A stretch of DNA of 64,000 nucleotides, from assembly GCF_003075095.1 (NCBI RefSeq), contig NZ_QCZF01000005.1:62001-126000 (forward strand), in the 5' to 3' direction. A program made the translations under genes and the position numbers. Positions 1 through 64,000 of this stretch are shown here, piece by piece (the first letter of the stretch is position 1; each line of letters begins with the position of its first letter). Origin of the DNA: Blastococcus litoris. Its GTDB lineage: Bacteria > Actinomycetota > Actinomycetes > Mycobacteriales > Geodermatophilaceae. The notes beneath the pieces were generated by a model that saw nothing but the letters and a program-made list of their open reading frames with translations, was not told the DNA's origin and ran no database searches.

Positions 1-493
1 CGGGCTGCACGCCGGTGGCCGGGTCCGGCTCGATCCAGCGGATCGTCCGGCCGGTCTCCGCGGCCACCGACGCCAGGACGAAGCGGTCGGTGGGGAAGTT
101 CTCGGTGTCGGCCACGATCTCGGTGCGCTCGGGCCGGGCGTCGACGGCGGCCCGGACGAGCTTGTAGAGCAGCACCGTGGTCGAGTCGCCCACGACCGTC
201 TGGCCCGGGGCGGCGCCGAGCACGACCCGCCCGATGAGGTCGCCCACGGCGGTCGGGCGGTCCAGCCACCGCTCGTCCCAGGCGCGGATCAGCCGCTCGC
301 CCCACTCGTCGTCGACGAACCGGGCGAGCCGCTCGCCCGTGACCCGCAGCGGCCGGCCGAGGGAGTTGCCGTCGAGGTAGGCGAGCACGCCGTCGGGCAG
401 CACGAACTCCGACCGGTACCCGGCCAGCGGGTCGCGCGCGTCGAGCTCGGCGGCGAGGTCGACCAGCTCCTCGGGGAGGCGGGGCTCAGGCAC
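1..493 (-). CDS. kynU: Kynureninase, N-terminal part (runs off left edge)
   Basis: PLP-dependent hydrolase that cleaves kynurenine or 3-hydroxykynurenine to (hydroxy)anthranilate and alanine in the cytosol. About 164 codons are visible. The GTG start at 493 overlaps the stop of the dioxygenase gene by 8 nt, so the two are probably co-translated. The visible stretch has the family's N-terminal LDGNSLGRP-type segment and the [11 protein letters not shown] phosphate-binding region, then a segment like TENFPTDRF. The C-terminal half, with the PLP lysine, lies outside the window. Family assignment is by recognition of these motifs; a different PLP fold-type I enzyme is unlikely given the dioxygenase neighbour. 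Confidence 0.88.
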
Positions 494-1334
494 CGATCCA
501 CGTCCGCACGGTGTACAGCTCGGGGAAGAAGGTGAGGTCCAGTGCCCGCCTGAGGAAGTCCACGCCCGAGCTGCCGCCGGTACCGGTCCGGAAGCCGATC
601 GTGCGCTGCACGGTCCGCAGGTGCCGGAAGCGCCACAGCTGGACGGCGTCCTCGAGGTCGACGAGGTCCTCGCAGGCCGCGTACTCGGCCCAGTGCGTCG
701 TGGTGTCCTCGTAGATCCGCTGGAACACCGGCAGCAGGGCGGCGTCCTCCACCCAGGCCTTCCGGACGTCGCGGTCGAGGACGGAGCGGGGGACGTCGTG
801 CCCGTGGCGGGCGAGGAAGGCGAGGAAGGCGTCGTAGACGGTGGGGGAGTCGAGCAGCTCCGCGAGCATGCCGTGCGCCTCGGGCCGGGACTCGAAGACC
901 TTCAGCATGCGGGCGTTCTTGTTGCCGAGGACGAACTCGACGGCCCGGTACTGCCAGGACTGGAAGCCCGACGCGTTGCCGAGCACGCCCCGGAACTCCG
1001 TGTACTCGCTGGGCGTGAGGGTCGCGAGGACCGACCACTGGTCGGTGATGGTGCGGAAGACGTGCTTGACCCGCGCCAGCCCCTTGCGCGCCCGCCGCAC
1101 GTCGTCGGCGTCCAGGTAGGTGCGGACGGCGCGCAGCTCGTGCAGCGCCAGCTTCAGCCACAGCTCGGTCGTCTGGTGCGCGACGATGAACAGCGGCTCG
1201 TCGTGGTGGTCGCTGATCGGTTGCTGCGCCGACAGCAGGGCGTCCAGCGACAGGTAGCCGCCGTAGTCCATCCGCGCGGTGAAGTCCGTCTGCACGCCGT
1301 CCTCGATCGCGCGGACGCCGTCGTCGATCGCCAT
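486..1334 (-). CDS. kynA: Tryptophan 2,3-dioxygenase
   Basis: Haem dioxygenase opening the indole ring of L-tryptophan to N-formylkynurenine, the first step of the kynurenine pathway. The 282-aa length is normal for the bacterial enzyme. Recognisable segments are the [13 protein letters not shown] start, [17 protein letters not shown] (substrate and haem pocket), [17 protein letters not shown] and the proximal-haem region [14 protein letters not shown] near residue 240. It precedes kynureninase with an 8-nt overlap and is divergent from a formamidase 50 nt away, so three pathway steps sit together. ATG start. Confidence 0.95.
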
Positions 1335-1384
1335 GCCGCCTCCCGGGTCCGGGCCCGACGCTACCGATCGGGTACACCTGGTCC

Positions 1385-2128
1385 GTGGTCGCCGCCGGAT
1401 CGGAGGACAGATCGGTGCTGAGCCGGTCGGCGTCCGCTCCCGACGCCGTCGTCCCGTACGGCCCGGACGGCGACCAGGTCGCCGACGTCCGGTACGCCCG
1501 GGGGCCGGCTGCCCACCGGCCGGTGCTCGTCCTCCTGCACGGCGGCTTCTGGCGCCCGTCGTTCGACCGGCTGCACCTGCGGTCCACGACGGAGGCCCTC
1601 GCGGCGGCCGGCTGGACGACGGTGGCGCCGGAGTACCGGCGGGTCCCGGGGCGCCCGGACCGCACCGTGGCGGACGTCGCCGCCGCGGTGCGCGCCGTCG
1701 CGGGGCTGCCCGGGCTGGCCGGCCGGGCGGTCCTGCTCGCGGGGCACTCGGCCGGGGGCCACCTGGCCCTGCACGCGGCCGCCACCCTCGACGTGCCCGC
1801 CGGGGTACTGGCCCTCGCCCCGGTGGCCGACCTCCGCCTGGCGCAGGACCTCCGGCTGGACGGCGACGCGGTGACCGCCTTCCTCGGGGAGGACGCCGCC
1901 GCCCGCCCCGACCTCGACCCCGCGGCGCTGCCGTCCCCGGCCTGCGCGGTGCGGATCGTGCACGGCCGCGACGACGGCATCGTCCCGGTGGCGGTGAGCG
2001 GGTCCTACCTGCGGCGCCACCCCGCGGCCCGGCTCGACCGGGTCGACGGCGGGCACTTCGGGGTCATCGACCCGCTCAGCGGCGCCTGGCCCGCCGTGCT
2101 GGCGGCGCTCGCCGATCTCGGCGCCTGA
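1385..2128 (+). CDS. Kynurenine formamidase-like alpha/beta hydrolase
   Basis: Alpha/beta hydrolase of 247 aa, probably hydrolysing N-formylkynurenine to kynurenine. Visible features are the HGGFW oxyanion-hole motif (the HGGXW signature of arylformamidases, residues about 51-55), the nucleophile elbow GHSAGGH (about 119-125), an acid region [10 protein letters not shown] and the catalytic His in GGHFGV. It is transcribed divergently from kynA with only about 50 nt between the starts. That position supports the formamidase role over a general esterase. GTG start at 1385; an internal start a few codons later is possible. Confidence 0.8.
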
Positions 2129-2133
2129 ACCGG

Positions 2134-4701
2134 TCAGGGAGCGCGCACGAGCGCGACGGCCTCCCGGTGGCCGAGCTCCGCGCCGTCGGCGACGGCGTCG
2201 GCGTAGGCCGCGGTGCCGAGGCACTCCCTGACGCGGTCGACCAGCTCGGCCTCGCTCCGGCGCGCCGCAGGCCAGGCCCGCAGACCCGCGCGCCGGCGGA
2301 GCCCGTCGGCCGCTCCCAGGGCGGTGGCCGCGCCCCGGCCGTCCCCGCGCGCCAGCGCGAGGTGTGCCCGGGCGACCAGGGAGAAGGTCAGCGTCAGGGT
2401 GCTGATGTCGGCGTCCGCACCCCCGTCCACCGACTCCAGGAGGAGGGGCCGGGCCTCCTCGGGGCGGCCGGTCCAGACGGCGAGGGCGGCGAGCTGGGCC
2501 AGGGCGGCCGACACGAGCCAGCGGTTCCCGGCCCGCCGGCCGAGCCCGGCGACCTCCGTGAGGTGCGCCCGCGCCGGCTCCGGCCGGCCGAGCACCATCT
2601 CGAGCCCGCCCACGGTCAGGAGCGCGAAGGCCTCGAACGGCGCGTCCTGGTCGCGGAAGCCCTCGAGCGCCGCCGTCGCCGCCCGGAGCGCCCCGTCGAC
2701 GTCGCCGACGACGGGCACGGTCCACGAGATCGCCAGCTGGGCGGCGCTCTCGAGGTAGGGGTCCCCGATCCTGCCCTCCAGCCGCCGGAGGTCCTCGACC
2801 GCAGCGAGCGCGCTGTCGTCGTCACCGACCTCGACGGCGGTCATGGCGGAGGTGACCAGCAGCTCGGCGCGGGCGCGGTCGTCGAGGGCATCGGCCCGGC
2901 GCTGCACTTCGTGGATCCACGTGCGGCCCTCGGACATCCGCCCGCGCATCTGCCAGAACAACCACAGGATGCGGAACAGGTGCGGCAGGGGCCTGACGTC
3001 GTGCGCGCAGAACCAGCCGATGGCCACCCGCAGGTTCTCCTCCTCGGTCCGCCACCGGTCCGCCCACTCGCCCTGGCCCTGCGACGGCCAGTCGGCGGCC
3101 TCCACGAGCGCCCGGAAGTACGCGGCGTGGCGCCGGGCGACCTCGTCCCGGTCCGGCCGGCCGGCCAGCCGCTCGGCGGCCAGCTCCCCGACCGCTCCGA
3201 GCATGCGGAACCGCGGACCGGTCCCGGACACGTCGATGACCACGAGGCTGTGCGCGGAGAGTGCGTCGAGCAGGTCGAGCGCCCGGTCCTCCGGGAGCGC
3301 GGTCACGGAGGTCGCGGCCTCGAGCGTCCACCCCTCGGCGAACACCGACAGGGTCTCCAGCACCTCCCGCTCGTCGTCCGCCAGCAGCCCGACGCTCCAC
3401 TCGACCGTCGCGCGCAGCGTGCGCTGGCGCTCGGGGAGGTCGACCGGACCGGGGCCCAGGGCGTCGAGGCGGGAGCCGAGCCGGGCCAGCAGCGCGGCGG
3501 GGTCGAGCAGCCTGCTGCGCGCCGCGGCGAGCTCGATCGCCAGCGGCAGGCCGTCGAGGCGGCGGCAGATCTCCGCGACGACCGGCGCGTTGGTCTCGGT
3601 CAGCGCGAAGTCGTAGCGGACCGCCCGCGCGCGGTCCTCGAACAGCTGCACGGCCGGCAGCGCCGCGAGCTCCTCGAGGCGGGGCCGCTCCGGCAGCGCC
3701 GGCACGTCGAGCGCGCCGACGGCGTACTCCCGTTCGGCGCGGAGCCGGAGCGCGGTGCGGCTGGTGACCAGGACGGTGAGCCCCGCGCACCGCGCCAGCA
3801 GCTGGTCGAGGTCGGACGCGACCCCGACCAGCTGCTCGAGGTTGTCGAGCACGAGCAATGCCGGGGCGTCGGCGAGGTGCTCGGCGACGACGTCCACCGG
3901 TGGTCGGCTCCCGTCGACGGGGGCGCCCAGCACGGCCGCCACGCGGGGCAGCACCAGCGCCGGCTCGACGACGGAGGCCAGCGGGACGAAGACGGCGCCG
4001 CGCGGGAAGGAGCGCTCGAGCCGATCGGCCACCGCGATCGCCAGGCGGGTCTTCCCGACGCCTCCGGGGCCGGTGAGGGTGACCAGGCGTGCGCCGGCCG
4101 ACCGCACCAGCGCCGCGACGGCGTCGATGTCCCGCTCCCTGCCGATCAGCGACGTCGGCGTGGTGGGCAGTGACCGGGCGGGCGGCCGCGCATCGGCCGG
4201 CGGGGCCGGAGCCGCCGCCCCGAACCGCTCGCTGAGCAGCAGCGCCAGGTCGTCTCGCACGAGCCGCCCGAGCTCCCGCGGTGTCCGGAAGGTCCGGTAG
4301 GAATCCGCCCCTTCGGCCTGGAGCTCGCCGATCATGCCGGTCAGCCGGGCCTCCCGGTCCGGTGCCGGCTCCTTGACGTACAGCAGCCGGGGGATCGAGC
4401 CCGACAGCCGGAACTCGTCCTCGAGCCCGGAGACGTCCATGCCCGGCCCGATCCAGCCGTACCGCTGCCAGTACAGGCCGACGAAGACGTCGGACTGCGC
4501 GAGGTAGGCGCGGTAGAGCTCGCGGGGCGGGTGCGGGCGGGCCCCGAGCTCGAACATGACCGGAGTGAGCCGGAGCGCCGAGACGGCCCGCGCGACGGAC
4601 GCCCGCTCCGGGGCCAGCTCCGCCAGCGTCGAGCTCACGAACACCCGCAGCCGCTGGTCCGGGGTGCGGATCGGCAGCGTCTCGTGCGCGTCGGCAGCCA
4701 T
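2134..4701 (-). CDS. DUF4062-STAND ATPase with TPR-like C-terminus
   Basis: Predicted signalling ATPase of 855 aa. Order: DUF4062 domain at about 17-110 (RVFVSSTLAEL start), linker, then an NB-ARC/STAND NTPase with Walker A TGPGGVGKT at about 210-218 and the LVLDNLEQL Walker B-type segment. A winged-helix region follows, then a long helical repeat half typical of TPR arrays. No C-terminal HTH is visible, unlike AfsR/LuxR-type regulators. The ATG at 4701 is chosen because upstream in-frame sequence is arginine-rich and without homology. It is divergent from an SNF2 helicase across a 368-nt gap. Role unknown: regulator or immune-type sensor are both possible. Confidence 0.75.
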   Translation of the reverse strand: MAADAHETLPIRTPDQRLRVFVSSTLAELAPERASVARAVSALRLTPVMFELGARPHPPRELYRAYLAQSDVFVGLYWQRYGWIGPGMDVSGLEDEFRLSGSIPRLLYVKEPAPDREARLTGMIGELQAEGADSYRTFRTPRELGRLVRDDLALLLSERFGAAAPAPPADARPPARSLPTTPTSLIGRERDIDAVAALVRSAGARLVTLTGPGGVGKTRLAIAVADRLERSFPRGAVFVPLASVVEPALVLPRVAAVLGAPVDGSRPPVDVVAEHLADAPALLVLDNLEQLVGVASDLDQLLARCAGLTVLVTSRTALRLRAEREYAVGALDVPALPERPRLEELAALPAVQLFEDRARAVRYDFALTETNAPVVAEICRRLDGLPLAIELAAARSRLLDPAALLARLGSRLDALGPGPVDLPERQRTLRATVEWSVGLLADDEREVLETLSVFAEGWTLEAATSVTALPEDRALDLLDALSAHSLVVIDVSGTGPRFRMLGAVGELAAERLAGRPDRDEVARRHAAYFRALVEAADWPSQGQGEWADRWRTEEENLRVAIGWFCAHDVRPLPHLFRILWLFWQMRGRMSEGRTWIHEVQRRADALDDRARAELLVTSAMTAVEVGDDDSALAAVEDLRRLEGRIGDPYLESAAQLAISWTVPVVGDVDGALRAATAALEGFRDQDAPFEAFALLTVGGLEMVLGRPEPARAHLTEVAGLGRRAGNRWLVSAALAQLAALAVWTGRPEEARPLLLESVDGGADADISTLTLTFSLVARAHLALARGDGRGAATALGAADGLRRRAGLRAWPAARRSEAELVDRVRECLGTAAYADAVADGAELGHREAVALVRAP

Positions 4702-5069
4702 GCGTCGTCCTCGGCGGGGTGGGAGGGGTGGGAACCATCGTGTCGCCGGCGCGGGTGCTGCGAACAGGTCTCTCGCCGCGGGTCGCGGCACGCCGTCCTC
4801 CGTCGGGCCGCCCGCGGGTGCGGTGGCCGGTACGATGGCGGTGTACGGCCACGACGTGGACCCCGCTCGTCGTGCGACGACCTGTTCTCTGCGGTCGCCG
4901 CCACAGTCGTCGACTGCCGGCTCTGGTCTCCCGCCGTGGTCGTCCGCCGGGTTCCGCGGTGCCGATCCCTCGGCACGCCGCACCACCGGGCCGGGGGCAG
5001 CACCCCCGTCCGCGGGACCGCACGGCAGCCGGGCACGCCACCGCGCCCGGCATCTCGGAGGAGGAGTAC
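4702..5069. other. Divergent promoter region between STAND ATPase and helicase
   Basis: 368 nt with no convincing gene; in-frame extensions of both neighbours into it are low-complexity and arginine/proline-rich. It should carry both promoters. A perfect RBS-like run (ggaggagg) sits at about 5057-5065 just before the helicase GTG. A separated GAACAGG/CCTGTTC pair occurs around 4767 and 4880, too far apart to call an operator. Confidence 0.6.
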
Positions 5070-7196
5070 GTGGCTCGACCAGGCCAGCGCCGGAACGGCG
5101 CTCGCCGCAGCGCCCCGCGCAACCAGCGCCGCGTCCGGGACGGCGACGTGATCGCGGAGCTCGCCCGCGCGGTGCGCGAGGTCGAGGCCGCCGTCCAGCG
5201 GGGCCGCGTGACGCCCTCGGTCCGGACGAAGTTCCAGGCCATCGCACTGCTGATGCGCGAGCAGCACGCCCAGGTGCGGGCCGACGAGACCAGCAGCGCC
5301 GCGCACCGGGCCGAGCAGCTCAAGCGCCTCGACGGCGTCGCGACCATCCTGGCCAAGACCGCGGTGCGCGACTCGGGGTTGCTCGGGCTGCTCGCCGAGG
5401 ACGCCGTCGTCACCGAGGCGGCCCGCTCGCTGGTGCGCGAGATGCTGCGCGACGTCGGCGTCGAGCCCGCCCCGGAGGAGATCGCCGAGCCCGAGCCGCT
5501 CGACGTCCCCGCCGTCCCGGAACGCCGGGTCGTCCCGCAGTCGGTCGTCGCCCGGCAGCTGGCCAACCCCTTCCTCGCCCCCGACTTCTCGGCGGCCCCG
5601 CAGCGGCCCGTGCGGCCGCGCCGGCTGGCCGGCTGGGAGCTCCTCGGCCCGCTGCTCCGGTCGTTCGAGCGGGCCGGGAGCGGCGAGCCGGCGTGCATGG
5701 CGCTGCCGGCGCCTACCTCCCTGCGTGCCGCCGGTGGGCGCCAGCTGATGCCGCACCAGGCGCAGCTGGTCGCTGCCGCGGCCGACGGCCACCGCACGTT
5801 CCTGCTCGCCGACGAACCGGGACTGGGCAAGACGGCCCAGGCCCTGCTCGCGGCCGAGGCCGCCGACGCCTACCCCCTGCTCGTCGTCGTCCCGAACGTC
5901 GTCAAGACCAACTGGGCGCGGGAGGCGGGGATCTGGACGCCGCACCGCCCCGCCACCGTGGTGCACGGCAACGGCGACACCATCGACGGGTTCGCCGACA
6001 TCGTCGTCGTCAACTACGAGGTGCTCGACCGCCACGTCGGCTGGCTCGGCGACTTCGGTTTCCGCGGCATGGTGGTCGACGAGGCGCACTTCATCAAGAA
6101 CAAGTCCTCGCAGCGGTCGCAGCACGTCCTGGAGATCTCCGAGCGCATCCGGGCGCGCACGACGCGGCCCCTGCTCATGGCGCTCACCGGGACCCCGCTG
6201 ATCAACGACATCGAGGACTTCCTGACCATCTGGCAGTTCCTCGGCTGGATCGACGACAGCAAGCCGCTGGGCGACCTCATGGAGGCGCTCGAGGACACCG
6301 GCCTGACGCCGGCCGACCCGGGCTTCTACGCGGCTGCCCGGCGGGCGGTCATCGACCGCGGCATCGTGCGGCGCCGCAAGGTCGACGTGGCCGCCGACAT
6401 CCCTGCCCGCCGGGTCGCCGACCTGCCGGTGGAGCTCGAGGGCGCGGCCGGCAGGTCGATCCGGGCGGCCGAGCGGGAACTGGCCCGCCGGATGGTGGCC
6501 CGCTACGAGACGGCGATCGCCGCCCGCTCGTCCGACGACGGCGCCGACGGCATCGACCTGGAGCTCGTCCGCCGGATCGCCCGGGCCGAGCTCAAGGACG
6601 CGACCGCGGGCGAGGCCGGCGAGAACGTCTTCAGCATGATGCGCCGGCTCGGGCAGGCGAAGGCCGGTCTCGCCGCCGACTACGCCGCCCAGCTGGCCCG
6701 CAGCGCCGGCAAGGTCGTGTTCTTCGCCAAGCACGTCGACGTCATGGACGCCGCCGAGGAGTCCTTCACCCGCCAGGGCATCCGGTTCTCCTCGATCCGG
6801 GGCGACCAGACGTCGACGGCGCGGCAGCGCAACATCGACGCCTTCGTCAAGGACCCCGACGTCGCGATCGCGGTCTGCTCGCTGACCGCCGCGGGCGTGG
6901 GCCTGAACCTGCAGGTGGCGTCCAACATCGTGCTCGCCGAGCTGTCGTGGACCGACGCCGAGCAGACGCAGGCGATCGACCGCAGCCACCGCATCGGCCA
7001 GAGCGAACCGGTCACCGCGTGGCGGATCATCGCCGCGCAGACGATCGACGCGCGGATCGCGGAGCTGATCGACAGCAAGGCGGGGCTGGCCGCCCGGGCG
7101 CTGGACGGCTCGGACGAGGAGGTGCAGTCGTCGGCCGACGTGCAGCTCGAGGCGCTGGTCTCCCTGCTGAGCGACGCGCTGGCGGACCGGTCCTAG
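5070..7196 (+). CDS. SNF2-family DEAD/DEAH-box helicase
   Basis: ATP-dependent DNA translocase/helicase of 708 aa. The GTG at 5070 is chosen for its strong upstream RBS (ggaggagga, about 8 nt away). Residues 1-200 form an actinobacterial N-terminal region with no recognised domain. Then come Walker A DEPGLGKT (about 248-255), motif II DEAH (338-341), motif III ALTGTPL, and the C-terminal helicase domain with motif V-type GVGLNLQVA and motif VI QAIDRSHRIGQ. SNF2 signatures (DRxHRIGQ, GTPL) distinguish it from RecQ- or UvrB-type enzymes. Substrate is unknown; no nuclease domain is visible. Confidence 0.88.
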   Translation: MARPGQRRNGARRSAPRNQRRVRDGDVIAELARAVREVEAAVQRGRVTPSVRTKFQAIALLMREQHAQVRADETSSAAHRAEQLKRLDGVATILAKTAVRDSGLLGLLAEDAVVTEAARSLVREMLRDVGVEPAPEEIAEPEPLDVPAVPERRVVPQSVVARQLANPFLAPDFSAAPQRPVRPRRLAGWELLGPLLRSFERAGSGEPACMALPAPTSLRAAGGRQLMPHQAQLVAAAADGHRTFLLADEPGLGKTAQALLAAEAADAYPLLVVVPNVVKTNWAREAGIWTPHRPATVVHGNGDTIDGFADIVVVNYEVLDRHVGWLGDFGFRGMVVDEAHFIKNKSSQRSQHVLEISERIRARTTRPLLMALTGTPLINDIEDFLTIWQFLGWIDDSKPLGDLMEALEDTGLTPADPGFYAAARRAVIDRGIVRRRKVDVAADIPARRVADLPVELEGAAGRSIRAAERELARRMVARYETAIAARSSDDGADGIDLELVRRIARAELKDATAGEAGENVFSMMRRLGQAKAGLAADYAAQLARSAGKVVFFAKHVDVMDAAEESFTRQGIRFSSIRGDQTSTARQRNIDAFVKDPDVAIAVCSLTAAGVGLNLQVASNIVLAELSWTDAEQTQAIDRSHRIGQSEPVTAWRIIAAQTIDARIAELIDSKAGLAARALDGSDEEVQSSADVQLEALVSLLSDALADRS

Positions 7197-7200
7197 CGCC

Positions 7201-7632
7201 TCACCGCCAGGGGTCGGTGATCTCGCGCAGGTCGGCGAGGACGTCCCGTAGCAGCGCCATGCGCTCGCGCCCGAGGTGGGCGGTCCACTCGGCCTCCACC
7301 TCGGCGACCACACGGCGGGAGACCTCGACGCTGCGGGCCCCCCGCTCGGCGATCCGGACCAGGCGCGCCCGCCCGTCCGCCGGGTCGGCGACGCGTTCCA
7401 CGTACCCGGCCCGTTCCAGCTGGTCCACCAGGAAGCCGGCGCTCTGCTTGGTGATGCCGGCCTGCGCGGCGAGGTCGGTGAGCCGGCTGCCCTCGGGCGC
7501 GATCCGCTGGAAGACCTGCGCCTGGGCGGGGGAGACGTCGTCGAAGCCGGCCTCGGCCAGCGCGGCGAAGACGCGGCCCTCCATCGCCCGGTACGGCAGG
7601 AACAGCAGAAGGCCGACGTTCAGCGGCTCCAT
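7201..7632 (-). CDS. MarR-family regulator, module copy 1
   Basis: Winged-helix MarR repressor of 143 aa. The DNA-recognition region (about residues 48-75, ITKQSAGFLVDQLERAGYV) is followed by the wing DPADGRARLVRI. ATG at 7632 matches the start MEPLNVGLLLFLPYRAM shared with two paralogues at 45563 and 56632; identity to the 45.5-kb copy is about 84% by eye. It is divergent from a mycothiol-dependent isomerase-like gene, with a 38-bp palindrome between them, so it probably represses both. The ligand is unknown. Confidence 0.9.
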   Translation of the reverse strand: MEPLNVGLLLFLPYRAMEGRVFAALAEAGFDDVSPAQAQVFQRIAPEGSRLTDLAAQAGITKQSAGFLVDQLERAGYVERVADPADGRARLVRIAERGARSVEVSRRVVAEVEAEWTAHLGRERMALLRDVLADLREITDPWR

Positions 7633-7655
7633 CACGTTTGACGATGGTAGGCAAC

Positions 7656-7693
7656 GGTAAGAGAATCTGACGAGTCCGTCAGACTCTCTTACC
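7656..7693. promoter_or_regulatory. Palindromic operator, module copy 1
   Basis: Near-perfect 38-bp dyad between the divergent MarR and mycothiol-enzyme starts. Half-site GGTAAGAGAATCTGACG is matched on the other side with only one mismatch outside the central few bases. The same half-site (GTAAGAGAnTCTGAC) recurs at 45506-45541 and 56575-56610 in the same position. This is strong evidence for a MarR-type operator that also overlaps the promoters. Confidence 0.85.
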
Positions 7694-7708
7694 ACCTCGG
7701 GAGCACCC

Positions 7709-8359
7709 GTGGACCGAGACGAGAAGTGGGCAGTCGTCGCCGCCGGGCGCCGCGAGCTCGCCGACCTGCTGGACGGCGCGGCCGAGGCCGACCGGGACCG
7801 GCCGTCGCTCTGCCGTGAGTGGCGGGTGCGCGACGTCGCCGCGCACGTCGCCCTGACTCCGCAGTCGCCCGGGATCGTGCGCCTCCTCGGCATGGGGATC
7901 CGCGTCCGGGGCGACTTCGACGCGCTCAACCGGGAGCTCGCGGTGCGCCACGCCGATCGGCCGGGCGCCGACCTCGTCGCGGAGCTGCGGGCGCTGGCCT
8001 GGAGCCGGAGCAAGCCGGCGATCACGACCCTCGACAACCTGCTCTTCGACACCCTCGTCCACGTCCAGGACGTCGCCGTCCCGCTCGGCCGGACCGTCGT
8101 CATGCCACCCGAGGCCGGGCGAGAGGGTGCCGAGCGCGTGTGGCGGATGGGCTGGCCGTTCTGGGCACGACGCCGGTTGCGAGGCCTGCGGCTGTCCGCG
8201 ACGGACGTGGACTGGGCGGTGGGGGAGGGCGCCGAGGTCCGCGGGCCGGTTCGGGCGCTGCTGCTCCTGCTCACCGGCCGGAAGGAAGCCGCGCTCCCGG
8301 AGCTGACCGGCCCGGGGGCCGCCCGGCTGACCGGGGCGGGGACCGGACCCGGGCGGTGA
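7709..8359 (+). CDS. Mycothiol-dependent maleylpyruvate isomerase-family protein, copy 1
   Basis: 216-aa DinB-like four-helix protein of the maleylpyruvate isomerase/mycothiol-dependent family (TIGR03083 type). Visible marks are the EKWxVVAAGRREL start, WRVRDVAAHVALTPQSPG with a metal-ligand His, and FDTLVHVQDVAVPLG with a second His, then an AWWWP-like WRMGWPFWARRRL segment. Family members use mycothiol as cofactor or thiol acceptor; the substrate here is unknown. The GTG at 7709 lies 16 nt after the operator dyad. Paralogues are at 44819 and 55892. Confidence 0.8.
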   Translation: MDRDEKWAVVAAGRRELADLLDGAAEADRDRPSLCREWRVRDVAAHVALTPQSPGIVRLLGMGIRVRGDFDALNRELAVRHADRPGADLVAELRALAWSRSKPAITTLDNLLFDTLVHVQDVAVPLGRTVVMPPEAGREGAERVWRMGWPFWARRRLRGLRLSATDVDWAVGEGAEVRGPVRALLLLLTGRKEAALPELTGPGAARLTGAGTGPGR

Positions 8360-8413
8360 CGGGAGCGGTTGACGCCGCCGATATCCGCTTGCCGGCACGG
8401 GGGGACGGCTGCC

Positions 8414-8728
8414 AGCGTCGCCCCGTGCCGCCCACCAGCGCAGGCCCACCGACCGCCGCGTTCCTCGCGGCGGCGGAGGCCGCGGCCCGCGCCCGCCCGG
8501 AGGTGGACCCGCGCATCCACCACAACGGCGCCAAGCAGTTCCGCCCCCCCCGTCGTCGGCGCCCTCGATCTCGGCTACAGCACCCTCGAGCTGCCCGCCG
8601 AGGACCGGGCGGACCTCCGCCTCACGATCTACACCGCCGAACCGGGGTCGCCGTCCGCGGACGGGCTCGCGCTGCTGGCCAGTTGGGCGGCGACCGCACC
8701 GGACGCGACGGGAGCCGACCGGTCCTGA
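8414..8728 (+). pseudogene. Frameshifted C-terminal remnant of an MmyB-type regulator
   Basis: No intact gene here. From about 8414 one frame reads an FLAAAEAAARARPEVDPRIHHNGAKQFR-like stretch. After a run of eight C (8544-8551) the next frame reads PVVGALDLGYSTLELPAE and then AEPGSPSADGLALLASWA up to the stop at 8728. The latter matches the end of the MmyB-type ligand-binding domain found in XRE/HTH_31 actinobacterial regulators. The HTH and most of the ligand domain are missing. The homopolymer could be a sequencing slip, but the missing N-terminus makes a remnant more likely. Confidence 0.6.
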
Positions 8729-8950
8729 GGCGGCGTCGCTCGCCCGCGGGGGTGGCGCGGCACGAGCGGCACGGCGACCGGCACGTCGCCGCCCACGCAG
8801 CGGACCGGCCCGCCGGCGTGGAGACGCTCCCGGACGGCGTCGCGGCAGGGTCTGCGGCACCCCGTGCGCGGAGCGCGCGGCCGCCGTGGTTGCGTGTCGG
8901 GGCGCCGGGCCGTCGGCGGCAGGGCGACGTCCGGAGGGTCGGTCAGGAAC

Positions 8951-9766
8951 GTGCTGGGTCTCGACCTCCTGCCCGCCGGCCTGTCCACGACGACGCTGGT
9001 GCTCGTGCTGCTCGCCGGCCTGGCGGCGGGCTTCATCGACGCCGTCGTGGGCGGCGGCGGTCTCGTGCAGCTGCCGGCGCTGCTGCTCGTCCCCGGCATC
9101 AGCCCCGTGCAGGCGCTGGCCACCAACAAGCTCGGCTCCGTGGTCGGCACGAGCACCAGCGCGGTCACCTACTACCGGCGGGTCCACCCGGACCTGCGCA
9201 CCGCGCTGCCGATGGCCGCGGTCGCCCTGGTCGGCAGCTTCTGCGGCGCGTCGGTCGCCGCGCTCCTGCCGGCGAGCGTCTTCAAGCCCGTGATCGTCGT
9301 CGCGCTGGTCGGGATCGGGGCGTTCACCCTGCTGCGCCCGTCGCTGGGGGAGGTGACGGCGCTGCGCCACAGCGGCCGCCGGCACCACGGCGTGGCCGCA
9401 GCGATCGGCGCCGCCATCGGCTTCTACGACGGCATCCTGGGGCCCGGCACCGGCTCCTTCCTGGTCTTCGCCATGGTGTCGCTGCTGGGCTACGCCTTCC
9501 TCGAGGCCAGCGCCAAGGCGAAGATCGTCAACTGCGCCACCAACATCGGGGCGCTGCTGTTCTTCGTGCCCCACGGTGCGGTGTTCTGGGGGCTGGGCCT
9601 GCTGCTCGGGGCGGCCAACATGGTCGGCGGCTACCTCGGAGCCCGGACGGCGACGGCGCGGGGGAGCCGCTTCATCCGCGTCACCTTCCTCGTCGTCGTC
9701 ACGGCGCTGGTGGCCCGGCTGGGCTGGGACGTGTGGACGGAGAACGTGCGGCCCGCCCTCCGCTGA
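8951..9766 (+). CDS. TauE/SafE (TSUP) family permease
   Basis: Integral membrane protein of about 271 aa with 7-8 predicted hydrophobic segments. It has the two TSUP repeats: FIDAVVGGGGLVQLPALLL near the N-terminus and GFYDGILGPGTGSFLVFAMV in the second half. The family exports or imports sulfite, sulfoacetate and related anions; the substrate is not predictable here. The GTG at 8951 is preferred because the sequence before it is arginine/glycine-rich without hydrophobic character, though the frame stays open upstream to 8864. Confidence 0.85.
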   Translation: MLGLDLLPAGLSTTTLVLVLLAGLAAGFIDAVVGGGGLVQLPALLLVPGISPVQALATNKLGSVVGTSTSAVTYYRRVHPDLRTALPMAAVALVGSFCGASVAALLPASVFKPVIVVALVGIGAFTLLRPSLGEVTALRHSGRRHHGVAAAIGAAIGFYDGILGPGTGSFLVFAMVSLLGYAFLEASAKAKIVNCATNIGALLFFVPHGAVFWGLGLLLGAANMVGGYLGARTATARGSRFIRVTFLVVVTALVARLGWDVWTENVRPALR

Positions 9767-9806
9767 CACCTGGAAGCCGGCGGGGCCGCGCCCGGTTGGC
9801 CCGGTC

Positions 9807-10774
9807 GTGAGGCTCTCGCTGCTCGACCGCTCCCGGACCCGCGCCGGCCACCCCGAGGCGGCCGCCCTGACGCACACCGTGGAGCGCGCGGTGGCAGCCG
9901 AGCGGCTCGGCTACTCCCGGTTCTGGGTGGCAGAGCACCACGCCGTGCCGGGGATCGCCTCGGGTGCACCCGCAGTGCTGCTCGCGGCCGTCGGTGCGCG
10001 GACGGCGCGGATCCGGCTCGGGTCGGGCGGGTGATGCTGCCCCACCACCAGCCGCTGGTCGTCGCGGAGCAGTTCCTGATGCTGGACGGGCTGTACCCGG
10101 GCCGGGTCGATCTCGGGTTCGGCCGGTCTCTCGGGTTCACCGCACCCGTGCGGCGTGCGCTGCGCCGCTCCGGCGACGAGCCCGACACCTTCGCCGACGA
10201 CATCGGCGAGCTCCGCGGCTACCTCGAGCGCACCGCGCCGGTCACGGCCCGTCCGGCCGCCGCGGCGCCACTCCCGCTCTTCGTGCTCGCCACCGGTCGG
10301 GGCGTCGACGTCGCCGCCCGGCTCGGCCTGCCCGTGGTGCTGGGCGGACCCGTGCTCGCGCAGCCCGACCTCGGCGAGCTGCTGGCCGCCTACCGCCGCG
10401 GCTTCCGCCCGCACGCGGGCAGCAGGCCCCACGTCACCGTCTCGCTCGACGTGCTGGTCGCCGACACCGACGCCGAGGCGCGGGAGCTGGCGCTGCCGGA
10501 GGTGTGGGCGATGGTCCGCTCGCGGCGCACCGGTGTCTTCGACGCGCTGGAGCCGGTGGCCGACATCCGCGGCCGGCGCTGGGACGCCCAGGACGCCGAC
10601 CGGGTGGAGCGGGGCCTCGACGCGGTCACCGCCGGCAGCCCGGCCACCGTCCGCCGCCGGCTCGAGGAGCTGGCCGGGCGCACGGGCGCCGACGAGCTGC
10701 TCGCGAGCGGCGCCACCTACGACCGCGCCGCCCTGGCGGCGTCCGACGGCGAGCTCGCGGCGCTCCTCAGCTGA
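9807..10774 (+). pseudogene. LLM-class flavin monooxygenase, broken by a frameshift
   Basis: Luciferase-like flavin-dependent oxidoreductase split in two frames. The GTG at 9807 gives about 75 codons (LSLLDRSRTRAGHPEAA, then YSRFWVAEHHAVPGIASG), ending in a TGA at about 10032. A frame starting at 10031 continues without loss (VMLPHHQPLVVAEQF to the stop at 10774). The junction would read GSGGVMLPHH with one extra base, so a single-nucleotide deletion near 10026-10031 explains it. The rest is intact, so either a recent mutation or a sequence error is likely. The MsnO8-like subgroup is probable. Confidence 0.75.
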
Positions 10775-11564
10775 CCCCCGCGCCAGGGGCGACGTCCAGC
10801 GCGAGGTCGACCAGCCGCATCTCGGCGTAGCGGAACTCGCCGTCGGGGAGGTGCCAGACGGCCGCGCCGCCGGTCATCCGCGGTCGGCCGTCGACCACGG
10901 TCCAGCCCTCGACCGGCGTGCTCCACAGCGCCCGGACCGGGCCGCCCGGCAGGTCGGCCCACCGGTCGCGGCTGCGGACGTCGCGGGGCCGGCCGTCGTC
11001 GTCGAGGAACACCTCCGCGCTCACCGTGCGCCCGCTGTCGGTGACCGCGACCCGGAAGCTGTCGTCGCCGAGGGAGTCCCAGCTGATCCGCCGGTCCAGC
11101 AGCATCCCGGGCGCGATGAGCACCGCGTCGTCGAGCCAGGTGGTCAGCTCGCCGATGTCGAACTCCGGCCCGGACCCGTCGGCGACGGTCACCAGCCCGA
11201 GGGCCTTGCCGAGCATGCGGCCGCGGCCGTCGCGGTAGGTGTCCCAGCCCCACATCGGCACCGCCCGGCCGACGACCAGGCGCATGCGGAACAGGCGCGC
11301 CACCTCGACGGCGGAGTTGTACTGCCACGCGTCCAGCGGCATCCACGGCTGGTCCGGACGACGCCGGAAGCGGCCGGTCACGTGCGCCCGGAAGGACGCC
11401 GTCCGGGGCCGGCCGACCACACCCATCGCCCGCACGTACCGGCCGGCGACCGGCGGCAGCCGAGCGACCTCGGCCTCGGTGACCGGCTCCGTCGACGGGA
11501 CGCCCGACGGCAGGCCGGCCGCGGCCAGCGCCCTGGTGAAGGCACGTGGCGGACGGGTTCGCAT
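10767..11564 (-). CDS. DUF6544-family protein
   Basis: 265-aa cytosolic protein with no recognised catalytic motif. The order LPPVAGRYVRAMG, then RGRMLGKALGLVTVADG, FDIGELTTWLDDAVLIAPGMLL and a C-terminal FRYAEMRLVDLALDV resembles the DUF6544 family of actinobacteria, as I recall it. The last 8 nt overlap the end of the broken monooxygenase gene in convergent orientation. Function unknown. Confidence 0.6.
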   Translation of the reverse strand: MRTRPPRAFTRALAAAGLPSGVPSTEPVTEAEVARLPPVAGRYVRAMGVVGRPRTASFRAHVTGRFRRRPDQPWMPLDAWQYNSAVEVARLFRMRLVVGRAVPMWGWDTYRDGRGRMLGKALGLVTVADGSGPEFDIGELTTWLDDAVLIAPGMLLDRRISWDSLGDDSFRVAVTDSGRTVSAEVFLDDDGRPRDVRSRDRWADLPGGPVRALWSTPVEGWTVVDGRPRMTGGAAVWHLPDGEFRYAEMRLVDLALDVAPGAGVS

Positions 11565-11686
11565 GCGTGACCTCGCAGGTGGGCGGGGAACCGGTCGAGC
11601 GGCCCGACGGCGACACTAGGGGCACGACGGTGGGAAGGCAGCGCCCCTACGCCCTGCGCAGGTCAGGACCGTCGGGCGCCCGGCGG

Positions 11687-11700
11687 AGGACCTCGGTCCC
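11687..11700. promoter_or_regulatory. DosR-type box candidate
   Basis: AGGACCTCGGTCCC fits RGGAC-N4-GTCCC, the palindrome pattern of DosR/DevR boxes. It ends 37 nt before the start of the membrane-protein gene at 11737. Similar boxes occur at 14081, 18546 and 19375 around the DevR/DosS-like pair. Regulation is inferred from the pattern only. Confidence 0.45.
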
Positions 11701-11736
11701 TGACGCCGGCCGCACCGCCGCCAGCACGCTGCCACC

Positions 11737-12405
11737 ATGCGCCTCGCACCGACGGCACCGGACGCCCGATCCGGCCCGATCCGGCCCTGGGACCGCGCCC
11801 GGTGGCGATCGTGGGTGGCCCGCACGACGCTGGGGGAGACCGTCGGTTTCCTGTTCCCCGTCCTCGTGGTCCTGTCCGGGGCGGACGACCTGGCTGCCGT
11901 TCCGCGCCTGGCCGTCCTCCTGCTGGCCGGCGCGGCAGAGGGAGCCGTCCTCGGCTGGGCCCAGAGCTCCGTGCTCGCCCAGGTCGTGCCGGAGCTCTCC
12001 CGCCGCGACTGGATCGTCCGGACGGCGCTGGCCGCCGTCGTCGCCTGGGCCGTCGGACTGGGCCCGAGCACGTGGGCCGCAGGCGCAGCCGACCTGCCGG
12101 CTTCGCTCCTCGTGGTCCTCGCCGTGCCGGTGGCGGTCGTGCTGCTGAGCTCGATCGGGTTCGCGCAGTGGACCGTGCTCCGACGGCACGTGCCGGCCGC
12201 CGGACGGTGGATCGGCTGGACGGCGGCCGCCTGGCTCGCCGGGCTCGGCGTCTTCACCGCCGTCACCACTCCTCTCTGGCAGCCGGGGCAGGAGGCTGTC
12301 ACCGTCGCGCTCATCGGCGTCCTCGGCGGCCTGCTCATGGCCGCCGCGATGGCCGTCGTGACGGCCGCCGGGATGGGGCGTCTGCTCTCCCCGCGCGACC
12401 GCTGA
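11737..12405 (+). CDS. Hypothetical membrane protein
   Basis: 222-aa protein with five or six predicted transmembrane segments (for example GETVGFLFPVLVVLSG, LAVLLLAGAAEGAVLGWAQ, LLVVLAVPVAVVLLSS) and an arginine-rich C-terminus. No family signature recognised. It is 57 nt before a GerW-like gene in the same direction and follows a DosR-type box candidate, so it may be stress-responsive. Confidence 0.7.
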   Translation: MRLAPTAPDARSGPIRPWDRARWRSWVARTTLGETVGFLFPVLVVLSGADDLAAVPRLAVLLLAGAAEGAVLGWAQSSVLAQVVPELSRRDWIVRTALAAVVAWAVGLGPSTWAAGAADLPASLLVVLAVPVAVVLLSSIGFAQWTVLRRHVPAAGRWIGWTAAAWLAGLGVFTAVTTPLWQPGQEAVTVALIGVLGGLLMAAAMAVVTAAGMGRLLSPRDR

Positions 12406-12462
12406 ACCACGACCCTCGGCCTGGGAACGCCCCTGTCGACGCATCGAGATCTGGAGGCCCGC

Positions 12463-12966
12463 ATGAACCACGCCCAGCCCGGCACCCACGTCGGCCGCGG
12501 CGAGGCGCTCGCCTTCGCGGCGCCCTACGAGCGGGACGGGGCGACGGTCATCACCGCGACCGCGGTGCGGGCCCACACCGCCTCCCGCAGCGACGGCGCA
12601 GCGGCCGGGGAGCAGGGCTTCGACGCCCGGCTGGCCGGCAACCGGCCGCTGGGCGCCTTCGTGGTGCGCAACGGCCGCGTGCGGTGGCACCCGGCGGTCG
12701 ACGTGACGCGGTTGCTCACCACCGCGGAGCTCGTCGTGGGCGGCGTGCTGATCGCCCGGCAGCTGGCCGGGCGACCGGGGTCGGCCAAGGCGCTCGTGAC
12801 CATGGGCCCGGGCGGCTGGGTCAGCATGAGGGGCGGGGTGATGGCCGTCCGTCCCGCCGAGCGCGCCTGGCGGCGGACCCACCCCGCGCCGGCCGGCCCG
12901 CCCATCCGGCGTCCCTGGTGGGCGCGTCTGCTGTCGGCCACGGCCCTGGAGAAGCTGCTGGGCTGA
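12463..12966 (+). CDS. GerW/YtfJ-like protein
   Basis: 167-aa protein with good upstream RBS (ctggaggcc, about 10 nt before ATG). The GAFVVRNGRVRWHPAVDVTRLL segment and the glycine-rich end resemble GerW-family (YtfJ) sporulation/germination proteins, which also occur in non-sporulating actinobacteria. A hydrophobic stretch (ELVVGGVLIARQL) is short and may not be membrane-spanning. Function outside Firmicutes is unclear. Confidence 0.5.
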   Translation: MNHAQPGTHVGRGEALAFAAPYERDGATVITATAVRAHTASRSDGAAAGEQGFDARLAGNRPLGAFVVRNGRVRWHPAVDVTRLLTTAELVVGGVLIARQLAGRPGSAKALVTMGPGGWVSMRGGVMAVRPAERAWRRTHPAPAGPPIRRPWWARLLSATALEKLLG

Positions 12967-12971
12967 CGCGA

Positions 12972-13661
12972 TCAGCAGCGCAGAGGGTCCACGCCGTCCA
13001 CCGTGCCCCTCGCCGAGAGCACCCCGAAGCGGGCGAAGAGCTCCTCCGCGTACCACCCCTCGCGAACGGTGCGCGCGACGACCGCGGCGTGCGCCGGCCG
13101 CTCGTAGGCGAAGGCGTTCAGCTCCGAGGACGAATTCCAGACGCTGAGGGTGCCCTGGAGCCCGATCGGCGCCTCCCCGATGCCCAGCGCCAGGCGCAGG
13201 CCCGGCGCGCCGTGCAGGTCGGCCGCGACCGGGTGCACCGCCCGCCAGAAGCGCACCGCGCGCCGGGGCGCGAGCCGGGCGCGGGTCACCGCCGCGACCG
13301 GACCCTCCCAGGGGCCGTGCCGGGGATCACCGAACGGCTCCTTCCGCGACCACCGGCCGCGCGCGGACAGCGGGCGCAGCCGCGCCGTCCACTCCTCGTG
13401 CGCCATGCGTCCCCAGCGCCCGGCGAGGCGGCTGCCGGCGAACGCCGTCGCGGCGACGTCGTCGTCCCAGACGGCGAGCAGACCCCAGCGCGTCGGGTCG
13501 GCGTCGAGCGGCGTGAACGTCCGGCCCCGGCCGGTGCCGAGGAGCTTGGCGAAGCGGAGACCGGGTGTGCGCCGCAGCGGTGCCCGGTCGGCCGCCATGT
13601 GCCACACCGCGCAGGGGAGGGCGTGCGCCGGCACACCCCACAGGTGCACGGTCACGATCAC
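12972..13661 (-). CDS. CrtA-like spheroidene monooxygenase family protein
   Basis: 229-aa protein recalling spheroidene monooxygenase (CrtA) and its actinobacterial relatives. The key stretch GLRFAKLLGTGRGRTFTPLDADPTRWGLLAVWDD and the C-terminal NAFAYERPAHAAVVARTVREGW are typical. Known members hydroxylate carotenoids; other carotenoid genes are not nearby, so the substrate is open. GTG start at 13661. It converges with the GerW-like gene, with 5 nt between stops. Confidence 0.65.
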   Translation of the reverse strand: MIVTVHLWGVPAHALPCAVWHMAADRAPLRRTPGLRFAKLLGTGRGRTFTPLDADPTRWGLLAVWDDDVAATAFAGSRLAGRWGRMAHEEWTARLRPLSARGRWSRKEPFGDPRHGPWEGPVAAVTRARLAPRRAVRFWRAVHPVAADLHGAPGLRLALGIGEAPIGLQGTLSVWNSSSELNAFAYERPAHAAVVARTVREGWYAEELFARFGVLSARGTVDGVDPLRC

Positions 13662-13689
13662 GCCGGTGACGCTCTCTGCCCGGGTGGGC

Positions 13690-13908
13690 TCACGGCCTGC
13701 GCCGGCCCCAGCGGAAGTACGCCAGCGGACCGACGACGTTGATCGCGATGACGAAGGCCCACCGGACCTTGCTCCCGTTCACCCCGGCGGCCGGCCGCGT
13801 CGCCAGGTCTGCCCACGCCGTCGCGGCCAGGGAGAGCTGGATCGAGGCGAGCGTCAGCACCGCGGTCTGCTCCCGGGAGCTCAGCTCACGCCATCGGCGT
13901 CGGGCCAC
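13690..13908 (-). CDS. Small membrane protein, PLD-nuclease-N-like
   Basis: 72-aa protein with two predicted hydrophobic helices (AVLTLASIQLSLAATAWADL and WAFVIAINVVGPLAYF) and a WGRRR end, like the phospholipase-D-nuclease N-terminal domain small proteins. The GTG at 13908 follows a strong RBS (gaggaggaa about 5 nt upstream), which decides the start over the longer open frame to 14052. Confidence 0.65.
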   Translation of the reverse strand: MARRRWRELSSREQTAVLTLASIQLSLAATAWADLATRPAAGVNGSKVRWAFVIAINVVGPLAYFRWGRRRP

Positions 13909-14080
13909 GGTTCCTCCTCGGATCGGTCGCGTGCACCGTCGGACCTGCCGGAACCGCCGGTCGTCAGGGCCCGGACACCGACCACCCTGGTGGAGGCGGC
14001 GGTGTCGAGAACCGGGGAGGAGGTCACCGGGAGGTAGGTCGGGCGACGCCACCGCCCGGGGACGGGAGGCCCTCCGGTTC

Positions 14081-14094
14081 GTGACCTTCGTCCC
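14081..14094. promoter_or_regulatory. DosR-type box candidate before response regulator
   Basis: GTGACCTTCGTCCC, one base off RGGAC-N4-GTCCC, about 110 nt upstream of the DevR-like gene. It could serve autoregulation, as in mycobacterial devR. A TGCCTAGCCT stretch at about 14116 might be a -10 region, but this is a guess. Confidence 0.4.
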
Positions 14095-14203
14095 TGCACC
14101 GGGGGCCGGCAGGACTGCCTAGCCTGGCGTCGCGGGGCCCTCCCAGGGCTCTGCAGCACCGTCGCGCACCCCGGCGCGGCCACGACCCGCTGGACGGAAC
14201 CCT

Positions 14204-14878
14204 GTGGACGCGGAACAGCAGAACGGCATCTCCGTCTTCCTCCTCGACGACCACGAGGTCGTGCGCCGGGGCGTGGCCGACGTCCTGGGGACCGACCCGG
14301 GCATCACGGTGATCGGCGAGGCCAGGAACGCTGCCGAGGCACTGGCGCGCGTGCCCGCGCTCCGGCCCCAGGTGGCGGTGCTCGACGTCCGGCTGCCCGA
14401 CGGGGACGGCGTCAGCGTCTGCCGCGAGCTGCGCTCCCGCCTGCCGGACCTGAAGGTCATCATGCTGACCAGCTACAGCGACGACGAGGCGCTCTTCGAG
14501 GCGATCATGGCCGGCGCTTCGGGCTACCTGCTCAAGCAGATCCTGGGCCAGGACCTGGTGGCGGCCGTGCGCACCGTCGCCTCCGGGGGCTCGCTGCTCG
14601 ACCCGACCGCGACGACCGCAGTGCTCGAGCGCATGCGCCGGGCTGCCGAGCCGGCCGGGCCCCTGGCCACGCTGAGCGAGCAGGAGCGGACGGTGCTCGA
14701 GCTGATCGGCGAGGGGCTGACCAACCGCCAGATCGGCGAGCGGATGTTCCTGGCCGAGAAGACGGTGAAGAACTACGTGTCCCACCTGCTGGCCAAGCTG
14801 GGGCTGGAGCGGCGGACCCAGGCGGCCGTCCTGGCCACCGAGCTGCGCGGGTCGGCCGCGACCCAGCGGCGGGCCTGA
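14204..14878 (+). CDS. DevR/DosR-like response regulator (NarL family)
   Basis: 224-aa two-component regulator. Receiver domain about 8-125: acidic pair LLDDHE, phosphoacceptor Asp in [12 protein letters not shown], Thr in MLTSY and Lys in YLLKQ. LuxR-type HTH about 150-215 ([25 protein letters not shown] then [16 protein letters not shown]), highly similar to mycobacterial DevR/DosR. It binds palindromic boxes in that system and controls dormancy genes. GTG start. The cognate sensor converges on it with 6 nt between stops. Confidence 0.9.
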
Positions 14879-14884
14879 CGGCGC

Positions 14885-17095
<2,211 letters not shown>

Positions 17096-17099
<4 letters not shown>

Positions 17100-17635
17100 G
17101 CTTGCTCCACGTGCCCGGCGGTGAGGGCGCCGGCGACCTCCTCGGCCCAGGCACGCACCGCCACCCAGTCGCGGAAGTCGCCGACCGGCGCGCGCATGGC
17201 GGTGGCCATCGCCCGCTCGCCGAAGCTGAGCCGGGCCTTGTCCAGACGACCCGGGAACACGGCGTGCCCCCGCGCGCCTGTCAGCTGCGCCAGCGGCGCG
17301 ACGTCGTGCGGCTCGTCGGGCGGGAACGGCGGTTCGCCGATGGGTCCGCTCGAGAACAACCAGGTGGGGCGAGCGCGCAGGGCGGCGGCGCGCTGCGCGG
17401 CGTACTCGCGGGCGGGCTCGAGCCAGCGCCCCGCGTACACGGCGCTGCCCAGGACCACGGCGTCGAAGGCTGTCGGATCCGGTCGCTGCTCGGCCGGGAG
17501 CGCCACTGCGATCAGGCCGCCGGCCCGGCCGGCGCCGCAGTCCGCGATGGCACGGGCCACCTCCACACCGATCTCGGCCGTCGCACCGTGCCGGCTGGCC
17601 ACCACCACCAGCACCTGGGGCTGCCGACCGGTCAC
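17096..17635 (-). CDS. Flavodoxin-domain protein (HemG-like)
   Basis: 179-aa FMN-binding flavodoxin. It has the LVVVASRHGATAEIGVEVA phosphate loop (about 7-25) and the VVLGSAVYAGRWLEPAREYAA segment typical of menaquinone-dependent protoporphyrinogen oxidase-like flavodoxins. The GTG at 17635 is in GTGA overlap with a 46-aa ORF upstream, and the stop overlaps the PPOX gene. Electron transfer in a low-oxygen response is inferred from the operon and the DosR-type box ahead of it. Confidence 0.8.
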
Positions 17636-17772
17636 CGCGTCGCCCACCGGAGCGGGACGACCGCGACGGGCGCGGTCGCGCGGTGCAGGACCGCATGCCT
17701 CGTCCAGCCGAGCGCGAACCGCCCCCGGTGACCGACGCCGGCCACCACCGGACGGTCGGGACTGCGGGTCAT
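17632..17772 (-). CDS. 46-aa truncated universal stress protein
   Basis: Small ORF with its own RBS (agggaggacc) and an ATG at 17772 overlapping the CBS gene stop as ATGA; its TGA overlaps the next gene. The sequence VVAGVGHRGRFALGWTRHAVLHRATAPVAVVP matches only the C-terminal ATP-loop and last strand of a USP domain. The remaining 100 or so residues are absent. It may be a decayed USP kept open by coupling to its neighbours, or a real microprotein. Confidence 0.6.
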   Translation of the reverse strand: MTRSPDRPVVAGVGHRGRFALGWTRHAVLHRATAPVAVVPLRWATR

Positions 17773-18464
17773 CGTGGTCCTCCCTGCCCGGCGACGCGGT
17801 CCCCGGCCGGTGCATCGACGTCGGGAGTCCGGGCACCGGGTGCGCCGTCGTGGACGATCCGCACCGCGATGACACCGGCGACGGTGCGGCCCAGCGTCCG
17901 GAGCGCCTGGTCCTCCACCTCGGCCGAGACCTCCGGAGCGCCGCGCGTCCGGCGGACAGTGGCGACCCCCTCCGTGACGTGGACGTCCCAGCAGCTCACC
18001 TCGCCCGTGTAGCCCTCGACGAGGTGGAGGACGTCGTCGCGCAGCTCGGCGTCCGGACGGACCAGTGCCCGCAGGAGGTCGCGCCGGCTCACGATGCCGA
18101 CGACCCGGCCGCGTTCCAGCACGGGAACGCTGCGCAGCCGCTCGTCCACGAACAGGCGGGCGATGTCCGACACGTCCGCGGTCGGGTCGACCCCGCGGAC
18201 GCCCTGGGTCATCACGCCGCGCACGAGCAGCGGCGGCGGGTCGTCCGCCCGGGCGTCGTCCCGGCGCAGGTGCAGCCGCGGGTCGGGCGGCAGGCGGTCG
18301 GCGAGCACGTCCGCCTCGGCGACGACCCCCACCAGCTGGTGATCGCCGTCCACCACGGGCAGCGCGGCGAACCCGCGCCCGGCCATCAGCTCGGCCGCGT
18401 ACTTGGCCGAGGTGTCCGGTCCGACCGTGACCACCTCGCGCGTCATGACGTCTCTGGCCTGCAC
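17769..18464 (-). CDS. CBS-domain protein with C-terminal BON-like domain
   Basis: 231-aa protein with two CBS motifs (MQARDVMTREVVTVGPDTS to about 60; VMTQGVRGVDPTADVSDIARL to about 140), which bind adenine nucleotides. A C-terminal region (about 150-215, VEGYTGEVSCWDVHVTEGVATVRR) resembles the BON fold. First gene of an overlapping operon (ATGA with the next). A DosR-type box lies about 82 nt upstream, so induction under low oxygen or stress is likely. Close relatives occur in mycobacterial dormancy regulons. Confidence 0.82.
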   Translation of the reverse strand: MQARDVMTREVVTVGPDTSAKYAAELMAGRGFAALPVVDGDHQLVGVVAEADVLADRLPPDPRLHLRRDDARADDPPPLLVRGVMTQGVRGVDPTADVSDIARLFVDERLRSVPVLERGRVVGIVSRRDLLRALVRPDAELRDDVLHLVEGYTGEVSCWDVHVTEGVATVRRTRGAPEVSAEVEDQALRTLGRTVAGVIAVRIVHDGAPGARTPDVDAPAGDRVAGQGGPR

Positions 18465-18545
18465 GGGCGCTCCCTCGCGTCTCGAGATACCCCGACGCTA
18501 GGCGGGCCGGCCCGGTGGCCCCAGGGTCGGCGGGCGCCCAGGGGC

Positions 18546-18583
18546 GGGACCTCCGTCCCCGGGCGCCCGGGCCCTCGGCCCGC
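18546..18583. promoter_or_regulatory. Double DosR-type element before CBS operon / SRPBCC gene
   Basis: A perfect GGGACCTCCGTCCC box (18546-18559) is followed by a GGGCC-CTC-GGCCC dyad. The same two-part layout recurs at 19375-19411 (about 37 nt, one gap), with near-identical spacing and sequence. It lies between the divergent CBS operon and SRPBCC gene and could serve both. Conservation in an otherwise unlike context argues for function. Confidence 0.6.
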
Positions 18584-18664
18584 TGATCCGACGGTGCCGG
18601 GCGGTCACCGTGGGAGCGAGCGGTCGCGGCGATCCGAGGAGCAGGCCATGAGCGAGTCCGGCTC

Positions 18665-19330
18665 GTGAGGGCCTGGGCCGGCGCGGCGTCCCGTGCGGTC
18701 ACCGACGTGGTCGGGGGCGGGCTCCTCGTCCTCGGTGCCCTCGTGGCGTCCCCCCTGATGCGCACGCGGTACAACCGATGGGGCGTGACCGAGGACGAGC
18801 TCGCCACCTCGCTGCCGGGGGACGGGCTGGTCCCCGCTCCGGACCTCAGCTGCACGCGCGGGCTCACCGTCGACGCGCCGGTCGCCGCCGTGTGGCCGTG
18901 GGTGGCGCAGATCGGGCAGGGCCGGGGCGGGTTCTACAGCTATGACGGGCTGGAGAACCTGTTCCGCTGCGACATCCACAGCGCCGACCGGGTGCTGCCC
19001 GAGCACCAGCACGTCGCGATCGGCGACGTCGTCCGGCTCGCCCCGGGGGAGGGGCCGGCCTTCCGCGTGCAGGACGTCCGCCCTCCGACGGCGCTGGTCC
19101 TGGTCAGCGCACCACCGGTCGGGGCGGCCACCGGGGGAGCCGGGCCCGTGGCGACCTGGCAGTGGGTCCTGCGGCCGGTCGACGACGGCCGCCGCACACG
19201 GCTGCTCGTCCGCCAGCGGCTGAGCCGGCCGCACGAGCAGCGGCTGCTGTGGCGCCTCGTCGAGCCGGTCGGGTTCGTCATGGAACGGCGCATGCTGCGG
19301 GGCATCGCGGCGCGTGCCGGGCGGCCGTGA
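18665..19330 (+). CDS. SRPBCC-family protein
   Basis: 221-aa protein with an N-terminal hydrophobic helix (VVGGGLLVLGALVASPLM) and an SRPBCC (START-like) ligand-binding domain after about residue 60 (TRGLTVDAPVAAVWPWVAQIGQGRGGFYSYDGLEN). GTG start at 18665, divergent from the CBS operon. The hydrophobic pocket suggests lipid or polyketide binding; no enzyme activity is assigned. Control by the shared DosR-type element is inferred. Confidence 0.8.
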   Translation: MRAWAGAASRAVTDVVGGGLLVLGALVASPLMRTRYNRWGVTEDELATSLPGDGLVPAPDLSCTRGLTVDAPVAAVWPWVAQIGQGRGGFYSYDGLENLFRCDIHSADRVLPEHQHVAIGDVVRLAPGEGPAFRVQDVRPPTALVLVSAPPVGAATGGAGPVATWQWVLRPVDDGRRTRLLVRQRLSRPHEQRLLWRLVEPVGFVMERRMLRGIAARAGRP

Positions 19331-19374
19331 CGGGGCGCGGGCCGGCCGGGTGGACCTCGTCGCTGTCGCGCGGG

Positions 19375-19411
19375 AGGACCTACGTCCCGGGCGACCGGGC
19401 CGTCGGCCCGC
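19375..19411. promoter_or_regulatory. Double DosR-type element before USP gene
   Basis: AGGACCTACGTCCC followed by a GACCGGGCCGTCGGCCC dyad, a near copy of the 18546 element. It lies about 84 nt upstream of the tandem universal stress protein start. Confidence 0.55.
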
Positions 19412-19494
19412 ATCCCGCACCGGCCGGCCCCGGGACGGTGGGGAGGCCGGACAGCGGTCCGGTGACCCGCCGAGACCGATCCCCGGGAGCCATC

Positions 19495-20484
19495 GTGAAC
19501 GAGCCGACCGACGTCCCGACCGTCACACCTGGGGAGGGTGGGCCGGGCACCGGGCAGCGGATCGTCGTCGGGGTGGACGGCTCGCCTGGTGCGCGCCTCG
19601 CCCTGGCGTGGGCGCTGCGGGCGGCCGCCGGGAGCGGCGCCGAGCTGCTCGTGCTGAGCTCGTTCCCGATCGAGGTCTACTGGCTGGACCCGTACTTCGT
19701 CGACCCGCGACGGATCGACGCCATCCGCGAGGACACCGAGGCCCGTGCGCGGGTCCTGGTCGACGAGGTGCGCCGGGACCCCGGGGTTCCCGCGACGACG
19801 GAGGTGGCGGTCCACGTCGTCGCGCTCGCGGGCCCGGCAGCGCCGAACCTGGTGCAGCACTCGGCCACGGCCGATCTCCTCGTGGTGGGCAGCCGGGGTC
19901 GGGGCGGGGTCCGGAGCACGGTCCTCGGCTCTGTCGCCCTGCACTGCGCGGCCCACGCCGACTGCCCGGTGGTCGTGGTGCGCCCCTCCCCGGAGGACGC
20001 CCCCGGCGCCGCCCCCCGGGTGGTGGTGGGACTGGACGACTCCGCGCACGGGAGGGCCGCGCTGGTCTCGGCGGTCACCGAGGCACGACGCGTCGGTGCA
20101 CGCGCGGAGGCTGTCCTGGCGTACGAGGAGCCCACCTACTGGAGCGACCTGTACGCGGTGATGACGCCGCCACCGGGGCAGACCCGCGCCCAGGCGCTCG
20201 ACCGCGCCGAGGCCGTCGTCGGCGAGGTCCTCGGGGCGGACCGCGACGCGGTCGATGTGACGGTGACCGCCGGTCCGGCCGCGGAGGCCCTGGTGCGAGC
20301 CGCCCAGGGCGCGCAGCTGCTCGTCGTGGGCAGCCGCAGCCGGAGCACGCTGCCCGGGATGGTGCTCGGCTCCGTCGCGCTGCACTGCGTGGTCCACGCG
20401 CCGTGCCCGGTGATGGTCGTGCGACCCGGAGGATCGTCCGAGACGGCTGCTCCGACCGCGGCCGAGCCCGCCGCGCTGGCCTGA
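19495..20484 (+). CDS. Tandem-domain universal stress protein
   Basis: 329-aa protein with two USP domains (about 21-165 and 175-315). Each carries the alpha/beta nucleotide-binding loop: VVGSRGRGGVRSTVLGSVA in the first (full G2xG9xGS ATP signature) and VVGSRSRSTLPGMVLGSVA in the second, where one Gly is Ser. The layout matches mycobacterial dormancy-regulon USPs. GTG start at 19495. The upstream RGGAC-N4-GTCCC element supports DosR-type induction. Confidence 0.9.
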   Translation: MNEPTDVPTVTPGEGGPGTGQRIVVGVDGSPGARLALAWALRAAAGSGAELLVLSSFPIEVYWLDPYFVDPRRIDAIREDTEARARVLVDEVRRDPGVPATTEVAVHVVALAGPAAPNLVQHSATADLLVVGSRGRGGVRSTVLGSVALHCAAHADCPVVVVRPSPEDAPGAAPRVVVGLDDSAHGRAALVSAVTEARRVGARAEAVLAYEEPTYWSDLYAVMTPPPGQTRAQALDRAEAVVGEVLGADRDAVDVTVTAGPAAEALVRAAQGAQLLVVGSRSRSTLPGMVLGSVALHCVVHAPCPVMVVRPGGSSETAAPTAAEPAALA

Positions 20485-20600
20485 CCGGGGTCGGTGCCCG
20501 GCAGCCGGCTCCGAGAGGGGCAGCCCGCCGGTCGCGAAGGAGGACCTCGACAACCCCGTGCCGCCCGTCGACCGCATCGACGGCGGCGCTCCTGCGGAGG

Positions 20601-21245
20601 TCAGCCGGATGCGTCCGCCCGCGGTACGCCGACCAGCAGGTTCAGGAGGGCTCCCACCGCCACACCGGCGGCCGCGCCCCCGAGGACGTCGAGCGGGGCG
20701 TGGCCACCGAGGTAGACGCGGGCCACCGAGTTGAGGACGGCCAGCGCCACCACGACCACCAGCCAGCGGCGGCGCAGGTAGGGGGCCAGGAGGGCGACGA
20801 TGCCGAAGGCGACGACCGCGTGCCCCGAGGGAAAGGACGACCCCGCGGACGGCACGTCCCGGAGGACCGCGCCCGCGATCGTCGTCCCCGGTCGCTCCCG
20901 CTGCACCAGCTCCTTGAGCAGCTCCCGCTCGACGGCCAGCTTGAGCGGGACGAGCAGGGCGAGCGCGAAGGCCAGCCGCCACTCCCGCAGGACCAGTGCG
21001 ACGACGGCGACCGCCAGGGGCGCTCCGAGCACGCCGAGGGTCTGGAACACCCACAGCGGCCACCGGAGCGCGTCCGGCAGCCCGTTGACCGCCTCGAACA
21101 GGTGCCGCTCCAGGTCGCCGACGGTGCCCGGCGCGGCCGCGACCGCGCAGGCGGCCGTCAGCCCGGCCGCCACCGCAGCGGTCGCGGCGTCCACCCGGCG
21201 CCGCCCGTAGCGCCTGGTCACGCCCGCCGCCCGGGGTGCGGTCAC
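20601..21245 (-). CDS. PAP2-family phosphatase
   Basis: 214-aa integral membrane phosphatase with about six hydrophobic segments. It has all three PAP2 motifs: KELVQRERP (KX6RP), SFPSGHA (PSGH) and SVARVYLGGHAPLD (SRX5HX3D). Probable substrate is a lipid phosphate or polyprenyl pyrophosphate. The GTG at 21245 forms a GTGA overlap with the large fused PAP2 gene upstream, so the two are coupled. Confidence 0.88.
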   Translation of the reverse strand: MTAPRAAGVTRRYGRRRVDAATAAVAAGLTAACAVAAAPGTVGDLERHLFEAVNGLPDALRWPLWVFQTLGVLGAPLAVAVVALVLREWRLAFALALLVPLKLAVERELLKELVQRERPGTTIAGAVLRDVPSAGSSFPSGHAVVAFGIVALLAPYLRRRWLVVVVALAVLNSVARVYLGGHAPLDVLGGAAAGVAVGALLNLLVGVPRADASG

Positions 21246-23659
21246 GTGACGAATCGGTGCTCGAAGCGCGCTGCCAGCAGCGACCCCAGACCCGCCGGGA
21301 TCCAGAACACCAGCAGCCGGAAGGCCAGCACCCCGGCGCAGGCACTGGCCAGGGGGGCGCCGAGCGACGTCAGGGCCAGCAGCAGCCCCACGTCCGCGGC
21401 CCCGGGGAGACCGGTCGCCGGGACCACCGACCAGAGCAGGTGCAGCGCGCCGTAGACCGCAGCGGTGGCGAGCAGCGGCACCGCTCCGCCCGCGGCGTGC
21501 ACCGCAGCCGCCAGAGCCGCCGCCTCCAGGGCCACCCCGAGGGCCGCCCACCCCAGGTGCGGCCACCAGGGCCACCCCGTCGGGGCACGCAGTGCCAGGG
21601 CCTGGCGGAGGGTCAGCGTCACGTGCCGCTGCGGCTTCCGGACCGCTGCGGCGGCGTCCGCCGACCGGCGCGCCGCCAACCACTGCCCCAGGAGCACGAG
21701 GGCCCAGGCGACCAGACCGAGGACCGCGGCCGGCACCAGGGACTCGGGTGTGCGCCAGCCGCCGAGGCTGCCCTCGACGAGCGCCAGCAGGAACGTGCCG
21801 ACGCCGACGACGAAGGCGGCGGCGATGGAGCCGGCGACGAAGCGGTCGGTGGCGCGACGGGCCGCGTCGGGGAGGACCCCGGCCCGCTCCAGGAAGCGCG
21901 CGGCCGCCAGGCGCCAGCCGGTCCGGCCCCGCATCAGGGTCGCGCCCTCCGCCACCATGCCCGCCCCGAACGTCCGACCCAGGGCGATCCGGCGTTCGAC
22001 GGTCAGCAACGCCGCCGCAGCCGTGGCGGCGCGCGCCCCGACGACCAGCAACGCGGCGCCCCCCAGCCACCGCCAGCCGCCGACCTCGACCGACTCGAGG
22101 ACGTCCGCGGCTCCGCCCAGCAGGGGGACGCCGACGAGGACCAGCAGCACGCCGGCCCCGACGGCGGTGCGGGCCGCGACGCCGGCGGGCGCGAACTGCG
22201 GACGCCAGGGGTCGGGCAGCTCCAGGCGGCGACGGACCTCGCGGCGCACGGCGCTGAGCCTTCCCGGCCGCGCGCGCTCCCCGGCTCGGGTGGCCGCCGA
22301 GAGGGTGAGCGGCGCCAGACCGGGCAGCGCCGACCCCACGACGTCCCGGCCCAGCACGTCGATGGCGGAGCCGACCACGACCGCCGGGTCCAGCCACATC
22401 GACAGCGAGGCCATCAGCTCGGCCACGTCGCCGTCCAGCGACTGGTCGCCTGCGCCGGTCAGGGCGTTGCCGAAGTCGACGATCCACGGGTCGCCGGCGG
22501 CGTCGATCAGCACGCTGGACGCCACGAGGTCGTGGTGCGCCACGCGCGTCGCCCGCAGACGGGCGACCTGCTCCCACACCCGCGCCAGCAGCGCGGGGGT
22601 GACGGCCTCCACGGGCAGCTCGTCGAGCGCTCTCCCGGGTACGAGCTGCTGCACGACGACGGCGCCACGGTCGGTGCCGCGGGCGAGCACCACGGGTGGC
22701 ACGCGGACCCCGCGTTCGCGGGCCGTCATGGCCGCCACGGCCTCGTGCTCCGCCTGCCGGCCCAGCGGAGCGACGGCATCGGCATCCTTGATGTCGCGGA
22801 CGGCGACGAGGCGGTAGAGGCGGTACAGCCAGTCCCGCTCGAACCGGTCGGGGTCGAGCACCTTGACGTAGAGCCGCCGGCCGTCCTCGTCGACCGCCTC
22901 GAACGGATGCGAACTGCGGGCCACGACGTCGGCGGGCCGGAGGTCGCGGACGCGCAGGCCGAACCGGCCGAGCATCTCCGCGACCGCCGCCGTCGCCGGC
23001 TCCCAGCGCGGCACGCCGAAGACGAAGTGCACGAGGCTGCCGATCGCCCAGCCCACCGCGGCCCCGCCCACGACGTCCAACGGCAGGTGGGCGCCCACGT
23101 AGACGCGGGCGATCGCCACGGTCCAGGCCAGCGTCCACGCCATCCGCCGACCCCGTCGGGAGAGGTAGGGCACCGCCGCGGTGGCCAGGGCGGCGGCGAC
23201 CGCCGCGTGCCCGGAGATGAACCCGATCCCGGTGACGTTGCCGTCCAGCAGGTTCGCGTCGATCAGGCCGGCCGGCCGCTCCCGCCCCACGATGCTCTTC
23301 ACCAGGTCGGCCGCGAGGTAGGCCAGCACGCCGGAGACCAGCATGTCCCGCGCCATGCGGAAGCGCTTCGTCAGGGCCGCGATGCCCGCGACGACCGGGA
23401 CGGCGAGGACGTTGCCGAGCTGCATGACCGCCCACACGGCCGGGAAGACGATCTCGGGCAGGTCGTTCACGATCCGGAACAGGTCGCGCTCCGTGACGGG
23501 CAGCCGGCCGCGCTGGGCGATGAGGAAGCCGACCCCGAAGATCGCCAGCCCGAGCACCACCCGCACCAGGTCGGCGGGGTGCCGCTGCACCCGCGCGCCG
23601 CGGTTCGGCCGCGACTCCGGGCGCGGGGTGACCGGGGCGGTCACCGCGCGCGTGGTCAC
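21242..23659 (-). CDS. PAP2-kinase-like-flippase fusion protein
   Basis: 805-aa multidomain membrane protein. Residues about 20-200: PAP2 domain with KSIVGRERP, ISGHA (Pro of PSGH replaced) and ARVYVGAHLPLD. Residues about 215-420: kinase-like fold with VKVLDPDRF, HHDLVASSVLID (the usual Asn appears as Ser) and VDFGNA. Residues about 500-800: several transmembrane helices like the lysylphosphatidylglycerol synthase/AglD flippase (UPF0104) family. Start set at GTG 23659. Likely role is lipid-linked precursor handling; the kinase part may be regulatory or inactive. Confidence 0.75.
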   Translation of the reverse strand: MTTRAVTAPVTPRPESRPNRGARVQRHPADLVRVVLGLAIFGVGFLIAQRGRLPVTERDLFRIVNDLPEIVFPAVWAVMQLGNVLAVPVVAGIAALTKRFRMARDMLVSGVLAYLAADLVKSIVGRERPAGLIDANLLDGNVTGIGFISGHAAVAAALATAAVPYLSRRGRRMAWTLAWTVAIARVYVGAHLPLDVVGGAAVGWAIGSLVHFVFGVPRWEPATAAVAEMLGRFGLRVRDLRPADVVARSSHPFEAVDEDGRRLYVKVLDPDRFERDWLYRLYRLVAVRDIKDADAVAPLGRQAEHEAVAAMTARERGVRVPPVVLARGTDRGAVVVQQLVPGRALDELPVEAVTPALLARVWEQVARLRATRVAHHDLVASSVLIDAAGDPWIVDFGNALTGAGDQSLDGDVAELMASLSMWLDPAVVVGSAIDVLGRDVVGSALPGLAPLTLSAATRAGERARPGRLSAVRREVRRRLELPDPWRPQFAPAGVAARTAVGAGVLLVLVGVPLLGGAADVLESVEVGGWRWLGGAALLVVGARAATAAAALLTVERRIALGRTFGAGMVAEGATLMRGRTGWRLAAARFLERAGVLPDAARRATDRFVAGSIAAAFVVGVGTFLLALVEGSLGGWRTPESLVPAAVLGLVAWALVLLGQWLAARRSADAAAAVRKPQRHVTLTLRQALALRAPTGWPWWPHLGWAALGVALEAAALAAAVHAAGGAVPLLATAAVYGALHLLWSVVPATGLPGAADVGLLLALTSLGAPLASACAGVLAFRLLVFWIPAGLGSLLAARFEHRFVT

Positions 23660-23869
23660 CCGACCAGTCCACCGGCCCGGTCGGCGCGCGGGCAGGGTCT
23701 TCCGACCCCACCGACGCCCGGCGCGAGAGGCCTTACGCGCCCGCCCGGCTCGCTGGTAGAAGGACGTGCGCCGAGCGCGGGGCGGCGTCGAGGTTCCCGG
23801 ACCCGGGGGAGTGGTCGTGGTGGCGTCCGGCAGGCACCGACGAGGCCTCTGGCCGGCTCGCGGTTCGCG

Positions 23870-26311
<2,442 letters not shown>

Positions 26312-26412
26312 CCCCCTGGGGTTCGGCCGGGCGTCGGAGGACGTCGCACGGGAAGATCACCGGGACCAGCCGGACGGCGACTGCCGCCGGCCCGCCCGAC
26401 CCCGGAGGACCT

Positions 26413-27918
26413 GTGCTGCGAGCCGGCATCTCGATCGACCCGGCGTTCACCGTGGCCCCGGTGAACCGGCGGACCTTCGGGTCGTTCGTGGAGCACATGG
26501 GGCGGTGCGTCTACACCGGAATCCACGAGCCGGAGCACCCCACCGCCGACGAGGACGGCTTCCGGCAGGACGTTCTGGAGCTGGTCCGCGAGCTCGGGGT
26601 GAGCGTCGTGCGCTACCCGGGCGGGAACTTCGTCTCCGGCTACCGCTGGGAGGACGGGGTGGGCCCGGTGTCCGGGCGGCCCCGGCGGCTGGACCCGGCG
26701 TGGCGGAGCCTGGAACCCAACACCTTCGGGCTCGACGAGTTCGTGCGGTGGTCCCGCAAGGCCGGCGTCGAACCGATGATGGCGGTCAACCTCGGCACCC
26801 GGGGGCTGCAGGAGGCCATCGACCTGCTCGAGTACTGCAACCACCCCGGCGGCACGGCGCTGTCGGACCTTCGCCGCCGCCACGGGGCCGAGCAGCCGTA
26901 CGGCATCGGCACGTGGTGCCTGGGCAACGAGATGGACGGGCCCTGGCAGCTCGGTCACAAGCCGGCCGCCGAGTACGGGCGGATCGCCGCGGAGACGGCC
27001 AGCGCCATGCGCCAGTTCGACGCGGGCCTCCAGCTGGTCGCGTGCGGGAGCTCCTACCGGCACATGCCGACGTTCGGCGCGTGGGAGGCGGAGGTGCTGG
27101 AGCGGGCCTACGACTCCGTCGACGCGATCTCCGCGCACGCCTACTACGAGGACACCGGCGACACGGCGAGCTTCCTCGCCTCCGCGGTGGACATGGACGC
27201 GCAGATCCGCGACGTCGTCGCGACTGCGGACCACGTGCGGGCGAAGCTCGGGAGGAGCAAGCGCATCGACGTCTCGTTCGACGAGTGGAACGTCTGGTAC
27301 GTGAGCCGGCTGTCCCAGCAGGTGCCGGAGGAGTGGACCTTCGCCCCGCGCATCAGCGAGGACGCCTACACGGTGACCGACGCCGTCGTCGTCGGCTCGA
27401 TGCTCATCACGCTGCTGCGGCACAGCGACCGGGTGACCGCCGCCTGCCAGGCGCAGCTGGTGAACACCATCTCCTCGATCCGCGCGGAGCCCGGCGGCCC
27501 GGCGTGGCGGCAGACGATCTTCCACCCCTTCGCCCAGGCGGCGCGGCTCGCCAGGGGGCAGGTGCTCCAGGTGGTGGTCGACAGCCCGACGTACGGCACC
27601 GAGAAGTACGGCGAGGTCCCGGTCGTGGACGCCGTCGCCACCCATGACGAGGACACCGGCGAGCTGGCGGTGCTCTGCGTCAACCGCAGCCAGACCGAGG
27701 CGGTCGAGCTGGCCCTGGACCTGCGGGCGTTCCCCGGCGTTCGCCTCGCCGAGGCGACCGTGCTGGCCGACGAGGACCGGCTGGCCGCCAACACGGCGGA
27801 AGCGCCCGAGCGCGTGCGTCCCCGCGGGCACCCGGATGCCGTGTGCGACGGGGAGCGGCTGCGGGTCGTCCTGCCGCCGGTGTCGTGGAACGCCGTCCGG
27901 CTCGCGCCCACCGGCTGA
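26413..27918 (+). CDS. GH51 alpha-L-arabinofuranosidase
   Basis: 501-aa glycoside hydrolase, cytosolic (no signal peptide). Retaining GH51 enzyme releasing arabinose from arabino-oligosaccharides. Acid/base Glu is in CLGNEMDGPWQ (about E173) and the nucleophile Glu in SFDEWNVWY (about E291), both present; VVRYPGGNFVSGY is typical. GTG at 26413 follows a GGAGG RBS. Other arabinan genes are not nearby. Confidence 0.93.
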   Translation: MLRAGISIDPAFTVAPVNRRTFGSFVEHMGRCVYTGIHEPEHPTADEDGFRQDVLELVRELGVSVVRYPGGNFVSGYRWEDGVGPVSGRPRRLDPAWRSLEPNTFGLDEFVRWSRKAGVEPMMAVNLGTRGLQEAIDLLEYCNHPGGTALSDLRRRHGAEQPYGIGTWCLGNEMDGPWQLGHKPAAEYGRIAAETASAMRQFDAGLQLVACGSSYRHMPTFGAWEAEVLERAYDSVDAISAHAYYEDTGDTASFLASAVDMDAQIRDVVATADHVRAKLGRSKRIDVSFDEWNVWYVSRLSQQVPEEWTFAPRISEDAYTVTDAVVVGSMLITLLRHSDRVTAACQAQLVNTISSIRAEPGGPAWRQTIFHPFAQAARLARGQVLQVVVDSPTYGTEKYGEVPVVDAVATHDEDTGELAVLCVNRSQTEAVELALDLRAFPGVRLAEATVLADEDRLAANTAEAPERVRPRGHPDAVCDGERLRVVLPPVSWNAVRLAPTG

Positions 27919-27933
27919 TGGCAGGCTGACCGC

Positions 27934-28842
27934 ATGGCCACCTCACCTCCCGTCGTCGTCGTCACCGGTGCCAACGGGCTGGTGGGCGCCGCGGTCTGCC
28001 GCGCGCTCGCCGACCGCTTGGCGAGCGTGCGCGCCGTCGTCCGGCGTGCCGGCACCGCTCCCGCGCTGCCCGGGGTCTCCGAGCACGTCGGTGACTTCGC
28101 CGACGAGGCGTTCGCCGGCCCGGTGACCCGGGGCGCCGACGCGGCGGTCACGACCGTCCACCCGATGGGCTCCTCCCGGGACGTCCAGAGGCGGGTCGGG
28201 GTGGAGGGGACGACGACGTTCGCGCGGGCTGCCCGGGACGCCGGCGTGGGCCTGCTCGTCCACGTGTCCACGGCGGGGGTCTACGACCGGTCGGCCGGTG
28301 TCGGGGACCTGGCGGAGGACGGCGCCCTGCTGCCCGACGGCAGCGGCGACTACCCCGACACGAAGAACGCCGCGGACGCCGAGCTGGCGCGGGTCGAGGG
28401 GCTCACGACCGTGCTCGTCCGCCCGCCGGCGATCGTCGGCGCGGGCGAGACGTCGGTCTGGAACACGCTGCGGCCGCGGGAGATCCGCGACGGCGAGCGT
28501 GCGGCGAACCCGGCGAAGAGCTGGTCGTGGGTGCACGTCACCGACCTGGCCGCGCTGATCGCCGACCTGGCCACCGGTGCCGTCGCCACCGCGGACGACC
28601 CGGAGCGGGGACCCGTCCCCGGGCGGACCACCGCGGTGCTGGTCTCCGGCGAGCACGCGACCTGGCGCGACTACCTCGGCACCGTCACCGGGGCGCTGGG
28701 CGTCGAGCCCGAGTGGACCGACGAGCCGGTCTGGACGGGGCGGCTGCGCACCGACCGCGCACGGGCGTGGGGCTGGGCGCCGCGGGTGGGGCTGGCCCAG
28801 GCCCTGGACGAACTGCGGGAGGGCCTGACGACCAGCGGGTGA
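27934..28842 (+). CDS. NAD-dependent epimerase/dehydratase-family protein
   Basis: 302-aa extended SDR. TGANGLVGAAV (about 11-21) is the dinucleotide-binding glycine motif, and YPDTKNAAD (YxxxK) the catalytic pair. The C-terminal half is substrate-binding and not assignable. Starts 15 nt after the arabinofuranosidase and may be co-transcribed with it. Confidence 0.85.
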   Translation: MATSPPVVVVTGANGLVGAAVCRALADRLASVRAVVRRAGTAPALPGVSEHVGDFADEAFAGPVTRGADAAVTTVHPMGSSRDVQRRVGVEGTTTFARAARDAGVGLLVHVSTAGVYDRSAGVGDLAEDGALLPDGSGDYPDTKNAADAELARVEGLTTVLVRPPAIVGAGETSVWNTLRPREIRDGERAANPAKSWSWVHVTDLAALIADLATGAVATADDPERGPVPGRTTAVLVSGEHATWRDYLGTVTGALGVEPEWTDEPVWTGRLRTDRARAWGWAPRVGLAQALDELREGLTTSG

Positions 28843-28855
28843 CGCGGCGGGCGTC

Positions 28856-29674
28856 CTAGGGCGTCAGGTGGCGGCGGAGGAAGCTGCTGACCGCCGCCAG
28901 GGACTCCGGGGCGTCGAAGGCAGGGTCCTCGTGATTGGCCCCGTGCAGCAGCCACAGGCCGGCGTCCACGCCCTCGGCGCGGAGGGCGTGGTGCAGGCGA
29001 CGGCTGTGCCCGGACGGGACGAGCCCGTCGCGGTCACCGTGCATCAGCAGGAAGGGCGGGGCGCCCGCCCGGACGTGCGCCACGGGGCTGGCCGCGCGCG
29101 CCGCCTCGCGGGCGTCCCGCACCTGCTGCACACCGAGCAGCCGTGCCTCGAACGACGGTTCCGGGAGGGGCGCGGTGACGAACGGGGGGAGCGGACCCTC
29201 GGGTACGTCCGAGTCCCGCAGCAACAGGTCGGACGGGGCGAACCAGGCGACGACGGCCTGCACCGACGAGTCGCCCAGCTCCGCGTCGCCGGCGTCCTCG
29301 GTGAGTGCGAGCAGCGAGGCGAGGTGACCGCCGGCCGAGGCGCCCCACGCGCCGACCCGTGTCGCGTCGAGGCCGTGCTCGGCGCCGTTGGCCCGCAGCC
29401 AGCGGACCGCCCCCCGCGCGTCGTCCAGCGGGGCGGGGAACGTCGCCTGCCCGCTGAGCCGGTAGTCCACGGCGGCGACGGCCACCCCGCTCTCCGCCAC
29501 CGGGAGGAGCCGCTGCTCGGCCCGGTCGGTCCGCGACCCCCGCATCCAGCCCCCGCCGTGCAGCCAGATGCAGACGGGAGCGGGCCGCACGTCCGGCAGG
29601 TACAGGTCCAGCCGCAGCTCGACGCCGTCCACCACCGAGTGGACGACGTCGCGGTGCACCGTGACCTCGCTCAT
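28856..29674 (-). CDS. Alpha/beta hydrolase (carboxylesterase/BD-FAE type)
   Basis: 272-aa hydrolase of the hormone-sensitive-lipase-like type. HGGGW oxyanion hole (about 40-45), nucleophile WGASAGGHLASL, Asp in MHGDRDGLVP and His in HGANHEDP. The start (29674) overlaps the monooxygenase stop as ATGA, so it is the second gene of that operon. Substrate unknown. Confidence 0.85.
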   Translation of the reverse strand: MSEVTVHRDVVHSVVDGVELRLDLYLPDVRPAPVCIWLHGGGWMRGSRTDRAEQRLLPVAESGVAVAAVDYRLSGQATFPAPLDDARGAVRWLRANGAEHGLDATRVGAWGASAGGHLASLLALTEDAGDAELGDSSVQAVVAWFAPSDLLLRDSDVPEGPLPPFVTAPLPEPSFEARLLGVQQVRDAREAARAASPVAHVRAGAPPFLLMHGDRDGLVPSGHSRRLHHALRAEGVDAGLWLLHGANHEDPAFDAPESLAAVSSFLRRHLTP

Positions 29675-30756
29675 GCGGCGACCGCCGACCCGACCACGGG
29701 GACGACCTCGTCGCGGAACAGCCGCACCGACGCAAGGACGGTGTCGACGTCGAGCGAGCCCCACGCGAACGCGCCCGCGAAGTAGTTGATCTCGCCGACG
29801 TCCCGCGCGCGGGCCACCTGCGCGGCCACCGTCTCCGGCGAACCGACGAACAGCTTGTGCTCGGCCACCAGCGCGTCGACGTCCGCAGGCCCGGTGAAGC
29901 GGTCGCTGCCGTGCGCCCGCCACAGGTGGGTGAAGCTCTCGTGGTGCGCGTCGAACGCGGGGCGGGCCAGCGCGACTGCCTCCTCGTCGGTCGCCGCGAC
30001 GAGGACGTGGCGCAGCATGCCGAAGCGCGGCGGGGCGCCCGGCAGGCTGTAGCGCACCCCGCCGGCCGCCGCGGACCGGGCGAAGTGGTCGAAGAACACC
30101 CGGCTCTGCTCGCGGACGACCTCGAGCGGCGGGGAGGCGAAGCCGAAGCCGAACAGGACGTTGTAGCCCTCGTCGCCGAGCCGCGGGATCGAGGCCGCGT
30201 TGGAGGTCGGGTACCAGAGCGGCGGGTGCGGGCGCTGGAGCACGGGGACGTGCAGCGGCACCTCGGCCGCCGGACCCTCGGCACCGGGCCGGCGGAACGT
30301 GCCGCTCTCCAGCGCCTCGACGATCGCCGGGAACAGCTCGTCGAACCGTGCCGCGGTGTCGGCCGGGGTGAACCCGTACATGGCCGCCTCGATGGGGGAG
30401 GAGCCCTTGCCCACGCCGATGTCCAGGCGCCCGTGGCTGAGCTGGTCGAGCATGCAGATCTCCTGCACCAGCCGCAGCGGGTCGTACAGAGGCACGATGA
30501 ACGTCGTCGGGGCCAGCCGGATGCGCTCGGTCTCCCGGGCGGCGGCGGCGATGAACACCGACGGCGAGGGCGCCAGTCCCAGCGGCGTGCCGTGGTGCTC
30601 GGCGAGGTGGTAGGTGCGGAAGCCGCCTGCATCCGCCTCGGCGAGGACCCGCAGCCGCGCGTCGTAGAGCTCGGCCGTCGGCAGACCGGGGACGGCGTCC
30701 ACCCAGTCGAAGAGGCCGAACTCCAGGTCACCCCGGTCGGGCTGCTCTGCCGACAT
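29671..30756 (-). CDS. LLM-class flavin-dependent oxidoreductase
   Basis: 361-aa luciferase-like monooxygenase or F420-dependent enzyme. LEFGLFDWVD start, then YHLAEHHGTPLGLAPSP and LDIGVGKGSSPIEAAMYG, typical of the bacterial luciferase fold. FMN or F420 use cannot be separated by eye. ATG start at 30756. First gene of a two-gene operon with the downstream hydrolase. Confidence 0.87.
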   Translation of the reverse strand: MSAEQPDRGDLEFGLFDWVDAVPGLPTAELYDARLRVLAEADAGGFRTYHLAEHHGTPLGLAPSPSVFIAAAARETERIRLAPTTFIVPLYDPLRLVQEICMLDQLSHGRLDIGVGKGSSPIEAAMYGFTPADTAARFDELFPAIVEALESGTFRRPGAEGPAAEVPLHVPVLQRPHPPLWYPTSNAASIPRLGDEGYNVLFGFGFASPPLEVVREQSRVFFDHFARSAAAGGVRYSLPGAPPRFGMLRHVLVAATDEEAVALARPAFDAHHESFTHLWRAHGSDRFTGPADVDALVAEHKLFVGSPETVAAQVARARDVGEINYFAGAFAWGSLDVDTVLASVRLFRDEVVPVVGSAVAA

Positions 30757-30884
30757 CGCCGTCCTCCCCCTCGGATGCGGGTCAGGTCCGGAACCTACCG
30801 ACCACCCGCACCGCCTGCCGGTCGCGGCGGGCAGGATCGCCCCCGGGCGGGACCGCGCCCGGCAACCCGACGAGGAGGCACTCC

Positions 30885-31283
30885 GTGATCGACGACGTGA
30901 TCGACCGCTGGCACCGGTACATGGCCGGTGAACTCCCCGGCGGGCTCGACGAGCTGCTGGCCGACGACGTCGTCTTCTACTCGCCGGTGGTCTACACGCC
31001 GCAGCGCGGGAAGCCGGTCGCGACGCAGTACCTCGAGGCGGCGTCCCGGACGCTGGCCGGCGGGGCCGGGGGCGAGTTCCGGTACACGAAGCAGGTGCTC
31101 TCCGGCGACACCGCGGTGCTCGAGTTCGAGACGAGCGTCGACGGAAAGTACGTCAACGGCGTCGACATCGTCCGCTGCGACGACGCCGGCCGGATCGTCG
31201 AGTTCCGCGTGATGATGCGGCCCCTGCAGGCGATCCAGGTCGTGCACGAGCACATGGGCCGGGCCCTGTCCTCCGGCGGCTGA
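30885..31283 (+). CDS. SnoaL/NTF2-like protein
   Basis: 132-aa cone-shaped alpha+beta barrel (nuclear transport factor 2 / SnoaL fold). Segments such as LDELLADDVVFYSPVVYTPQRG and YVNGVDIVRCDDAGRIVEFRVMMRPLQAI are typical. Enzymatic or ligand-binding role not assignable. GTG start; 54 nt before an alcohol dehydrogenase. Confidence 0.8.
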   Translation: MIDDVIDRWHRYMAGELPGGLDELLADDVVFYSPVVYTPQRGKPVATQYLEAASRTLAGGAGGEFRYTKQVLSGDTAVLEFETSVDGKYVNGVDIVRCDDAGRIVEFRVMMRPLQAIQVVHEHMGRALSSGG

Positions 31284-31337
31284 CCGCCGGCCCGCGCCGA
31301 GTCGCGGGCAGCGACCGCCGGGGCGTCTCATGGGGGC

Positions 31338-32441
31338 ATGAGGATCACCGCCGCCGTCGTCGAGGAGTTGCACGGGCCGTTCGTCGTCCGGGAGGTCGAG
31401 CTCGACGACCCCGGCCCCGGTGACGTGCTGGTCAAGGTGGCCGCCACCGGGTTCTGCCACACCGACGGCATCGCCCGCGACGGCGACCTGCCGTTCCCGC
31501 TGCCCGGCGTGCTCGGGCACGAGGGCGCCGGCACGGTGGTGGCGGTCGGGGACGGCGTCACGGGCGTGCGCGAGGGTCAGGACGTCGTGCTGGGCTGGCC
31601 GTCGTGCGGAGCGTGCCGCAACTGCTCGGCCGGGGAACCGCGGTACTGCCTGCGGATGGGGGAGCTGGTCGGGGGAGGGCACCGCCTGGACGGGGCGTCG
31701 GCGCTGCGCGGCACCGACGGCTCCCCGCTGGCCAGCCACTTCTTCGGCCAGTCGTCGTTCGGCACCTACGCGATGACGACCGCGTCCTCGGTGGTCCCGG
31801 TGCCCGCCGGTCTGCCCGTCGAGCTCCTGGGACCGCTGGCGTGCGGGTTGGCCACCGGCGCCGGCGCGGTGTTCAACACGCTGCGGCCCGAGCCGGGCAG
31901 CTCGATCGTCGTCTACGGCACCGGGACCGTCGGCCTGGCCGCCGTGATGGCGGCCCGCAACTCCGCCGCCACGACGATCATCGCGGTGGACCGGCACGAG
32001 GGCAGGCTGCGGCTGGCCGAGGGGCTGGGCGCCACGCACACCGTCGACGCGACCTCGACCGACCCGGTGCAGGCGGTGCAGGAGATCTGCGGCGGGCCCG
32101 CCGACGCGTCCCTCGACTGCACCGGCAACGTCGCGGTGATCCGGCAGGCGATCGACTCCGTCGGCATGCTCGGGACGGCGCTGCTCATCGGCGGCGCCCC
32201 CGCGGGTGCGGAGTTCAGCGCCGACCACCTGACGACGCTGTGGGGCAAGACGATCCGCGGCACCCTGGGCGGCAGCGGGCACGGCCAGCAGCTCATCGCC
32301 GCGCTGATGGACCTGCACCTGCAGGGCCGTTTCCCGTTCGACCAGCTGGTGGAGTTCTTCCCGCTGGAGCGCATCGAGGACGCCGTCGAGGCCTCCTACA
32401 GCGGGGCGGTGGTCAAGCCCATCCTGCGGATGCCGCACTGA
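31338..32441 (+). CDS. Zn-dependent alcohol dehydrogenase (aryl-alcohol type)
   Basis: 367-aa medium-chain dehydrogenase. Catalytic Zn ligands in TGFCHTDGIA and LGHEGAG; structural Zn cysteines in CGACRNCSAGEPRYC (four Cys); Rossmann motif YGTGTVGLAAVMA with an Asp (VDRHEG) for NAD. Layout matches aryl-alcohol/benzyl-alcohol dehydrogenases. The following cupin is convergent. Confidence 0.88.
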   Translation: MRITAAVVEELHGPFVVREVELDDPGPGDVLVKVAATGFCHTDGIARDGDLPFPLPGVLGHEGAGTVVAVGDGVTGVREGQDVVLGWPSCGACRNCSAGEPRYCLRMGELVGGGHRLDGASALRGTDGSPLASHFFGQSSFGTYAMTTASSVVPVPAGLPVELLGPLACGLATGAGAVFNTLRPEPGSSIVVYGTGTVGLAAVMAARNSAATTIIAVDRHEGRLRLAEGLGATHTVDATSTDPVQAVQEICGGPADASLDCTGNVAVIRQAIDSVGMLGTALLIGGAPAGAEFSADHLTTLWGKTIRGTLGGSGHGQQLIAALMDLHLQGRFPFDQLVEFFPLERIEDAVEASYSGAVVKPILRMPH

Positions 32442-32471
32442 CGACCCGGCCCGGTCGGGCGGTGGCGGAGG

Positions 32472-33020
32472 TCAGCGCAGGAGCTTGTTCACCGCTTCGG
32501 CACCCAGACCGGCCTCCTCGTAGTGCTCCCGTGCCAGCTCCAGGTAGTCGTACGCGTCGAAGGTGCCGTCGGGCTCCCCGTCCTCGTCCAGCCAGATCAG
32601 GGGCCCGGTGACGTTGAAGTGCACGCGCATGGGCTCGGGGGAGTCGTGCGCCACCAGCGTGTGGGCCTCACCGGGTGCCTCGTACACGAAGGTCCCCGCG
32701 GTGGCCACCCAGTCGTGCTCCAGGTAGCTCCACCGGCCGGAGAGGGTGTACCCGAAGACCTGGTGCGGGTGGTAGTGCCGGTTGACCAGGCCTGGCTGCT
32801 TGGCCATGAGGATGTCGGCCCAGCGGTTCTGGGCCAGGGAGATCCACAAGGGACGGGTGAAGACGGTCTCCGACAGCGGGACGAAGAACCTGTCGTCGTC
32901 GGCCATCGTGTCGGGCAGGAAGACCTCGGGGGCGGCGTCCTTGCGGAACACCTTCTCCTTGTCGATCGGCGTGATGTCCCGCCAGAACTCGCTGCCGGCG
33001 GCGGGGTCGGGGGTGACCAT
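32472..33020 (-). CDS. 2,4'-dihydroxyacetophenone dioxygenase-like cupin
   Basis: 182-aa cupin with two His-based metal motifs (RHYHPHQVFGYTLSGRW and the second half APGEAHTLVAH). The family cleaves aryl ketones such as 2,4'-dihydroxyacetophenone; a role with the neighbouring aryl-alcohol-type dehydrogenase is plausible. ATG at 33020 with a strong GGAGG RBS. Confidence 0.75.
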   Translation of the reverse strand: MVTPDPAAGSEFWRDITPIDKEKVFRKDAAPEVFLPDTMADDDRFFVPLSETVFTRPLWISLAQNRWADILMAKQPGLVNRHYHPHQVFGYTLSGRWSYLEHDWVATAGTFVYEAPGEAHTLVAHDSPEPMRVHFNVTGPLIWLDEDGEPDGTFDAYDYLELAREHYEEAGLGAEAVNKLLR

Positions 33021-33247
33021 GGAGCCTCCTCGTGCAGGTCGGAGCAGAGCCGAGGTGAGTCCTGCGGTCCACCGACCGACAGGACGCCCGGGGAGGCCCG
33101 CGGCGTCCACCGACCTCCATCCGCCCTGCTGCGTGGTGCGTGCTCATCCTCCGCCTGGCAGGGGGCCCCGGCACCCGGAGCGGGGAGCGGGGCCGCGGAG
33201 CGTTGACACCGGTTGCCGGCTCCGGTGTCCTGCCGGGGCCTCCAGCG

Positions 33248-33733
33248 ATGGGACGTCCCGTGATCTCCCTGTTCCCGCCCGCCCTGTTCGTCCTCGCCTG
33301 CGTCCTCGGCTTCCTCGGGCTGGACCCGCCGGGGAGCAGCACGGACCCGGGGCTCGACGAGAGCCTGCTGCTGTGGACGCTGTACCTGAGCGTCGGCTGG
33401 TCCGGTGTCGGGGCGGGCCTCTCGCACACGGTCTTCGCCAGGCGCACCGCGGCTTCGATCGGGTGGGAGACCAACGGCTTCCAGTTCGAGGTCGGTTTCG
33501 CCGACTTCGCGACGGGGGTGGCCGCCCTCTACGCGGTCCACGCGGGATCGTCCGGGGCCTGGGCCGCGGTGGCGATCGCCGGCGGTCTGTTCAGGCTCCT
33601 GGCCGGGGCCAACCACGTCGTCGGCATGGTCCGCGACGGGAACTACGCCCCCGGCAACTCGGTCATCCTCGTCGCGGACCTCGGGCCGCCGGTCGTCTTC
33701 CTGGTCACGCTGCTCTCCACCGGCATCCTCTGA
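33248..33733 (+). CDS. DUF6790-like membrane protein
   Basis: 161-aa membrane protein with four predicted hydrophobic segments (ALFVLACVLGFLGL, LLLWTLYLSVGWSGVGAG, ALYAVHAGSSGAWAAVAIA, VFLVTLLSTGI). The segment IGWETNGFQFEVGFADFATGVA recalls DUF6790. No function known. A longer in-frame start at 33140 has no hydrophobic N-terminus, so the ATG at 33248 is preferred. Confidence 0.6.
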   Translation: MGRPVISLFPPALFVLACVLGFLGLDPPGSSTDPGLDESLLLWTLYLSVGWSGVGAGLSHTVFARRTAASIGWETNGFQFEVGFADFATGVAALYAVHAGSSGAWAAVAIAGGLFRLLAGANHVVGMVRDGNYAPGNSVILVADLGPPVVFLVTLLSTGIL

Positions 33734-34125
33734 CGCCTCGGGGCCGTGCGTCCGGCGACCGGGGATCCCCCAGTCACATGACGGATGCGCAGCGACCGCG
33801 CAGGACCCCAGGCTTCCGGTGTCCGGCAGCAGCCGCAGCGGGTCCGCAGGGGAGGTGTCCGCCGTGCGCACCGCACCTCCGACGCAGCCGGCCACGAGCC
33901 TCGACGAGGTGTGCGACGCGCTGCTCGCCGGCGACGCGGAGCTCCGTCGCCGACGAGTACGGGCGCCCCGATCCCGTCACGCGCGCGGGTGGGGCAGCCA
34001 CGGGGGGGCAGCCCCTCCGCGGCCCTGCTCTGGGCGTCGCTGCGACCCACGCCGGCCACCGACCGAGGAGTTCCGATGAGGAGTGGGCCGACGCACCCGG
34101 CACGCCCCACGGGGGCGCACCCCTG
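33734..34125 (+). pseudogene. Intergenic region with possible decayed gene
   Basis: 392 nt. One frame from about 33863 reads VRTAPPTQPATSLDEVCDALLAGDAEL; after a frame change it reads SVADEYGRPDPVTRAGG. This may be the remnant of a small gene with a +1 shift near 33940. No family is recognised. The upstream part shows nothing convincing. Confidence 0.25.
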
Positions 34126-35067
34126 ATGGCCGTCGGCGGGTTCGACGGCTACGAGTTGTCGCGGGCCACCGTGGGTGAGGTGACCCTGCGCGTGCGGGTG
34201 GGCGGGAGCGGGCCACCGCTGCTCCTGCTGCACGGCTATCCGGAGACCCACCTCATGTGGGGCGGTGTCGCCGCGGAGCTGGCGCAGGACTTCACCGTGG
34301 TCGCCCCCGATCTACGCGGCTATGGCGACAGCTCCCAGCCGCCGACCGTGCCGTCGCACGAGACGTACGGCAAGCGCGCGATGGCTGCCGACGGCGTGGC
34401 CCTGATGCGGCAGCTCGGCTTCGGACGCTTCGACGTGGTGGGGCACGACCGGGGCGGTCGCGCCGCCTACCGGTTGGCCCTGGACTCACCCGACGCGGTG
34501 CGCCGGCTGACCGTCATGGACGTGATCCCGACCGGCGAGGTGTGGGAGCGCGCCGATGCCCGGTTCGCCCTGGGCTACTGGCACTGGGCCTTCCTGGCCC
34601 TGGCAGAGCCGGTGCCCGAGACGATCATCGCCCACGATCCCGAGCACTTCTTCTTCGACGCCGAGTTCGGCGGCGCCATCCGCGGGTTCGCCGCCGATGC
34701 GGTGGCGGACTACGCCCGGTGCGTGCGCGACCCGGCTGTCGTGCACGCGATCTGCGAGGACTACCGGGCGGGCGCGACCTGCGACCGGCGGGACGACGAC
34801 GCGGACCGGGCGTCCGGCCGGACCATCGGCAGCCCGGTGCAGGTGCTGTGGGCCGGGCGCGGTGCCCTCGCGGCCTGGTACGACCCGCTGGAGGTCTGGC
34901 GCCGGTGGGCGGACGACGTCACGGGGTCGGCGATCGACAGCGGCCACTTCATGGTCGAGGAACGGCCCGCGGAGACGCTGGCGGCGCTGCGGGCCTTCCA
35001 CCGCGACGAGCCGCCGGCGCGTGAGGGCGCCGCCCGGCAGGAGCGTGACCCGATGCCAGTCAGGTGA
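34126..35067 (+). CDS. Fluoroacetate dehalogenase-like hydrolase
   Basis: 313-aa alpha/beta hydrolase. HGYPETHLMW, DLRGYGDSS and the nucleophile Asp in VGHDRGGRAAYRLALD match haloacetate/fluoroacetate dehalogenases (DehH1 type); GYWHWAFLALAEPVPE is also family-typical. The His is in DSGHFMVEE. An epoxide hydrolase is the main alternative. Substrate not testable here. ATG at 34126. Confidence 0.75.
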   Translation: MAVGGFDGYELSRATVGEVTLRVRVGGSGPPLLLLHGYPETHLMWGGVAAELAQDFTVVAPDLRGYGDSSQPPTVPSHETYGKRAMAADGVALMRQLGFGRFDVVGHDRGGRAAYRLALDSPDAVRRLTVMDVIPTGEVWERADARFALGYWHWAFLALAEPVPETIIAHDPEHFFFDAEFGGAIRGFAADAVADYARCVRDPAVVHAICEDYRAGATCDRRDDDADRASGRTIGSPVQVLWAGRGALAAWYDPLEVWRRWADDVTGSAIDSGHFMVEERPAETLAALRAFHRDEPPAREGAARQERDPMPVR

Positions 35068-35171
35068 CCGATGTTCGCCCCCGTCCCACCGGAGGAGCGT
35101 CCTCCGTGCCCGACGCCGACCTGCACTCCCGGCCGGCTGAACCGTCCGTCCCGATCCGTCAGGAGTCCGTC

Positions 35172-35939
35172 ATGACCGACGCCAACGTCGTCGCCACACC
35201 CGCACCCACCGTCGCCCTCGTGCACGGCGCCTTCGCCGACAGCTCCGGGTGGACAGGGGTGATCCAGATCCTGCGCGCGGCCGGCATCGACGCCGTCGCG
35301 GTGTCCAACCCGCTCCGTGGGATCGCCGAGGACTCCGCCTACGTCGCCAGTGCGCTCGCCCAGATCCCCGGACCGGTGCTCGCCGTCGGCCACTCGTACG
35401 GCGGGGCGATCATCACCAATGCCGCCGCCGAGGCCGGCAACGTCGTCGGCCTGGTGTACGTGTCGGCGTTCGCGCCGGACGAGGGGGAGAAGCTGATCGA
35501 GGTCGAGGGCGGCTCGACCGACAGCGTCCTCGACACCGCGCTGGTCGAGCGGCAGTACCCGGCCGGCGAGGGCACCGTCACCGAGTTCTCCATCGACCGG
35601 GCGAAGTTCCACCAGGTGTTCGCCGCGGACGTCACCGAGGAGCAGGCCGCCGACATGGCCGCCACCCAGCGGCCCGTCTCCTCCCTGGGCTTCGTCGAGC
35701 CGAACGGGCCGCCTGCCTGGAAGACGCTGCCCTCGTGGGCGGTCGTGTCCACCGGCGACACCGCCGCCGGCACCGACGTCGTGCGCAGGATGGCCCAGCG
35801 CGCGGGGGCAGTCATCACCGAGGCCGAGGGGTCGCACGTGCTGTTCGTCGCCCGGCCCCAGGTCGTCGCCGACGTGATCATGCAGGCCGTCGAGGCCGTC
35901 TCGCAGGGTGCGGCGACGCCGGCCCACGCCGGCGTCTGA
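35172..35939 (+). CDS. Alpha/beta hydrolase (EstC-like)
   Basis: 255-aa hydrolase: HGAFADSSGW oxyanion region, nucleophile VGHSYGGAIITNAA and a late His in EGSHVLFVARP. The ATG at 35172 follows an AGGAG RBS and is preferred, although the frame remains open to a GTG at 35064 that overlaps the dehalogenase stop. It is 3 nt before a cupin gene. Confidence 0.8.
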   Translation: MTDANVVATPAPTVALVHGAFADSSGWTGVIQILRAAGIDAVAVSNPLRGIAEDSAYVASALAQIPGPVLAVGHSYGGAIITNAAAEAGNVVGLVYVSAFAPDEGEKLIEVEGGSTDSVLDTALVERQYPAGEGTVTEFSIDRAKFHQVFAADVTEEQAADMAATQRPVSSLGFVEPNGPPAWKTLPSWAVVSTGDTAAGTDVVRRMAQRAGAVITEAEGSHVLFVARPQVVADVIMQAVEAVSQGAATPAHAGV

Positions 35940-35941
35940 CG

Positions 35942-36313
35942 ATGGACCGCGATCCGGCGACGGCGGTCCTCCACGCGACGGACGAGCTCGCCGCCACGCT
36001 CACGCGCACCGAGGTCCAGCGAGGTCCCTCGTCGATCCCTGGCCGGGAGATCGTCCAGGTGCTCACGGAGATCCCGGTGGGGGTCGCCTCCGGCTGGCAC
36101 ACCCACCCGGGCGAGGAGGTGGGGTACATCGTCGCCGGGACGGTGGAGATGCAGATCGCGGACAGCGAGACGCTGATCCTGCACGCCGGTGACGGCTTCC
36201 TCATACCGCCGAGGACGCCGCACGACGCCCGCGACCTCGGCCCGGGCACCGGCCGCATGCTGTCGACCTACATCGTCGAGATCGGAGAGCCCCTGGCGAC
36301 GCTGACGGGTTGA
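35942..36313 (+). CDS. Cupin-domain protein
   Basis: 123-aa single-domain cupin with GWHTHPGEEVGYIVAGTVEMQI (first motif, His/His/Glu) and GDGFLIPPRTPHDARDLG (second motif with His). Metal binding is likely; activity unknown. Starts 3 nt after the upstream hydrolase, so it is probably co-transcribed. Confidence 0.8.
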   Translation: MDRDPATAVLHATDELAATLTRTEVQRGPSSIPGREIVQVLTEIPVGVASGWHTHPGEEVGYIVAGTVEMQIADSETLILHAGDGFLIPPRTPHDARDLGPGTGRMLSTYIVEIGEPLATLTG

Positions 36314-36340
36314 TGCCCCCGGCGCGGCGTGGCGCCCGCG

Positions 36341-39103
36341 TCAGGGAGGCGGTACGGCGACGTGGCCGAGCCCGGTGAGGGCGTCACGGAGCGCGGCCCG
36401 GGACGTGATGCCGAGGCGGGGGAACAGGCTGTACAGGTGCGCCCCGACGGTGCGGGGCGACAGGTACAGCAGCTGGCCTATCTCCTTGTTGGTCTTCCCC
36501 TCGGCGGCCAGCATCGCGATCTGCAGCTCCTGGGCCGTGAGCACGTGCGAGGTGGTCCGGCTCCGCCCGGTGTGGTGCTCCCCGGTGGCCCGCAGCTCGC
36601 GTTCGGCCCGTTGCTGCCAGGGGAGGGCGCCGAGATCGGCGAACAGATCCGCCGCCGCGGCGAGGTGGGTGCGGGCGAGCTTCGATGCGCGGGAGCGTCG
36701 CAGCCTCTCGCCGTAGAGCAGCCGGGTGCGGGCGTGGTCGAAGCGCCACTGGGGGGCCTCGGGGTCGGCCAGGGCCTGCTCGAACAGCTCCCGGTACGCG
36801 CGCTCGGGCGCGACGACGCCCGATGCCGCACGCACCACCAGGGCCAGCCGGGTCGACAGCTCCGCGACGCCGTGGGCGCACAGCGCGTCCACGTGCGCCT
36901 GCGCCTCCGCGTGGTGACCGCTCCGCTCGGCGGCCTCGACGAGGTCCAGCGCCACCCACAGGGCATGCGGCACGTGCCGGGGCAGAACCCCCGCCGGGGA
37001 GATGGCACAGGCCTGCTGGAACGCCTCCTCGGGGTCACCGGCCGACAGCGCCGCCAGGCAGCGCAGGTGCGCGGCGAACATCTCGGCCACCCCCGCGCCC
37101 CGGGACCGCGCCCAGTCCGAGAGCTCGTCGGCCGCGGCGCGGCTCCGGTCGACGTCCCCGCGTGCCGTCGCCACCAGGGTCGAGAGGTAGCCCCCGAGGA
37201 TCCACGAGTACTGGTGGTAGCCGAGGCGCTCGGCCAGGCGGACCCCTTCGGCCGTCAGCTCCCGGACCTCGTCCCACCGGCCGCGGTGCCAGTCGTCGTC
37301 GCACAGCGTGGTGAGCGCGTGCATCGCCAGGGCGACGGCGCCTCCGGAGCGGCCGTCCTCGACGACGCGCCACAGGGCCGATCGGCAGTCCCCGACCCGG
37401 TCGACGTAGACCGACGCCAGCCCCACCTGCGTGATCTGGACCGGGTCGTGCTCGTCGCGGAGCGCGGCGATCGAGCGTGCGAGCGCCGGCAGCAGCGGTG
37501 CGGCGGCGTGCACCGGGTCGCCGAAGGTTCCCGCGCAGACGAGCAGCAACTCGGGTGCGCGCGGCCGGAGGTGGGCCGCTGCCGCGTGGAAGGCGCTCCA
37601 CAGCTCGGCACGCCCTCCGGTCCAGCAGACGACCAGCAGGCTGCGCAGGACCCCCACGACGTCCTCGTCCCCGGCGTCGAGGCCGTCGCCGCGGGCGTCG
37701 AGCGCGCCGGCGAGCAGCCCGTGCGCGGCGTCGATGTCGGAGTCGGCGTGCAGGAGCACGTACGACGTGGCGAGCACCGCCGCCATCGACTGCTGCAGCT
37801 CGACGGCTCCCGAGCGTGCCTGGTCGAGGAGCTCGAGCGCCCCGTCGAGATCACCGGTCACGTCGGCGCCGAGGTAGGCGGCCTCGGCCAGCCGCCGGTT
37901 CCTGTCCGGGCTGGCGGGACTCAGCTGGGCGGCGCGGATCAAGGCCTCCACCGCCCCGTTGGCGTCGCCACGGCGGAGGTGGTACTTGCCCGCGTGGTCG
38001 AGCGCGGTCGCGACCTCCTCGTCGGGCTCGAGGGTCGCCTCCGCCAGGTGCACGGCCCTCCGGACGACGTCCCCGTCGACGGCCGCAGCCAGGGCCCGGT
38101 GCGCGCCGTGGCGTTCGGCCGCGGTGGACAGCGCCACGACCGCGGCGGCGGCCAGGGGATGACGGAAGCTGACCCGGCGCGCCCGGTCGTCGACGTAGAC
38201 CAGGTCGGCGCGCTCGGCGGGGGCGAGGTCGACGAGCACGGGCGGCCCGGCGGCCGCCCGGAGCACGTGGAGGTGCCCCGAGCCCGACAGCGCGGTCAGG
38301 AGGAGGACCTCCCGGGACCGCGGCGGCAGACCGCTGACCCGGGCGGCGAACAGCTGCTGCACCCGCCGGCTGACCGAGCTGGACGTGGACGCCCGGGACG
38401 GGCCGCCGAGGCGCTGACGCCCCGGCAGGGCCGTAGGCAGCTCCAGCAGCGCCAGGGCGTTGCCCCGCGCCTCGTCGACGAAGCGCGCCTGCTCACCCCG
38501 GGTGAGCGCGGGGAAACGGGCGCTCAGGATGCGCTCGGCCGCAGCGCGGGGGAGCGGGCCGATCTCGACCTCGGCCAGGTCGGAGCGCTCGAAGAACGTC
38601 GACGTGCCGGTGCGCAGCGTGGCGAGCAGGCCGACCCGCGGCGAGGTCAGCCGTCGGGCGGTGAAGCTCAGCGCCGCGGCGCTCATCCGGTCGATCCACT
38701 GGAGGTCGTCCACGGTCAGCAGCAGCGGCCGCGCGGCGCTCGCCCCGGTGAAGAGCGCGAGCGTGGCGCCGGCCACCGCTCCCGTGGTCGGGAAGGGGCC
38801 GTCGTCCAGCCCGAGCGCGGTCCGGAGGACCTGACGGTTCGCCAGCGGCAGCGCGCCCATCGCCTCGATCAGCGGGAGGGCGAGCATGCCGAGGCCGGAG
38901 TAGGGGATCTCCGCCTCGAACTCGACGCCGCTCGCGGCCAGCACGAGCAGACCCGCCTGCTGGGCATGCTGTGCGGCCGCCCTCAGCAGGGCCGTCTTGC
39001 CGGCGCCGGGCTCGCCGAGGAGCACCAGGGCCCGGCCCTGGTCGGGGACACCACCCACCAGCGAGGCGATCAGGCCCAGCTCGGCGTCCCGTCCCTCGAG
39101 CAT
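36341..39103 (-). CDS. Large LuxR-family ATPase regulator
   Basis: 920-aa transcriptional regulator of the MalT-like class. Start MLEGRDAELGLIASL at 39103, AAA ATPase with LLGEPGAGKTALLRAAA (Walker A, about 30-38), long helical middle region, and C-terminal LuxR HTH (LTAQELQIAMLAAEGKTNKEIGQLLY then RTVGAHLYSLFPRLGI). The open frame extends to 39628 into an MmyB-like remnant that is not part of this protein. Inducer and targets unknown. Confidence 0.87.
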   Translation of the reverse strand: MLEGRDAELGLIASLVGGVPDQGRALVLLGEPGAGKTALLRAAAQHAQQAGLLVLAASGVEFEAEIPYSGLGMLALPLIEAMGALPLANRQVLRTALGLDDGPFPTTGAVAGATLALFTGASAARPLLLTVDDLQWIDRMSAAALSFTARRLTSPRVGLLATLRTGTSTFFERSDLAEVEIGPLPRAAAERILSARFPALTRGEQARFVDEARGNALALLELPTALPGRQRLGGPSRASTSSSVSRRVQQLFAARVSGLPPRSREVLLLTALSGSGHLHVLRAAAGPPVLVDLAPAERADLVYVDDRARRVSFRHPLAAAAVVALSTAAERHGAHRALAAAVDGDVVRRAVHLAEATLEPDEEVATALDHAGKYHLRRGDANGAVEALIRAAQLSPASPDRNRRLAEAAYLGADVTGDLDGALELLDQARSGAVELQQSMAAVLATSYVLLHADSDIDAAHGLLAGALDARGDGLDAGDEDVVGVLRSLLVVCWTGGRAELWSAFHAAAAHLRPRAPELLLVCAGTFGDPVHAAAPLLPALARSIAALRDEHDPVQITQVGLASVYVDRVGDCRSALWRVVEDGRSGGAVALAMHALTTLCDDDWHRGRWDEVRELTAEGVRLAERLGYHQYSWILGGYLSTLVATARGDVDRSRAAADELSDWARSRGAGVAEMFAAHLRCLAALSAGDPEEAFQQACAISPAGVLPRHVPHALWVALDLVEAAERSGHHAEAQAHVDALCAHGVAELSTRLALVVRAASGVVAPERAYRELFEQALADPEAPQWRFDHARTRLLYGERLRRSRASKLARTHLAAAADLFADLGALPWQQRAERELRATGEHHTGRSRTTSHVLTAQELQIAMLAAEGKTNKEIGQLLYLSPRTVGAHLYSLFPRLGITSRAALRDALTGLGHVAVPPP

Positions 39104-39628
39104 CAGGACGGCTGGCGAGGGTGACGGTCCACGGGCAACCCCTCCACGACCGGGTGGGGCGACCCTAGCGCCGGGGCGCCGCCGCCGGACGGCTCGGCCG
39201 CGTCCCGGTCCGGGCTCGGTGCCCGCCGTGGCGGTCAGGCTCGCGAGCAGGGCCAGCCGTTCGGCCGACTGGCTGCCGGGAACGGCGTGGTACACCACCA
39301 GCACCTGACCGGGGGCGCTGGTCACGGCGAGCTTCTCGTAGCCGAGATCGAGCCGGCCCACCACCGGGTGGTCCAGCACCGAGCTGCCGCTGACCCGGGG
39401 CCGGACGTCCTGCCGCGCCCAGAGCTGCTGGAACTCCTCGCTCCGCAGGGACAGCTCGCCGACCAGCTCGGTGAGCTGCCGATCCCCGGCATCGGGACCG
39501 GCCGAAGCCCGCAGTGCGGCGACGACGGCGGCGCTCCGGTCACCCCAGTCCTCGTAGAGCCCGCGCACCTGCGGGTCGAGGAAGGCCGCGCGGACCAGGT
39601 TGGTGCCGGGCCGGTAGCAGGGGGGCAC
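39104..39628 (-). pseudogene. N-terminally truncated MmyB-type ligand domain remnant
   Basis: In the same open frame as the LuxR gene. NLVRAAFLDPQVRGLYEDWG, LVGELSLRSEEFQQLWARQDV and DHPVVGRLDLGYEKLAVT follow the MmyB-type transcription-regulator ligand-binding domain. The HTH and the first part of the ligand domain are absent, and the 5' edge abuts the lipoprotein stop. After ALLASLTATAG the sequence becomes arginine/glycine-rich. Best read as a broken regulator gene. Confidence 0.65.
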
Positions 39629-40177
39629 TCACGCCGCGGGCCCGGAGAACCTGTCCGGTCGGACGTCGGTGTACGTGCCGACCGGTACCGAGAGGGTGAT
39701 CGGGCCGGCGTCGCGGAAGTCGAACGTGACGGGGACGCTGAGCCCGCTGCGCAGCCTCTCCTGCAACCCTGACAGTTCCAGGTGCTCACCGAGCACGTCC
39801 CGGACGGTCGCGACGCCGCCCGGCGGCACGGCCACGTCCAGGTCCGGGTCCGGACCGGCGTCGCCGTCGCCGTCGCGGAGCACGACCTCCTCGGCCACAG
39901 GGGTGCTCGCCCCGATGAGGACGTCGTCGCTCCCACCGTGGTTCGCGATCGTGAGGACGAGGGCGGCGCTGTCACCGGCGACGTGGAAGCTGCCGCGCGT
40001 TCCCGGGGAGGCGATGGACACGCCGATCAGCCGCAGAGGGCCGACCCGCCCGTCCACGCTGTCGAGCCCGATCCGGGCCCGGCCGAAGAAGGGGTCCGAC
40101 CCCGGCGGACCGACGCCGCAGCCGGCCAGCGCCAGCAGGACGAGGACGACGGTTGCGGCGGTTCCGATGCGCTTCAC
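39629..40177 (-). CDS. Lipoprotein, PCu(A)C-like
   Basis: 182-aa secreted lipoprotein: signal helix TVVLVLLALAGC with the lipobox Cys at about residue 20. The late segment HLELSGLQERLRSGLSVPVTFDFRDAGPITLSVPV recalls the PCu(A)C copper-chaperone fold, but the His/Met copper ligands of that family are not clearly present. GTG start. Upstream of it is an amino-acid permease. Confidence 0.65.
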   Translation of the reverse strand: MKRIGTAATVVLVLLALAGCGVGPPGSDPFFGRARIGLDSVDGRVGPLRLIGVSIASPGTRGSFHVAGDSAALVLTIANHGGSDDVLIGASTPVAEEVVLRDGDGDAGPDPDLDVAVPPGGVATVRDVLGEHLELSGLQERLRSGLSVPVTFDFRDAGPITLSVPVGTYTDVRPDRFSGPAA

Positions 40178-40218
40178 GGGAACTCCCAGGGCCGTCCGGT
40201 CCGGCACGTGGCGCGACG

Positions 40219-41703
40219 TCAGAGGGCGATGAAACCGGTCGACAGGCCGATGATCCCGGTGATCCCGGCGGCCACGATCACGGCGCAGAGCCCCATCTCG
40301 GTGGGGGTGAACAGCCGGCGGCCGTGCTCGCTGCGCGCCTTGACGTAGAGCAGGGTGGCCGGGGCGAGGAGCACCGTGGACAGCAGCAGGAACTGCAGGC
40401 CCGCCGCCTCGAAGAGGAACAGCGTGTACGCGGTGGCGATCCCGGCGGAGATCGCCTCCTTGCGGCGGGTCCTCGTGGGGACGTCCTCGTAGGACTCGCC
40501 CGTGAGGCCGAGCTTGAGGGCGTAGGCGGCCGCGAGGAAGTACGGGATCAGCGCGAGGCTGGTGCACAGGTCGAGCATGAAGTTCAGGGCATCGGTCAGG
40601 ACGAGGGTCGCGGCGAGCAGACCCTGCACCGCCAGTGAGGTGACGACGAGGGCCGTGATCGGCGTGCCCTGGTCGTTCTCCTTGCCGAGGAAGGCCGGGA
40701 AGTCCTCGTTGCGCGCGGGGATGTAGGCGACCTCCGCGGCCATCAGGGTCCAGGCGAGATAGGCACCGAGGACGGAGACGACGACGGCGATGCTGATGAA
40801 CCAGCCGCCCCAGTCGCCGACGACGGACTCGAACACGCCGATCATCGAGGGCTGACGGGTCGCGGCGATCTCCGGCTGGGTCATCACCGAATAGCTCGAC
40901 AGCGTCACCAGGGAGAAGATCGCCAGCACGCTCAGGAAGCCCAGGACGGTCGCCTTGCCGACGTCCTCGCGCCGCTTGGCGTACCGGGAGTAGACGCTCG
41001 CGCCCTCGATCCCGAGGAAGACGAACGTCGTGATGATCATGGTGTTGCGCACCTGCTCGTCGAGCGAGCCCAGGTCGCCGTAGCCGGTGGCGATCCAGTT
41101 GTCGGCGAAGACGCCGGCGTCGAAGGCGAAGAACAACACGACGACGAAGACCAGGATCGGCAGGATCTTGAAGACGGTGACGATCCGGTTGATCACGGCG
41201 GCGTCGCGGACCCCGCGCGCGATCAGGTAGTGGAACAGCCAGACACCGACGGTGGCCAGCCCCATCGCGAGGACGGTGTCGCCGTCACCGAACCCGGGCC
41301 AGAACGCCCCGAGGGTCGCGGTGATGAACACCCAGTAGAAGGCGTTGCCGGCGATCGTGCTGGCCCAGAAACCGATCGCGGAGTTGAAGCCGGCGTAGTC
41401 GCCGAAGCCGGCCTTGGCGTAGATGAAGACCCCGGAGTCCAGGTCGGGCTTGCGGATGGCGAGGTTCTGGAAGACGAAGGCGAGCATGAGCATCCCGGCG
41501 CCCGCGATCGCCCAGGCGATCAGCGAGCCGAGGATGCCGGTCGCCACGCCGAAGCGCGCTGGCAGGGAGAACACGCCCGCCCCGACCATGCCGCCGACGA
41601 CCATCCCGGTCAGGGTGGGCAGGCTCATCTTGCGCGGCGTCGTCGCCGCGGAGGACTCCGCAACCGGGTCGGCAACGCGCGGGGGAGGGACCGTGTCCAC
41701 CAT
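40219..41703 (-). CDS. Basic amino-acid/polyamine antiporter (APC family)
   Basis: 494-aa permease with about 12 transmembrane helices. GMVVGGMVGAGVFSLPA and GVFIYAKAGFGDYAGF are typical of the basic-amino-acid antiporter (arginine/ornithine, ArcD-like) branch of the APC superfamily. ATG at 41703; the upstream in-frame residues are hydrophilic. Position near arginine deiminase supports arginine/ornithine exchange. Confidence 0.85.
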   Translation of the reverse strand: MVDTVPPPRVADPVAESSAATTPRKMSLPTLTGMVVGGMVGAGVFSLPARFGVATGILGSLIAWAIAGAGMLMLAFVFQNLAIRKPDLDSGVFIYAKAGFGDYAGFNSAIGFWASTIAGNAFYWVFITATLGAFWPGFGDGDTVLAMGLATVGVWLFHYLIARGVRDAAVINRIVTVFKILPILVFVVVLFFAFDAGVFADNWIATGYGDLGSLDEQVRNTMIITTFVFLGIEGASVYSRYAKRREDVGKATVLGFLSVLAIFSLVTLSSYSVMTQPEIAATRQPSMIGVFESVVGDWGGWFISIAVVVSVLGAYLAWTLMAAEVAYIPARNEDFPAFLGKENDQGTPITALVVTSLAVQGLLAATLVLTDALNFMLDLCTSLALIPYFLAAAYALKLGLTGESYEDVPTRTRRKEAISAGIATAYTLFLFEAAGLQFLLLSTVLLAPATLLYVKARSEHGRRLFTPTEMGLCAVIVAAGITGIIGLSTGFIAL

Positions 41704-41740
41704 GGTCAGCTCGCTCTCGTGGTCGGGGGTGCCGTCGGCG

Positions 41741-42445
41741 TCACGGGTTCGCCAGGACGTCGAGGACGAGCCGGGTGACCCCACTGATCAGGATGGTGAC
41801 GGCGATGGCGGTGAGCAGGATGCCGGCGATGCGGTCGAGGAACGCCGCCGTCGACGGCTTGGCCCGGCGCTGGACGTGCCCGGAGGCGTAGACGGTCAGC
41901 GCCGTGACGGTCGCGTAGGCGAGGCCGGCCACCGACAGCAGCAGGACGTCGACGGTGGTGCCGGCCTCAGCGCGGAACGCGACGAAGAAGGCGAACGTCG
42001 TGCCACCCACGGTGAGCGGGAAGGTCACGGGCACGAACGCGACACGGCGCCAGTTCTCCGTCGTCGCGGGTACCACGGTCGGCAGCTGCGTTCCTCCCGT
42101 GGGGGCGCCCGGCGCCGCGGGACTAGCGTCGACGGTGTCCCCGGGCCCGGCCGCCTCGGGGTGGTGAGCGGTGCCGCGCATGAGCGCCACCCCCTCGTAC
42201 ATCAGCGCGATCCCGCCGGTGGCGGTCAGCGCGGCGGTGCTCAGGCCGAGGACCTCCAGCAGCGGCTCACCGATCCACAGGGCGACCAGCGCGAAGACCG
42301 AGGTGTTGAGGAACAGGGCCAGCGCCAGCCGCCGTTGCTCGTGCTCCGCGAGCTGCCCGACGACGGGGAAGTACGAGGGCAGGGCGGCGACGGGGCTGTA
42401 CAGGGCGACCAGCGCCAGGAACAGCAGGAGCGGCTGCTCCAGCAC
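41741..42445 (-). CDS. MarC-family membrane protein
   Basis: 234-aa protein with about six transmembrane segments; starts LLLFLALVALYSPVAALPSYFPVV and contains ALALFLNTSVFALVALWIGEPLLEVLGLS, both characteristic of MarC. A hydrophilic loop (about 90-125) is rich in Pro/Thr. Function of MarC is unclear. It lies between the antiporter and arginine deiminase, in the same direction. Confidence 0.8.
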   Translation of the reverse strand: MLEQPLLLFLALVALYSPVAALPSYFPVVGQLAEHEQRRLALALFLNTSVFALVALWIGEPLLEVLGLSTAALTATGGIALMYEGVALMRGTAHHPEAAGPGDTVDASPAAPGAPTGGTQLPTVVPATTENWRRVAFVPVTFPLTVGGTTFAFFVAFRAEAGTTVDVLLLSVAGLAYATVTALTVYASGHVQRRAKPSTAAFLDRIAGILLTAIAVTILISGVTRLVLDVLANP

Positions 42446-42464
42446 GGGGATCCCCTCGACCGGC

Positions 42465-43748
42465 TCAGAAGTCGACGGGGTCGCGGATGATCGGGCAGGT
42501 CATGCAGTGCCCGCCGCCGCGTCCGCGCCCGAGCTCCGCGCCCACGATGGTGATCACCTCGATACCTGCCTTGCGCAGCACCGTATTGGTCTGCGTGTTG
42601 CGGTCGTAGGCGAACACGACTCCCGGCGCGGCGGCCACCACGTTGTTGCCGGAGTCCCACTGCTGCCGCTCGCCGGCGTACGCGTCACCGCCGGTGCCGA
42701 GCACCCGCAGCTCGCGCAGACCCAGCGCCTCGGCGACCACGTCCGCGAAGCGCCGGTCCTTCTCGTCGGTGACCTCGACCGGCTCCTTGTCACCCGGGCG
42801 CAGGGAGAAGGTGTGCAGCCCGTCGACGATGTCGAGGTACGCCGTGGCCACGTCCCGGTCGGCGAAGGTGAAGACGGTGTCCAGGTGCATCGCCGCGCGC
42901 AGCTTGGGCATGCCGGCGACGATCACCCGCTCGGCCGCGCCCTGCGCGAACAGCGCCGCGGCGACCTGGGTGATCGCCTGGCGCGAGGTGCGCTCGCTCA
43001 TGCCGACGAGGACGACGCCGTTGCCGACCGGCATGACGTCACCGCCCTCGAACGTGGCCAGACCCCAGTCCTGCTCCGGGTCGCCCCACCACACCGTCGA
43101 GCCGGCGAAGTCCGGGTGGAAGGTGTAGATCGCCTTCATCAGCAGCGTCTCGTCGTGCCGGGCCGGCCAGAACAGCGGGTTCAGGGTGACGCCGCCGTAG
43201 AGCCAGCAGGTGGTGTCGCGGGTGTAGAGGGTGTTGGGCAGGGGCGGCATCAGGTACTCCCGCACCCCGGTCGACTCGCGTGCGAGGGCGACGTAGCCCG
43301 GCCGGAAGTCCTCCGGGAGGTCGGTGGTCGCCAACCCGCCGATCAGGAACTTGGCCAGCTGCCGGTTCTCCAGCCCTTCCAGGAACTCCCTCGTGGCGTC
43401 CACGAGCCCGAGGCCCACCTCGTTGGCGGTGATCTTGCGCTCGAGCAGCCAGGTCCTGGCCTCGGGGATGGCCATCGTCTGGGCGAGCAGGTCGTGCAGC
43501 TCCACGACCTCGGCTCCGCGGTCGCGGAGCTTGTGGACGAAGTCGGCGTGGTCGCGGCGCGCGTTGTCCACCCACAGCACGTCGTCGAACAACAGGTCGT
43601 CGGAGTTGCGCGGCGTCAGCCGGCGGTGGGCGAGGCCCGGCGCGCAGACCAGCACCTTGCGGAGGACGCCGATCTCCGAGTGGACCCCGTACGCCGCGGA
43701 GGTCCCTGGGTGCGAGCTGCTCCGCGGCGCGACGGTCGTCGTGGTCAC
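42465..43748 (-). CDS. arcA: Arginine deiminase
   Basis: 427-aa enzyme converting arginine to citrulline and ammonia. Catalytic pieces are [23 protein letters not shown] (Asp), [10 protein letters not shown] (His/Asp) and the C-terminal Cys in [13 protein letters not shown] at 43748 follows GGAGGAACACCT. First gene of an apparent run with MarC and the antiporter; no ornithine carbamoyltransferase or carbamate kinase is in this window, so the ATP-forming part of the pathway is elsewhere or absent. Confidence 0.95.
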
Positions 43749-43977
43749 AGGTGTTCCTCCCAGCACGCGGAGCCGGGGTCGTCGTCCGGGACGCCCCGAC
43801 CTGCGGGCCGGGGCGAGTGCCGCCGCGGCCCCTGCGCTTGGCTCGGCATGGGCAAGACCGACATAGCCCAGCACCGATCGGCTCCCGGCTCCTCGTCCGT
43901 TCGGGATGACATGCCCCGACGTCGTGCTCCGGTTCCGGGTGATCGCACGGACGTCGCGCACAGCGTCCCTACGCGGG

Positions 43978-44718
43978 TCAGGACGGGAGCGTTCCCGCCG
44001 GGCCGGTCGGCGCGCGGACGAGCCGGCTGTGGACGACGCAGCCGGGGGAGAGCGTGAGCAGTCCCGCGGTGAGGTCGTCGCCCGCGGCGAGGAGCTGGTC
44101 GTGCGTCAGCGGGTCGAGGCCGTCGAGGATGAACACCGCGCTCGTGGTCGCGGCGGTGATCCGCGTGCGGACGCACTGACGCCAGTTCCAGCGACGGCAG
44201 GTGACGCCGACGTCGTCCCGCCAGACGACCTCGCCGGGCTCGGGGTGCTCGACGACGGCCTCGCCGCCGGCGGTGGTGTCGAACGGCTCGCTGCCGTCGG
44301 CGCGGACCAGGCGAGGCGGACCGGTGTAGGCGCCGCGGTCCTCACCGCCGAGCGGCAGCAGGTGGGCGATGGAGACGGCGTTGTAGACGTCGGTGAGCCG
44401 GTCGATGCGCGGCAGCCCGTCCGGGTCGAGGCGGCGCAGCAGCGCCTCGACGCTGGGCCGGGTGCGCTGCGGCTTGGCGCCGAAGGCCCGGTAGGCGTCC
44501 CGCCAGGCGGCCAGCTCCGGCAGCTCCTCCGGCCGCCGCCCACCGACCCGTTCCCGCGCGGTGGCCTCGGCAGCGGCGAGCAGACGCTCGCTGGTCTCGT
44601 CGGGTGGCCCGCCCCGGAGGCCGTCCGCGGTCACCAGCACCACGCGGTAGTCCGGCCGCAGCGCGTGCACGGCCTCCTCGACGGCGGCGCCTCGCAGCCA
44701 CTCCTCGGGGTCGGTCAC
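43978..44718 (-). CDS. B3/4-domain (PheRS-beta-like) protein
   Basis: 246-aa protein with the B3/B4 tRNA-editing-type domain. [28 protein letters not shown] is the diagnostic stretch, and [31 protein letters not shown] follows it. Stand-alone members are proposed to act in aminoacyl-tRNA quality control; not established. GTG/ATG start near 44718. Confidence 0.8.
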
Positions 44719-44818
44719 GGGCGGCCTCCGGTGGGATCGGCGGGCGGGCAGGGGAGCGCGGACGGCTGGGGCGCCCCTGCCCTACCTCGCCGTCGTGGCC
44801 GTGAGCCTCCGACCGACG

Positions 44819-45490
44819 TCAGCCCGGCCGGCCGGCTCGTCGGCGTCGGCTCCGGTGCGCGGGATCGGCCAGCTGCTCGAGGGCCGGGCCGCTCAGGTGC
44901 GGCACGGCGGCCTCCGTGCGGCCGGTGAGCAGGAGCAGCAGCGCCTGGACCGGCCCCCGGATCTCGACCCCGTCGCCGGCGGTCCAGTCGACGTCGGTCG
45001 CGGCCAGCCGGATGCCGCGCAGCCGGCGCCGGGCCCAGAACGGCCAGCCCATCCGCCAGACGCGCTCGGCACCGGCGCGCGCCGCGTCGAGCGGCATGCT
45101 CGTGGCCAGGCCGAGCGGCACGGCCACGTCCTGGACGTGCACCAGGGTGTCGAACAGGAGGTTGTCCAGCGTCGTGAGGGCGGGCTTGCGCCGGCTGTCG
45201 GCCAGCTCCCGCAGCTGGGCCAGCAGCTGGCCGGGCGGACGGTCGGCGTGCGCGACCGCCAGGTCGCGGTTCACGGCGTCGAAGCTCCCGCCGGCACGGA
45301 GCCCCAGCGCGACGACCCGGACCATCCCCGGGGACTGCGGGGTGAGGGCGACATGCGCGACGACGTCCTTGATCCGCCACCGGTCGCACAGCGAGGGTCG
45401 CTCCCACTCCTCGTCCGCGAGGTCGGCGAGCAGCTCGGCCAGGGCCCGGCGCTGACCGGCGATCACGCTCCACTTCTCCTCGTGGTCCAT
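44819..45490 (-). CDS. Mycothiol-dependent maleylpyruvate isomerase-family protein, copy 2
   Basis: 223-aa paralogue of the genes at 7709 and 55892. EEKWSVIAGQRRALAELL, WRIKDVVAHVALTPQSPG and FDTLVHVQDVAVPLG are shared almost word for word. ATG at 45490, chosen by alignment with the other two. Divergent from MarR copy 2 across a 36-bp dyad. Substrate unknown. Confidence 0.82.
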   Translation of the reverse strand: MDHEEKWSVIAGQRRALAELLADLADEEWERPSLCDRWRIKDVVAHVALTPQSPGMVRVVALGLRAGGSFDAVNRDLAVAHADRPPGQLLAQLRELADSRRKPALTTLDNLLFDTLVHVQDVAVPLGLATSMPLDAARAGAERVWRMGWPFWARRRLRGIRLAATDVDWTAGDGVEIRGPVQALLLLLTGRTEAAVPHLSGPALEQLADPAHRSRRRRAGRPG

Positions 45491-45505
45491 GCCCGCCCCC
45501 CTGCC

Positions 45506-45541
45506 GTAAGAGACTCCGACCAGATGGTCAGAGTCTCTTAC
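45506..45541. promoter_or_regulatory. Palindromic operator, module copy 2
   Basis: 36-bp dyad, half-site GTAAGAGACTCnGACCA, with only two mismatches between arms. Same place and almost the same sequence as the element in module copy 3, and clearly related to that of copy 1. Confidence 0.85.
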
Positions 45542-45562
45542 CATCACCTAGCATCGTCAAGC

Positions 45563-45994
45563 ATGGAGCCGCTGAACGTCGGACTGCTGCTGTTCCTGCC
45601 CTACCGGGCGATGGAGGCGCGCGTCTTCGCCGGTCTGGCCGAGGCGGGCTTCCATGACGTCACCCCTGCCCAGGCGCGGGTCTTCCAGCGGATCTCACCC
45701 CAGGGCAGCCGGCTCACGGAGCTCGCCGCGCAGGCCGGGGTCACCAAGCAGACCGCCGGGTTCCTGGTGGACCAGCTCGAGCGTGCCGGGTACGTCGAAC
45801 GCGTCCCCGACCCGGCGGACGGGCGCGCGCGCCTGGTCAGGGTCGCGGAGCGGGGTGCGCGGAGCGTGGAGGCGTCCCGCGCGATCGTCGCGCAGGTGGA
45901 GGCGGAGTGGACGGCCCACCTCGGTGAGCACCGGATGGTCGAGCTCCGGGAGATCCTCACGGATCTGCGCGAGATCACCGATCCGTGGCGGTGA
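45563..45994 (+). CDS. MarR-family regulator, module copy 2
   Basis: 143-aa MarR paralogue. Differs from copy 3 (56632) in only about 5 of 143 residues by eye. Winged-helix region and start MEPLNVGLLLFLPYRAMEA identical in class to the other copies. Expected to bind the 36-bp dyad just upstream and to repress both itself and the divergent enzyme gene. Confidence 0.9.
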   Translation: MEPLNVGLLLFLPYRAMEARVFAGLAEAGFHDVTPAQARVFQRISPQGSRLTELAAQAGVTKQTAGFLVDQLERAGYVERVPDPADGRARLVRVAERGARSVEASRAIVAQVEAEWTAHLGEHRMVELREILTDLREITDPWR

Positions 45995-46050
45995 CCAGCT
46001 GCCACGCGGCCCCCGCCCGCGGGCGGACGGAACCCCCCGGGGTGCCGACG

Positions 46051-46626
46051 TCAGTGCACGAGCGACCGGACCAGGGCTCTGCCGCCGGCGATGGCGGCGC
46101 CTGCCGCCGCCACCCATGGGCCGGCCACGACGAAGGGGTCCAGGGGCTGGTGCACCAGATCGGTGCGCTTGCGTCCGATCCGCGACGAGATCCCGTGATG
46201 GGTGAACTCGGCCTTGATCCCGGTCTCGGTGATCGGATTGTCCGGGTGCGAGGTCGCGAAGGACTTCAGGTGCTCCTCGACGGCATCCACGCGGTCGGCC
46301 AGCATCAGCAGGAGCCAGTGCGCGGCACGGCCCTCGCTGTACCGGGCGTAGGAGAACCTCCGGATCACTCCGGACAGGCCTTTCGGCGGCTGCGCCGTGC
46401 CGAAGACCGGCGTGAGGAACTTGTGCTCGATCGAGCGTTCCCGCGGCCACTTCTCGGGCTGGCGGTCGGGGAACTCCCAGCGCGCGCCCGTCAGGTCCTT
46501 CTGGAACTGGAGTTTCGGCACCGAAGGCCGGTCGGACGGGTCGCTGTCCACTCCCCAGCCGGGTATGCGCGCCCGCAGCTGGTCCGGGGACTCGGCGATC
46601 GGCGGCTTGTGCGGTGTGTAGGTCAT
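46051..46626 (-). CDS. Hypothetical protein of the alcohol-dehydrogenase island
   Basis: 191-aa protein with no recognised domain. It has a basic, polar middle (KLQFQKDLTGARWEFPDRQPEKW) and a C-terminal hydrophobic stretch (PFVVAGPWVAAAGAAIAGGRALV) that may anchor it to the membrane. It lies 10 nt downstream of the Zn-dehydrogenase at 46637 and is likely co-transcribed with it. Confidence 0.65.
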   Translation of the reverse strand: MTYTPHKPPIAESPDQLRARIPGWGVDSDPSDRPSVPKLQFQKDLTGARWEFPDRQPEKWPRERSIEHKFLTPVFGTAQPPKGLSGVIRRFSYARYSEGRAAHWLLLMLADRVDAVEEHLKSFATSHPDNPITETGIKAEFTHHGISSRIGRKRTDLVHQPLDPFVVAGPWVAAAGAAIAGGRALVRSLVH

Positions 46627-46636
46627 GGCTTCTCCC

Positions 46637-47785
46637 TCAGGCAGCGCTCGGGACCACGAGCGGCTTGATGCAGTCGTCGAGCTTGGCCGAGAAGATGTGG
46701 TAGCCCTCCGCGATGTCGTCGAGCGGGATCCGGTGGGTGACCAGCTCGCTGGGCTTGATGTAGCCGTTGCGCACGTGCTCGAACAGGCGGGGCCACTGCC
46801 GCTTCACCGGGCACTGGTTCATCTGCAGGGTGAGCCCCTTGTTCATGGCGTCGCCGAACTTCACGGCGCTGAACAGGGGACCGTAGGCGCCCACCACGGA
46901 GATCGTGGCGCCCTTGCGGACGGAGTCGATCGCCCAGTTGAGCGCGACCGGCGACCCGCCCTGCAGCTTGAGCTTCGAAGTCGTCACGTGCTGCAGGAAA
47001 TTGCCGTCCGCCTCGGCCCCGACGGCGTCGATCGCGACGTCCGCGCCGAGGAAGTCGGTCTGCTTCTTCATCTCGAGCACGATGTCGCCGTACTCGGTGA
47101 AGTTGAAGGTCTCGGCGTGGGCCCACGTCCGGGCCTTCTCCAGGCGGTAGTCGAGGTGGTCGACCACGATCACGCGGCCGGCCCCCATGAGCCAGGCGGA
47201 CCGGGCCGCCACCAGGCCGACCGGGCCGGCGCCGAACACGACGACCACGTCACCCTCGACGATGTCGCCGAGCTGCGCACCGAAGTAACCGGTCGGGACG
47301 GCGTCGGTGAGCAGGACGGCGTCCTCGTCGGACATCCAGTCGGGGATCGTGGCCGGTCCGACGTCGGCGAACGGGACGCGGACGAACTGCGACTGCCCGC
47401 CGTCGTACCCGCCCGTGGTGTGCGAGTAGCCGTAGATGCCTCCCACGGCGGTGGCGTTGGGGTTCACGTTGTGGCAGTTGGAGTACAGGCCACGGGCGCA
47501 GTACCAGCACGAGCCGCAGAAGATGTTGAACGGGACCATGACCCGGTCACCGACCTTCAGGTTCTGCACCGACGACCCGACCTCGTCGACGACGCCGATG
47601 AACTCGTGGCCGAACGTGTGGCCGATCCGGGTGTCCGGCATCAGCCCGTGGTAGAGGTGCAGGTCGGAGCCGCAGATCGCCGCCAGCGTCACCCGCACGA
47701 TCGCGTCGTTGGGGTGCTCGATCGCCGGTCGTTCCTTCTCCTCGACCCGCACCTTGTAGGGCCCTCGATAGGTCATCGCACGCAT
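46637..47785 (-). CDS. Zn-dependent alcohol dehydrogenase (FdhA-like)
   Basis: 382-aa medium-chain dehydrogenase. Catalytic Zn: AICGSDLHLYHG and GHTFGHEFIG; structural Zn cysteines in CGSCWYCARGLYSNC; Rossmann VFGAGPVGLVAARS; VDHLDYRLEKA suggests NAD. Resembles the glutathione-independent formaldehyde dehydrogenase branch. ATG at 47785. A 24-nt motif about 90 nt upstream (47874-47897) is shared with the dehydrogenase at 51725. Confidence 0.88.
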   Translation of the reverse strand: MRAMTYRGPYKVRVEEKERPAIEHPNDAIVRVTLAAICGSDLHLYHGLMPDTRIGHTFGHEFIGVVDEVGSSVQNLKVGDRVMVPFNIFCGSCWYCARGLYSNCHNVNPNATAVGGIYGYSHTTGGYDGGQSQFVRVPFADVGPATIPDWMSDEDAVLLTDAVPTGYFGAQLGDIVEGDVVVVFGAGPVGLVAARSAWLMGAGRVIVVDHLDYRLEKARTWAHAETFNFTEYGDIVLEMKKQTDFLGADVAIDAVGAEADGNFLQHVTTSKLKLQGGSPVALNWAIDSVRKGATISVVGAYGPLFSAVKFGDAMNKGLTLQMNQCPVKRQWPRLFEHVRNGYIKPSELVTHRIPLDDIAEGYHIFSAKLDDCIKPLVVPSAA

Positions 47786-47873
47786 TGCCTCGGTCTCCCC
47801 CTGGCGCCGTCCGGCCCCTGTTGATCGGTGGCCCGAGCCTCGGTCAGCCCCCGGCGGCAGGCCACCCGAAGTA

Positions 47874-47897
47874 GCGGATATCGGCAGTTCTGCCCAT
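47874..47897 (-). promoter_or_regulatory. Shared alcohol-dehydrogenase promoter motif, copy A
   Basis: On the minus strand: ATGGGCA, four variable bases, T-N-CCGATA, then TCCGC. The same arrangement occurs at 51607-51630 before the dehydrogenase at 51725. Distance to the start codon is 89 nt here and 94 nt there. Operator or promoter function is inferred. Confidence 0.5.
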
Positions 47898-47913
47898 ACG
47901 GGCCGCGGCCGGT

Positions 47914-48933
47914 TTACCGGCGCGCCGACCGCGGGACCGCGGGGACGTAGAGCCCCTCCCGCTCGGCCCGCACCGCCGCGAGCGTCCTCGTCGGCGCGTC
48001 GAGCTTCACGAGCAGGTGCTCGACGTGTGCGGCGACGGTCCGTGGTGCCACGACCAGCGTCCGGGCGATCTCCTGGTTCGAGCACCCGTCGACCACGAGC
48101 CCGAGCACCTCCAGCTCGCGGGGGGTGAGCCCGTGCAGGTCCGGCGCCGGCGACACGACGACCACGCCGCGCAGGACCGCCGGCACGTCGTCGGGCGCGG
48201 CGAGGGCGGTGACCCGCGCGTGGCCGTCGGGGGCGTGGGAGCCGCCCAGGGGCCACAGGAAGGACGAGAACACCTGCCCGTCGGTGATCCGCCCGCACGC
48301 CGCGGTCAGGACCGGCGAGCCGACCGCGAGCAACGGCCCGGCGTCGAGGCCGGGCAACGGCTCGGTCCGTCCGTCCCTGCGAAGAACCGTCCCGGCCGTC
48401 GCCCCGCGGACCAGCCGCGTGACGCTCAGGACGGAGCGCATCGGGTCGATGCCGTGGGCGAGCACCGGCGCGAGCCGCCCGAGTCGGCGGCGCGCGGCCG
48501 GGGCCGGTGGCTGCCGACTTTCGGACAGCACCGTCAGGAAGCCGACGTGACGGCCTCCGTGAGCGAAGAGCGCGACGGACAGGCACTCATGGATGCCGGC
48601 CGGGATCAGGCACTCGGCCCACGTCGGGAGCTCCTCGGCCGGGTAGGGCAGGTCCGACAGGCTCACGGGCGGGCGATCCCGATCGACACCGGCGGTCTCG
48701 ATGTCGTGCGCCGCCTGTGGCCCGCTGAAGATGTCGACGACGCGGTCGTCCAGGTCGGCACTGGCGAGCGAGCTGAAGCTGCTGCGGAGGGGGTCGGCGA
48801 GGGCGATCCACGCGGCGTCGAACGGGACGAGCGGGCGGAGGACCTCGAGCAGGGCCTGCGCGCGCTCAGACGTGGTGCCGGCCGAGGAAGCGGTCTCGGC
48901 CAGCAGCAGTTCACCGACATCGTGCGAGCGCAT
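47914..48933 (-). CDS. GAF-LuxR regulator
   Basis: 339-aa regulator with an N-terminal GAF-like sensor half (LLLAETASSAGTT, LEVLRPLVPFDAAWIALADP) and a C-terminal LuxR HTH (LTPRELEVLGLVVDGCSNQEIARTLVV then RTVAAHVEHLLVKLDAPTR). Homologous over its length to the protein at 50155 and to the truncated one at 51180. Located between two dehydrogenase units, so it may control them. ATG at 48933. Confidence 0.83.
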   Translation of the reverse strand: MRSHDVGELLLAETASSAGTTSERAQALLEVLRPLVPFDAAWIALADPLRSSFSSLASADLDDRVVDIFSGPQAAHDIETAGVDRDRPPVSLSDLPYPAEELPTWAECLIPAGIHECLSVALFAHGGRHVGFLTVLSESRQPPAPAARRRLGRLAPVLAHGIDPMRSVLSVTRLVRGATAGTVLRRDGRTEPLPGLDAGPLLAVGSPVLTAACGRITDGQVFSSFLWPLGGSHAPDGHARVTALAAPDDVPAVLRGVVVVSPAPDLHGLTPRELEVLGLVVDGCSNQEIARTLVVAPRTVAAHVEHLLVKLDAPTRTLAAVRAEREGLYVPAVPRSARR

Positions 48934-49139
48934 GAGGGCCCTTCCTGGAGCTCGGTGAGAGCGGACGCATGGAGGCCGTGACCGAGCCGGCTGCTCGACG
49001 GGGGCGGGCGCACACGGACCAGGTACTGATACCGCAGGACGCGGCGGTCCACCGGGTGTGCCGTGACGTAGAACCACATGCCCGTGAGTCCTGGCCTCAC
49101 GCGGGGGGCCGGGCCCGGTCCGCGGCGGTAGCGTGTCCT

Positions 49140-50081
49140 GTGGACCTGCGCCAGCTCCGGTACTTCCTCACCGTGGCCGAGGAACGGCGCTTCGTCTCTG
49201 CCGCGCGCCGGTTGCACGTCGCCGCTCCGTCGCTCTCGCAGCAGATCCGTGCGCTGGAGCGGGATCTGCGCGTCGCGCTCTTCGACCGCACACCGCGGGG
49301 AGCGGAGTTGACGCCTGCCGGGCGCGTCCTGATGGAGCGGGCACGGGTGATCCTGGCCGAGGTCGACCGGGCCCGGGAGGACGTGCGATCGGCGGCGCCG
49401 GACCGTAGGGAGCAGGTGTCCCTCCGCGTCTGCACGATGGCGGAGCGGGTCCTCGACGGCCCGCTGCGGCTGGTCAGCGTCGCGCTCCCGGGCACGGAGG
49501 TCGTCGTCGCCTCCAGCCCGGGGGACGACGCCGTGGAGGCCACCCGCCAGGGACGGGCCGATGCGGCGGTCGTCTGGTACCGACCCCAGGAGCACCGCGA
49601 CCTCGACGGTGTCGTCCTCGGCTCGGTGCTGTTCGGCATCGTCCTGCCGCAGGGGCATCCCCTCGCGGGACTGGCGGAGATCCCGGTCGCCGGTCTCGAC
49701 CACGAATCCACGGTGATGTTCCCGTTGCCTCCCTTCGCCGGCATCTGGCAGCGCACCGTCGACCACCTGCTGCCCGGGGGACCGCAGCCGGGACAGGTCG
49801 TCGTGGAGCCGGACCTCATCAACTGCCCCGAGGCGATGTTGCGGGCGGTCGCTGCGGGGTCCGGGGTGGCGCCGGGGATCCTCGGCGTCGCCGAGCACAT
49901 GGACGTGGCCGGGATCGTCGTGCTGCCGCTCGATCCGCCGCTGTTGCTCGACCTCGAGGTCGTCTGGCGCACTCCGCCGCGCCCCGCCGTGCGCGGCCTC
50001 GTCGACTTCCTGGCCGCCGCGGTGGACGACCCGGAGGTCCTCGTCGCGCCGCCTCGTCGTCCCCCCGGCCGGAGGCCGTGA
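49140..50081 (+). CDS. LysR-family regulator
   Basis: 313-aa LTTR. HTH about 1-60 (LRQLRYFLTVAEERRFVSAARRLHVAAPSLSQQIRALE), effector domain with VVASSPGDDAVEATRQGRADAAVV. GTG at 49140. A TACTGATACCGCAG stretch at about 49025 is reminiscent of the alcohol-dehydrogenase motif and lies 98-115 nt upstream, but the match is weak. Target not known. Confidence 0.88.
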   Translation: MDLRQLRYFLTVAEERRFVSAARRLHVAAPSLSQQIRALERDLRVALFDRTPRGAELTPAGRVLMERARVILAEVDRAREDVRSAAPDRREQVSLRVCTMAERVLDGPLRLVSVALPGTEVVVASSPGDDAVEATRQGRADAAVVWYRPQEHRDLDGVVLGSVLFGIVLPQGHPLAGLAEIPVAGLDHESTVMFPLPPFAGIWQRTVDHLLPGGPQPGQVVVEPDLINCPEAMLRAVAAGSGVAPGILGVAEHMDVAGIVVLPLDPPLLLDLEVVWRTPPRPAVRGLVDFLAAAVDDPEVLVAPPRRPPGRRP

Positions 50082-50154
50082 GGCGTCAGGACGACCTCCT
50101 CGCAGCCGTCCCCGCTCGTCTCGACCGTGCCGTAGCCGTACAGGTGGTGGTGGC

Positions 50155-51183
50155 TCAGGTCGCCGCCGTCACGCCCGGTGGGATGCGCAACCCGCCGCGC
50201 AAGGCACGCATCGTGGCCGACGTGAGGTCGCTCGAACGCAGGGCCCCCAGGCTCCGGCCGAGGCTGTCGGCCACCACCGTCGTGCCCACGTGGAGTGCCT
50301 GCGCCAGAGCGGGGATGTGGGTGACGCCCTCGATCAGGAGGCCCAGGACCCGGAGATCGAGGACGTCGAGGCCGTGCAGGTCGCCCGGTGGGCCCAGGAG
50401 CACCGCGGCAGAGAGGTGGTCCAGGTCGGGGCGGGCGAAGTCGAGCGCGGTGACCCGGACCAGCTGCGCGCCGTCCGCGCCCGCTGTGGGGGCGAGGAAC
50501 GAGGTGTACGCGCCGCTGTCGGCCAACTCGTCCGCGGCGACCGCGAGGATCGGGGAGCCTGGCGCCAGCAGGCGGTCGTCGGGGAGACCTGGCAGCGGCA
50601 GGACGTCGCCTCCGCGGGTCAGGACGATGCCGGCGTCGGCCTTCCGGATGATCCGGGCGGTCTCGGCGATGTCCCGGCTGCGGTCGAGCTCGTCGGCCAC
50701 CACCGTGGTGATGGCCGCGATGACCCTCCGGTCGGCCGGGCTCGGCCGCGAGGGATCGGCGGAGAGGAGAGCGAGGGAGCCGATGTGCCGACCGTCCGCC
50801 GTGAACAGGGGGGCCGCCACGCCCTGGCGGAAACCGGCCGGGAGCAGGTGGTCGGCCCACGCGCGGACCTCGGACAGCGGACCCGGGATCTCGCTGGCGA
50901 GCATGGGCAGCCGCCGCCGGTTGAGCCCCAGTCGTTCCAGCTCCTCGTCGGCCTCCGGACGGGCGAAGTAGTCGTAGAGCGGCGCGGCCGCGCCCGTGCT
51001 GGCCAGCGGGAGGTGCCGGTGCCGCTCGGGGTCGCGTGCGGCGATCCAGCCGGCGTCGAACGCCATGATCCGCCTGAGGTGGTGCAGAACCTCTGCAGCC
51101 CGTTCCTGCACGGTCGCGGAGGAGGCGGCGATCCCCGCGAACTCCCGCCGCAGCTCCGGGAGCGGCGGTTCTCTCCCCCTCAT
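50155..51183 (-). CDS. GAF-LuxR-type regulator with divergent HTH
   Basis: 342-aa homologue of the regulator at 47914. The GAF half is conserved (AEVLHHLRRIMAFDAGWIAARDPERH). The C-terminal HTH is diverged: LHGLDVLDLRVLGLLIEGVTHIPALAQALHV replaces the usual LTPRE...NQEIA, and the recognition helix has lost typical residues. It may bind a different site or none. ATG at 51183 overlaps the 105-aa mini-regulator stop as ATGA. Confidence 0.75.
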   Translation of the reverse strand: MRGREPPLPELRREFAGIAASSATVQERAAEVLHHLRRIMAFDAGWIAARDPERHRHLPLASTGAAAPLYDYFARPEADEELERLGLNRRRLPMLASEIPGPLSEVRAWADHLLPAGFRQGVAAPLFTADGRHIGSLALLSADPSRPSPADRRVIAAITTVVADELDRSRDIAETARIIRKADAGIVLTRGGDVLPLPGLPDDRLLAPGSPILAVAADELADSGAYTSFLAPTAGADGAQLVRVTALDFARPDLDHLSAAVLLGPPGDLHGLDVLDLRVLGLLIEGVTHIPALAQALHVGTTVVADSLGRSLGALRSSDLTSATMRALRGGLRIPPGVTAAT

Positions 51184-51497
51184 GGCGGCGGTCCCTCCTC
51201 CGCGCGTGGCGGGACGTACGAGCCGGCGCGTTCGGCGCGGGCGGCGGCGTGGGTTCGCGTCGGCGCACGCGGCGTCGCCGGGATGGGCGCGACGTGCGCC
51301 GCCACCGTCCGCCGGGAGACGAGGGGCGTGCGCGCGATCTGCCTGTTCGCGCAACCGGCCACCAGGGCCGGCCGGGCGCTGTCGAACGGGACCACCCGGC
51401 GCAGCACGGCGAGTGCCTCCTCGCCACGGCGTGGCAGCGGGTCGGAGGGACCGGCGATCGCGGTCATCTCGAGGGCCGCCGGCCCGTAGTCCCGCAT
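51180..51497 (-). CDS. 105-aa internally deleted GAF-LuxR relative
   Basis: Small protein that joins the first part of the GAF half (RRGEEALAVLRRVVPFDSA) directly to the LuxR HTH (CANRQIARTPLVSRRTVAAHVAPIP) and YVPP end. About 230 residues present in the 339-aa homologue are absent, without loss of frame. The HTH has substitutions (LVS-RRT). It is coupled by ATGA to the next regulator. It could be a degraded gene or a stand-alone DNA-binding form. Confidence 0.55.
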   Translation of the reverse strand: MRDYGPAALEMTAIAGPSDPLPRRGEEALAVLRRVVPFDSARPALVAGCANRQIARTPLVSRRTVAAHVAPIPATPRAPTRTHAAARAERAGSYVPPRAEEGPPP

Positions 51498-51606
51498 GGC
51501 CGTCTCCCGATGCCCGGCTGATCCCTGCCTGCAGATCCCGAGGATGAGGGCGCATGCCCGCGTCCGGCATCGGCAGAGCGACCGATCCTCCCCATCCCGA
51601 TCCGGA

Positions 51607-51630
51607 ATGGGCATGTCTACCGATACCGGA
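51607..51630 (+). promoter_or_regulatory. Shared alcohol-dehydrogenase promoter motif, copy B
   Basis: ATGGGCATGTCTACCGATACC, within a TCCGG...CCGGA flanked 30-bp segment (51601-51630). Same element as copy A at 47874-47897. It lies 94 nt before the dehydrogenase start at 51725. Confidence 0.5.
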
Positions 51631-51724
51631 GCGTCTCCGCCCGGCGTCCCATGGAGGAGCCTCCGGCGCCGCCACGGTCGACGTCCAGGGCGTCCCTGAT
51701 GAACGAGACGAACGAGGAGTCAGC

Positions 51725-52879
51725 ATGAAGGCAGTGGTCTACGAGGGCCCGCGTCAGGTCAGCGTCAAGGACGTACCGGACGCGCGGATCGAGCGGCCGA
51801 CCGACGTCCTGGTGCGGATCACCTCGGCGAACATCTGCGGCTCGGACCTGCACATGTACGAGGGCCGGACCGATTTCGAGACCGGGCGCTGGTTCGGGCA
51901 CGAGAACCTGGGCCAGGTGGTCGAGGTCGGCGACGGGGTCGACAAGGTCCGGGTGGGCGACTGGGTGGTCCTGCCGTTCAACATCGCCTGTGGTCACTGC
52001 AAGAACTGCGAACGCCAGCTCACGAACTACTGCCTGACCGCGCAGCCGAAGCAGGAGTGGGCGGGCGCGGCGTACGGCTTCGCCGACATGGGCCCGTACG
52101 GCGGGGGACAGGCGGAACTGCTGCGCGTGCCCTGGGGCGACTTCAACTGCCTGCGGCTGGGCGAGGACGCCGAGCAGCGCCAGACCGACTACGTGATGCT
52201 CGCCGACATCTTCCCGACCGGCTACCACGCCACCGAGATGGCCGGCGTCAAGCCCGGCGACCAGACCGTCATCTACGGCGCCGGCCCGGTCGGCCTGATG
52301 GCGGCGCTCTCGGCCACCATCCGCGGGGCCAGCAAGGTGATGGTCGTCGACCGGCAGCCCGACCGGCTGAAGCTGGCCGAGTCGATCGGGGCCATCGCCA
52401 TCGACGACTCGAAGGTCGACCCGGTGCAGGCGGTCCTCGAGCAGACCATGGGCCTCGGCGCCGACAACGGGTGCGAGTGCGTCGGGTACCAGGCGCACGA
52501 GCCCGACGGCCAGGAGAAGGCCAACCTGACGATGAACCGGCTGGTCGCCTCCGTGCGCTTCACCGGGACGATCGGCGTCGTCGGGGTGTTCATCCCCCAG
52601 GACCCCGGGGCCAGCGACGAGCTGGCCAAGCAGGGCAAGCTCGCCTTCGACTTCGGCATGTTCTGGTTCAAGGGCCAGAAGATGGGCAGCGGGCAGGCGC
52701 CGGTCAAGAAGTACAACCGGCAGCTGCGCGACCTCATCGCCGGGGGCAAGGCCGAGCCGTCGTTCATCGTCAGCCACGAGCTGCCGCTGGACCAGGCGCC
52801 GGATGCCTACGAGCACTTCGACAACCGTGACGACGGCTGGACCAAGGTCGTCCTCCACCCGGCGATGGCGGGGGCCTGA
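51725..52879 (+). CDS. Zn-dependent alcohol dehydrogenase (formaldehyde dehydrogenase type)
   Basis: 384-aa enzyme resembling glutathione-independent formaldehyde dehydrogenase. NICGSDLHMYEG and WFGHENLGQ (catalytic Zn), CGHCKNCERQLTNYC (structural Zn), YGAGPVGLMAALSA (NAD). The insertion SVRFTGTIGVVGVFIPQDPG is typical. First gene of a coupled run with a DJ-1-type protein, an unknown protein and another dehydrogenase. Confidence 0.9.
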   Translation: MKAVVYEGPRQVSVKDVPDARIERPTDVLVRITSANICGSDLHMYEGRTDFETGRWFGHENLGQVVEVGDGVDKVRVGDWVVLPFNIACGHCKNCERQLTNYCLTAQPKQEWAGAAYGFADMGPYGGGQAELLRVPWGDFNCLRLGEDAEQRQTDYVMLADIFPTGYHATEMAGVKPGDQTVIYGAGPVGLMAALSATIRGASKVMVVDRQPDRLKLAESIGAIAIDDSKVDPVQAVLEQTMGLGADNGCECVGYQAHEPDGQEKANLTMNRLVASVRFTGTIGVVGVFIPQDPGASDELAKQGKLAFDFGMFWFKGQKMGSGQAPVKKYNRQLRDLIAGGKAEPSFIVSHELPLDQAPDAYEHFDNRDDGWTKVVLHPAMAGA

Positions 52880-52880
52880 C

Positions 52881-53456
52881 GTGGCGGGCGAGCTCGACGG
52901 ACGCCGGGTCGCCATCCTCGCGGCCGACGGCGTGGAGCGGGTCGAGCTGGAGCGGCCCCGGCAGGCGCTGGAGGACGCCGGTGCCCGCACCGACGTCGTC
53001 TCGATCGCGAGCGGCGAGATCCTGGCGCGCAACCAGGACCTCGAGGACGCCGGCACCTTCGGCGTCGACCGGCTCGTCGGGGCGGTCTCCATCGACGACT
53101 ACGACGCGCTGCTGCTGCCGGGCGGGACGGTGAACCCGGACAAGCTGAGGATGGAGCCGGCCGCCGTCGCCTTCGTCCGCGACTTCGTCCGGTCCGGCAA
53201 GCCGGTCGCCTCGATCTGCCACGGTCCGTGGAACTTCGTCGAGGCCGACGTCGCGCGCGGTCGCCGGCTGACCTCGTGGCCGAGCGTCCGCACCGACCTG
53301 CGCAACGCCGGCGCGGAGGTGGTCGACGAGGAGGTCGTCACAGACGGCAACATCACGACGAGCCGGTCGCCGGACGACCTGCCGGCCTTCTGCGCACGCA
53401 TCGTGCAGGAGTTCGCCCGCGCCCTGCAGCCCACCGGGGCGGGGAGTCGGGCATGA
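52881..53456 (+). CDS. DJ-1/PfpI-family protein
   Basis: 191-aa class I amidotransferase-like protein. Nucleophile elbow SICHGPWNFVEA (Cys), and GRRVAILAADGVERVEL start. PfpI members act as glyoxalase III or deglycase, which fits a reactive-aldehyde role next to formaldehyde-type dehydrogenases. GTG at 52881. ATGA overlap with the next gene. Confidence 0.85.
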   Translation: MAGELDGRRVAILAADGVERVELERPRQALEDAGARTDVVSIASGEILARNQDLEDAGTFGVDRLVGAVSIDDYDALLLPGGTVNPDKLRMEPAAVAFVRDFVRSGKPVASICHGPWNFVEADVARGRRLTSWPSVRTDLRNAGAEVVDEEVVTDGNITTSRSPDDLPAFCARIVQEFARALQPTGAGSRA

Positions 53457-53941
53457 CGTCCTCGATCGGGAACGTGGCGTCCGTAGCCGCCAGGGCCGGG
53501 GGGTCCGTCGTCCGCCAGGTGCGGGCGGTCATCGATCCGTCGGCCGCCCACCCGGCCGGCGCCGGCCAGCCGGCGTCCGGGTGGCTCGCGGTGACGGTGT
53601 TCCGCGAGCCGTCCGACATCGACACCGCGGTGCTGCCCGCCCCCCTGGCCGAGTTCGGCGACCGGATCGAGGTCCGGGTCCGCCGGGCCCCGGGCGAGAA
53701 GGGCACCGAGCTGGCCGCCCGGCTGCGCGACCAGCCGGCACCGGGCAACGCGCTCAGCCGGCTCAGCGGCAGCGATCCGCACGGCCGGCTGCGGTCCGCG
53801 CTGCGCAAGGCCAAGCAGCTGATCGAGGTGGGCGAGGTGCTGGCGGTGGACCCGGCACCGCACGGCAAGCGGACGGCGACTCCCGGCGGCGCCCTGCTGG
53901 AGGCCTGGACCAAGGTGGCACCGAAGGCGGGTGTGCGGTGA
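53453..53941 (+). CDS. Hypothetical protein coupled to dehydrogenases
   Basis: 162-aa protein without recognised motif, 4-nt overlaps on both sides (ATGA with DJ-1, GTGA with the following dehydrogenase). Contains VVRQVRAVIDPS and a polar helical core with RVRRAPGEKGTELAARL; one segment RLRSALRKAKQLIEVGEVLAVDPAP resembles SRPBCC-adjacent acyl-carrier-like sequences, but not enough to name. Its position between enzymes suggests a role in the same process. Confidence 0.65.
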   Translation: MTSSIGNVASVAARAGGSVVRQVRAVIDPSAAHPAGAGQPASGWLAVTVFREPSDIDTAVLPAPLAEFGDRIEVRVRRAPGEKGTELAARLRDQPAPGNALSRLSGSDPHGRLRSALRKAKQLIEVGEVLAVDPAPHGKRTATPGGALLEAWTKVAPKAGVR

Positions 53942-55113
53942 AGGCGGTCACCTGGCGCGGGGTGAACGAGATCGGTGTCGAGGACGTCGCCGAGCCCACG
54001 ATCCTCAACGACCACGACATCATCCTCGAGGTGGGGCTGAGTGCCACCTGCGGCTCGGACCTGCACCTCATGGGCGGCTACATCCCGGCCATGCGCGCCG
54101 GTGACGTGCTCGGGCACGAGTTCATGGGCACGGTCGCCGAGGTCGGCCGCGGCGTGACCAAGCACCACGTGGGTGACCGCGTGGTGGTGGTCTCGTTCAC
54201 CAGCTGCGGGCAGTGCTGGTACTGCAAGCAGGGGCTGTTCTCGCTGTGCGACAACGGCAACCCCAACCCCGGGATCACCGAGGCGCTCTGGGGGCAGGCC
54301 ATCGGCGGCTGCTACGGGTACTCCCACGCGCTCGGCGGCTACGCGGGCAGCCACGCCTCCTACATCCGGGTGCCGTACGCCGACCAGGGTGCCTTCGCGA
54401 TCCCGGACGGCGTCTCCGACGAGCGAGCCCTGTTCGCCTCCGACGCCGCACCCACCGGGTGGACCGGGGCCGACCAGGCCGGGGTGCGGGCCGGGGACGT
54501 GGTCGCGGTGTGGGGCGCCGGAGGCGTCGGCCAGATGGCCGCACGCAAGGCGATGCTCATGGGCGCCGAGCGGGTCGTGGTCATCGACCGGTTCGACAAC
54601 CGGCTCGAGCAGGTCCGCACGCACGTCGGGGCGGACACGCTGGACTACGAGGAGGTCGACGTCCCCGCCGAGCTGCGCGAGATGACCGGTGGCAGAGGGC
54701 CGGACGTCTGCATCGAGGCCGTCGGCATGGAGGCGCACGGCACGGGTCCGCAGTACCTCTACGACCAGGTCAAGCAGCAGATGCGGTTGCAGACCGACCG
54801 GCCCACGGCGGTGCGCGAGGCGATCTACGCCTGCCGCAAGGGCGGGTCCGTCTTCACCCTCGGCGTCTTCGCCGGTCTGGTGGACAAGTTCCCCCTAGGC
54901 GCCGTGATGAACAAGGCGCTGACCCTGCGCGGCGCCCAGCAGCACGGGCACCGCTACATCCCGGAGATCCTCGACCTCATGAGCCGGGACGAGGTGAGGA
55001 CCGAGCACCTCGCGACCCACGTGATGTCGCTCGACGACGGGCCGAAGGGCTACCGGATGTTCAAGGACAAGGAGGACGGGTGCGTCCGTGCTGTGTTCCG
55101 TCCTGGTGCGTGA
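53938..55113 (+). CDS. Zn-dependent alcohol dehydrogenase
   Basis: 391-aa medium-chain dehydrogenase: ATCGSDLHLMGG, LGHEFMGTV (catalytic Zn), CGQCWYCKQGLFSLC (structural Zn), WGAGGVGQMAARKA (Rossmann). Overlaps the preceding gene as GTGA. Close in layout to the copy at 46637 (FdhA-like, YGYSH and GGY...FVRVP/IRVPYAD segments) but has its own C-terminus. Confidence 0.88.
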   Translation: MKAVTWRGVNEIGVEDVAEPTILNDHDIILEVGLSATCGSDLHLMGGYIPAMRAGDVLGHEFMGTVAEVGRGVTKHHVGDRVVVVSFTSCGQCWYCKQGLFSLCDNGNPNPGITEALWGQAIGGCYGYSHALGGYAGSHASYIRVPYADQGAFAIPDGVSDERALFASDAAPTGWTGADQAGVRAGDVVAVWGAGGVGQMAARKAMLMGAERVVVIDRFDNRLEQVRTHVGADTLDYEEVDVPAELREMTGGRGPDVCIEAVGMEAHGTGPQYLYDQVKQQMRLQTDRPTAVREAIYACRKGGSVFTLGVFAGLVDKFPLGAVMNKALTLRGAQQHGHRYIPEILDLMSRDEVRTEHLATHVMSLDDGPKGYRMFKDKEDGCVRAVFRPGA

Positions 55114-55177
55114 GGCGCCGACGGGTGGATCGCCCCGGGTCGGGGCGTAGAGCCGGGGCGGGACCCCCGCCGGCCCG

Positions 55178-55867
55178 GTGCGGGGCTCGCAGGTGAGCGT
55201 CGCACCGAGCCGGACGGCGGTGGACACGGGCCCGCGGCCCACGATCCTGTCGTGGCGCCGACTGCTGATCTGTCTCGCTGGCGGTCTCGTCGCGGCCGGA
55301 CTGGCCGTGCTGGCCGGCGTCCCCGAGATCGCGGTGCTCGTCGGCTGGGCCGTCGCCGCCGGCGCCCTGCTGGTCTGGGTGTGGCGGATCAGCTGGCCCC
55401 GCGACCCGGACGGGACGAAGCGGCTGGCCGAGGAGGAGGGGCAGACCCGCGTCACGGACACGGCGGTGCTGGGAGCGGCGGTGGCCAGCCTCGCAGCCGT
55501 CGCGGAGGCCCTCGTCCGGTCCAGCTCCGGGGGCGCCGTCGGGGTTGTCACCGTGGTGCTCGGCGTCCTGGTGGTGATCGTGTCGTGGGCGCTGGTCAAC
55601 ACGGTCTTCGCGCTCAAGTTCGCGCGCCACTTCTACTCCGGCGGCGACGGCGGCATCGACTTCGGCCAGCGGGATCCGCCTGCCTACAGCGACTTCGCCT
55701 ACCTCGCGTTCACGGTCGGGATGAGCTTCGCGGTGCCGGACACCCAGATCGCGGACACGTCGATCCGCAAGGTCGCCCTCGGGCACGCGCTGCTGTCCTA
55801 CCTCTTCGGCACCGTGGTGATCGCCGTGGCGGTGAACCTGGTGACCAACCTCGGACAGCAGGGATAG
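55178..55867 (+). CDS. DUF1345-family membrane protein
   Basis: 229-aa membrane protein with about five transmembrane segments (LLICLAGGLVAAGLAVLAG, GVVTVVLGVLVVIVSWALVNTVF, LLSYLFGTVVIAVAVNLV). FALKFARHFYSG and FAYLAFTVGMSFAVPDTQI are characteristic of DUF1345. Function unknown. GTG at 55178; a start at 55193 is nearly as good. Confidence 0.8.
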   Translation: MRGSQVSVAPSRTAVDTGPRPTILSWRRLLICLAGGLVAAGLAVLAGVPEIAVLVGWAVAAGALLVWVWRISWPRDPDGTKRLAEEEGQTRVTDTAVLGAAVASLAAVAEALVRSSSGGAVGVVTVVLGVLVVIVSWALVNTVFALKFARHFYSGGDGGIDFGQRDPPAYSDFAYLAFTVGMSFAVPDTQIADTSIRKVALGHALLSYLFGTVVIAVAVNLVTNLGQQG

Positions 55868-55891
55868 CCGCTGGGGACGGTGTTCACCCGC

Positions 55892-56560
55892 TCAGGCGAG
55901 CCGACCGGCCCGGCGTCGTCGCCGGCGTGCCGGATCGAGCAGCTGCTCGAGAGCAGGGCCGGTCAGGTGCGGTGCCGCGGCCTCCGTGCGCCCGGTGAGC
56001 AGGAGGAGCAGAGCCTGGACCGGCCCCCGGATCTCGAGCCCGTCGCCGGCGGTCCAGTCGACGTCGGTGGCGACCAGTCGCGTGCCGCGCAGCCGACGAC
56101 GGGCCCAGAACGGCCAGCCCATCCGCCAGACCCGCTCCGCTCCCGCTCGGGCCGCGTCGACCGGCATGTTCGCAGCCAGACCGAGCGGCACCGCGACGTC
56201 CTGGACGTGCACGAGGGTGTCGAACAGGAGGTTGTCCACCGTCGTGATGGCGGGCCTGCGCCGGCTGGAGGCCATCTCCCGCAACTCGGCCACGAGGTGG
56301 GCGGGAGGACGGTCGGCGTGCGCGACCGCCAGCTCGCGGTTGACGGCGTCGAAGCTGCCGCCGGCCCGGAGCGCCAGGGCGAGGATCCGGACCAGCCCGG
56401 GGGACTGCGGGGTGAGGGCGACGTGCGCGACGACGTCCTTGACCCGCCACCGGTCGCACAGCGACTGCCGTTCCCAGTCGTCGTCCTCCAGGTCGGCGAC
56501 CAGCTCGGCCAGGGTCCGCCGTTGACCGGCGATCACCCGCCACTTCTCCTCGAGGTCCAT
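55892..56560 (-). CDS. Mycothiol-dependent maleylpyruvate isomerase-family protein, copy 3
   Basis: 222-aa paralogue with EEKWRVIAGQRRTLAELV, WRVKDVVAHVALTPQSPG and FDTLVHVQDVAVPLG. ATG at 56560 by alignment, although an ATG at 56572 adds four residues. Divergent from MarR copy 3 over the 36-bp dyad. Confidence 0.82.
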   Translation of the reverse strand: MDLEEKWRVIAGQRRTLAELVADLEDDDWERQSLCDRWRVKDVVAHVALTPQSPGLVRILALALRAGGSFDAVNRELAVAHADRPPAHLVAELREMASSRRRPAITTVDNLLFDTLVHVQDVAVPLGLAANMPVDAARAGAERVWRMGWPFWARRRLRGTRLVATDVDWTAGDGLEIRGPVQALLLLLTGRTEAAAPHLTGPALEQLLDPARRRRRRAGRLA

Positions 56561-56574
56561 CGTCGTCCCCATTC

Positions 56575-56610
56575 GTAAGAGACTCTGACCAGATGGTCAG
56601 AGTGTCTTAC
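56575..56610. promoter_or_regulatory. Palindromic operator, module copy 3
   Basis: 36-bp dyad GTAAGAGACTCTGACCAG plus its inverse, two mismatches. Nearly identical to the copy-2 element and in the same position. Confidence 0.85.
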
Positions 56611-56631
56611 CATCGCCTAGCATCGTCAAGC

Positions 56632-57063
56632 ATGGAGCCGCTGAACGTCGGACTGCTGCTGTTCCTGCCCTACCGGGCCATGGAGGCGCGCGTCTTCACG
56701 GGTCTGGCCGAGGCCGGCTTCGACGACGTCACCCCTGCCCAGGCTCGGGTCTTCCAGCGGATCTCGCCCCACGGCAGCCGGCTCACGGACCTGGCCGCCC
56801 AGGCGGGGGTCACCAAGCAGACCGCCGGGTTCCTGGTGGACCAGCTCGAGCGTGCCGGGTACGTCGACCGCGTTCCCGACCCGGCGGACGGGCGCGCCCG
56901 CCTGGTCCGCGTCGCGGAGCGGGGTGCGCGCAGCGTGGAGGCGTCCCGCGCGATCGTCGCGCAGGTGGAGGCCGAGTGGACCGCGCACCTCGGTGAGCAC
57001 CGGATGGTCGAGCTCCGGGAGATCCTCACCGACCTGCGCGAGATCACCGATCCGTGGCGGTGA
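56632..57063 (+). CDS. MarR-family regulator, module copy 3
   Basis: 143-aa repressor, about 96% identical to copy 2 by eye and about 84% to copy 1. Residues differing from copy 2 lie mostly in the N-terminal half and outside the recognition helix, so all copies may bind each other's operators. Confidence 0.9.
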   Translation: MEPLNVGLLLFLPYRAMEARVFTGLAEAGFDDVTPAQARVFQRISPHGSRLTDLAAQAGVTKQTAGFLVDQLERAGYVDRVPDPADGRARLVRVAERGARSVEASRAIVAQVEAEWTAHLGEHRMVELREILTDLREITDPWR

Positions 57064-57321
57064 CCGGCCGACGACAGAGGCCCCTCCGGGGCCATGGTGC
57101 GTCTGCCCGGCGGGCGCTCGCCGTGACGCAGACTTGCGAGCCGCGGGCGGCTCGGATGACGATCGGGTGCACGTCGTCTCGTGCACCGGTGCGCGCGACG
57201 GCCAGGCTCCGTCGGTCCAGGACCCGGCTGGCGGGGCCGCCTCGGACACCCGGAGGTCGGGCGTCGCCAGGCGGAGCGAAGCCGATGCATCCGCACCCAC
57301 CGGTGGGGACGAAGACCTGGC

Positions 57322-57519
57322 ATGAGCGTGACGACTGCGGACGGCGCCCCGGACGTCCTCCTCGTGGAGTTCGAGCTGGCCCGCCTGGACCTGGCAGCGG
57401 CCACGGCGGCCCTGCGCCACAAGGACACACCTGCCGCGCGCGGGGAGGTCGCGGAGTGCCGGGCGCGGATCGACAGGATCCTCGACTCCTGGAACGCCGG
57501 CGCCCGGGTCCCTCTGTGA
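57322..57519 (+). CDS. Small hypothetical protein
   Basis: 65-aa acidic, helical protein (LLVEFELARLDLAAATAALRHKD then ECRARIDRILDSW). No family recognised. RBS ahead is weak (ggggacgaagacc). It is 59 nt before an SDR gene and may be co-transcribed with it. Confidence 0.45.
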   Translation: MSVTTADGAPDVLLVEFELARLDLAAATAALRHKDTPAARGEVAECRARIDRILDSWNAGARVPL

Positions 57520-57577
57520 CCCGGCCGTCGACGCCGGACGATTCGCGCCCGGCGCCCATCCGGGTCACCCTGCGCCG

Positions 57578-58519
57578 GTGAGGATCCTGGTCACCGGCGC
57601 GTCCGGATTCGTGGGCAGCCGGCTGGTCGCCGCGCTCGACGGGGAAGGCCACGAGGTCCGCGCGATGACCCGACGCCCCGAGCGCTACGAGGGCGTCGGC
57701 ACCCCGGTCGCCGGAGACGTCGGGGACGAGGGCTCGCTTCGGGGTGCGCTGGAGGGGTGTCAGGTCGCCTACTACCTGGTGCACTCCCTCGACGACCCGG
57801 ACTTCGAGCGCAAGGACGCCGAGGCGGCGCGTGCCTTCGCCCGAGCCGCGGCCGCGGCCGGGATCGACCGGATCGTCTACCTCGGCGGCCTGGGCCAGGA
57901 CGGCGACACGCTGTCCCGGCACCTGCGCAGCCGCCGAGAGGTCGAGCGGCTCCTGGGCAGCACCGGTGTGCCGGTGACAGTGCTGCGCGCGGGCATCGTG
58001 GTCGGGCACGGCGGGGTGTCGTGGGAGCTCACGCGCCAGCTCGTGGCGCACCTGCCCGCCATGGTCACGCCGCGGTGGGTCAGCACGCGCACGCAGCCGA
58101 TCGCGGTGGCCGACGTCGTCCGGTACCTGGTCGGCGTCCTCGACGCGCCGGAGACCGCCGGGCGGGTGTTCGAGGTGGGCGGCCCGGAGGTCCTCACCTA
58201 CCTGCAGATGATGACCCGGGTCGCCGAGCTCCAGAACAGGCATCTGTTCGTCGTCCCCGTGCCGCTGCTCAGCCCTCAGCTGTCCTCGCGCTGGCTGGCT
58301 CTGGTCACGGACGTCGACGTGGCCACCGGCCGCTCCCTGATCGACTCCATGACCAACGAGGTGGTCGTCACCGACGACGCCATCCGTTCGATCGTGCCCT
58401 TCGAGCCGATGGGCTACGACGAGATGGTGATGACCGCCCTGGTGGAGCGGGCACGGGAACGCCGGCGGCAGGCCGGTGAGCGTCGCGGCGGATGGCTGAG
58501 CCGCGGAGCGCGGCGGTGA
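57578..58519 (+). CDS. NAD(P)-binding SDR-like protein (YbjT-type)
   Basis: 313-aa atypical SDR: VTGASGFVGSRLVAAL nucleotide motif, LVHSLDDPDFE, RIVYLGGLGQDGDTLSRHL and VTVLRAGIVVGHGGVSWELTRQL, as in the YbjT/quinone-oxidoreductase-like group. No YxxxK is obvious, so binding rather than catalysis is possible. GTG at 57578. GTGA overlap with the next gene. Confidence 0.8.
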   Translation: MRILVTGASGFVGSRLVAALDGEGHEVRAMTRRPERYEGVGTPVAGDVGDEGSLRGALEGCQVAYYLVHSLDDPDFERKDAEAARAFARAAAAAGIDRIVYLGGLGQDGDTLSRHLRSRREVERLLGSTGVPVTVLRAGIVVGHGGVSWELTRQLVAHLPAMVTPRWVSTRTQPIAVADVVRYLVGVLDAPETAGRVFEVGGPEVLTYLQMMTRVAELQNRHLFVVPVPLLSPQLSSRWLALVTDVDVATGRSLIDSMTNEVVVTDDAIRSIVPFEPMGYDEMVMTALVERARERRRQAGERRGGWLSRGARR

Positions 58520-59268
58520 CCCGCCTGCGCGCCGTCGGGGTCCGGGTCCGGCGCGCGGCCGAGCCGCTGCTGCGCCGCGTGCCCCGCGACCACTGGGAGA
58601 GCGACGAGGCGTTCCGGCGCCGCCGGCGGGTCACCGGCGCCACCGCCGTCGCCGGCGCGTCGCTGCTCGGGGTGTCTCTGTCGACGCCGCCCGGTTCGCC
58701 GCGGTTCTACGGGCTCACGCTCGGGGTGGCCGCCACCTGGGTGGTCGGCGGCCTGGCGTCCGGCCCGCTGCACCTGGGGCGGATGTTCGGTCCGGGGGAG
58801 CAGCTGCGCCGGCCGGTGGTCACGCCGGTCCTCTCCGGGATCGGCGCGTTCGGTGCCTTCTACGCCGCGGCGCTGGTCGCCCGGCGGATCCCCGTCCTGG
58901 AGCGGGCTGTCGCCTCGGTCCTCCGCTACGCCGACCAGGGGACGACGCCGCTGGTGCTCACCACCACGCTGGCCAACGGCGTCGCGGAGGAGGTGTTCTT
59001 CCGCGGCTCGGTCTACGCGGCGGCCGCCCACCGGCCGGTGCTCGCCTCGACCGTCGTCTACGGGCTGGCCACGACGACCACCCGCAACCCGGCGCTCGTC
59101 CTGGCCAGCGTCCCGATGGGCGTGCTCTTCGCCCAGCAGCGCAGGGTCACCGGAGGCATCCAGGCGTCGATGCTGACCCACGTGGTGTGGTCGGCCCTGA
59201 TGCTGCGCTACCTGCCCCCGCTGTTCACCCGCGGGCTCGCCGAGGAGCGGGTCACCGCCGGCGCGTGA
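58516..59268 (+). CDS. CPBP-type intramembrane protein
   Basis: 250-aa membrane protein with about six hydrophobic segments and the CPBP signature EEVFFRG. The usual His of motif 2 appears as Thr (YGLATTTTRNPAL), while the later His in LTHVVWS is present. The GTG at 58516 overlaps the preceding stop (GTGA); an ATG at 58492 would give eight more residues. Protease activity is uncertain. Confidence 0.75.
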   Translation: MTRLRAVGVRVRRAAEPLLRRVPRDHWESDEAFRRRRRVTGATAVAGASLLGVSLSTPPGSPRFYGLTLGVAATWVVGGLASGPLHLGRMFGPGEQLRRPVVTPVLSGIGAFGAFYAAALVARRIPVLERAVASVLRYADQGTTPLVLTTTLANGVAEEVFFRGSVYAAAAHRPVLASTVVYGLATTTTRNPALVLASVPMGVLFAQQRRVTGGIQASMLTHVVWSALMLRYLPPLFTRGLAEERVTAGA

Positions 59269-59275
59269 GTCGTCC

Positions 59276-59316
59276 GGGTGGGGCGCGGCGGCCTCGACGA
59301 CCGCCGCGCCCCACCC
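59276..59316. terminator. Perfect 16-bp hairpin, bidirectional terminator
   Basis: Arms 59276-59291 and 59301-59316 pair perfectly over 16 bp, with a 9-nt loop. It sits between the ends of the converging CPBP gene and the 143-aa gene, and could stop transcription from both sides. Confidence 0.75.
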
Positions 59317-59317
59317 G

Positions 59318-59749
59318 TCAGCGACGGCGGCGCAGCAGGACGGTGACCAGCGCCGCCGCCACCGCGGCCGCCGCGAGGACCCGGCGGCCGCGGCCGGCGG
59401 CGATCACCACGACGGCGGCGCCGGGCCGGACCAGCCGGGTCCCGAGGAGCAGCCCACCCGCCGCCGAGTCGACACCGGCACCGGCCACCGCCACCGGGCG
59501 CGTGGGGGAGGAGAGGTGCGCCGTGATGCCTGCCTGGGCCAGTGCCTCGGCGAGTCCTCCCAGGTCGCGTCGGCCCGGCGCCAGCCCCGTGCGTGCGGTC
59601 GCCGCCTCCCGGACCCGCGCCACGAAGGCGCCGACGTCCTCGGCGACGATCCGCACGTCCGAGCCCTCGGCGTGCACCTGCACGCCCGACCCGTCCACCT
59701 CCAGCGACAGGTCACCGGACAGGTGCACCGGGCCGCGCGGGTCGGTCAT
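59318..59749 (-). CDS. Hypothetical protein with C-terminal membrane anchor
   Basis: 143-aa protein; ends in a hydrophobic helix (VLAAAAVAAALVTVLLRRRR) preceded by GAAVVVIAAGRGRRV. Soluble part has LSGDLSLEVDGSGVQVHAEG. ATG at 59749 overlaps the stop of the 82-aa gene as ATGA. Function unknown. Confidence 0.6.
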   Translation of the reverse strand: MTDPRGPVHLSGDLSLEVDGSGVQVHAEGSDVRIVAEDVGAFVARVREAATARTGLAPGRRDLGGLAEALAQAGITAHLSSPTRPVAVAGAGVDSAAGGLLLGTRLVRPGAAVVVIAAGRGRRVLAAAAVAAALVTVLLRRRR

Positions 59750-59994
59750 CCCCGGCTGGCGTTCTCGGCGGTCGTGATCCGCAGGGTGCCGTTGAGCTTC
59801 CAGGTCGCGCGCGGAGCGTCCGAACCCGTCTCCCGCGGCACCTCGACGGTCATGTCGACGAACTCGTAGTTGATGGCGGCGCCCTTGCCGGTCAGGTAGG
59901 CCCACATCTCCTTGCCGAGGTCGGCGAAGCTGGTCTTCTCGTGGCTCTTGATGTCCCGGGAGCCGGTTGCGACGTCGGTGCTGTTCACGCTCAT
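59746..59994 (-). CDS. Hypothetical protein, coupled to the membrane-anchored one
   Basis: 82-aa protein with a compact predicted alpha/beta core (SFADLGKEMWAYLTGKGAAINYEFVDMTVEVP). No homology recognised. Coupled by ATGA to the downstream gene. Only these two genes lie between the terminator and the hemerythrin. Confidence 0.55.
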   Translation of the reverse strand: MSVNSTDVATGSRDIKSHEKTSFADLGKEMWAYLTGKGAAINYEFVDMTVEVPRETGSDAPRATWKLNGTLRITTAENASRG

Positions 59995-60379
59995 GGTGCG
60001 ATCTCCTCGCGCGTCATGGGGCCGCCGGCGTTCCGACGGGTTCGTCCGTGGGGTGCCTGATGACCTCTCTTCGTGGCGACCGGCGTCCAGGGATGCGGAC
60101 ATCTGGTCGTTCTTCTGCCGGTGCGCGCGAGGCGCACCGACGTCTTCGGCAGCGCTGGGACGGACAGGAGGACGAACGGGTGGCCCGGGGGCGCACCGCC
60201 GGCTCCGGGCGATCGGCGCCTCGTGCGAGCGCCGGCGTCCGATGCCGCGCCGGCGGGACTCCCGGCCCGGGCAGCCGGCCCGGCCGGAGGCCCACAGCGG
60301 TGGCGAGGGGCAGGTGTGGGGGTGGGTGTGGGAGTGCTGTGGGTGGGGTGCGAGGCCGCCGGCCGACAGGCTTCCCGGC
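59995..60379. other. Intergenic region with G-rich tract
   Basis: 385 nt between divergent transcription units. No gene is supported. G-runs at 60318-60322, 60324-60326, 60330-60332, 60341-60343 and 60345-60348 on the + strand end about 30 nt before the hemerythrin start. Confidence 0.5.
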
Positions 60380-61039
60380 ATGACGCACACACAGAACGCC
60401 CAGCTCACCGACGTGTCGGACATGTACACCGTGCACCGCGCCTTCCGCCGCGAGTTCGGCCTCATGCCCCGCCTCGCCCGGTCCGTGGCCGCCGGCGACA
60501 CCGCCCGCGCCGCGGTCCTCGCCGACCACGGCCGGCGGATCCTCACCGGCCTGCACTACCACCACAGCGGTGAGGACGAGCTGCTCTGGCCGATGCTGCT
60601 GGAGCGCTGCCCGCCGGACGCCGAGCTGATCGAGCGCATGGAGGCCCAGCACGAGGGCGTGCACGAGCTCATCGAGCGGCTGCAGACGGCGCTGCCCCGC
60701 TGGGAGGCCGAGGCCCGCCCGGCCGTCACCGAGGAGGTGGCCGACACGTTCGCGGCGCTGCACGCGGCGCTGCTGGAGCACCTCGGCGAGGAGGAGCAGC
60801 ACATCCTCCCGCTGGCCGCCCGGCACGTCAGCCAGCAGGAGTGGGCCCAGCTCGGCGAGCACGGCTTCGGTCAGATGGCGAAGTCCGAGCTGCCGCTGAT
60901 GTTCTGGATGGTCGTCGAGGAGGCGACGCCGGAGGAGGCTAAGGAGATGTACGCCAACGTCCCTCCGCCCGTCCGCCTGCTGCTGAGGACCGTCTTCGCG
61001 TGGAAGTACCGGCGTTACGTCAGCCGCGTGCGCGGTTGA
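60380..61039 (+). CDS. Hemerythrin-like domain protein
   Basis: 219-aa four-helix di-iron protein. His ligands in HRAFRREFG, HYHHSGEDELLWPML, HEGVHELIE and LLEHLGEEEQHILPL (H..E..H). Binds O2 or NO, or senses redox. The last 20 nt overlap the 3' end of the next gene in convergent orientation. Confidence 0.88.
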   Translation: MTHTQNAQLTDVSDMYTVHRAFRREFGLMPRLARSVAAGDTARAAVLADHGRRILTGLHYHHSGEDELLWPMLLERCPPDAELIERMEAQHEGVHELIERLQTALPRWEAEARPAVTEEVADTFAALHAALLEHLGEEEQHILPLAARHVSQQEWAQLGEHGFGQMAKSELPLMFWMVVEEATPEEAKEMYANVPPPVRLLLRTVFAWKYRRYVSRVRG

Positions 61040-63260
61040 TGCGGGCGGCGAGGTCGGGGACGTCGGCCGGCTGCACGTGCCGGCCGCGTTCCCAGGCCTC
61101 CCCGAACCGCTCCTCGCCGAGCGTGTCGCGGGCCGCGTTGAGCCAGCGGTCCGCGAGCTCCGGATCCGGGGGGACGGCGACGGTCAGCGCGGCAGCGGCG
61201 GAGCCCGCCCCGAACAGCTCCGCGGCGAGCTCCGGCTGCCCGCGCTCGGCGGCCAGGGCGCCGAGGTCGGGCAGCGCGTAGGCCAGGTTCCACGTCGTCG
61301 GTACCTCGGCGGCCAGCTGCACGACCTCCAGCAGCAGCTCCAGCGCTGCGTCGTCCTCGCCCCTGAGCCTGGCGAGGGTGGCCCGGGCGTTGAGCGCCGT
61401 CGCGACGGTGAACGGGGCACCGGTGTCCCGCGCCAGGTGTTCGGCGTCGGCCAGCACCTCGGCCGCGGTCGGCAGGTCACCGAGGCGCAGCAGCCGCCGT
61501 CCCTCGACCTGCGCGGCGTGCGCCTCGGCCCACGCATTGCCCGAGTCGTGCGCGACCCGGCGCGCCTCGTCCACGCGAGGCGCGGCGGCCGCCGGCTCGT
61601 CGAGGAAGAGCGCCGCGGACGCCCGCAGCATCAGCGCCTCGGCCAGCAGCGCGTCGTGCTCCGCCGCGCGCGCGGCCCGGGCGGCCGCATCGGCCGGCGC
61701 CACGATGCCGGTGAGGTCGCCGGTGGCGTAACGGAGCCCGGCCAGACCGGTCCCGCGGGCGGCGCGCCCGACGTCGTCGAGGCCCTCTTCGGGGATCCGC
61801 GAGACCCACCCCAGGCCTTCGACGCCGTAACCGCGCAGCGCCCAGTACAGCCAGCTGTCCGCGGCGAGCACCGCCGCGTGTTCGTGCCGTGCTGAGCCGA
61901 GCAGGTGGGCGAACGTGGCTGCCAGGTTCCCGTGCTCGGCGGCGAGCCGGTCGAGCGAGCGCCGCTGGCGGGCGTCCTGGAGCCCCGGGCGGGCGCCGGC
62001 GGCCAGGTCGAGGAAGAAATCGGCGGCCCGGTCGGCGACAGTCCCGGTCTCGCCCGCCTCGGTCAGCCGCGCGGCTGCGTACTGCCGGACCGGCTCCAGC
62101 ATCCGGAAGCGGCCGTTCTCGGCGACCACCAGCGACTGCTCGACCAGCCCGCCGAGCACGGGCAGCGCGTCGGGTTGCAGGTGCTCGGCCGCGTCCAGGG
62201 AGAACCCGCCGGCGAAGACCGACAGCCGCCGCAGCAGCGCCTGCTCGGCGGCGGTGAGCAGGTCGTGGCTCCAGTCGAGGGTGGCGCGGATGGTGCGCTG
62301 CCGTTCGGGGAGGTCCCGGCTGCGGGGCGAGCTGACGGCCTGGTCGAGCCGGTGCAGCAGCGCATCGGGAGCGAGGTACCGGGTGTGGGCGGCGGCGAGC
62401 TCGAGCGCCAGGGGCAGCCCGTCGAGGCGACGGCAGATGGCGGCGACGTCGGCGGCGGTGCCGGCGCTGAGGACGACGGTGCCGCCCGCGGCCCGTGCCC
62501 GGTCGAGGAACACCTGGGCGGCGGGGGAGCGGCCGACGTCGTCCGGGTGGGGGCTGCCCGGGAGGCCCAGCGGTCGCAGCGGGTACTCGTGCTCGGCGCG
62601 GATGCGCAGGGGTGCGCGGCTGGTGGCCAGCACGGTCAGGCCCGGCGCCCGGGCCACCAGCTCCGCCACGTCGCCGGCCGCGTCCAGCAGGTGCTCGAGG
62701 TTGTCCAGGACCACGAGCCGCGGCCGGCCGCCGAGGTGCGCGACCACCGCGTCGAGCAGCGGCGTGCCGGACTGGCGCAGGCCGAGAGCACGGGCCAGCG
62801 TGGGCAGCACCAGGCGGGCACCGGTCACCGGCGCCAGCTCCACGACCGTGACCGGGAGCCCGACCGCGGAGGCGACGTCGAGAGCGAGGCTGGTCTTGCC
62901 GACCCCGCCCGGCCCGGTGAGCGTGACCAGCCGCTCGTCGTGCAGGAGCCGCACCAGCTCGGCCCGCTCGCGGTCGCGGCCGACCAGCGGGACGGCCGGT
63001 GCCGGGAGGGGCTGGGCTCCGGCGGTGGTCGCCGGCTTCGCGGCGGCCGCGAGCGCGTCGCGGTCGGCGTCGTCGAGGCCCAGGGCCGCGGCCAGCGCAC
63101 GGACGGTGTGCGGGTAGGGACGGCGGCGTTCGCCCCGCTCCAGGGCGCTGACCGCCTTGGCGGTGATCGCGGCCCGCTCGGCGAGCTCCTCCTGGGTGAG
63201 CGCCGCCTGCTCGCGGAAACGGCGCAGCAGCTCCGCGAACTCGCCCGGCGCCTCGGTCAT
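61020..63260 (-). CDS. XRE/NB-ARC regulator with TPR-like C-terminus
   Basis: 746-aa protein. N-terminal XRE HTH (about 5-65: LTQEELAERAAITAKAVSALERGERRRP), NB-ARC ATPase with LTGPGGVGKTSLALDVA (about 117-130) and LVVLDNLEHLLDAAG, then a helical repeat half. No C-terminal LuxR HTH. The class includes actinobacterial ATP-dependent transcriptional activators. Overlaps the hemerythrin end. Confidence 0.85.
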   Translation of the reverse strand: MTEAPGEFAELLRRFREQAALTQEELAERAAITAKAVSALERGERRRPYPHTVRALAAALGLDDADRDALAAAAKPATTAGAQPLPAPAVPLVGRDRERAELVRLLHDERLVTLTGPGGVGKTSLALDVASAVGLPVTVVELAPVTGARLVLPTLARALGLRQSGTPLLDAVVAHLGGRPRLVVLDNLEHLLDAAGDVAELVARAPGLTVLATSRAPLRIRAEHEYPLRPLGLPGSPHPDDVGRSPAAQVFLDRARAAGGTVVLSAGTAADVAAICRRLDGLPLALELAAAHTRYLAPDALLHRLDQAVSSPRSRDLPERQRTIRATLDWSHDLLTAAEQALLRRLSVFAGGFSLDAAEHLQPDALPVLGGLVEQSLVVAENGRFRMLEPVRQYAAARLTEAGETGTVADRAADFFLDLAAGARPGLQDARQRRSLDRLAAEHGNLAATFAHLLGSARHEHAAVLAADSWLYWALRGYGVEGLGWVSRIPEEGLDDVGRAARGTGLAGLRYATGDLTGIVAPADAAARAARAAEHDALLAEALMLRASAALFLDEPAAAAPRVDEARRVAHDSGNAWAEAHAAQVEGRRLLRLGDLPTAAEVLADAEHLARDTGAPFTVATALNARATLARLRGEDDAALELLLEVVQLAAEVPTTWNLAYALPDLGALAAERGQPELAAELFGAGSAAAALTVAVPPDPELADRWLNAARDTLGEERFGEAWERGRHVQPADVPDLAARINRARG

Positions 63261-63342
63261 CGGCCGGGAACGTAGCAGCGCCCAGCCGTCGGGCGCGGTG
63301 ACCGCGCGCCGCCCCGGACGAGGCAGGCCCAGGAACAGGTGA

Positions 63343-63371
63343 ACCCCCGCCGATCCGAGGATCGCGGGGGT
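63343..63371 (-). terminator. Hairpin after tRNA-Leu-like 3' end
   Basis: Arms ACCCCCGCCGATCC and GGATCGCGGGGGT pair with one bulged C and a 2-nt loop. It is 8 nt beyond the 3' end of the tRNA fragment on the minus strand, as expected for a tRNA terminator. Confidence 0.6.
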
Positions 63372-63378
63372 CCAACTC

Positions 63379-63401
63379 GGTGTCCGAGGGGGGACTTGAA
63401 C
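63379..63401 (-). tRNA. tRNA-Leu-like 3' end only (likely att site)
   Basis: On the minus strand, GTTCAAGTCCCCCCTCGGA then CACC matches the T-arm and acceptor 3' end of actinobacterial tRNA-Leu, from memory. The 5' half is not present in the adjoining sequence. The 3' fragment with its terminator is what a tRNA-targeting integrase leaves at one end of an inserted element. Confidence 0.55.
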
Positions 63402-63722
63402 TCCCGTTGAATGACGAGCATCCGGATACCTTGAAGTCCCCTGACCTGCACTTTCGGCGTGACCGACCAGACCGCCACGGCCGTGAAAGGCACCCAGATA
63501 CCCCGGAATACGCCGGCTGCAGTATCACGCGAAGTATCACGAACCAGTCGGAGCGCTCCCCGTGGTGGCCCGGCGACAGCTGATGAGAGGCGTGCGTGGA
63601 GTAGCCCTGGCGAAGCTGCGGTTCTCAAGTCCAAGACGCCGGTCGACTGGTCATAGGCGTCGCGACTGCATCGGCACTTGGCCGAGCCCCCGCGGCTGTT
63701 GTCAGCAGACCGCACCGGGTCG
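63402..63722. other. Start of inserted element: repeats, no gene
   Basis: 321 nt with lower GC and no gene that I can support. It has a 9-bp direct repeat agtatcacg at 63531 and 63543, and an imperfect repeat of the att-flanking ACTTGAACTCCC at 63429-63440 (CCTTGAAGTCCC). These may be integrase or excisionase binding sites. Confidence 0.45.
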
Positions 63723-63995
63723 CTACCCCTGGGCAGGGGCCACAGAAGCACCCTTGGAGCCGTCGCTTCGCCGACGCGGGTCCGACGTCTCAGCGAGATC
63801 GCCGTCTCCAGACACCCCCAGGCAGGCCAGAAGCGGAAGCCGAGGAATCAACACTCGACGTCCCAACCGTAGTGCAGGCAGTTCGCCCTTCTGGATCGCG
63901 CGAGTCACCGTGCGCACGTCGACGCCGAAGACCGAGGCCGCCTGCGCGACGGTCACAACGGCGGAGGGGCTGGCCTTGAGGTCCTCGAGGTTCAC
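63723..63995 (-). CDS. Excisionase-like HTH protein
   Basis: Up to 90 residues, with the DNA-binding-domain excisionase pattern VVTVAQAASVFGVDVRTVTRAIQKGELPALRLGRRVLIP. Stop at 63723. The GTG at 63995 is the last usable start in the window, and the frame is open beyond it, so the gene may start past the right edge. Position at a tRNA att site supports an integrated element. Confidence 0.6.
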   Translation of the reverse strand: MNLEDLKASPSAVVTVAQAASVFGVDVRTVTRAIQKGELPALRLGRRVLIPRLPLLACLGVSGDGDLAETSDPRRRSDGSKGASVAPAQG

Positions 63996-64000
63996 CGCGC

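Follow-up and report, generated by a model that had tools for sequence, protein, structure and literature searches.

A 64-kb window of the Blastococcus litoris genome (the whole stretch of DNA analysed) carries three divergent gene pairs, each coding for a MarR-type regulator and an MDMPI/DinB-type mycothiol enzyme and each with two copies of one 15-bp palindromic box between the genes. These three cassettes, each predicted to repress itself, probably act as one pooled, closed three-member regulon. In the proposed mechanism, each pair would be an autonomous cassette in which a cysteine-free, ligand-type MarR dimer occupies each box. The two boxes lie 21 bp (two turns) apart in the short gap between the genes, so that two dimers would sit on the same helix face and block transcription of both marR and the enzyme gene until the repressor is freed by a small molecule, for which the enzyme's substrate or its parent compound is the probable candidate. 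The three MarRs would bind one another's operators and form one repressor pool over three enzymes, and the regulon would have arisen through duplication of the cassette together with one more diverged copy.

Three cassettes and their operator boxes

The three divergent MarR/mycothiol-enzyme pairs described in the first-pass annotation have the positions and layout given there in all three cases, and all six reading frames are intact (Table 1). Copies 2 and 3, 11 kb apart, form a direct repeat with 90% identity over 1,170 bp; some 37 kb separate copy 1 from copy 2. The MarR proteins of copies 2 and 3 have 138 of 143 residues in common, and the five differences are as many as had been estimated; that of copy 1 is identical to each of them at 120 of 143. 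Enzyme identities are 187/222 for copies 2 and 3, 141/216 for copies 1 and 2, and 144/216 for copies 1 and 3.

Table 1. Features of the three cassettes (window coordinates)
Feature	Position	Strand	Description
marR, copy 1	7201..7632	-	143 aa from ATG; Pfam MarR_2 9.6e-11; alternative GTG start 3 bases upstream of ATG
Dyad, copy 1	7657-7692		
Operator box, copy 1, marR side	7657..7671	+	GTAAGAGAATCTGAC, exact match to box pattern
Operator box, copy 1, enzyme side	7678..7692	-	GTAAGAGAGTCTGAC, read on minus strand
MDMPI/DinB-type enzyme gene, copy 1	7709..8359	+	216 aa; MDMPI_N 1e-08; TIGR03083 89.1 bits
MDMPI/DinB-type enzyme gene, copy 2	44819..45490	-	223 aa; MDMPI_N 2.2e-11; TIGR03083 97 bits
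Dyad, copy 2	45506-45541		
Operator box, copy 2, enzyme side	45506..45520	+	GTAAGAGACTCCGAC
Operator box, copy 2, marR side	45527..45541	-	GTAAGAGACTCTGAC
-10-like hexamer, copy 2	45549..45554	+	TAGCAT, 8 bases before marR start codon
marR, copy 2	45563..45994	+	143 aa; MarR_2 7.4e-12
MDMPI/DinB-type enzyme gene, copy 3	55892..56560	-	222 aa; MDMPI_N 1.2e-10; TIGR03083 98.5 bits; longer start possible at 56572
Dyad, copy 3	56575-56610		
Operator box, copy 3, enzyme side	56575..56589	+	GTAAGAGACTCTGAC
Operator box, copy 3, marR side	56596..56610	-	GTAAGACACTCTGAC
marR, copy 3	56632..57063	+	143 aa; MarR_2 1.7e-11

The dyads had been thought to have a half-site in common. They do have a common 15-bp element, but this element is itself a complete 6-3-6 palindrome (GTMAGA-N3-TCTGAC), so what looked like a single operator with a pair of half-sites is, in each dyad, a set of two whole boxes whose register is 21 bp. 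A whole box is the predicted operator of one dimer, and two MarR dimers therefore probably bind each dyad. With up to three mismatches, GTAAGAGANTCTGAC gave 9 matches in the window (both strands, 1.24 expected), which fall at six places, all within the three dyads; none of 100 shuffles reached 9. Across the genome, GTAAGANNNTCNGAC was matched 17 times when at most one mismatch was allowed, against four times for a reversed control pattern. The genome-wide search confines the exact boxes, six in number, to the three modules. The other 11 matches have one mismatch, lie outside the modules and are never paired. Set against the four control matches, they leave room for further weak sites elsewhere in the genome, and three of them, each a lone box with the sequence GTCAGA-N3-TC[CG]GAC, may be such candidate sites; GTCAGA-N3-TCTGAC, which also counts as one mismatch, is absent from the 11.

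The recognition helices are near-identical, as first noted, with TKQTAGFLVDQLERAGYV in two copies and TKQSAGFLVDQLERAGYV in one (a single T/S change), and 27 of the 30 box bases of copy 1 are like those of the other copies. Since helices and boxes are so similar and no other exact match occurs in the genome, the three MarRs are expected to cross-bind, which makes cross-regulation among the three copies likely at the level of sequence. It is rather unlikely that they form three insulated switches instead, with boxes alike by descent, MarRs diverged in ligand or operator preference, little crosstalk and different compounds for each enzyme. Such insulation would be consistent with a copy 1 MarR that differs from the others at 23 of its 143 residues, most of which do not belong to the recognition helix, with a copy 1 enzyme about one third different from the other two, and with box centres and spacers in copy 1 that differ from those of copies 2 and 3. 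It would also fit genome G086, which yielded two box-bearing copies whose operators are visibly different (a single box at L061, twin boxes at L090), so that paralogues can part. Against insulation stand the single T/S change, the 27 box bases alike, and the 5' part of copy 1 marR, which appears homogenised with copies 2 and 3.

The TAGCAT hexamer of copy 2 is likely to be a leaderless marR promoter, judging from its position and from the presence of TANNNT before marR at all 13 loci examined of the window's clade (L098 and L099 among them by eye); a consensus sigma-70 scan around copy 2 found no promoter, be it for marR or for the enzyme gene. A separate TANNNT lies inside box 1 at 42 of 59 loci but is absent from the window's copies.

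Regulators and enzymes

All three regulators score above the gathering cut-offs of Pfam MarR_2 and MarR. An AlphaFold2 model of the copy 2 MarR monomer (pLDDT 89.9) has PDB matches including MarR-family structures such as MexR, MepR and SlyA, as well as HpaR and other transcriptional regulators. In MarR proteins of the OhrR/RosR type, a reactive cysteine senses oxidants. None of the three sequences contains a cysteine, so cysteine-based sensing by these MarRs is excluded. At MarR position 66, GTTCGA-type half-sites accompany Ser at 8 of 8 loci and Gly at 3 of 47 (59 scored loci, four with other residues left out). When phylogeny was allowed for, an independent-pairs test on the 81 of 93 rows that have the box pattern (the other 12 were dropped) lent this covariation no support, with a median p of 1, and residue 66 is not claimed as a specificity residue.

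The three enzymes match Pfam MDMPI_N with 36.4-45 bits (gathering score 24.2) and NCBIfam TIGR03083 above its cut-off of 50 bits. The AlphaFold2 model of the copy 2 enzyme (pLDDT 90.3) has 2nsg/2nsf as its best full-length structural match and shows the DinB four-helix fold together with a C-terminal domain as in 2nsf. H46, D114, H118 and C35 are invariant in cassette enzymes (18 sequences for the first three), and H46, D114 and H118 are candidate metal ligands. H46 aligns to the second His of the YfiT HH pair in a weak match (E 0.063), and when PDB sequences were searched with a profile of the enzyme, YfiT and two unrelated weak matches were all that came up. The host genome encodes mshC. It also holds 15 TIGR03083 matches, so the family name says little on the substrate, and no Pfam match among 10 neighbouring proteins scanned points to the gentisate pathway.

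Distribution, neighbourhood and origin of the cassettes

The MarR/enzyme pair is a two-gene cassette of Actinomycetes and, by MarR matches at E 1e-30 or 1e-35, single-copy in nearly every carrier genome; among the genomes searched, three copies were seen in that of Blastococcus litoris only. A MarR match is present in 47 of 112 family genomes and 7 of 16 genus genomes, Blastococcus litoris counted. The palindromic 6-3-6 boxes upstream of marR and next to the divergent gene, the predicted operators, are conserved across loci: of 64 non-redundant loci, including the window's own three, 59 have twin boxes (spacing 21-22 bp) and the other five one clear box each, so the dyads are not missing from related genomes that have the genes. 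At one of the 64 (L039) the enzyme gene is on the same strand as marR and not divergent, and at another (L034) the enzyme match covers only 55 residues. The unit is common among relatives; what is unusual is a single genome in which three copies of it share a landing site.

The two genes of copy 1 have different histories in the trees. In the MarR protein tree, copy 1 groups with copies 2 and 3 (96/79), and the window forms one clade in 96% of bootstrap trees; in the enzyme protein tree, copy 1 groups with L041/L043 (97/74), and the window forms one clade in 0%. Codon trees of 15 chosen rows agree with the protein trees (93/93 and 81/94), and AU tests on them were borderline, neither below 0.05 (0.063 and 0.053). 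Copy 1 sites agree with copies 2 and 3 rather than with G094/G107 at 28 versus 55 positions in the enzyme gene, 5 versus 9 in the intergenic region and 31 versus 19 in marR (Fisher, enzyme versus marR, p 0.0021), with sites matching neither side (8, 1 and 6) dropped. In the best segment 29 of 40 sites agree with copies 2 and 3, compared with 35 of 107 in the remainder (permutation p 0.0054). The trees prompted this comparison, and gene conversion of the copy 1 repressor gene is therefore suggestive, not proven. We tentatively put forward, as a possible history, that a one-copy sensor-enzyme cassette became a pooled circuit whose interchangeable repressors were kept alike by gene conversion, with the enzymes diverging in separate lineages. 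The common operator and helix of copies 2 and 3 are in part mere recent common descent.

The copies could also be selfish or passively redundant, that is, recent or horizontally gained duplicates of no special regulatory meaning that are to be lost or diverge, which we consider unlikely. The patchy distribution and the tandem orientation of copies 2 and 3 accord with such a history, as do the neighbourhoods. When the window's reading frames that passed a GC3 filter and reached at least 120 aa (88 in all) were compared with nine relatives' regions, eight of these regions had only the pair in common with the window. In G028, one flank of copy 3 is conserved, starting at approximately window base 57272; on the other side, 11.6 kb gave no match to any window gene, and the cassette of G028 itself is on another contig. 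The six intact reading frames argue against passive redundancy, and so do the marR genes of copies 2 and 3, in which 14 of 91 four-fold sites differ but only 5 residues, and the conservation of the boxes where the spacer is not conserved. The pooled regulon remains the preferred reading.

As the first-pass annotation observed, copies 2 and 3 flank an alcohol-dehydrogenase island. It codes for a DJ-1/PfpI protein and for three alcohol dehydrogenases of the zinc type. In the ninth relative's region (L075, in G086), a gene some 2 kb past the cassette matches one of the island dehydrogenases at 35%, and there is a 56% match to window frame 10031-10774 (Bac_luciferase), which lies about 2 kb from copy 1; this one relative thus has a neighbour type in common with copy 1, possibly by chance. 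That cassettes and island form one aldehyde or electrophile detoxification locus is nonetheless very improbable: the window scan found no box within three mismatches in or near island genes, copy 1 is distant, eight of the nine regions lack a dehydrogenase match, and the third dehydrogenase has its closest relatives in G032, G033 and G034, for which the search of family genomes gave no MarR match, and in G038, on a contig other than that of the cassette. A functional link between island and cassettes is unsupported, with neither a box nor a conserved neighbourhood.

Significance and relation to known systems

The 64-locus comparison defines a widespread actinobacterial cassette whose 15-bp operator is clear and set out in twin fashion, so that in dozens of genomes the operator can be predicted from the sequence. 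Nature has provided a test case in the genome with three copies: it can show what paralogous autorepressors do when they share an operator, and whether gene conversion keeps regulators alike as their enzymes diverge. If the history put forward above, with repressors kept alike by gene conversion, is true, a multi-enzyme regulon was gained without promoter change, and copy number would raise the total repressor dose, which sets one common threshold.

The mechanism is ordinary, and it is the triplication that is unusual. In the literature searched, as far as the available texts go, the cassette family with its 15-bp operator is apparently undescribed. According to the available part of one report, AesR of Corynebacterium glutamicum is a MarR protein with a twin operator, and AesR-like systems have two side-by-side palindromes that bind one dimer each, with both divergent genes repressed (PMC13413800). 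The cassettes have two side-by-side boxes, which may be occupied in this way. As described in that text, AesR differs in its targets (a DsbA protein and a cytochrome c biogenesis protein rather than an MDMPI/DinB enzyme), in its box sequence, and in its release by Cu, Ni and Zn, and one locus is described (PMC13413800). SCO3205/SCO3204 of Streptomyces coelicolor, in the portion of the paper available, also combines a MarR protein with two related pseudopalindromic operators that lie between its gene and a divergent one and were predicted from orthologue comparison and confirmed by surface plasmon resonance; unlike the twin boxes, these are two separate sites with the consensus TTnAAnnnTCAA, and the divergent gene resembles class III extradiol dioxygenases (PMC3737563). 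SAV4189 of Streptomyces avermitilis is, like the predicted cassette regulators, an autorepressing MarR, with several short 5-3-5 palindromes and antibiotics as ligands, but the accessible text has it repress a co-transcribed efflux gene and further targets elsewhere in the genome (PMC6036246).

Among enzymes of known structure, the mycothiol-dependent maleylpyruvate isomerase 2nsf/2nsg is only about 15% identical to the cassette enzyme. The Mycobacterium tuberculosis mycothiol S-transferase 8f5v, as presented in the available part of a review, has the DinB four-helix fold, binds its metal through one Asp and two His residues, and carries mycothiol on Cys36 (PMC10950700); the cassette enzymes resemble it in their predicted fold and have invariant H46, D114, H118 and C35.

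Three MarR-enzyme pairs with a common operator box

The three divergent pairs of a marR and an MDMPI/DinB-type enzyme gene proposed by the first-pass annotation for this window (bases 62001-126000 of contig C5, from a 4.63 Mb genome in 87 contigs) were found at exactly the coordinates it reported. All three regulators pass the Pfam cut-offs for MarR_2 and MarR, and all three enzymes score above the cut-offs for Pfam MDMPI_N and NCBIfam TIGR03083. Copies 2 and 3 encode MarR proteins that were described as about five residues apart and are indeed identical at 138 of 143 positions; the copy 1 MarR shares 120/143 residues with each of them. Enzyme identities are 187/222 (copies 2 and 3), 141/216 (copies 1 and 2) and 144/216 (copies 1 and 3). 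The reading frame directly following the copy 2 marR has no Pfam match at E 1e-4.

Features of the window
Feature	Coordinates	Strand	Remark
Copy 1, marR/enzyme pair	7201-8359
Copy 2, marR/enzyme pair	44819-45994
Copy 3, marR/enzyme pair	55892-57063
191-aa reading frame	46051-46626	-	directly after copy 2 marR
Alcohol-dehydrogenase island	46637-55867		between copies 2 and 3
Zinc alcohol dehydrogenases (three)	46637-47875, 51722-52879, 53938-55113		island
LuxR-type GAF regulator	47914-48933		island
Second GAF protein	50155-51726		island
LysR regulator, DJ-1/PfpI protein, DUF1345 protein	within 46637-55867		island
Luciferase-like monooxygenase frame	10031-10774		~2 kb from copy 1
Similar stretches	3330-3880, 62204-62739		near opposite window ends

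The sequence GTAAGAGAnTCTGAC is common to the three dyads as claimed, but it is not a half-site, being itself a palindrome of six bases, three free bases and six bases. Each dyad is a facing pair of these boxes whose starts lie 21 bp (two helical turns) apart. A window scan with up to three mismatches gave nine matches at six places against 1.24 expected, all confined to the three dyads, and none of 100 shuffles reached nine. In the whole genome, GTAAGANNNTCNGAC has six exact matches, all within the three modules. Outside the modules there are 11 one-mismatch matches, compared with four for the reversed control pattern; none of the 11 is paired, and three of them (GTCAGA-N3-TC[CG]GAC) may be candidate weak single sites. 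When copy 1 is compared with copy 2 or copy 3, 27 of 30 box letters are unchanged and the six-base spacer keeps one. The recognition helices are nearly identical, with a single T/S change in copy 1. Given these helices, the unchanged box letters and the lack of other exact matches, each MarR would be expected to bind all three operators.

In all 13 loci examined of the window's clade, the marR start is preceded at a distance of a few bases by a TANNNT hexamer. This suggests that marR may have a leaderless promoter, with a box immediately upstream of it; a consensus promoter scan found no promoter. The MarRs of the window contain no cysteine, and therefore their input is likely to be ligand binding rather than thiol oxidation, with release by the bound ligand.

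Distribution of the cassette and its boxes

Using the copy 2 MarR as query, matches were found in 47 of 112 family genomes (E <= 1e-30); with the threshold at 1e-35, 71 of 397 genomes sampled from the order and 37 of 394 from the class gave a match. At these thresholds, which leave more diverged copies uncounted, more than one match occurred only in this genome (three), its relative G086 (two) and G338 (two). The two copies of G086 have different operators, one single-box and one twin. In G338, L127 and L128 are near-identical MarR relatives, each ~0.8 kb from a contig end, with no strict box and no enzyme match within the flanks examined; they may represent a repeat that interrupted the assembly. 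A named collection contributed 16 loci, including Actinomycetospora, Pseudonocardia, Cellulomonas and Streptomyces. Within the window's family, the cassette loci of G094 and G017 match named Modestobacter and Blastococcus records without a difference, so this family is probably Geodermatophilaceae.

Upstream DNA was compared at 64 non-redundant loci including the window's three, with the duplicates L042, L045, L075 and L076 left out, and the enzyme gene is divergent at 62 of them. By automatic scoring, 59 loci have two boxes. By eye, L032 (20-bp register) has one clear and one degenerate box, and L093, missed by the scoring, has both boxes farther upstream. The corrected tally is 59 twin-box and five single-box loci (L032, L055, L059, L061 and L085), so related genomes with the genes retain boxes, whose absence there the first-pass annotation would have counted as a refutation. 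The register of the 58 automatically scored loci other than L032 is 21 bp in 29, 22 bp in 28 and 23 bp in one. In scored loci the outer GT/AC and inner G/C are almost invariant and the three centre bases vary. The existence of single-box loci suggests that one box is the predicted operator unit. L055, L059, L061 and L085 form a clade of the same family that keeps a single palindromic box (in L059, for example, GTCAGGTTTCCTGAC) and provides a natural control for the twin layout. In L034 (Cellulomonas sp. Root930), marR and boxes are accompanied by only a 55-residue enzyme match (4751-4915, opposite strand, just upstream), and the enzyme gene is possibly broken or diverged.

The class-wide search yielded 29 loci (L105 repeats L036), which were compared for the position of the enzyme gene. 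In 24 of them this gene directly adjoins marR in divergent orientation, and in L125 it is divergent at a distance of 746 bp; L112, L113, L122 and L123 gave no enzyme match. Judged by sequence comparison, the cassette is conserved among relatives.

History and surroundings of the copies

A stretch of 1,170 bp (44827-45996 and 55900-57065) is shared by copies 2 and 3 at 90% identity; in the flanks as compared, the only further match is that of the dyad to itself in reverse. The three window copies group together in MarR trees; in enzyme trees, copy 1 groups with orthologues of G107 and a Modestobacter MAG. Because the trees disagree, copy 1 is not a simple sister of copies 2 and 3. In the best segment, from the operator end into marR, informative sites gave 29/40 versus 35/107 elsewhere (permutation p 0.0054). 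These data favour a conversion tract over this segment, with borderline AU tests (0.063 and 0.053), and hint at repressors being kept similar to one another within this genome. The faster divergence of the enzyme is not peculiar to this genome, since the enzyme also outpaces a conserved MarR between species (87% MarR and 69% enzyme identity with G107).

Nine relatives' regions, two of them from G086, were compared with the window over as much as 10 kb of flanking DNA per side. In eight of the nine, no window gene beyond the pair is shared; L075 of G086 contains a 35% dehydrogenase match. The monooxygenase frame near copy 1 has a 56% match in G086 (L075:4126-4827), ~3 kb from the single-box cassette, the only neighbour gene of this kind seen in common. 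Relatives of the third island dehydrogenase at 72-74% identity occur in only four of 15 other genus genomes. On the right-hand side of copy 3, the window is collinear with G028 from 57272 on (90-93%) and with G037 from 57555 (86%). Because collinearity with G028 starts only there and no gene of the window has a match in the 11.6 kb examined on the opposite side, the copy 3 stretch looks accessory, and the onset of collinearity near the cassette edge marks one of its boundaries. The two similar stretches near the window ends (same strand, 71% identical) are perhaps paralogous genes.

Comparison with known regulators

The MarR-enzyme pair, present in triplicate in the window and predicted to repress itself, is of a known kind, which makes the finding real and mostly ordinary; what is unusual is that a single genome has three copies sharing an operator type, together with the hint of repressor homogenization. 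The portions of the literature searched held no published account of this cassette. AesR is described as having two adjacent palindromes with one dimer proposed for each (PMC13413800); the cassette resembles it in its twin adjacent palindromes, and a similar dimer occupancy is proposed here. SCO3205 has two related operators between divergent genes (PMC3737563), an arrangement which the cassette shares. The sites described for SAV4189 are 5-3-5 palindromes (PMC6036246).
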